A DNA stretch of 19,096 nucleotides, taken from Chloroflexota bacterium (GTDB lineage Bacteria > Chloroflexota > Anaerolineae > Caldilineales > Caldilineaceae). The stretch is taken from assembly GCA_003577005.1 (NCBI GenBank), contig QEUW01000109.1, positions 1-19,096 of the forward strand, given 5' to 3'. The translations under genes and the position numbers were made by a program. This document shows, piece after piece, positions 1-19,096 of the stretch (positions within the stretch are counted from its first letter, which is position 1; each line of letters opens with the position of its first letter). The notes under the pieces are model-generated. The model did not search any database. It was given only the letters and a program-made list of their open reading frames with translations, and was not told the origin of the DNA.

Positions 1-31
1 CCGATCCGTCCAATCCGCGGTCTATTTCGGG

Positions 32-727
32 TCAAAATTGAATTCGCTTAAACTCCTCCGCATATTCGACCTCGTACTTCTCTCCCACCTTTTTTAGGCG
101 TTCCCGCATCCGTTCATCCAGCTTTTGACGGTCCGTTCCCACCTGGCTAATGTGGTGCGAGAGGGCGGCAATGCGACGGTCGATGGTCTCGGTCACATCT
201 TCAAAGTAGTCGGGGTTGTCGGTCCAAAAGAGATAGATCTCTTTGACGCGCCACGGCTCCTCGTCGCCCACCAGTTGCTCGCCAAAGATATGCCACTCGC
301 GCGCCGACCAGACGCCATCGAGCGCCGCAAAACCGGCGGCGCGATGGTCGGGGTGGAGTTGGTAGTGCCGCCAGGGATCGATACCCAGCACGATATGGGG
401 TTTGTACTTGCGGATGAGGTGGGCGATCTGCCGGCGCAGCTCGATGGTGTTGTCGAGGATGCCGTCGGGGTGGCGCAGAAAGATTACCTCCTTGACGCCG
501 ATCTCCTCCGCGGCCGCCCGCTGTTCCTCCTCGCGCTGCGTCGCCAACTGGCCGGGGCGCACATTGGGGTCCTTGCTCCCTTTGTCGCCGCTGGTGAGCA
601 GCACGTACATGATCTCTTTGCCGGCCAGCGCCCACTTGGCGATCGTGGCGCCCGCGCCAAATTCAGGGTCGTCGGGGTGGGCCGCGATGACCATTACCCG
701 ATCCAAAGACTCAGTTGTGTTTGTCAT
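32..727 (-). CDS. PIG-L (LmbE-like) family deacetylase
   Basis: The 231-residue protein matches the usual length of bacterial PIG-L/LmbE zinc-dependent N-acetylglucosaminyl deacetylases. The signature AHPDDPEFG lies at residues 16-24 (H17, D19/D20 and E22 region) and the second metal motif HPDHRA at 125-130. Family members remove acetyl groups from GlcNAc-type sugars or small glycosides such as mycothiol or bacillithiol precursors. No signal peptide is visible, so it is probably cytoplasmic. The start is the ATG at 727, placing the motif at its normal N-terminal position; no strong Shine-Dalgarno sequence precedes it. It is divergent from the GntR/sugar cluster and may share that cluster's biology (amino-sugar removal), but this is inferred from position only. 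The fold and class are clear; the substrate is unknown. Confidence 0.93.
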   Translation of the reverse strand: MTNTTESLDRVMVIAAHPDDPEFGAGATIAKWALAGKEIMYVLLTSGDKGSKDPNVRPGQLATQREEEQRAAAEEIGVKEVIFLRHPDGILDNTIELRRQIAHLIRKYKPHIVLGIDPWRHYQLHPDHRAAGFAALDGVWSAREWHIFGEQLVGDEEPWRVKEIYLFWTDNPDYFEDVTETIDRRIAALSHHISQVGTDRQKLDERMRERLKKVGEKYEVEYAEEFKRIQF

Positions 728-886
728 GGTTGCTTAGAGGGTTGCTTACAAGATGTTTGGAAATTCTGCACGATGACCCCAAGACCGCGCCATGCGAGAC
801 GAGGGTAGCGTGGCCTTCCGCTGGGGAAGGATGTACGCCTGGGATCCGTCAACCGTTGGGAACATGCTCCGCAAGATATAAGCCAG

Positions 887-916
887 ATTATACGCTCAAG
901 ATGATTGATCCACCAA
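887..916 (-). promoter_or_regulatory. Candidate sigma-70 promoter for the PIG-L gene
   Basis: Read on the minus strand, TTGGTG (916-911) and a perfect TATAAT (892-887) are separated by 18 bp. It points toward the PIG-L start about 160 nt downstream. The -10 is consensus but the -35 matches only partly, so this is a candidate. The rest of 728-960 shows no convincing gene: the open frames there have no family features. A small 6-bp hairpin (CCTTCC/GGAAGG, 814-830) lies in the would-be leader. Confidence 0.35.
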
Positions 917-960
917 CATACCTGGCGCGTGACGAAGCATTGCTGGAATTGAGCCCCTGG

Positions 961-1110
961 CAGATCTCAGGGCTTCTCAAAAGTTAGGCGAGAGGGTGAG
1001 AGCCACGAATTCTCAGGAAGACGCGGATTGACACTGCTTGAGCCAGATCCGTCTCTTTCTGGCCATCCACGGTTCTTGGACGCACGTTTGAAAAGCCTAG
1101 GCAAATCTGT
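961..1110. repeat. Imperfect long palindrome of about 150 bp
   Basis: The outer arms, beginning CAGATCTC at 961 and (reverse complement from 1110) CAGATTTG, share most of about 24 positions, including GGCTT-TCAAA. Inside, a second complementary pair is visible: GACGCGGAT near 1020-1028 and ATCCGTC near 1048-1054, with a one-base bulge. The intervening sequence is also weakly complementary. The whole block can fold into one long interrupted hairpin ending about 10 bp upstream of the GntR -35 box. It could be a decayed non-autonomous element or an intergenic palindromic repeat. No target-site duplication was recognised. Confidence 0.4.
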
Positions 1111-1119
1111 TTTTGGGGC

Positions 1120-1148
1120 TTGACAGCTTGTTTGTGTTACTATATAAT
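1120..1148 (+). promoter_or_regulatory. Consensus sigma-70 promoter of the GntR-led operon
   Basis: TTGACA (1120-1125) and TATAAT (1143-1148) are both perfect consensus hexamers separated by exactly 17 bp. Transcription should start around 1155, leaving a leader of about 55 nt before the ATG at 1210. Such a strong core promoter in front of a regulator gene suggests that it is normally held down by a repressor, consistent with the palindromes lying on its -10 box. Confidence 0.85.
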
Positions 1149-1163
1149 CGATTATCGATAATC
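1144..1163. promoter_or_regulatory. Nested palindromic operator over the -10 box and start site
   Basis: Two perfect palindromes overlap here: ATAATCGATTAT (12 bp, 1144-1155) and GATTATCGATAATC (14 bp, 1150-1163). Together they form an array of ATCGAT cores covering the -10 hexamer and the expected transcription start. This is the classic position for a repressor that blocks RNA polymerase. The adjacent GntR/FCD gene is the natural candidate binder, implying autoregulation relieved by a pathway metabolite. The binding assignment is inference; the palindromes are exact. Confidence 0.7.
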
Positions 1164-1209
1164 TTATACGTTGTTGTTATTGCTTCTCCTCCCCGAACAC
1201 CATTCATAC

Positions 1210-1902
1210 ATGTCAAATAAAAATACGAACGCGCCAGATGGCCAGTCTGGGTTGAATCGCCAGGTGCTGCGAGATGATATTAAGGAGTTTCTGATTGATG
1301 CCATTCTGCGCGGCAAATTCCAGCCGGGCGAGCGCCTGACCGAATTGACGCTTGCTCGCCAGTTGGGGGTGAGCCAGGCGCCGATTCGCGAGGCCCTGGG
1401 CCATCTAGAGCTAATGGGATTTGTCCAGTCGATCCCCTATAAGGGCACCTATGTCCGCAAGCACTCGCCCGAGCAGTTGTGTGACATCTATACGGTGCGG
1501 GCCTGGCTGGAGGCACTGGCCGGTCATCTCGCTGCGCCCCGGCTGACCGAGCAGGATTTACAGGAGCTGGCGGAGCTGGTAGAGCGCATGGTAGAGCACG
1601 CGCGCACGGGTAATGCCCATGACTTCTACAAAAGTGATTATGCCTTTCACCAAATCATCATCCGTGTTGCCAACAACAGCATGTTGACCCAGTTGTTTGA
1701 CATGCTGCAATACGCTTACTGGACATTTGCATCTACCCTCTTGTTAGACCACGACCTGGTCTACCTGGCAACCCGCCACTATCGCGTGCTGGAGGCGCTG
1801 CGCAAACGTGATGCAGAGCTGGCTGCCCAAGTGCTACGGGAACATATCGAGGAGTTGATCGCACCCGTGGCAACACAAACCGCAATCCACAAGGAACCCT
1901 GA
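1210..1902 (+). CDS. GntR-family (FCD/FadR subfamily) transcriptional regulator
   Basis: The 230-residue protein has an N-terminal winged helix-turn-helix (about residues 17-84, recognition region LARQLGVSQAPIREAL) and a C-terminal all-helical FCD ligand domain. The FCD metal/ligand residues appear as D143, H147, H190 and H212. FCD regulators typically sense sugar acids or other carboxylates and act as repressors. The ATG at 1210 is preferred over an in-frame TTG at 1171, which would add a low-complexity leucine stretch and sit only about 16 nt from the predicted transcription start. No clear Shine-Dalgarno sequence is seen. The next gene begins 3 nt after its stop, so the regulator is the first gene of the catabolic operon. 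Confidence 0.93.
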   Translation: MSNKNTNAPDGQSGLNRQVLRDDIKEFLIDAILRGKFQPGERLTELTLARQLGVSQAPIREALGHLELMGFVQSIPYKGTYVRKHSPEQLCDIYTVRAWLEALAGHLAAPRLTEQDLQELAELVERMVEHARTGNAHDFYKSDYAFHQIIIRVANNSMLTQLFDMLQYAYWTFASTLLLDHDLVYLATRHYRVLEALRKRDAELAAQVLREHIEELIAPVATQTAIHKEP

Positions 1903-1905
1903 TCG

Positions 1906-2628
1906 ATGGCACGCCGCATTATCGACCTGAGTATGGCTGTCCACAATGACATGATGGTTTTCCCCCGTGTCATTCGCCCCGCGCTGCTCATGTATGAAGA
2001 TTGGGAAAAGTTTGCCCAAGGGATCGGCGCCGCCCAGTATGGTGTTACGTCGCTCACCGCCAGTTGCCTGACCGTACTGGGTGACCATGTCGGCACCCAT
2101 ATCGATGCGCTGAAACATATCGTTCCGGACGCCCCCGGCCCCGAGGGAATTCCGCTCGAATATTGCTACGGGGATGGGGTGCTATTGGATTTCCGCCACA
2201 AAGAAAATGGAGCCGGGATCGGGGTAGCAGACCTGGAAGAGGCGCTGCACAAGATCAACTACACGATCAAACCCCTCGATATCGTCTTTATTTGGACCGG
2301 TGCAGGTAGCTATAACCATCAGGAGTCGTATCTGCGCGAACACTGTGGGATGACGCGTGAGGCGACCTTGTGGCTGATCGAGCAGGGGGTCAAGGTGATG
2401 GGGATCGATGCCATCACCTTTGACCCGCCGGTGTGGGCAATGTTCGAACGCCAGCAATTCTGGGAGGCCCACCGCGTCATGTGGGAGCGAGAGTACTATC
2501 ACATCGAAAACCTGTGCAATCTCGACCAGATCCCCCGCCCGTACGGCTTTACGGCTGTGGTCTTGCCCATCAAATGGGTGGGGACGACCGGCGCGCCGGT
2601 GCGAGCGGTTGCCATTGTCGAAGAATGA
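1906..2628 (+). CDS. Cyclase family protein (kynurenine formamidase-like metal hydrolase)
   Basis: The 240-residue protein carries the cyclase-superfamily signature HxGTHxDxxxH as HVGTHIDALKH at residues 61-71, which supplies metal ligands. The proline usual within this motif is replaced by leucine (L69). The family includes kynurenine formamidase, isatin hydrolase and many uncharacterised hydrolases. The N-terminus, ending in IDLS, is typical. The ribosome site AAGGAA (1891-1896) lies inside the end of the regulator gene, and only 3 nt separate the two genes, so they are co-transcribed. In a sugar cluster a lactone or amide hydrolase role is plausible but unproven. No tryptophan-catabolic genes are nearby, so kynurenine is unlikely as the substrate. 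Confidence 0.88.
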   Translation: MARRIIDLSMAVHNDMMVFPRVIRPALLMYEDWEKFAQGIGAAQYGVTSLTASCLTVLGDHVGTHIDALKHIVPDAPGPEGIPLEYCYGDGVLLDFRHKENGAGIGVADLEEALHKINYTIKPLDIVFIWTGAGSYNHQESYLREHCGMTREATLWLIEQGVKVMGIDAITFDPPVWAMFERQQFWEAHRVMWEREYYHIENLCNLDQIPRPYGFTAVVLPIKWVGTTGAPVRAVAIVEE

Positions 2629-2633
2629 AGCAG

Positions 2634-2668
2634 TAAATGGTCAATTGTCAATCGTCAATTGTGAATGG
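2634..2668 (+). repeat. Heptad array A (cyclase / isomerase gap)
   Basis: Five 7-bp units run without interruption from 2634 to 2668, starting 5 nt after the cyclase stop codon. The units fit TNAATNG; TCAATTG occurs at 2641-2647 and 2655-2661. Because CAATTG is itself palindromic, the two copies can pair across an 8-nt loop, but there is no separate complementary arm as in the other arrays. The array ends before the ribosome site AAGGAG (2685-2690) of the next gene. The same words recur in array F about 14 kb away. Confidence 0.75.
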
Positions 2669-2698
2669 GATTGCGAGGGGCGATAAGGAGATTGCAGG

Positions 2699-3688
2699 AT
2701 GAGAGTGGGACTAGATGCGCACACGTTGCGGTCGCTGAATCTTGATCTGTTGGGTTTGCTTGACCAAACCATTGCCCTGGGCCTGGAGGGGCTCCATTTT
2801 TCGGCCAGAGCCTTGCTCGACCAAGACGAGGCGCAGCGACGCCAGTTTCTGGACAAGGCGCGTGCCCACCACCTGTATCTGGAACTGGTTGGTTATGGCG
2901 TCAATCCCGGCCAGAGCGGCAAGACGGTAGCGGAGATGGTGGAACAGTGGAAGCCACTCTTTCCGCTTGCGGCTGAGATCGGCTCGCCGATCCTCAACAC
3001 CTGTTTTGGCCTTCTCAAAGAGCGCACCTTCACTTCCCCCACCCTGGCCGAACAACTCGAACTGACGAAGACGGTTCTGCGCGAACTCAGCAAAATGGCC
3101 GCCGACTACAACGTAATCGTCACGATGGAGTTGCACGTTGACCTTACCTCCCTGGAGCTGACCCAACTCATCGAAATGGTGGACTCCCCTTACGTGGGTG
3201 TCAATCTGGATACGGCCAATGCGTTGGGCCTGTTGGAGGACCCGCTCGAGGCTGCTCGCAACCTCCTGCCCTATGTCCATACCACCCACTTCAAGGATAC
3301 CTGCATCTACCCGACTGCGGAAGGGTACAACTGGCTGGGCGGGGCGCCGTTGGGGCGTGGTCTGGTCGATCTGCCGGCGATTGTGGAGATGCTCTACACC
3401 GCTAACCCCAACATCAATCTGAACATCGAAGATAGTGGCGGTTTTATCCCGATCCCGCTGTACGACACAGCCTTCCTGGAGAGTTTTGGCGACCTCACCC
3501 CGCAGCGCATGGCGCGCCTGATTCAACATTTGTGGCAGGGCGAGCAACAACTCCGCACTGGCTTGCACCCCCGGCCCGAGGAATCCAAATTGGTCGATTG
3601 GGCGGCGGTCATCCCCGCTCGGCTGCCGTACAATGTGGACTACGCCCGTCGTTTGCGTGATGATGTGGTTGCCCGACACAACACTTAG
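2699..3688 (+). CDS. Sugar phosphate isomerase/epimerase family TIM-barrel protein
   Basis: The 329-residue protein belongs to the AP-endonuclease-2-like (xylose isomerase-like) TIM-barrel group. The likely divalent-metal ligands are E144 (in MELHVDLTS), D171 (in NLDTAN), H197 (in HTTHFKD) and E244 (in NIED), in the usual strand order. The group contains ketose 3-epimerases, inosose dehydratase, hydroxypyruvate isomerase and 3-keto-glycoside lyases. The start at 2699 is supported by AAGGAG 8 nt upstream. It is somewhat longer than the common 260-300 residues because of an acidic/aromatic C-terminal extension (about residues 255-329). It lies in the operon between the cyclase and a Gfo/Idh/MocA dehydrogenase, suggesting it acts on an oxidised sugar intermediate. 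The exact reaction is not assignable. Confidence 0.88.
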   Translation: MRVGLDAHTLRSLNLDLLGLLDQTIALGLEGLHFSARALLDQDEAQRRQFLDKARAHHLYLELVGYGVNPGQSGKTVAEMVEQWKPLFPLAAEIGSPILNTCFGLLKERTFTSPTLAEQLELTKTVLRELSKMAADYNVIVTMELHVDLTSLELTQLIEMVDSPYVGVNLDTANALGLLEDPLEAARNLLPYVHTTHFKDTCIYPTAEGYNWLGGAPLGRGLVDLPAIVEMLYTANPNINLNIEDSGGFIPIPLYDTAFLESFGDLTPQRMARLIQHLWQGEQQLRTGLHPRPEESKLVDWAAVIPARLPYNVDYARRLRDDVVARHNT

Positions 3689-3749
3689 TGAAGAGTGAGG
3701 GGTGATAAGTGAATTTCACTCCTCACTCTTCACTTATCACTCTTCACTG
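3687..3749 (+). repeat. Heptad array B, inverted pair (isomerase / dehydrogenase gap)
   Basis: Nine contiguous 7-bp units: four of form RGTGANN (3687-3714) followed directly by five complementary units of form NTCACTN (3715-3749). The first unit shares two bases with the isomerase stop codon TAG (3686-3688). The arms are reverse complements with a few mismatches and can pair in several registers; the first 12 bases of the left arm match the far end of the right arm exactly. There is almost no loop. The array ends 42 bp before the GAGGA ribosome site of the next gene. Confidence 0.88.
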
Positions 3750-3806
3750 CACTCAATAGGCTTTTGCGATTCGTCAGTCACACAGCAACCAGAGGAACTG
3801 AAAACG

Positions 3807-4862
3807 ATGAACCACTATCGGGTCGGCATCATTGGCTGTGGTCGCATTTCCCGCTTTCATGTCAACGGCTACCGGCGTGTGCCACAAGTGGCGGTGGTGG
3901 CAGGCGCCGAACCGGAACCTACCATCCGTGCTGGCTTTGGCCAGGAGTTTGGCATTTCTGCGCTGTACGCAGATTATCGCGAGATGTTGGCCGAGGAGCC
4001 ACTTGATATCGTCAGTATCTGCACCTGGCCGCCGCTCCACGCCGAGATGGTCTGTGCTGCCGCCGAAGCCGGTGTCAAGGCGATTATTTGCGAGAAACCG
4101 ATGGCCGTGAACCTGCAAGAGGCGGACAGGATGCTTGCAGCGTGCGAACGTTCCGGTACACTGCTGCTTGTCAGCCATCAGCGCCGTTTTCATCCTTGCT
4201 ACCGTACCGCGCGCGATCTGGTTGCCGGTGGCGAGATCGGCGAGTTGGTGCAGGTGCATGGCATCTGTATGGGCGATCTGTTGACCGACGGCACCCACAA
4301 CATTGATCTCTTGCGCTTCTATGCCGGCGACCTGCCGATCAAGTGGGTCTTTGGCCAGATCGACGTCGGCGAAGTCAAGTACCGCTACGGCCACCTGACA
4401 GAAAGAGGCGCTATTGTCCATTTTGAATTTGCCAGTGGCGTGCGCGGCCTCATGGAGCTGGGTTCGGCCGCACCGCGCGCCTATCAGAAAGCCTACTTGC
4501 AAGGCACCAAGGGCCTGATCGAGGTGGGCGGCGATGGCGACCCGCGCCTGAAAGTGCTCCGGCCTGGGCAGGATGAACCGCTCATGATCGAGCCGTCCGC
4601 AGACAGCCCCTTCAGTCCCTTCCAATTCGAGGTCGAAGCGCTGCTCCAATCGTTGGCAGAAGGCGTCGAACATCCGTTGGCGGGCAAACAGGCGCGGGCC
4701 AATCTGGAAGTGTTGATTGCCGCGTTTGAATCTGCCCGGCGTCGTACCGTCGTAGAATTGCCCATCGCCGTCACCGATCACCCGTTGGAAAAGATGATCG
4801 AACAGCTACCCATCGCACCTGAGATCGAGGGGGAACGCCGTAAGCTGCGTCTGGGCGTCTGA
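3807..4862 (+). CDS. Gfo/Idh/MocA family NAD(P)-dependent oxidoreductase
   Basis: The 351-residue protein has an N-terminal Rossmann domain with GIIGCGRIS (7-15), the conserved EKP motif (96-98, catalytic-lysine region) and a C-terminal substrate domain containing GTHNIDLLR (162-170), with the usual active-site histidine at 164. The family oxidises or reduces sugars, inositols and sugar acids, often at C3. The frame is open upstream to 3702, but that stretch is translated heptad array B. The ATG at 3807, 10 nt after GAGGA, begins directly at the nucleotide-binding strand and is clearly the true start. Pairing with TIM-barrel proteins on both sides fits an oxidation followed by isomerisation or elimination. 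Confidence 0.93.
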   Translation: MNHYRVGIIGCGRISRFHVNGYRRVPQVAVVAGAEPEPTIRAGFGQEFGISALYADYREMLAEEPLDIVSICTWPPLHAEMVCAAAEAGVKAIICEKPMAVNLQEADRMLAACERSGTLLLVSHQRRFHPCYRTARDLVAGGEIGELVQVHGICMGDLLTDGTHNIDLLRFYAGDLPIKWVFGQIDVGEVKYRYGHLTERGAIVHFEFASGVRGLMELGSAAPRAYQKAYLQGTKGLIEVGGDGDPRLKVLRPGQDEPLMIEPSADSPFSPFQFEVEALLQSLAEGVEHPLAGKQARANLEVLIAAFESARRRTVVELPIAVTDHPLEKMIEQLPIAPEIEGERRKLRLGV

Positions 4863-4950
4863 GACCAAGACTGCGAGGAGGGGGTAACTGCTTATCTAAG
4901 CGAGGCTGAGTCATTGCAAACAACCGTGGGAACCGAGGAGGAATGGAATC

Positions 4951-5709
4951 ATGGCAGACCTGGATGGCAAAATTGCCCTGGTGACAGGCGCCCGGCGGGG
5001 AATTGGCCGCGGGATCAGCCTCGAGCTTGCCCGTGAAGGCGCCGATGTTGCCATCAACGATGTCGAGGGCCAGGCACAGGCCGAGTCTGTAGCCGAGGAA
5101 GTCCGGGCGTTGGGGCGCCGGGCCATCGTCGTCATGGCGGATGTCGCCAAACCCGACCAGGTGCAGGCGATGGTGGAGCGCGTGGTAGCCGAACTGGGTG
5201 GGTTAGACATTCTGGTCAACAACGCCGGGGTTGAGTCGATCATCCCTGTCCTTGAGATCACACCGGAAGAGTGGGAGCGCGTCACCCATATCAACTTGAA
5301 GGGTGAATTTCTCTGTGCCCAGGCGGCAGCCCGGCACATGGTCGCCACGGGCAACGGCGGGACCATCATCAACATCGGTTCGGTCCAGGCAGGCATGGTA
5401 TTGCCCGGGCGCACCCACTATGCGCCCAGCAAGCGCGCGGTCGAGGCGCTGACCGCCAACCTGGCCGCTGAACTGGCGCCCCACAACATTCGGGTCAACT
5501 GCGTCCACCCCGGCCTGATCGACACCGATATGACCAGTTGGGTGATGAAAGACCCCCACATACTGCCCGTTGTGCTGGACAAAATCGCCCTCAAGCGAGC
5601 GGGCCAGCCCAGTGAGATCGGCCACGCCGTCGCCTTCCTCGCCTCGGACAAGGCCAGCTATATTACAGGGCAGTCGCTGTACGTGGATGGCGGCTTTCGC
5701 ATCTTATGA
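4951..5709 (+). CDS. Short-chain dehydrogenase/reductase (classical SDR, FabG-like)
   Basis: The 252-residue protein shows all classical SDR elements: the cofactor glycine motif TGARRGIG (12-19), NNAG (90-93) and the catalytic S144, Y157 and K161 (YAPSK). The C-terminus ends in the common YVDGGF pattern. Annotation pipelines would call this FabG or glucose 1-dehydrogenase. In this sugar cluster an alcohol/ketone step on a sugar or sugar acid is more likely than fatty-acid synthesis. D37, in INDVEG at the end of the second strand, is compatible with NAD preference. A strong AGGAGG (4936-4941) precedes the ATG by 9 nt. The 88-bp gap before it holds no heptad array. Confidence 0.94.
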   Translation: MADLDGKIALVTGARRGIGRGISLELAREGADVAINDVEGQAQAESVAEEVRALGRRAIVVMADVAKPDQVQAMVERVVAELGGLDILVNNAGVESIIPVLEITPEEWERVTHINLKGEFLCAQAAARHMVATGNGGTIINIGSVQAGMVLPGRTHYAPSKRAVEALTANLAAELAPHNIRVNCVHPGLIDTDMTSWVMKDPHILPVVLDKIALKRAGQPSEIGHAVAFLASDKASYITGQSLYVDGGFRIL

Positions 5710-5710
5710 G

Positions 5711-5788
5711 CGTAGAACGTAGAGCGTAGAACGTTGGAACGTCCTCGACATGCTCTTTTGTTCTACGTTCTGCATTCTGCGTTCTCCG
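5711..5788 (+). repeat. Heptad array C, inverted pair (SDR / IolE-like gap)
   Basis: Starting 2 nt after the SDR stop, three exact 7-bp units of form CGTAGAR (5711-5731) are followed by an 8-nt variant. After a spacer of about 21 nt come four complementary units of form TTCTNCR (5761-5788). CGTAGAA and TTCTACG are exact reverse complements, so the arms can form a stem. The array ends just before the AGGGGGG ribosome site of the next gene. Confidence 0.85.
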
Positions 5789-5804
5789 TTCAGGGGGGAC
5801 AACG

Positions 5805-6656
5805 ATGAAAATCGGTCACACTGGAATCACCTGGGGCATCCCGGGTGATGTGGAGCAGGCATACTGCGACACTGCCGAACTAGGCTATCTTGGCTTCGAG
5901 ACCTTTGCCCGGACGATTCAGGCGTGGAACGAGAAGCCAGGGGGGTATCGCAGCCTGGTTGAGCGCTATGGCATCCCCACCGGCGCTGCGTATTGCTATA
6001 AAGAGTGGATCGACCCTGCTACCGCGCAGGAAGAGCTGGAAGCCGCCCAACGCGAAGCGGATGCGTTGCGCGAACTATCCGGCAGCAGCACATTGGTCGT
6101 ACAGGGGGGGCGCCGGCCCGCTGGCGGGTACACGATGGATCAGTTCCAGCGTCTTGCAGATGCGCTCAATGCGGTCGGTGAATATTGCCGCAGCCTGGGT
6201 CTGGCGGTGGGGCTGCACCCGCACACGGGCACGGCCATCGAAACCCGCGCCGACATCGACACCATTCTTGAGTTGGTCGACCCGGCGCTGGTCGGCTTTG
6301 CGCCCGATACAGGGCAGATCGCCAAAGGGGGCAGCGATATCCTCGAAGTGTTGCGCACCTACCGTGATCGCATTGTGCATGTCCATCTGAAAGACTGGAA
6401 CGGCAAGTACGAGCGAGATCCAGCAGGCAAAGAGATCGATGCCAGCGGATATGTAAATTACGAACCAGTGGGGAACGGTGTGCTGCCCATGCCGGCCATC
6501 CTGGGGATTCTTACGGGTGGTAACAGCTTTAGCGGCTGGATCAACGTAGAGCTGGATGGTACGGCGAATGCCCCCCGCCCCCCGCGGGAGGCAGCGGCAA
6601 TGAGTCGCCGGTATCTGGGAGAAGTGTTGGGGGATCGGGTTGCCTGGCGGGTGTAG
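5805..6656 (+). CDS. IolE-like TIM-barrel protein (sugar phosphate isomerase/epimerase family)
   Basis: The 283-residue protein resembles inosose dehydratase (IolE) more than the gene at 2699 does. It has HPHTGTAIET (138-147), PDTGQIAKGG (167-176) and HVHLKDWNG (192-200). Predicted metal ligands are E146, D168, H194 and E249. IolE dehydrates 2-keto-myo-inositol. However, related proteins act as epimerases or 3-keto-glycoside lyases, and the other iol genes are absent here, so the specific name is withheld. The ATG at 5805 follows a purine-rich AGGGGGG at about 7 nt. It is the last gene before the promoter region of the transporter genes. Confidence 0.88.
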   Translation: MKIGHTGITWGIPGDVEQAYCDTAELGYLGFETFARTIQAWNEKPGGYRSLVERYGIPTGAAYCYKEWIDPATAQEELEAAQREADALRELSGSSTLVVQGGRRPAGGYTMDQFQRLADALNAVGEYCRSLGLAVGLHPHTGTAIETRADIDTILELVDPALVGFAPDTGQIAKGGSDILEVLRTYRDRIVHVHLKDWNGKYERDPAGKEIDASGYVNYEPVGNGVLPMPAILGILTGGNSFSGWINVELDGTANAPRPPREAAAMSRRYLGEVLGDRVAWRV

Positions 6657-6695
6657 GCCGGGCGCCGGGCCATTGTTGCTGCGCCAACACGGCGA

Positions 6696-6724
6696 TAGAC
6701 ACCCGTTTGCGCCTGTGATATACT
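6696..6724 (+). promoter_or_regulatory. Candidate sigma-70 promoter for the sugar ABC transporter genes
   Basis: TAGACA (6696-6701) and TATACT (6719-6724) each match five of six consensus positions and are separated by 17 bp. The site is in the 221-bp gap before the binding-protein gene, implying that the transporter can be transcribed separately from the upstream enzymes. The predicted leader is about 145 nt long and carries the palindromes listed next. Confidence 0.55.
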
Positions 6725-6798
6725 CTGAACTGCCACAGCCGCTCCTACTGTGCGCGACTCCCTTGTTCGTGTTGAGATGATGCTTCCCATCCGTTGGT

Positions 6799-6830
6799 GT
6801 GTACACGTCTAATTTGTGTCCTGTATACAG
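6799..6830. promoter_or_regulatory. Two palindromes in the transporter leader (possible operators)
   Basis: GTGTACAC (6799-6806) and CTGTATACAG (6821-6830) are perfect palindromes with centres 23 bp apart, about two helical turns. GTATAC/GTAC-centred palindromes are typical of several GntR/FCD operators, so these are candidate sites for the cluster regulator or another repressor. They differ from the ATCGAT-cored palindromes at 1144-1163, which argues against one protein recognising both. Confidence 0.4.
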
Positions 6831-6877
6831 CAGCGATATCGTTTCACCGATTTGCTTTTTCACAAGGAGGAACTATG

Positions 6878-8350
6878 ATGAACAGATTGAGCCGCCGTGG
6901 CTTCTTGCAAGTCTCCGGCCTGACCATCACCGGGGCGCTGTTAGCTTCCTGTGTGCCCGCTGGAGGCCAACAGGGCGCTGCGCCGCAAGCGGCAGGCGAG
7001 CCGGCAGCCGGTGGCATGAGCGGTCACCTCCAACTTTGGGTGCAGGCATATACGCCCACCGAGAGCATGGAGCAGGGCCCCAACAACCCGATTCCCCACA
7101 ACATGATCGAGGTGCTTGCCGACGAATATATGGAGTCGCACCCAGGGGCGGAACTCGAGATCATCCGCAAGCCGGCCAATGTGGCTGACCACGAGTGGAT
7201 CGTCACGCAGCAGGCCGGCGGCACTATCCCCCATATCGTCTGGTCCCATTCGTTCTGGATTCAGGACGAACTCGACAAGGGCTGGTGGGTCGCCCTCGAC
7301 CCCTACTTCGACCAGCCCAATCCCTATGTCGAGGCGGGCCAGCCGGGCAGCGAGCGCTGGCTCGACCAGTTCTACGAGATCCCGACTGAGGCCAAGCGTC
7401 TGCAGGACGGAAAGCTCTATGTCGTTCCGATTGACCTGGTGACGACTTTCTTCTTTTACAACAGGGATATCTTTAACGAGGCCGGCGTCGAACCACCCAC
7501 AACCTATGGTGAATGGATCGAAACCCAGACCAAGCTGCAAGATTTTGGCGTGATTCCGAACGCGCGCCTGGTCTGGTATCAATCGCAGATTGGCGCCATG
7601 CTCTACGCCAAGAAAGAGGAGGCGATCAACAAGGATGGCGGTGTTGCCTCGCTCCAGGAAGTGGCCTGTGCGATAGAGACGGAGCTGTACCGCGCCACCA
7701 ATCCGGAGTTCGTCGAGTGGATGAACATGAGCAAGAATCTGATCCAATACCTGGCGCCGGATTGGGCAGCGGCGAACACCGATTTCAACCGCAAATTCCT
7801 CAACAAAGAGGTCGCAGTCTTTGAAGATGGCAGTTGGCGCTTTGGCTCGTTGAAGGCAGACCCGCTGGTAGATTTCGAATGGGGCAGTTTTTATGCGCCC
7901 ACCATTACGGAGCAAGATTCCCCCTTTGCCACCGGTCGAGCCGCACCCCCCATCGGCGGCGCCACGGCTGCCCAATGGGCCGTCTCTACCCGCTCAGAAC
8001 GAGATGGCATCCTGCCGCTGGTGATCGACTTCCTGCGCTTTGTCACTGCGCCGCAAAATGCCAATCGCTTGATCAGCGAACTGGGCCAGTTCTTGCCCAA
8101 TATCAAGGGTGTGGATGTGAACCCTGACCTCAAAGAGCCGCTCCGCGCTATCACGGAAGGGTTGGGCGAGGCCGGCATGGTCACCTACCCCGACAAGATC
8201 GGCACTGAGCAGCGCGAAAAGATCGCCCAGGTGTGGACAGATTTCCATCTGGATCAGATCACACAGGAAGAGGCCCAGCAACAGATCGATGCACTGATGA
8301 CTGAATACGCTACCAAGGCGATTGCCGATAATGGGTGGACATGTGAGTGA
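6878..8350 (+). CDS. Sugar ABC transporter substrate-binding lipoprotein (Tat-exported)
   Basis: The 490-residue extracellular solute-binding protein (family 1, CUT1 type) starts with a twin-arginine signal SRRGFLQ, then a hydrophobic stretch and a lipobox ending LLASC, so it should be exported folded and lipid-anchored. A low-complexity Gly/Ala/Gln linker follows. ATG codons occur in tandem at 6875 and 6878. AAGGAGG (6864-6870) gives 4-nt or 7-nt spacing, and the second is chosen for better spacing. An upstream in-frame GTG at 6794 is rejected because it would bury the signal peptide. It captures the substrate for the two permeases that follow. The ligand is not deducible. Its stop codon lies within heptad array D. 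Confidence 0.94.
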   Translation: MNRLSRRGFLQVSGLTITGALLASCVPAGGQQGAAPQAAGEPAAGGMSGHLQLWVQAYTPTESMEQGPNNPIPHNMIEVLADEYMESHPGAELEIIRKPANVADHEWIVTQQAGGTIPHIVWSHSFWIQDELDKGWWVALDPYFDQPNPYVEAGQPGSERWLDQFYEIPTEAKRLQDGKLYVVPIDLVTTFFFYNRDIFNEAGVEPPTTYGEWIETQTKLQDFGVIPNARLVWYQSQIGAMLYAKKEEAINKDGGVASLQEVACAIETELYRATNPEFVEWMNMSKNLIQYLAPDWAAANTDFNRKFLNKEVAVFEDGSWRFGSLKADPLVDFEWGSFYAPTITEQDSPFATGRAAPPIGGATAAQWAVSTRSERDGILPLVIDFLRFVTAPQNANRLISELGQFLPNIKGVDVNPDLKEPLRAITEGLGEAGMVTYPDKIGTEQREKIAQVWTDFHLDQITQEEAQQQIDALMTEYATKAIADNGWTCE

Positions 8351-8425
8351 TGCGTGATGCGTGATGCGTAATGCGTGGTGCGTGGCGGAAGAACTGTGAA
8401 TTACGCATCACGCATCACGTATTAC
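8347..8425 (+). repeat. Heptad array D, strong hairpin (binding protein / permease gap)
   Basis: Three exact GTGATGC units (8347-8367) are followed by variants GTAATGC and GTGGTGC to about 8388. After a 12-nt spacer comes a complementary arm of NTNACGYA-like units (8401-8428). Bases 8354-8371 and 8401-8418 are perfect reverse complements over 18 bp. Extended to 8347-8371/8401-8425, the RNA stem is 25 bp with only two G-U pairs, around a 29-nt loop. The binding-protein stop codon TGA (8348-8350) is inside the stem, and the permease ribosome site AAGGAG (8436-8441) lies 10 nt beyond it. Confidence 0.93.
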
Positions 8426-8446
8426 ACACCAAACCAAGGAGCCGCC

Positions 8447-9406
8447 ATGACACAAAAAGTGCAGACTTCGGGTTTTGCTGCGGTTGTCGGTGCGCAACCG
8501 GCGCCGGCCCGGCGCCAGGCCGGTCTCTGGTCGCGTATCTACCAATACCGGTATGTGTACTTGATGCTGGTGCCGACCTTTGCGCTCCTGTTGACCTTCA
8601 ACTACTATCCCGCCTTTATGGGCCTCTACCGCTCGTTTTTTGTGTGGGATGTGGGGTTGCCGGCGCAGTTTATTGGTCTCGGCAATTTTATCAAGCTCTT
8701 CACCGAAGACACGGTCTTCCAGAAATCACTGGTCAACGTGAGCCTCCTGACGTTGTGGCGGGTCGTCAGCGGAGTGACGATTCCGTTCCTGGTTGCCGAA
8801 TTGATCTTCAACTTGCGCAACCAGGTCTCCCAGTATACCTATCGCGTGCTCATGATTCTGCCGGCTGTAGTGCCCGGTATTGTGCATTTGCTGCTTTGGC
8901 AGTTCATCTACGATGGCACACATGGTCTGCTCAACGCCATTCTGGCCGGCGTTGGCTTGGAAGAATGGAAGCAACCGTGGCTGGGCAACCCAAAGACCGC
9001 GCTCTATGCCGTGATCTTTATGGGGTTTCCGTGGGTCTCCGGCGTGACGGTGTTGATCTATCTGGCTGGTCTGCAGGGTATTTCGCGCGAGGTGATCGAC
9101 AGCGCACAGGTAGATGGCTGCACCGGGTTGCGCCGAATCTTTGCTATTGACGTGCCGCTGATCATGGGGCAGCTCAAGCTGATCACTGTGCTTTCCATCA
9201 TTGGCGGCTTGCAGAGTTGGGTCGGCATTTTTGTGATGACAGAAGGGGGACCGGGCACGGCCAGCATGGTGCCAGGGCTGTGGATGTACAACAACGCGTT
9301 TCTGTGGAACAAGATGGGTTATGCGTCGGCGATCGGCATGATTCTCTTCCTGCTGATCTTTGCCCTTACCTTGTTCAACATGAAGTTTGTCAAAAGCGAG
9401 CTCTAG
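8447..9406 (+). CDS. Sugar ABC transporter permease (MalF/UgpA-like, CUT1)
   Basis: The 319-residue inner-membrane permease has about six membrane segments; the first is at residues 35-55. The cytoplasmic EAA loop that docks the ATPase is at about 217-238 (EVIDSAQVDG then DVPLI), a slightly divergent version of the consensus. The ATG at 8447 is chosen because AAGGAG lies 5 nt upstream; an earlier GTG at 8375 is inside heptad array D. It forms the channel together with the next permease, whose gene begins 3 nt after this stop. No ATPase gene is present in the operon. Confidence 0.95.
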   Translation: MTQKVQTSGFAAVVGAQPAPARRQAGLWSRIYQYRYVYLMLVPTFALLLTFNYYPAFMGLYRSFFVWDVGLPAQFIGLGNFIKLFTEDTVFQKSLVNVSLLTLWRVVSGVTIPFLVAELIFNLRNQVSQYTYRVLMILPAVVPGIVHLLLWQFIYDGTHGLLNAILAGVGLEEWKQPWLGNPKTALYAVIFMGFPWVSGVTVLIYLAGLQGISREVIDSAQVDGCTGLRRIFAIDVPLIMGQLKLITVLSIIGGLQSWVGIFVMTEGGPGTASMVPGLWMYNNAFLWNKMGYASAIGMILFLLIFALTLFNMKFVKSEL

Positions 9407-9409
9407 ACT

Positions 9410-10297
9410 ATGGCTTACGTATCGAGTGAAGAGCGCTCACTGGTGGCGCAACCGAACACTAGCCTGGCGGGCCTGCGCCAGCTCTGGCGGCGTGGGGACT
9501 GGTATCGACACTTGATCCTGTTGATCATTTCATTTCTGATGTTTTTGCCGTTTGTGATCACGTTGATCATTTCGTTCAAGAGCATTCCCCAGTTCAACCA
9601 CGAGCCATTTTGGCTTACCTTTCCCATGCACCCGGAAAACTACAAAGATGCATGGCGCGTGGTCTCGAAGTACATTTTGAACAGCATAATCGTCAGCGGC
9701 GGTTCGGTGATCGCTATGGTAGCGCTGGCGGCGCTGGCGGCCTGGGCGTTTGCTCGTTACCCGTTTCCAGGACGCGAGTTCTTTTTCTATCTGATCCTGG
9801 CCTTGCTCATGATCCCCGGCGAGTTGACGCTCATCCCGTCGTTTCTGCTGGTGAAGGACCTGGGGCTGCTCAACACACACTGGGTGTTGATCCTCCCCTA
9901 CATCGCCGGCGGTCAGGTTTTTGCCATCTTTATTCTGCGCTCTTTCTACCAGAGTATGCCGGAAGAGATGTTTGAAGCGGCGCGAATCGATGGCGCGCAG
10001 GAATTGCAGATCTTGCTCCGCATCGCCATCCCGCTCTCGAAATCGATCCTGGGCGTAGTGGCGATCATGCACATCTTGAGCACCTGGAACGACCTGATCT
10101 GGCCGTTGGTGACGCTCTCGACCGATAAGCTAATGACTTTGACCATCGGGCTCTATGCCTTCCGCACCGCCTGGTATAGCATTTGGGGGCCACTTATGGC
10201 CGGCTACGTGCTGGCGTCGATCCCGCTGATCATTTTGTTTGCCTTTACCAGCCGCCTTTTCGTGGAGGGTCTCAGCTCCGGTGCGATCAAGATGTAG
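9410..10297 (+). CDS. Sugar ABC transporter permease (MalG/UgpE-like, CUT1)
   Basis: The 295-residue partner permease has six predicted membrane segments (first at about 35-56) and a canonical EAA loop EAARIDGA (189-196) followed by IAIPLS. The start ATG is 3 nt after the preceding permease stop and has no clear Shine-Dalgarno sequence, so translation is probably coupled. It should dimerise with the 8447 product to form the translocation pathway, powered by an ATPase encoded elsewhere. Confidence 0.95.
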   Translation: MAYVSSEERSLVAQPNTSLAGLRQLWRRGDWYRHLILLIISFLMFLPFVITLIISFKSIPQFNHEPFWLTFPMHPENYKDAWRVVSKYILNSIIVSGGSVIAMVALAALAAWAFARYPFPGREFFFYLILALLMIPGELTLIPSFLLVKDLGLLNTHWVLILPYIAGGQVFAIFILRSFYQSMPEEMFEAARIDGAQELQILLRIAIPLSKSILGVVAIMHILSTWNDLIWPLVTLSTDKLMTLTIGLYAFRTAWYSIWGPLMAGYVLASIPLIILFAFTSRLFVEGLSSGAIKM

Positions 10298-10305
10298 GGG
10301 TGGCG

Positions 10306-10347
10306 CGTAATGTGTAATGCGTGATCGGTAACACATGACACGCAGTG
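10306..10347 (+). repeat. Heptad array E, degenerate (permease / FtsX gap)
   Basis: CGTAATG, TGTAATG and CGTGATC run head to tail (10306-10326) from 8 nt after the permease stop. They are followed by a decayed complementary stretch (10331-10343) that can pair imperfectly with the left arm (GCGTAATGTGT against ACACATGACACGC). The words overlap those of array D. It is the most degraded member of the family. The remaining bases to 10383 show no ribosome site. Confidence 0.6.
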
Positions 10348-10383
10348 CAACTGGTAGCGTGATTTTCGGACTTTGTAACGCTT

Positions 10384-13296
10384 GTGTCGCTTTATACGCT
10401 CTATGCTTCGCTGACGTATTGGCCGCGGACCTATGCCGGCCTTTGGAAAATTGCTGCCAGCCGTCTGCTCTATGACCCTCTGCTGGCGTTGTGCCTGCTG
10501 GCGGGGTGGACGATCGCCATCGCCCTCACCGCCGCCCTCCCCATGTACACCGACGCCGTCAATCACGCCTTGCTTGGCTACGAGTTGCAGAGCGAATCGC
10601 AAGGCCGCCGGCGGCCGGCGTTTGGCTTCCTCTATCATTTTGTTGGCAGCTCCAGCGGCGGCGCCGACCAGGATCGCTATGCCGCCTTGCAGCAATATAT
10701 GGCCACCGGGCTCACCTCGGACCTGGGATTGCCCCTCAAAGCCCACATGCATGTGGTGAAGAGCGACCTTTTTCAAGTCTTCCCCGCTGCCGCCGGCACC
10801 TACCAGATGCGCGACCAACCACTGCTGCGCGGCTACCTGGGCTTTGTCGAGCAACTGTTCAGCCAGATCACCATCGTCGAGGGCCGGGCGCCAGCACCCG
10901 CTGCCGGGCCCGATGAGCCAATCGAGGTTCTCATCAGCCGGGACCTGGCGTTTGAGGCGGGTATGCAGGTGGGGGAAGTCTACGTGCTGTTCGATCCGGG
11001 GGGCGCGTCTCCGAACGGCCCGCGGCCGCAATTGCAGATCCCGGTGCGTGTTGCCGGGCTGTGGGAAGCGAGCGACGCCGGGGACGGGTTTTGGTATATT
11101 TCGCCCGCTGCCTTTGCCAATGTTTTTCTGGTGCCGGACGAGACCTATTTTGGCGTAATTGTCGCGACTGTACCGCACGCCTTGTACGATCTGGTCTGGT
11201 ATTACAGCTTCAACGGAGAACGGGTCCGCGCCGAGCATGTACCGAGCTTTTTGGAACGGGTGAACCGGGTGTATGCCCGTGTGAATGCGCTCCTGCCCAA
11301 TACCTACCTTGAGCTCTCACCGGGTGAGGCGTTGAGCCGCTATCAGCGGGCGACGTCGGCCCAGGCGATCCTGTTGTTGGTCTTTGGCATCCCTGTGTTG
11401 GGTCTTGTGCTCTACTTTATCATGCTGATCGCCGACAGCAGTGTGCAACGCCAACGGCTCGAAATTGCCACGCTCAAGAGCCGTGGGGCCAGCAGCGGGC
11501 AAGTCTTGGGCACCTACCTGTTACAGGCAGGGCTGATTGGTCTGGTGGCGCTGGTTGCCGGTTTGCAGGTTGGACGCTGGCTGGCCCAGTTGATCGGGAG
11601 CGCCCAGCATTTTTTAGCCTTCCAGCTCCAGACATCACTCCAGGTATACATCACAAACAACAGCCTGCGCTATGCGCTGCTTGCGCTCTTGCTGGCGCTG
11701 GCCGCCACTGTTCTGCCGACAGTGAGTGCGGCGCGCACGACTATCGTCTATGCCAAGCAGGAGGTAGGTCGCCCGCGCCACCGGCCCTTCTGGCAGCGCT
11801 TCCTGGTCGATGTGCAACTTCTTGCGGCGTCCGGTTATGGCTACTATTTGCTGCAAGGGCAGGGGCGCATCGCCTCGCTCGAATTAGGAGGGACGGGCGA
11901 TCCGCTCTCCAACCCCATCCTCTTTCTGGCGCCGACGCTCTTTATCTTTGCCGCGACCCTCTGCTGTGTGCGTCTTTTTCCACTCTTTATCCGCCTGTTG
12001 AGCTGGCTTTCGGCGCGCTTCAACGGGCTTTCTCTCTTGCTGGCGCTGCGTAACCTGGCGCGCGCCAGCCACGCCTACGCTGGTCTATTGCTCTTGTTGA
12101 TTTTGACAACCAGTCTGGGCACGTTCACAGCGTCGATGACGCGTACGCTGGACGAGAACCTGGTTGCTCGCATCTTCTACCAGGTTGGGGCCGATGTGGT
12201 GTTGACCGAAGGGGTGGGCGTGGCGACGCTTGCAGAGGAGGGCGGAACGAAGGCTGGCACCGCTGCGGCAGAATTGCCGACCGTGTGGGTCAATCTTCCG
12301 GTGGACGACCATCGTCGGGCGCCGGGGGTCGTGGGGGTGGCGCGCATGGGGAGATTCAAGGTATCTACCCAACAAGGCAACCAATTGATCACCGGCACAC
12401 TCTATGGAACCGACCGCATCGGCTTTGCGCAGACAGCCTATTTCCGCCGCGATTTTGCCGCACAGCCGCTGGGTAGCCTCATGAATGCGCTGGCGCTGGA
12501 GTTTTCGGGGGTGATTGTCAGCCAATCTTTTCTCGACACAGCTCACCTCCAGGTGGGTGATACGCTGGCCCTGCGCGGCCTTGTCCCCACCAGCAGCCAG
12601 GCGGTCAACTTTACCATCGTGGGCAGTGTCGAACTCTTTCCCACGGCTTATCCCAAAGACGGACCGGTCTTTGTGGCCAATCTCGATTACATCTTCAGCG
12701 AGTTAGGTCAAGAGTTGCCGTACAAGGTTTGGCTGTCGGTGGAGGATGGGGTTGACATGGACCAATTGACCGAATCGCTCGATGCCCTGGGGTTCAAAGT
12801 GCTGGCCGTGGAAGAGACCGACAAGCTGATCGCTGCGACTCAAAGGCAACCGACGCGGGTCGGCTTGTTTGGCTTTCTTTCCGTCGGCTTTATCACTACA
12901 ACGCTCCTAAGCATGTTGACGCTGGTCATTTACGCTGTACTGTCCTACCGCCAGCGCTTTATCCAACTGGGCATTCTGCGCGCCATTGGCCTGGCGCGGG
13001 GACAGTTGGCGCTCTGGCTGGGGAGCGAACAGATCGTCGTCACATCGCTAGCGATCCTGGCCGGCGTCTACCTGGGCTTGCTGGCCAGCCACCTCTTTAT
13101 CCCCTTCTTGCAGATCGGCTACAGCGAGACCGAGCTGGCGCCGCCGTTTATTGTGACAATCGCCTGGGACGACGTAATTATGATCGTTGTGGCGCTGTTC
13201 AGCGCCACGTTGCTGACTACAGTGGGCATGGTCGGCGTTCTCATGCGGCTCCAAGCCTCCAAGGCCGTTAAACTAGGTGAGGTGCTGACAGCGTGA
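10384..13296 (+). CDS. Large FtsX-family ABC transporter permease
   Basis: The 970-residue protein has the double-FtsX layout. One N-terminal membrane helix (about 33-53) is followed by an extracytoplasmic domain (about 55-320) and a first FtsX block (about 327-450, with a cytoplasmic motif around RLEIATLKSRGAS). Extra helices lie near 513-530 and 563-583, then a second extracytoplasmic domain (about 585-825). The second FtsX block is at 830-955, with RFIQLGILRAIGLARG. Such permeases (MacB/LolE-like) drive lipoprotein, peptide or lipid extrusion with a LolD-type ATPase, which is not in the window. The GTG at 10384 is the only usable start after an in-frame stop (10360-10362), and no Shine-Dalgarno sequence precedes it. 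It is unrelated in mechanism to the sugar importers and may be read through from them. Its cargo is unknown. Confidence 0.88.
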   Translation: MSLYTLYASLTYWPRTYAGLWKIAASRLLYDPLLALCLLAGWTIAIALTAALPMYTDAVNHALLGYELQSESQGRRRPAFGFLYHFVGSSSGGADQDRYAALQQYMATGLTSDLGLPLKAHMHVVKSDLFQVFPAAAGTYQMRDQPLLRGYLGFVEQLFSQITIVEGRAPAPAAGPDEPIEVLISRDLAFEAGMQVGEVYVLFDPGGASPNGPRPQLQIPVRVAGLWEASDAGDGFWYISPAAFANVFLVPDETYFGVIVATVPHALYDLVWYYSFNGERVRAEHVPSFLERVNRVYARVNALLPNTYLELSPGEALSRYQRATSAQAILLLVFGIPVLGLVLYFIMLIADSSVQRQRLEIATLKSRGASSGQVLGTYLLQAGLIGLVALVAGLQVGRWLAQLIGSAQHFLAFQLQTSLQVYITNNSLRYALLALLLALAATVLPTVSAARTTIVYAKQEVGRPRHRPFWQRFLVDVQLLAASGYGYYLLQGQGRIASLELGGTGDPLSNPILFLAPTLFIFAATLCCVRLFPLFIRLLSWLSARFNGLSLLLALRNLARASHAYAGLLLLLILTTSLGTFTASMTRTLDENLVARIFYQVGADVVLTEGVGVATLAEEGGTKAGTAAAELPTVWVNLPVDDHRRAPGVVGVARMGRFKVSTQQGNQLITGTLYGTDRIGFAQTAYFRRDFAAQPLGSLMNALALEFSGVIVSQSFLDTAHLQVGDTLALRGLVPTSSQAVNFTIVGSVELFPTAYPKDGPVFVANLDYIFSELGQELPYKVWLSVEDGVDMDQLTESLDALGFKVLAVEETDKLIAATQRQPTRVGLFGFLSVGFITTTLLSMLTLVIYAVLSYRQRFIQLGILRAIGLARGQLALWLGSEQIVVTSLAILAGVYLGLLASHLFIPFLQIGYSETELAPPFIVTIAWDDVIMIVVALFSATLLTTVGMVGVLMRLQASKAVKLGEVLTA

Positions 13297-13403
13297 GCGC
13301 ACAGGCGTTGGCGCCAGGGTGTCTGTACGGCGGTGAAAAAGGGGAAACGACCGGTTCAGCCCTCTCGTCATTCTGCTCTCTTGTCTCCTGCCACCCCACC
13401 GGC

Positions 13404-14324
13404 TCAGGAAAAGCGCTGCAACCAGCGCAGTAGGCGCATGATGCGACCGCTTTCGTAACCCTGGACGAGCGCACGCAGACGTTCAAGTTCATCGAGGAGA
13501 GCGTCATTGCTGTTCATGGGCGGGCTGGGTGAACGCCGTCGTTGCAGGATTTCATCGCGGTGTAGCGTCTGCGGTGTCCAGTTCTCGGTGGTTGTGTAGG
13601 CGTGGAGCACGCCATGATAGGGGCCAGTCTCCTGTCCGCGATAGTTGAGCTGGAACTCGCTGACCCATTCGATCCCCACAAAGCCGGCCGCCACGGCCAT
13701 CAACTCAAGAGAGGCGCGTGTGGGAATCCACCAGGCATCCCCTCGCTCGGCGCCGACCATGGTAGCAACCGGGCGGTCAGGGTCGCTGGCGTCAATGACG
13801 GTGGCGATGATGGCCTTCTCCTTGGTGACGCTAGCGATCCGCCAGAGCGCCTTGATGGGGTCGGTGAGGTGGATCAGCACACTGCCGCAAAAGACGAGGT
13901 CAAACATCCCGACCGTCTCTGGGGTAATGTCGTAGACATTGATCTCTTTCAGCGCCACGGTGGATTTGCGCAGTTGCCGCGCGACCTCAAATGGCCGGTG
14001 CAGATAGACCTGCCCACTTTCGACCGTTTGATCGGGTCGATAATTCGGACCAAAGTCGTGGTCGAACCAGGTAGGCAGCTCGGTGGCGGTGACTTGAGCC
14101 CCGCGGCGTTCGAACTCAAAAGAGAAAAAACCGCTGGCTGCGCCGATATCGAGCACAGTCTTGTCACGCAGATCATCGGGCAGGCCATAATAAGAAAGAT
14201 AGGGACGGTGGTCGTAGTGGCCTGGTGTAAGCACACCGTTGCCCAGGTCAATGGTGTGATACCAGGTCAGCGAATCTACCAGATCGAGGAGTTCACGATC
14301 TGTTGGTGTCGATGTCGAAATCAT
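13404..14324 (-). CDS. Class I SAM-dependent methyltransferase
   Basis: The 306-residue protein has a Rossmann methyltransferase core with motif I VLDIGAASGFFSFEF (57-71), preceded by WYHTIDLGNGVLTPG (21-35). That preceding element is typical of the group often annotated as tRNA (mo5U34)-methyltransferase-like/CmoB-related. After residue 265 comes a proline-rich hinge and a charged tail (RLRALVQGYESGRIMRLLRWL), a tail style I associate with surface-glycan glycosyl- and methyltransferases. The ATG at 14324 is used; an in-frame TTG at 14360 would add 12 residues, and neither has a clear ribosome site. It is convergent with the FtsX gene (107-bp gap with no clear terminator). A tRNA or a surface-glycan substrate are both possible; the latter is inference from the tail. 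Confidence 0.85.
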   Translation of the reverse strand: MISTSTPTDRELLDLVDSLTWYHTIDLGNGVLTPGHYDHRPYLSYYGLPDDLRDKTVLDIGAASGFFSFEFERRGAQVTATELPTWFDHDFGPNYRPDQTVESGQVYLHRPFEVARQLRKSTVALKEINVYDITPETVGMFDLVFCGSVLIHLTDPIKALWRIASVTKEKAIIATVIDASDPDRPVATMVGAERGDAWWIPTRASLELMAVAAGFVGIEWVSEFQLNYRGQETGPYHGVLHAYTTTENWTPQTLHRDEILQRRRSPSPPMNSNDALLDELERLRALVQGYESGRIMRLLRWLQRFS

Positions 14325-14398
14325 TAAGTAACGCACCCATCGGATTACGGCGTAGAACAAGATGGCATCTTGGCCTACACACGGGAAGGTTCATCAAA

Positions 14399-14467
14399 TG
14401 GGCAGCTGGCATTGGATGGTGGGGAGCCAATATGACAAAGCGGGGGCCACCCAATGCCAGCTGCCCA
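14399..14467 (-). terminator. Strong hairpin after the Gfo/Idh/MocA gene (terminator-like)
   Basis: Bases 14399-14415 and 14451-14467 are perfect reverse complements over 17 bp (core GGCAGCTGGCATTGG). Inside, GGTGG (14418-14422) and CCACC (14447-14451) offer an alternative extended pairing. It begins 6 nt past the stop of the leftward sugar operon, which is where a terminator is expected. The following minus-strand sequence has only a short T run (TTTG), so it may be a non-canonical terminator or an mRNA 3'-end stabiliser. Confidence 0.55.
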
Positions 14468-14472
14468 GCAGG

Positions 14473-15522
14473 TTAGGTCGCGTAAGAAGGATAGCGCTGC
14501 GGCTCAAACGGCAGTTGCACCGGCTGGCCGGTGCGTGCCGAATGGAGCGCCGCCCAGCACACTTCGACAGCGTAACGCCCTTCTTCCGCTGAGATGGGGG
14601 CCGGCTGGCCTGCGCGGATGGCTTCGAGCAGCGCGCGAATCATGCGTTGCTCGCCGCGCGGGCCTTTGAACTCGAAGCGCTCGGCATAGCCATCGCTCTC
14701 CTTCACGCCGCGGCCGACGGTCAACACGCCGCCACCCAACGTGATGCCTCCCTCGGTCCCAATGATCTCGATGCCAGAGGCCGGCATTCCCGTCGGCTGG
14801 GCCGTGCCCCCTTCGATGACACCGATGGCGCCACTGGTAAACTTCATCACAAACGAAATCTGGTCATCCGGCAGACCGCCGCCCGGCCAATCGCTGGTGT
14901 GGAAGGTGCCGGCCACGCCAAACACCGTGCGGATCGGCCCGCCAATCCAGGCCATGGCATCGGTCTGATGCACGATGTTCTCGATGGTGATGCCGCCGCT
15001 GATCGCCAGGTTGGAAAACCAATGTGTCGCCTTGCGCAGCCACTCCTGGCGCATAAAGCCGCGCGCGTAGAAGCGTGTCGGCGTCCCAATACGCCCGGCC
15101 TGGATCAGTTCGCGCGCTTTGACCAGGTGTGGGTCGTAGCGCATGGGCTGGCCGGCCATCAGGCGGACACCCTTTTGACGCGCCAGTTCGATCAGATGGT
15201 CGGCGTGGCTCAACTCGACGGTAAACGGTTTGATGATGAGTACATCTTTGCCGGCTGCGATGGCGTCCCGTGCGAGCTCATAGTGCAGCCCAGGTGGGGT
15301 GAGGATCTCCACTACCTGAACGTCGTTCCGGTCAAGCAGTTCATGATAATCAGCATAGGCGGCGGCTTCGCTCACCTTGGCGTGGAGGGTCTGCAAGGCT
15401 GCCGGGTTGGGGTCGGCCAGCGCTCGCACCTCGCACAGGTCAGAGGCAGCGCGCCAGCCGTCCAGATGGGGATGGGCGATCCCGCCACAGCCGGCGATGG
15501 CAATCCCGATTTTGTCAGGCAT
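14473..15522 (-). CDS. Gfo/Idh/MocA family oxidoreductase, atypical EKP motif
   Basis: The 349-residue protein has an N-terminal Rossmann domain with GCGGIAHPH (11-19) and a C-terminal domain with the expected active-site histidine H184 (NIVHQTDAMAW). The normally conserved EKP motif reads IKP (97-99): the lysine and proline are kept but the glutamate is isoleucine. A strong GGAGG lies 6 nt upstream of the ATG. The 81-bp gap from the TIM-barrel gene shows no array. As the last gene of the leftward sugar operon it probably oxidises or reduces the imported sugar or its derivative with NAD(P). Confidence 0.92.
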   Translation of the reverse strand: MPDKIGIAIAGCGGIAHPHLDGWRAASDLCEVRALADPNPAALQTLHAKVSEAAAYADYHELLDRNDVQVVEILTPPGLHYELARDAIAAGKDVLIIKPFTVELSHADHLIELARQKGVRLMAGQPMRYDPHLVKARELIQAGRIGTPTRFYARGFMRQEWLRKATHWFSNLAISGGITIENIVHQTDAMAWIGGPIRTVFGVAGTFHTSDWPGGGLPDDQISFVMKFTSGAIGVIEGGTAQPTGMPASGIEIIGTEGGITLGGGVLTVGRGVKESDGYAERFEFKGPRGEQRMIRALLEAIRAGQPAPISAEEGRYAVEVCWAALHSARTGQPVQLPFEPQRYPSYAT

Positions 15523-15603
15523 GAGTCGCCTCCACGGTGTTTGATATTTTCATTCTTTGCTTCAATCACCACCAAGATCGGCGCTCGAATAAAGACAGAT
15601 GGA

Positions 15604-16407
15604 TCATAAGCCTCGCGCTCGCAGGAATTCCACAGACGCGCGCGCCACCGCATCTGGATCAGCTGGGTCGGGCGGAAGCTCTACAATAAGCGGCCCATTG
15701 TAGCCGATCTCGCGCAGGGCAACCAGGGAGACATCAAAATCGACGGCGCCCGCACCCAGCCGGCGTTCGCTGCGGTTCTCTGGGTTCCAGTCTTTGACAT
15801 GGCAGAGCGTTGCCCGCCCCTTGGCGGCGCGCACCTCGGCGGCGGGGTCCATCCCGCCGCTGGTGGAGTTGCCCACGTCCAGGTAGATGCCCAGCGCTTT
15901 GGAGCCACCGCAGGCATCGATCATCTCCAACAGCCTGGCGGTGTCGAAGAGGAATGGTTTGCCCACGGCCTCAAGAGCCAGCGTCACGCCCGCCTGTTCG
16001 GCGCGGGCGACGCCATGCATGACGCCGTCGCGGAAGAGCTCCCACTTGTTTTCCGGTGATTCGTCCTGGTCGCAGCCGGGGATGAGCACGGCGGTCGCGC
16101 CCAGGTCGGCGGCCAGGTTGATGGCGTCCCAGATCAGGCTGATGCCGATGTCGCGGATACGTGGGTCAGGGCTGGCCAGATTGAAGACCCAGTGGGCGTT
16201 GAGGCAGAGCGAGGTGAGGGCGACACCCGCGTCTTCCGCCTGCTTGCGGAGTGCGGCACGGGCTGCGGTGTCGAGCCGCTGGGTCCAGAGCGCGTTGGCG
16301 TCGATGTTGACCTCCAACGCCGCCGCACCCACACGCGCCGTCGCCTCCACCTTCTGCCCCGGCGACCAGGTTGCGGGAAAAATGCCAAAATTGAGTCCGA
16401 TGTTCAT
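15604..16407 (-). CDS. TIM-barrel sugar isomerase/epimerase family protein
   Basis: The 267-residue compact AP-endonuclease-2-like barrel has metal ligands predicted at E146 (ALEAVG), D177 (YLDVGN), H203 (CHVKDWN) and E243 (IVELPP), the arrangement of ketose 3-epimerases and IolE-type proteins. Starting at MNIGLNFG places beta-strand 1 at the very N-terminus, so the ATG at 16407 is confident. No Shine-Dalgarno sequence precedes it: heptad array F runs directly up to the start codon. It is encoded between the permeases and a Gfo/Idh/MocA protein, so it probably acts on the imported sugar or its keto form. Confidence 0.9.
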   Translation of the reverse strand: MNIGLNFGIFPATWSPGQKVEATARVGAAALEVNIDANALWTQRLDTAARAALRKQAEDAGVALTSLCLNAHWVFNLASPDPRIRDIGISLIWDAINLAADLGATAVLIPGCDQDESPENKWELFRDGVMHGVARAEQAGVTLALEAVGKPFLFDTARLLEMIDACGGSKALGIYLDVGNSTSGGMDPAAEVRAAKGRATLCHVKDWNPENRSERRLGAGAVDFDVSLVALREIGYNGPLIVELPPDPADPDAVARASVEFLRARGL

Positions 16408-16525
16408 AGTGAGAATTGTGAATTGTGAACGGGGAATTGTGAATTATAAATGTAAATAGCAACCATCCAGCCGGGCACTCCCTCGTTAGCCATTGACAAT
16501 TGACCATTCACCATTGACCATTGCC
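16408..16525 (-). repeat. Heptad array F, two blocks (permease / isomerase gap)
   Basis: In transcription order the first block (16525-16491) has five 7-bp units built on TCAATGG/TGAATGG/TCAATTG and touches the permease stop codon. After about 34 nt without clear repeats, the second block (16456-16408) has seven units, chiefly TCACAAT, and ends at the ATG of the next gene. The second block's reverse complement (ATTGTGA) matches the first block's words at 10 of 12 bases over the best stretch, so pairing is imperfect. It shares words with array A. Confidence 0.85.
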
Positions 16526-17424
16526 TAGCCTTTGACGCCGGAGATAACGATGCCCTGGATGAACTTGGCCTGGGCGATGTAAAAGACAATCAGCACCGGG
16601 ATCAGCGCGACGACTGTCATGGCCATCGTTTCAGGGATGCGCTGTGATTGTTGGGTCTGGAAGAGGCGCAGGCCGATGGCGATGGTGAAGTTTTTGGGCT
16701 CATTCAGGTAGATCAAGGGGTCAAAAAAGTTGTTCCAGTTCCAGGCAAAGGCCTGGATGGCAATCACACCCAGCGCTGGCTTGGAGAGCGGCATAAGGAT
16801 ATTCCAGTAGATGCGCAGCCAACCGGCGCCGTCGATGCGGGCGGCGTCGTCCAGTTCGGTATTGATGCTCATAAAGAACTGGCGCAACAGGAAGACGTTG
16901 TACGCGTTGGTCAGCCATTGGGGGACGATCAGCGGCCAGAAGGTGTTGACAGCACCCAACGTCGCCCAGAACAGATAGATCGGGATCAACGTCACCTGGC
17001 TGGGCAACATCATCGTCGCCAGGAGAATAATAAAGATCGTATTGCGCATCCAAAAGCGGATACGGGCAAAGCCAAAGGCCACCAGCGAACTGGAGAACAC
17101 CAGCCCAATAATATTGACCACTGTAATAAAGGCCGTATTCGCATAGAACGTGGCAAAGGGGAGTACATTCCACCCCCTGGAATAATTGTCCCAACGGGGT
17201 TCAGGCGGGATCCAGACAATCGGGATCTGGTAGACAAGCCCTTCAGGTTTGAGCGAAGTAGAGATCATCCACAAAAGTGGGGCTGAAAAAACAATGGCAC
17301 CAGCCGCCAATACAAGATAGAGCAAAATACGACCAATCATATAGCCGGTCTTGGCCCAAATCGCCGTCCAGTTTGTTCCACCCGGGGTTGTGGCTGCGGG
17401 ATAAGCCTTGCTCTGTGTGGTCAT
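16525..17424 (-). CDS. Sugar ABC transporter permease (MalG-like, CUT1)
   Basis: The 299-residue permease has six predicted membrane segments (first at about 31-55) and an EAA loop DDAARIDGAG (192-201) followed by ILMPLSK. The ATG at 17424 overlaps the preceding permease's TGA by 4 nt (ATGA). GGAGAG just upstream lies within that gene, so translation is coupled. An earlier in-frame start at 17454 is not needed. It pairs with the 17421-18356 product. Confidence 0.95.
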   Translation of the reverse strand: MTTQSKAYPAATTPGGTNWTAIWAKTGYMIGRILLYLVLAAGAIVFSAPLLWMISTSLKPEGLVYQIPIVWIPPEPRWDNYSRGWNVLPFATFYANTAFITVVNIIGLVFSSSLVAFGFARIRFWMRNTIFIILLATMMLPSQVTLIPIYLFWATLGAVNTFWPLIVPQWLTNAYNVFLLRQFFMSINTELDDAARIDGAGWLRIYWNILMPLSKPALGVIAIQAFAWNWNNFFDPLIYLNEPKNFTIAIGLRLFQTQQSQRIPETMAMTVVALIPVLIVFYIAQAKFIQGIVISGVKG

Positions 17425-18356
17425 TTCTTCAACTCTCCTTCGTAGTAGACCCAAGACTCAGACGAACGCACGACCAGGATCGTAAAGACCATGATGACCA
17501 GGAAGAGCGCCCAGGCCAACGCCGAAGCGTAGCCAAATTGAAAGTCGAGGAACCCCTTGCGGTAGAGATACAACACCTGAGTCAGTGTGGCATTGTTGGG
17601 CCCACCGCCCGTCATGACATAAGACTGGGTAAAGACCTGGAAGGAGGCGATGATATTGATGAGCAAGTTGAAGTAGATGGTCGGCGTCAGCATGGGGATG
17701 GTGATGTGCCAGAAGCGGCGTAAAGAGTTGGCGCCGTCGATCTCGGCAGCTTCGTACAGTTGGGTAGGAATACCCTGAAGACCGGCCAGGTAGAGCAACA
17801 TCGCACCGCCGGCCCCCCACAACCCCATGATGATCAAGCCGGGAACGGCCCAATCTTCCGAGTAAAGCCAGCGCGGCCCTTCGATGCCCATTTGCCGCAG
17901 CGTCACGTTGATCAAGCCAAAACGGGGATTGAGCACAAAACCCCACAAGACGGCTACTGCCACACCTTGAACGATAGACGGCAAGTAAAAGAGCGTTCGC
18001 CACGTGCCAAGCAATGCCACCTTCTGGTTCATCAACAGCGCAATGATGAGCGAAATGATGATACTGGTGGGCACGAGTGCAAAGGTATAGTACGCCGTCA
18101 CCCACAAAGATTTCCAGAACAACGGATCATTCCACATACGTACAAAGTTATTCACCCCGATGAACCGGTATCCGGTGAGGAGATCGGTTTCGGTGAGGCT
18201 GATCCCTAGCGAGAAAAGCATGGCAAATGCGATCAAGCCAAAAAAATGAATCAGCCATGGGGTAATAAAGAGAAACCCGGCGATGTTATCGCGCGTTCGC
18301 TGGGTTATCCGCCGGCGGGGCACCACCGGGCGACCGATGCTGGTCTGCACGCTCAT
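17421..18356 (-). CDS. Sugar ABC transporter permease (MalF-like, CUT1)
   Basis: The 311-residue permease has a basic cytoplasmic N-terminus (RPVVPRRRITQRTRD), six predicted membrane segments (first at about 25-50) and a canonical EAA loop YEAAEIDGANS (201-211) followed by ITIPML. The ATG at 18356 has GAAGGA 8 nt upstream. The frame extends upstream to 18410, but that stretch is the right arm of array G. No ATPase gene is seen nearby. Confidence 0.95.
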   Translation of the reverse strand: MSVQTSIGRPVVPRRRITQRTRDNIAGFLFITPWLIHFFGLIAFAMLFSLGISLTETDLLTGYRFIGVNNFVRMWNDPLFWKSLWVTAYYTFALVPTSIIISLIIALLMNQKVALLGTWRTLFYLPSIVQGVAVAVLWGFVLNPRFGLINVTLRQMGIEGPRWLYSEDWAVPGLIIMGLWGAGGAMLLYLAGLQGIPTQLYEAAEIDGANSLRRFWHITIPMLTPTIYFNLLINIIASFQVFTQSYVMTGGGPNNATLTQVLYLYRKGFLDFQFGYASALAWALFLVIMVFTILVVRSSESWVYYEGELKK

Positions 18357-18375
18357 AGCAACTATCCTTCTCAAA

Positions 18376-18431
18376 AGAGATTGAGAGATCAAGAGCACAA
18401 AGTCTCTCAACCTCTCAATCTCTCAACCTCT
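18376..18431 (-). repeat. Octad array G with inverted arm (binding protein / permease gap)
   Basis: In transcription order, three and a half 8-bp units of form AGAGRTTG (18431-18404) start 4 nt after the binding-protein stop. After a spacer comes a complementary arm at 18387-18376. The 12-bp stretches at 18412-18423 and 18376-18387 are perfect reverse complements with 24 nt between them. It has the same architecture as the heptad arrays but an 8-bp period. It occupies the same genetic position as array D. Confidence 0.85.
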
Positions 18432-18435
18432 ACGC

Positions 18436-19096
18436 CTAATCGATCTGCGCTGCATCCACCTCAGCACAGATCTCGGCCAGGTACTCAGGGCCGACATCAC
18501 CCACGATGTAGACTCGCTCCAGCGCCGGAATGATGATCTCAGAGGCAGCATTCTGGTTCTTGAACCAGAAGGTGTCCTCGGCATAACCCCACTCGAGCAG
18601 CTCCTTGATCGTCTCCAGGCGCACATTCTCCAGCGACGGGCGTACAGTGCGCACCGTGTCGATAAAGGTATCGATGCGGCTCTTGAGCACGGGGATCAGA
18701 CCTTCCTGCGCCACGATCTGCTTGTCCTGGTAGACCGGGCCGGACATAAAGGCGGCAACCTGCCAGGCTTCGTCGGGGTGCTGGGTGCCCTTGGTGATGG
18801 ACCAGGCATCGGTGGTGCCCAAGACGCTGCGGATGCCGGTGGGGCCGGTGGGCACGTGGCGGATGTCGTAGCGGATGCCGGCGCCCTCTTCACCCAGGTT
18901 GCGGTCGCGATTGATGGGGTAGGTGCCATCTTCGATGAAGCAGACAAAGCCGGGGCTCAGCGCATTATCACCCCACTGGTTTTCCACCTGACCCGGCTGG
19001 GCAAACCAGTTGTTGGTCCAGATCATGTCGTACATCCACTGGAAGCCAGCCTGCGACTCCTCAGTGCCCATCATGCACTGGGTGCCATACTTCTCG
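18436..19096 (-). CDS. Sugar ABC transporter substrate-binding protein, C-terminal part (cut by window edge)
   Basis: About 219 residues of a family-1 extracellular solute-binding protein are present. The frame stays open to the window edge, so the N-terminus and signal peptide are outside; the internal ATG at 19074 is not the start. Typical features are the aromatic-rich segment QWMYDMIWTNNWF, a region resembling DAWSITKGTQHPDEAWQ that is common in these proteins, and a helical C-terminus. It is the first visible gene of the leftward transporter operon and supplies substrate to the two permeases. It is clearly different from the protein at 6878-8350, so the two systems probably import different ligands. 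Confidence 0.92.
   Translation of the reverse strand, partial: EKYGTQCMMGTEESQAGFQWMYDMIWTNNWFAQPGQVENQWGDNALSPGFVCFIEDGTYPINRDRNLGEEGAGIRYDIRHVPTGPTGIRSVLGTTDAWSITKGTQHPDEAWQVAAFMSGPVYQDKQIVAQEGLIPVLKSRIDTFIDTVRTVRPSLENVRLETIKELLEWGYAEDTFWFKNQNAASEIIIPALERVYIVGDVGPEYLAEICAEVDAAQID

Follow-up and report, generated by a model that had tools for sequence, protein, structure and literature searches.

How can a series of different short words, all keeping one period, come to fill successive gaps between the genes of a single bacterium? This question is raised by a 19 kb stretch of Caldilineaceae DNA (19,096 nt; the window), in which the initial annotation had described seven gaps between co-directional genes carrying 7-bp, once 8-bp, tandem units. 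Heptamer repeats are abundant in cyanobacteria (the STRR of cyanobacteria are heptamer direct repeats), Beggiatoaceae, and Xanthomonas, and slippage is the usual answer. A lag-7 self-match scan (segment score of at least 12) confirmed the excess, with seven segments in the window against 0.005 on average, and never more than 1, in 200 first-order resamples. At this threshold, lags 4-6 and 9-13 gave no segment each and lag 8 gave one, while the harmonic lags 14, 16, and 21 gave five, one, and two, respectively. The arrays listed by TRF are included in Table 1; the array at 10306 was listed neither by TRF nor by the lag-7 scan and was recognized by eye only. No Rfam match to the window was obtained at gathering score, and among 72,556 plasmid records, partial matches to the 8344 array occurred in three and matches to the 3684 array in none.

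Table 1. Repeat elements in the seven gaps of the window, with their words, arms, and upstream stop codons (positions are those of the window).
Element	Position	Strand	Words	Detected by (TRF arrays)	RNA fold z (region)	Arms	Upstream stop codon
One-armed heptad array	2636..2666	+	GTCAATT/GTCAATC	TRF (2636-2666), lag-7 scan	-2.2 (2629)		TGA 2626-2628; array starts 7 nt past it
Two-armed heptad hairpin	3687..3748	+	RGTGANN	TRF (3715-3748), DNA arm alignment	-6.7	3687-3705 + 3716-3734 (best paired)	TAG ending gene 2699-3688, overlapped by hairpin
Two-armed heptad hairpin	5707..5792	+	CGTAGAA/CGTAGAG	TRF (5711-5734, 5760-5791), DNA arm alignment	-5.9 (5708)	5707-5734 + 5765-5792	TGA of gene 4951-5709, coinciding with hairpin start
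Two-armed heptad hairpin	8343..8429	+	GTGATGC/GTAATGC	TRF (8347-8384, 8403-8419), DNA arm alignment	-6.4 (8344)	8343-8372 + 8400-8429	TGA 8348-8350, within first arm
Short degenerate heptad array, weak second arm	10306..10347	+	CGTAATG TGTAATG CGTGATC	By eye	-1.1 (10295)		TAG 10295-10297; array begins 8 nt past it
Two-armed heptad element	16414..16522	-	GTCAATG/GTGAATG (minus strand) vs GAATTGT (plus strand)	TRF (16413-16445, 16490-16523), DNA arm alignment (score 17)	+0.7 (16408)	16414-16444 + 16492-16522	
Octad (period 8) hairpin	18376..18431	-	GAGAGGTT/GAGAGATT	TRF (period 8, 18404-18431)	-4.7 (18370)	About 18403-18424 and 18376-18396 (second arm seen by folding)	

A complementary second arm had been ascribed to six of the seven gaps. 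It was clear in five, by DNA alignment at 3687, 5711, 8347, and 16408 and by folding at 18376 (the period-8 hairpin), but weak at 10306 and missing at 2634, so that five to six of the seven gaps are two-armed. An inverted partner was found for six of the seven lag-7 segments, and four of the seven gaps folded strongly as RNA. Upstream stop codons lay 0-8 nt from the edges of all seven arrays, and all seven gaps were co-directional, in agreement with the earlier picture of intergenic arrays that change their words while keeping period, stop-codon position, and self-complementarity.

The period-7 excess was borne out in relatives. In 1.18 Mb sampled from genome G043, lag 7 gave 197 arrays, compared with 10 for lag 6 and 26 for lag 8; 169 of the 197 were intergenic, 116 had an inverted partner, and many different heptad words occurred within this one genome, which yielded 106 two-armed elements from the sample. 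An inverted partner lay within 160 nt of 40 of 75 arrays, whereas random flanks provided one in 1 of 75, and adjacent array pairs (n = 91) were inverted in 64 cases and direct in 4; the partner-scan counts exclude one run of G and C only at the end of L001, and the palindrome set excludes one palindrome consisting of N in L212. Genes of the relatives were delimited by a hexamer-scored ORF picker rather than a standard gene finder, with approximate starts and, for picked ORFs, exact stops. In co-directional gaps of G043 (n = 103), the array lay within 10 nt of the upstream stop in 64% of cases against 29% under uniform placement, and near the downstream start in only 11% against 29%, while in convergent gaps (n = 23) it abutted a stop in 91% against 52%. 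Divergent gaps contained 7 of 157 arrays against 26% of the gap bases (p = 2e-12). The gene's own stop was inside the array in 27 of the 69 abutting arrays of G043. Stop codons in all frames were present in 34 of 69 abutting arrays in sense and in 4 in antisense, because some arrays supply the gene's stop; among arrays 0-60 nt past the stop and not containing it (n = 54), this bias faded to 17 against 12, and all-frame stops were therefore rejected as an array function.

The constant orientation claimed by the initial annotation was retained as a polarity of the palindromes and not as an orientation relative to genes. The G-rich arm was the 5' arm in 102:2 palindromes of G043, 34:0 of G036, and 4:0 of the window, alike in convergent and divergent gaps, and palindromes of G043 without heptads were also polar (75 vs 9). 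Where the two arms had unequal numbers of GTNR, the 5' arm had more in 75 of 86 cases, and in 39 of 54 for non-heptad palindromes; there was no fixed GTAG tag. A GTYRAC-like loop motif was modestly enriched (2.8 vs 0.9 per kb). Dispersed, polar palindromes at 3' gene ends, often with the stop codon and scarce in divergent gaps, are seen in the window or its relatives.

Arrays were gained lineage by lineage. The gap orthologous to 10306..10347 is 11 nt long and array-free in 10 of 10 relatives, no array corresponding to 5707..5792 was found in 14 distinct orthologous gaps (by eye; ten also via the lag-7 scan), and the gaps orthologous to 8343..8429 carry arrays with other words. Arrays of differing words also occupy an SBP-to-permease gap without any RAYT in several lineages. 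Gap length changed in steps of whole heptads in 11 of 15 orthologous rows, which supports slippage, offered earlier as a speculation, as far as unit number is concerned. In the G001 clade, one-armed arrays come after a conserved stretch at nine places. A pattern of four GTNANNN units, present in 39 of 46 genomes, served only as a guide, its count not being specific because its built-in control also fits heptad arrays; the two-armed GCGTRAT pattern, too strict to serve as a test, was found at one place each in G029 and G036 and in none of the other 44 genomes.

The clearest family was that of G036, in which 33 sites match the 18-nt loop ATCAAATGACCTTTTTCA exactly (18 sites) or with a single mismatch; outside this genome, one copy was found in G021 and none in the other 44 genomes. 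In the 27 copies read, the loop and GTGA units are common to the copies, the heptad arms differ in composition, and the arm ends vary. This genome was sampled partly by choice, through contigs with known matches, and its array density is therefore not a random estimate; its 151.7 kb partner scan omits three contigs picked earlier. Loops in G043 were mostly unrelated, with 28 pairs at E < 0.01 (shuffles, 1) among loops of at least 25 nt from the 106 elements, some of these pairs stemming from nested arrays. The earlier statement that the arrays are not one copied element is accordingly right for the seven window words and fails for relatives, where arrays are attached to copied cores.

The checks proposed with the initial annotation (period excess in relatives, orthologous gaps, and a linked REP-type transposase) gave largely positive outcomes. 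One RAYT clade comprises 16 genes in 16 of the 46 family genomes (tree support, 100/97), and both members scanned scored above the NF047646 cut-off. A heptad array was present within 250 nt upstream in 8 of 16 (9 counting the hairpin of G036, where a copy of the 33-copy loop family lies upstream), compared with 0 of 38 other RAYTs (0/14 and 0/24), and looser limits (450 nt, score 9) added two weak arrays near other RAYTs, L227 and L268. Downstream, only 1 of the 16 had an array, so that the clade genes are not bracketed by a pair of inverted elements, unlike classical REP-RAYT units; the remainder of these loci contained 1 array in 36 kb. Mapped on the RAYT tree, the upstream-array trait requires 6 gains or losses. 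Twelve of the 16 proteins lack a tyrosine aligned to position 115 of E. coli TnpArep; a histidine of the HUH motif is lost in 5, and 5 more have a serine between the histidines. The G036 member retains both the HUH motif and the tyrosine. Two-armed arrays were commonest in genomes with this clade, with exceptions: the ratio of two-armed to one-armed AGTGR matches was 153:431 in the 16 clade genomes and 62:2951 in the 30 without, a comparison in which RAYT presence is confounded with phylogeny. G021, the sole clade carrier rich in the AGTGG vocabulary, showed 31 two-armed to 102 one-armed matches. Among the exceptions, the clade is absent from G022, where 13 two-armed matches stand beside 21 one-armed ones, and in G035, a carrier, 171 kb contained no array. 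G043, where two-armed elements abound, scored 0 in both two-armed patterns, AGTGR and GCGTRAT, because its words differ, and these tallies therefore see only part of the population. Sixteen genomes without the clade have one common vocabulary and abundant arrays of mostly one-armed style; the sampled arrays without a partner (0/15) came from four of them. By inference, the window's own genome would carry a clade RAYT.

Collectively, we favor, with a probability of roughly 55%, the reading that the arrays are REP/REPIN-like intergenic palindromes of the Caldilineaceae with stems of 7-bp (sometimes 8-bp) units, once mobilized by this RAYT clade; the elements resemble a variant form of REPs, a family already known among the mini mobile elements of bacteria. 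The arrays in the SBP-to-permease gap, the mostly unrelated loops of G043, the polarity of its non-heptad palindromes, and the frequent lack of the catalytic tyrosine count against this reading. The clade RAYT would have copied a founding heptad-stem hairpin into gene ends through HUH/Y1 single-strand transposition, and the stems would then have lengthened, shortened, and changed their word by heptad-step slippage inside each arm, leaving each old site with its own word while palindrome and period persist. Where the RAYT lacks its catalytic tyrosine, an old population with diverged loops would be expected; where the tyrosine is kept, as in G036, a young family with one loop may survive. A further-reaching version, which we consider unlikely, makes heptad hairpins the natural substrate of the clade: every heptad would be an equivalent GTNR-like tag, cutting and rejoining would be possible at any unit, and arms would gain or lose length and exchange words 7 nt at a time, with the grammar preserved, until each gene end had its own word. 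The enzyme, encoded at one fixed spot of the chromosome and in many cases lacking the tyrosine, would have been retained in a different role, for instance to bind or shape gene-end hairpins.

Plain heptanucleotide repeats of the LSSR/STRR kind, arising by intergenic slippage and kept only where harmless, with inverted arms incidental or due to short inversions, are a possible if rather doubtful source. They would account for the 7-nt steps between orthologous gaps and for the abundant one-armed arrays in the sixteen genomes without the RAYT clade, and arms with common words but no clearly common order of variant units fit them as well; on that order, a first test looked positive but was rejected, since trimming the arms to their best alignment had biased it, and a fair test gave a mid-rank of 0.431 (p = 0.07). 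However, slippage alone does not produce an inverted second arm, which 116 of 197 G043 arrays and six of seven window segments have, nor does it sit easily with the 102:2 polarity, the G036 loop family, or the arrays following a conserved stretch in the G001 clade. Slippage combined with quasipalindrome template switching, in which a small hairpin lengthens by heptad duplication in one arm and the other is rewritten from it during replication, would yield site-specific words, matched arms, and unique loops, and template-switch correction of quasipalindromes is documented in the available text of PMC3820800. The mirrored unit order that it predicts was nevertheless not seen at the usual level, the loops common to G036 copies are left unexplained, and we regard it as improbable.

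Selection of intercistronic RNA hairpins for mRNA processing, stability, or termination would suit the location past stop codons of co-directional genes, the strong folding of four window gaps, and the avoidance of divergent gaps. Pairing at the RNA level predicts G.U over A.C, whereas sense-strand transition mismatches comprised 58 G.T against 78 A.C (20 vs 31 elements), so this strand test of wobble asymmetry gave no support, and the arm polarity was unchanged in convergent and divergent gaps; there is probably little in this explanation. In another proposal of the initial annotation, a reverse transcriptase copies heptads off a short RNA. This would explain a constant period with changing words, yet it is not needed and is very improbable: RVT_1 (PF00078) was matched at E <= 0.001 in 22 of 46 genomes and not in G036, which has the clearest family, and one genome holds many different words. 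One- and two-armed forms occur within this one bacterial family, and the two-armed form tends to go with one transposase clade, so that comparisons among relatives, together with a binding assay on a single protein, could address where heptad repeats originate and how REP families acquire new sequences.

The nearest relatives of these elements are REPs and heptamer repeats, which the initial annotation had named as loose analogues. Among the literature matches listed, in which subscription journals are mostly not covered, none was noticed that describes palindromes with heptad stems or repeats of this kind in Caldilineaceae. The available text of PMC4679880 describes TAACTGA heptamers as direct repeats in Beggiatoaceae, Cyanobacteria, and Bacteroidetes, with one indirect repeat reported, and that of PMC4692102 places GGGNATC direct repeats of Xanthomonas and Nostoc between aligned ORFs, close to stop codons, with no general link to mobile elements. 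The arrays here resemble these repeats and STRR in their 7-bp units, mostly intergenic location, and 7-nt length steps between strains, and differ from the TAACTGA and GGGNATC repeats, as described there, in their palindromic arms; the inverted arm is systematic, unlike in STRR/LSSR direct repeats. TIRYT/TIRtrons, in the accessible part of PMC3733652, are RAYT genes whose terminal inverted repeats have no relation to REP; the RAYT-like genes L160 (G043) and L214 (G031), two cases only, are similarly bracketed by inverted arms, which here are heptad arrays. REPs had been said not to combine changing words with constant period, position, and orientation, a contrast that was too strong, since they do combine position at gene ends with palindromic polarity according to the same text. 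Like REP/REPIN with RAYT (GTAG REPs), as far as PMC3733652 and PMC2817692 are available, the heptad elements are short palindromes that often supply the stop codon and are associated with a RAYT clade, with which they may co-vary between genomes; they are likewise dispersed in many copies per genome, close to the 3' ends of ORFs, in gaps of the co-directional and convergent types. Unlike in REP/REPIN, the stems consist of heptads or octads in tandem, a single genome has many words, the loops are mostly unique, and the associated RAYT has an element on its upstream side only, in about half of the genomes, with the catalytic tyrosine often missing.

Our lag analysis (self-match at a fixed offset) recovered seven segments at lag 7 in the window, against an average chance expectation of 0.005 (200 resamples), and none at lags 4-6 or 9-13. 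The seven arrays of the window occupy gaps between co-directional genes and start 0-8 nt from the upstream stop codon, as the initial annotation had stated; the second arm that it claimed for six of the seven is clear in five, by folding or alignment, and only weak in the sixth, with 2634 one-armed. Rfam gave no match in the window at gathering score. A scan of ten proteins from the window identified, among others, a GntR regulator, a cyclase, dehydrogenases, xylose-isomerase-like TIM barrels and an FtsX-like permease, and in our reading ABC transporter parts are also among the gap genes.

Positions of the arrays in the window and of individual elements in loci from relatives
Location	Position	Feature
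Window	2634	array; single arm
Window	3687	array
Window	5711	array
Window	8347	array
Window	10306	array; weak second arm
Window	16408	array
Window	18376	array; period 8
L061	940	TGCACAAGGGAGGGCCGAAGGCCCGACCGC..AACTGCAG element
L064	13506 (minus strand)	TGCACAAGGGAGGGCCGAAGGCCCGACCGC..AACTGCAG element
L008	20527	TGCACAAGGGAGGGCCGAAGGCCCGACCGC..AACTGCAG element
L118 (G043)	6406-6627	nested-looking element
L120 (G043)	8580-8739	nested-looking element
L160 (G043)	12165-13882	RAYT gene of another group, with heptad arms

Relatives of the protein encoded at 2699-3688 were found on eleven genome contigs, of which ten belong to Caldilineaceae MAGs (identity 71-74%) and the eleventh to another Chloroflexi MAG (53%); OX638330.1, a 5.95 Mb chromosome, belongs to genome G001 of the 46 genomes (G001-G046) from our family search. 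Eight of nine tested genes at 1906-13296 had orthologues in the relatives' loci (protein identity about 70-82%, the FtsX-like one about 55%), but their order differed, indicating that the gene group has been rearranged, and gene 3807-4862 was not found in the relatives' loci. Comparison of orthologous gaps, proposed in the initial annotation, revealed array gain by lineage and change in unit number. The permease-to-FtsX gap of the 10306 site is 11 nt long and arrayless in 10/10 relatives, and no array is seen at the 5711 site in any of 14 distinct gaps from relatives. In the solute-binding-protein-to-permease gap the window has the word GTGATGC; at this stop codon, four of the loci L001-L011 (L001, L004, L006, L009) have arrays of TAGTTTT or TAGTTGT type, and G021 (L087) shows, by eye, a CAGTGGC array with two arms. 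The printed length of this gap is 186, 193 or 200 in 11 of 15 listed rows, in steps of exactly one heptad, although some of the 11 lack a clear array. This slot therefore holds different words by lineage and shifts in length by whole units.

In genome G043 (1.18 Mb), 197 arrays were detected at lag 7, of which 169 were intergenic; lag 8 gave 26, and lag 6 gave 10, every one inside a predicted ORF. For 157 arrays the genes on either side of the gap were known, and only 7 of these lie in divergent gaps, which hold 26% of the gap bases. Of the 103 co-directional gaps, 64% had the array footprint no more than 10 nt from the upstream stop (29% under uniform placement in the same gaps), but just 11% had it equally close to the downstream start (29% uniform). 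Of the 23 convergent gaps, 91% versus 52% had it at that distance from a stop. Of 69 arrays that abut a stop codon, 27 contain it. GGGNATC heptamers are described in PMC4692102 as lying no more than 50 bp from stop codons.

An inverted partner was located within 160 nt for 116 of these 197 arrays; in a control on the first 75, partners were found for 40, compared with 1 when flanks were random, and the 91 pairs of neighbouring arrays included 64 inverted and 4 direct. The 106 two-armed elements use many words. Whatever the gap type, the G-rich arm is the 5' one, with 102 elements of this polarity and 2 that have a C-rich 5' arm; the constant orientation noted initially is therefore real as polarity but belongs to the palindrome and not to the genes. 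Non-heptad palindromes of G043 are polar as well (75 versus 9). By eye, a GC-rich REP-like stem or inner octad arms can be made out inside some G043 loops; where heptad arms enclose further inverted arms, of period 8 or with other words and some of them nearly perfect, the elements appear nested.

In G036 the loop ATCAAATGACCTTTTTCA is present at 33 places with ≤1 mismatch, 18 of them exact; outside G036 it was seen at a single place, in G021, and the remaining 44 genomes have none. GTGA-type heptads flank the loop in the 27 G036 copies examined (≤2 mismatches), in arms of about two to eight units (by eye) whose order and number vary; given a shared loop with differing arms, the core has been copied and the arms turn over. 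Of the 27, 12 run with the genes and 8 against them; 2 are convergent and 1 is divergent, another falls inside a predicted ORF, and the last 3 lie at contig ends. The upstream stop adjoins the arm in most copies. The arrays sampled in the G001 clade have a single arm. Nine heptad stretches there come after a conserved stretch with CACAAGGGAGG, but the CTGCAG border of this stretch is near just 6 of the 15 arrays scored. Also seen in this clade is a dispersed element, TGCACAAGGGAGGGCCGAAGGCCCGACCGC..AACTGCAG, that carries a TGGTCAG heptad tail. Arrays lie close to the very start of several G003 contigs, as if the assemblies break at arrays.

PF01797 matches were found in 20 of the 46 genomes. 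One branch of REP-associated tyrosine transposases (RAYTs; support 100/97) contributes one full-length gene in 16 of the 46 (L242-L257; 41-100% identity to P0001), besides a broken fragment in G028, and NF047646 scored above cut-off in both members scanned. The gene upstream, which we take to be alaX-like, has a similar end in many members. A heptad array lies within 250 nt upstream in 8/16 (words GCGTATT, ACGCACT, GATGCGT and TTTTGCC) and downstream in 1/16, with 1 in 36 kb elsewhere in those loci; neither side of other RAYTs carries one (0/14 in the family, 0/24 in the phylum). For the upstream arrays the Fisher p was 1e-5 in comparison with these 38, 0.003 with the 14 alone and 0.016 with the clade's own downstream side, with about five rather than eight independent cases, because related genomes share words. 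The search for a linked REP-type transposase suggested in the initial annotation thus yielded an association with one RAYT clade (8/16 versus 0/38). The upstream 250 nt of the G036 member also hold a hairpin copy of the 33-copy family, below the automatic threshold.

When the G036 member was aligned with E. coli TnpArep (4ER8), the DYI tyrosine fell at position 115; this member keeps both it and the HUH motif. The tyrosine is missing in 12/16 members and a histidine of the HUH motif lost in 5/16, and most retain an open frame despite these losses; the clade is a candidate domesticated transposase. GC-rich or other non-heptad palindromes lie within 250 nt in 10 of 20 fetched RAYT-like loci, with two REP-like ones at L160. 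There and in L214 (G031), inverted heptad arms TTCTGGTTTCTG...CAGAAACCAGAA stand on both sides of a RAYT gene from another group, ~1.7 kb apart in L160 with the RAYT's own GC-rich REP-like palindromes between; these arms resemble terminal inverted repeats.

Inverted partners accompanied 0/15 arrays in the clade-less genomes G001-G004, compared with the G043 proportion and 7/9 in G036 (p 3e-6). Across whole genomes, AGTGR words gave two-armed:one-armed tallies of 153:431 in the 16 clade carriers and 62:2951 in the 30 others, a comparison in which clade presence is confounded with phylogeny; overlapping matches were counted, and two-armed ones, whose pattern is self-complementary, were for that reason scored on a single strand. 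The carrier G021 gave 31:102, and the 16 clade-less genomes whose AGTGG vocabulary it shares gave 49:2913. Exceptions were G022 (no clade member, 13 two-armed to 21 one-armed) and G035 (clade member present, 0 arrays in 171 kb).

Copied cores, length change in heptad steps, polarity, placement at gene ends and association with one RAYT clade characterize these arrays. We infer that a hairpin with heptad stems was spread by the RAYT and that slippage within the arms followed. Selection at the RNA level found no support, sense-strand mismatches being 58 G.T versus 78 A.C, and the arm comparison did not support recent arm-to-arm copying. Reverse-transcriptase copying had been offered as an option in the initial annotation, and our data support no requirement for such an enzyme. 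For the period of 7, PMC4679880 cites, in one passage, a polymerase-footprint idea of Mrazek's.

Unlike in REP systems, the clade RAYT here is not flanked by elements on both sides (upstream 8/16, downstream 1/16); for this reason, and because results on a shared tag were mixed, we do not claim full REP membership, only REP-like behaviour. As a working classification, the heptad arrays are REP-like palindromes with heptad stems.
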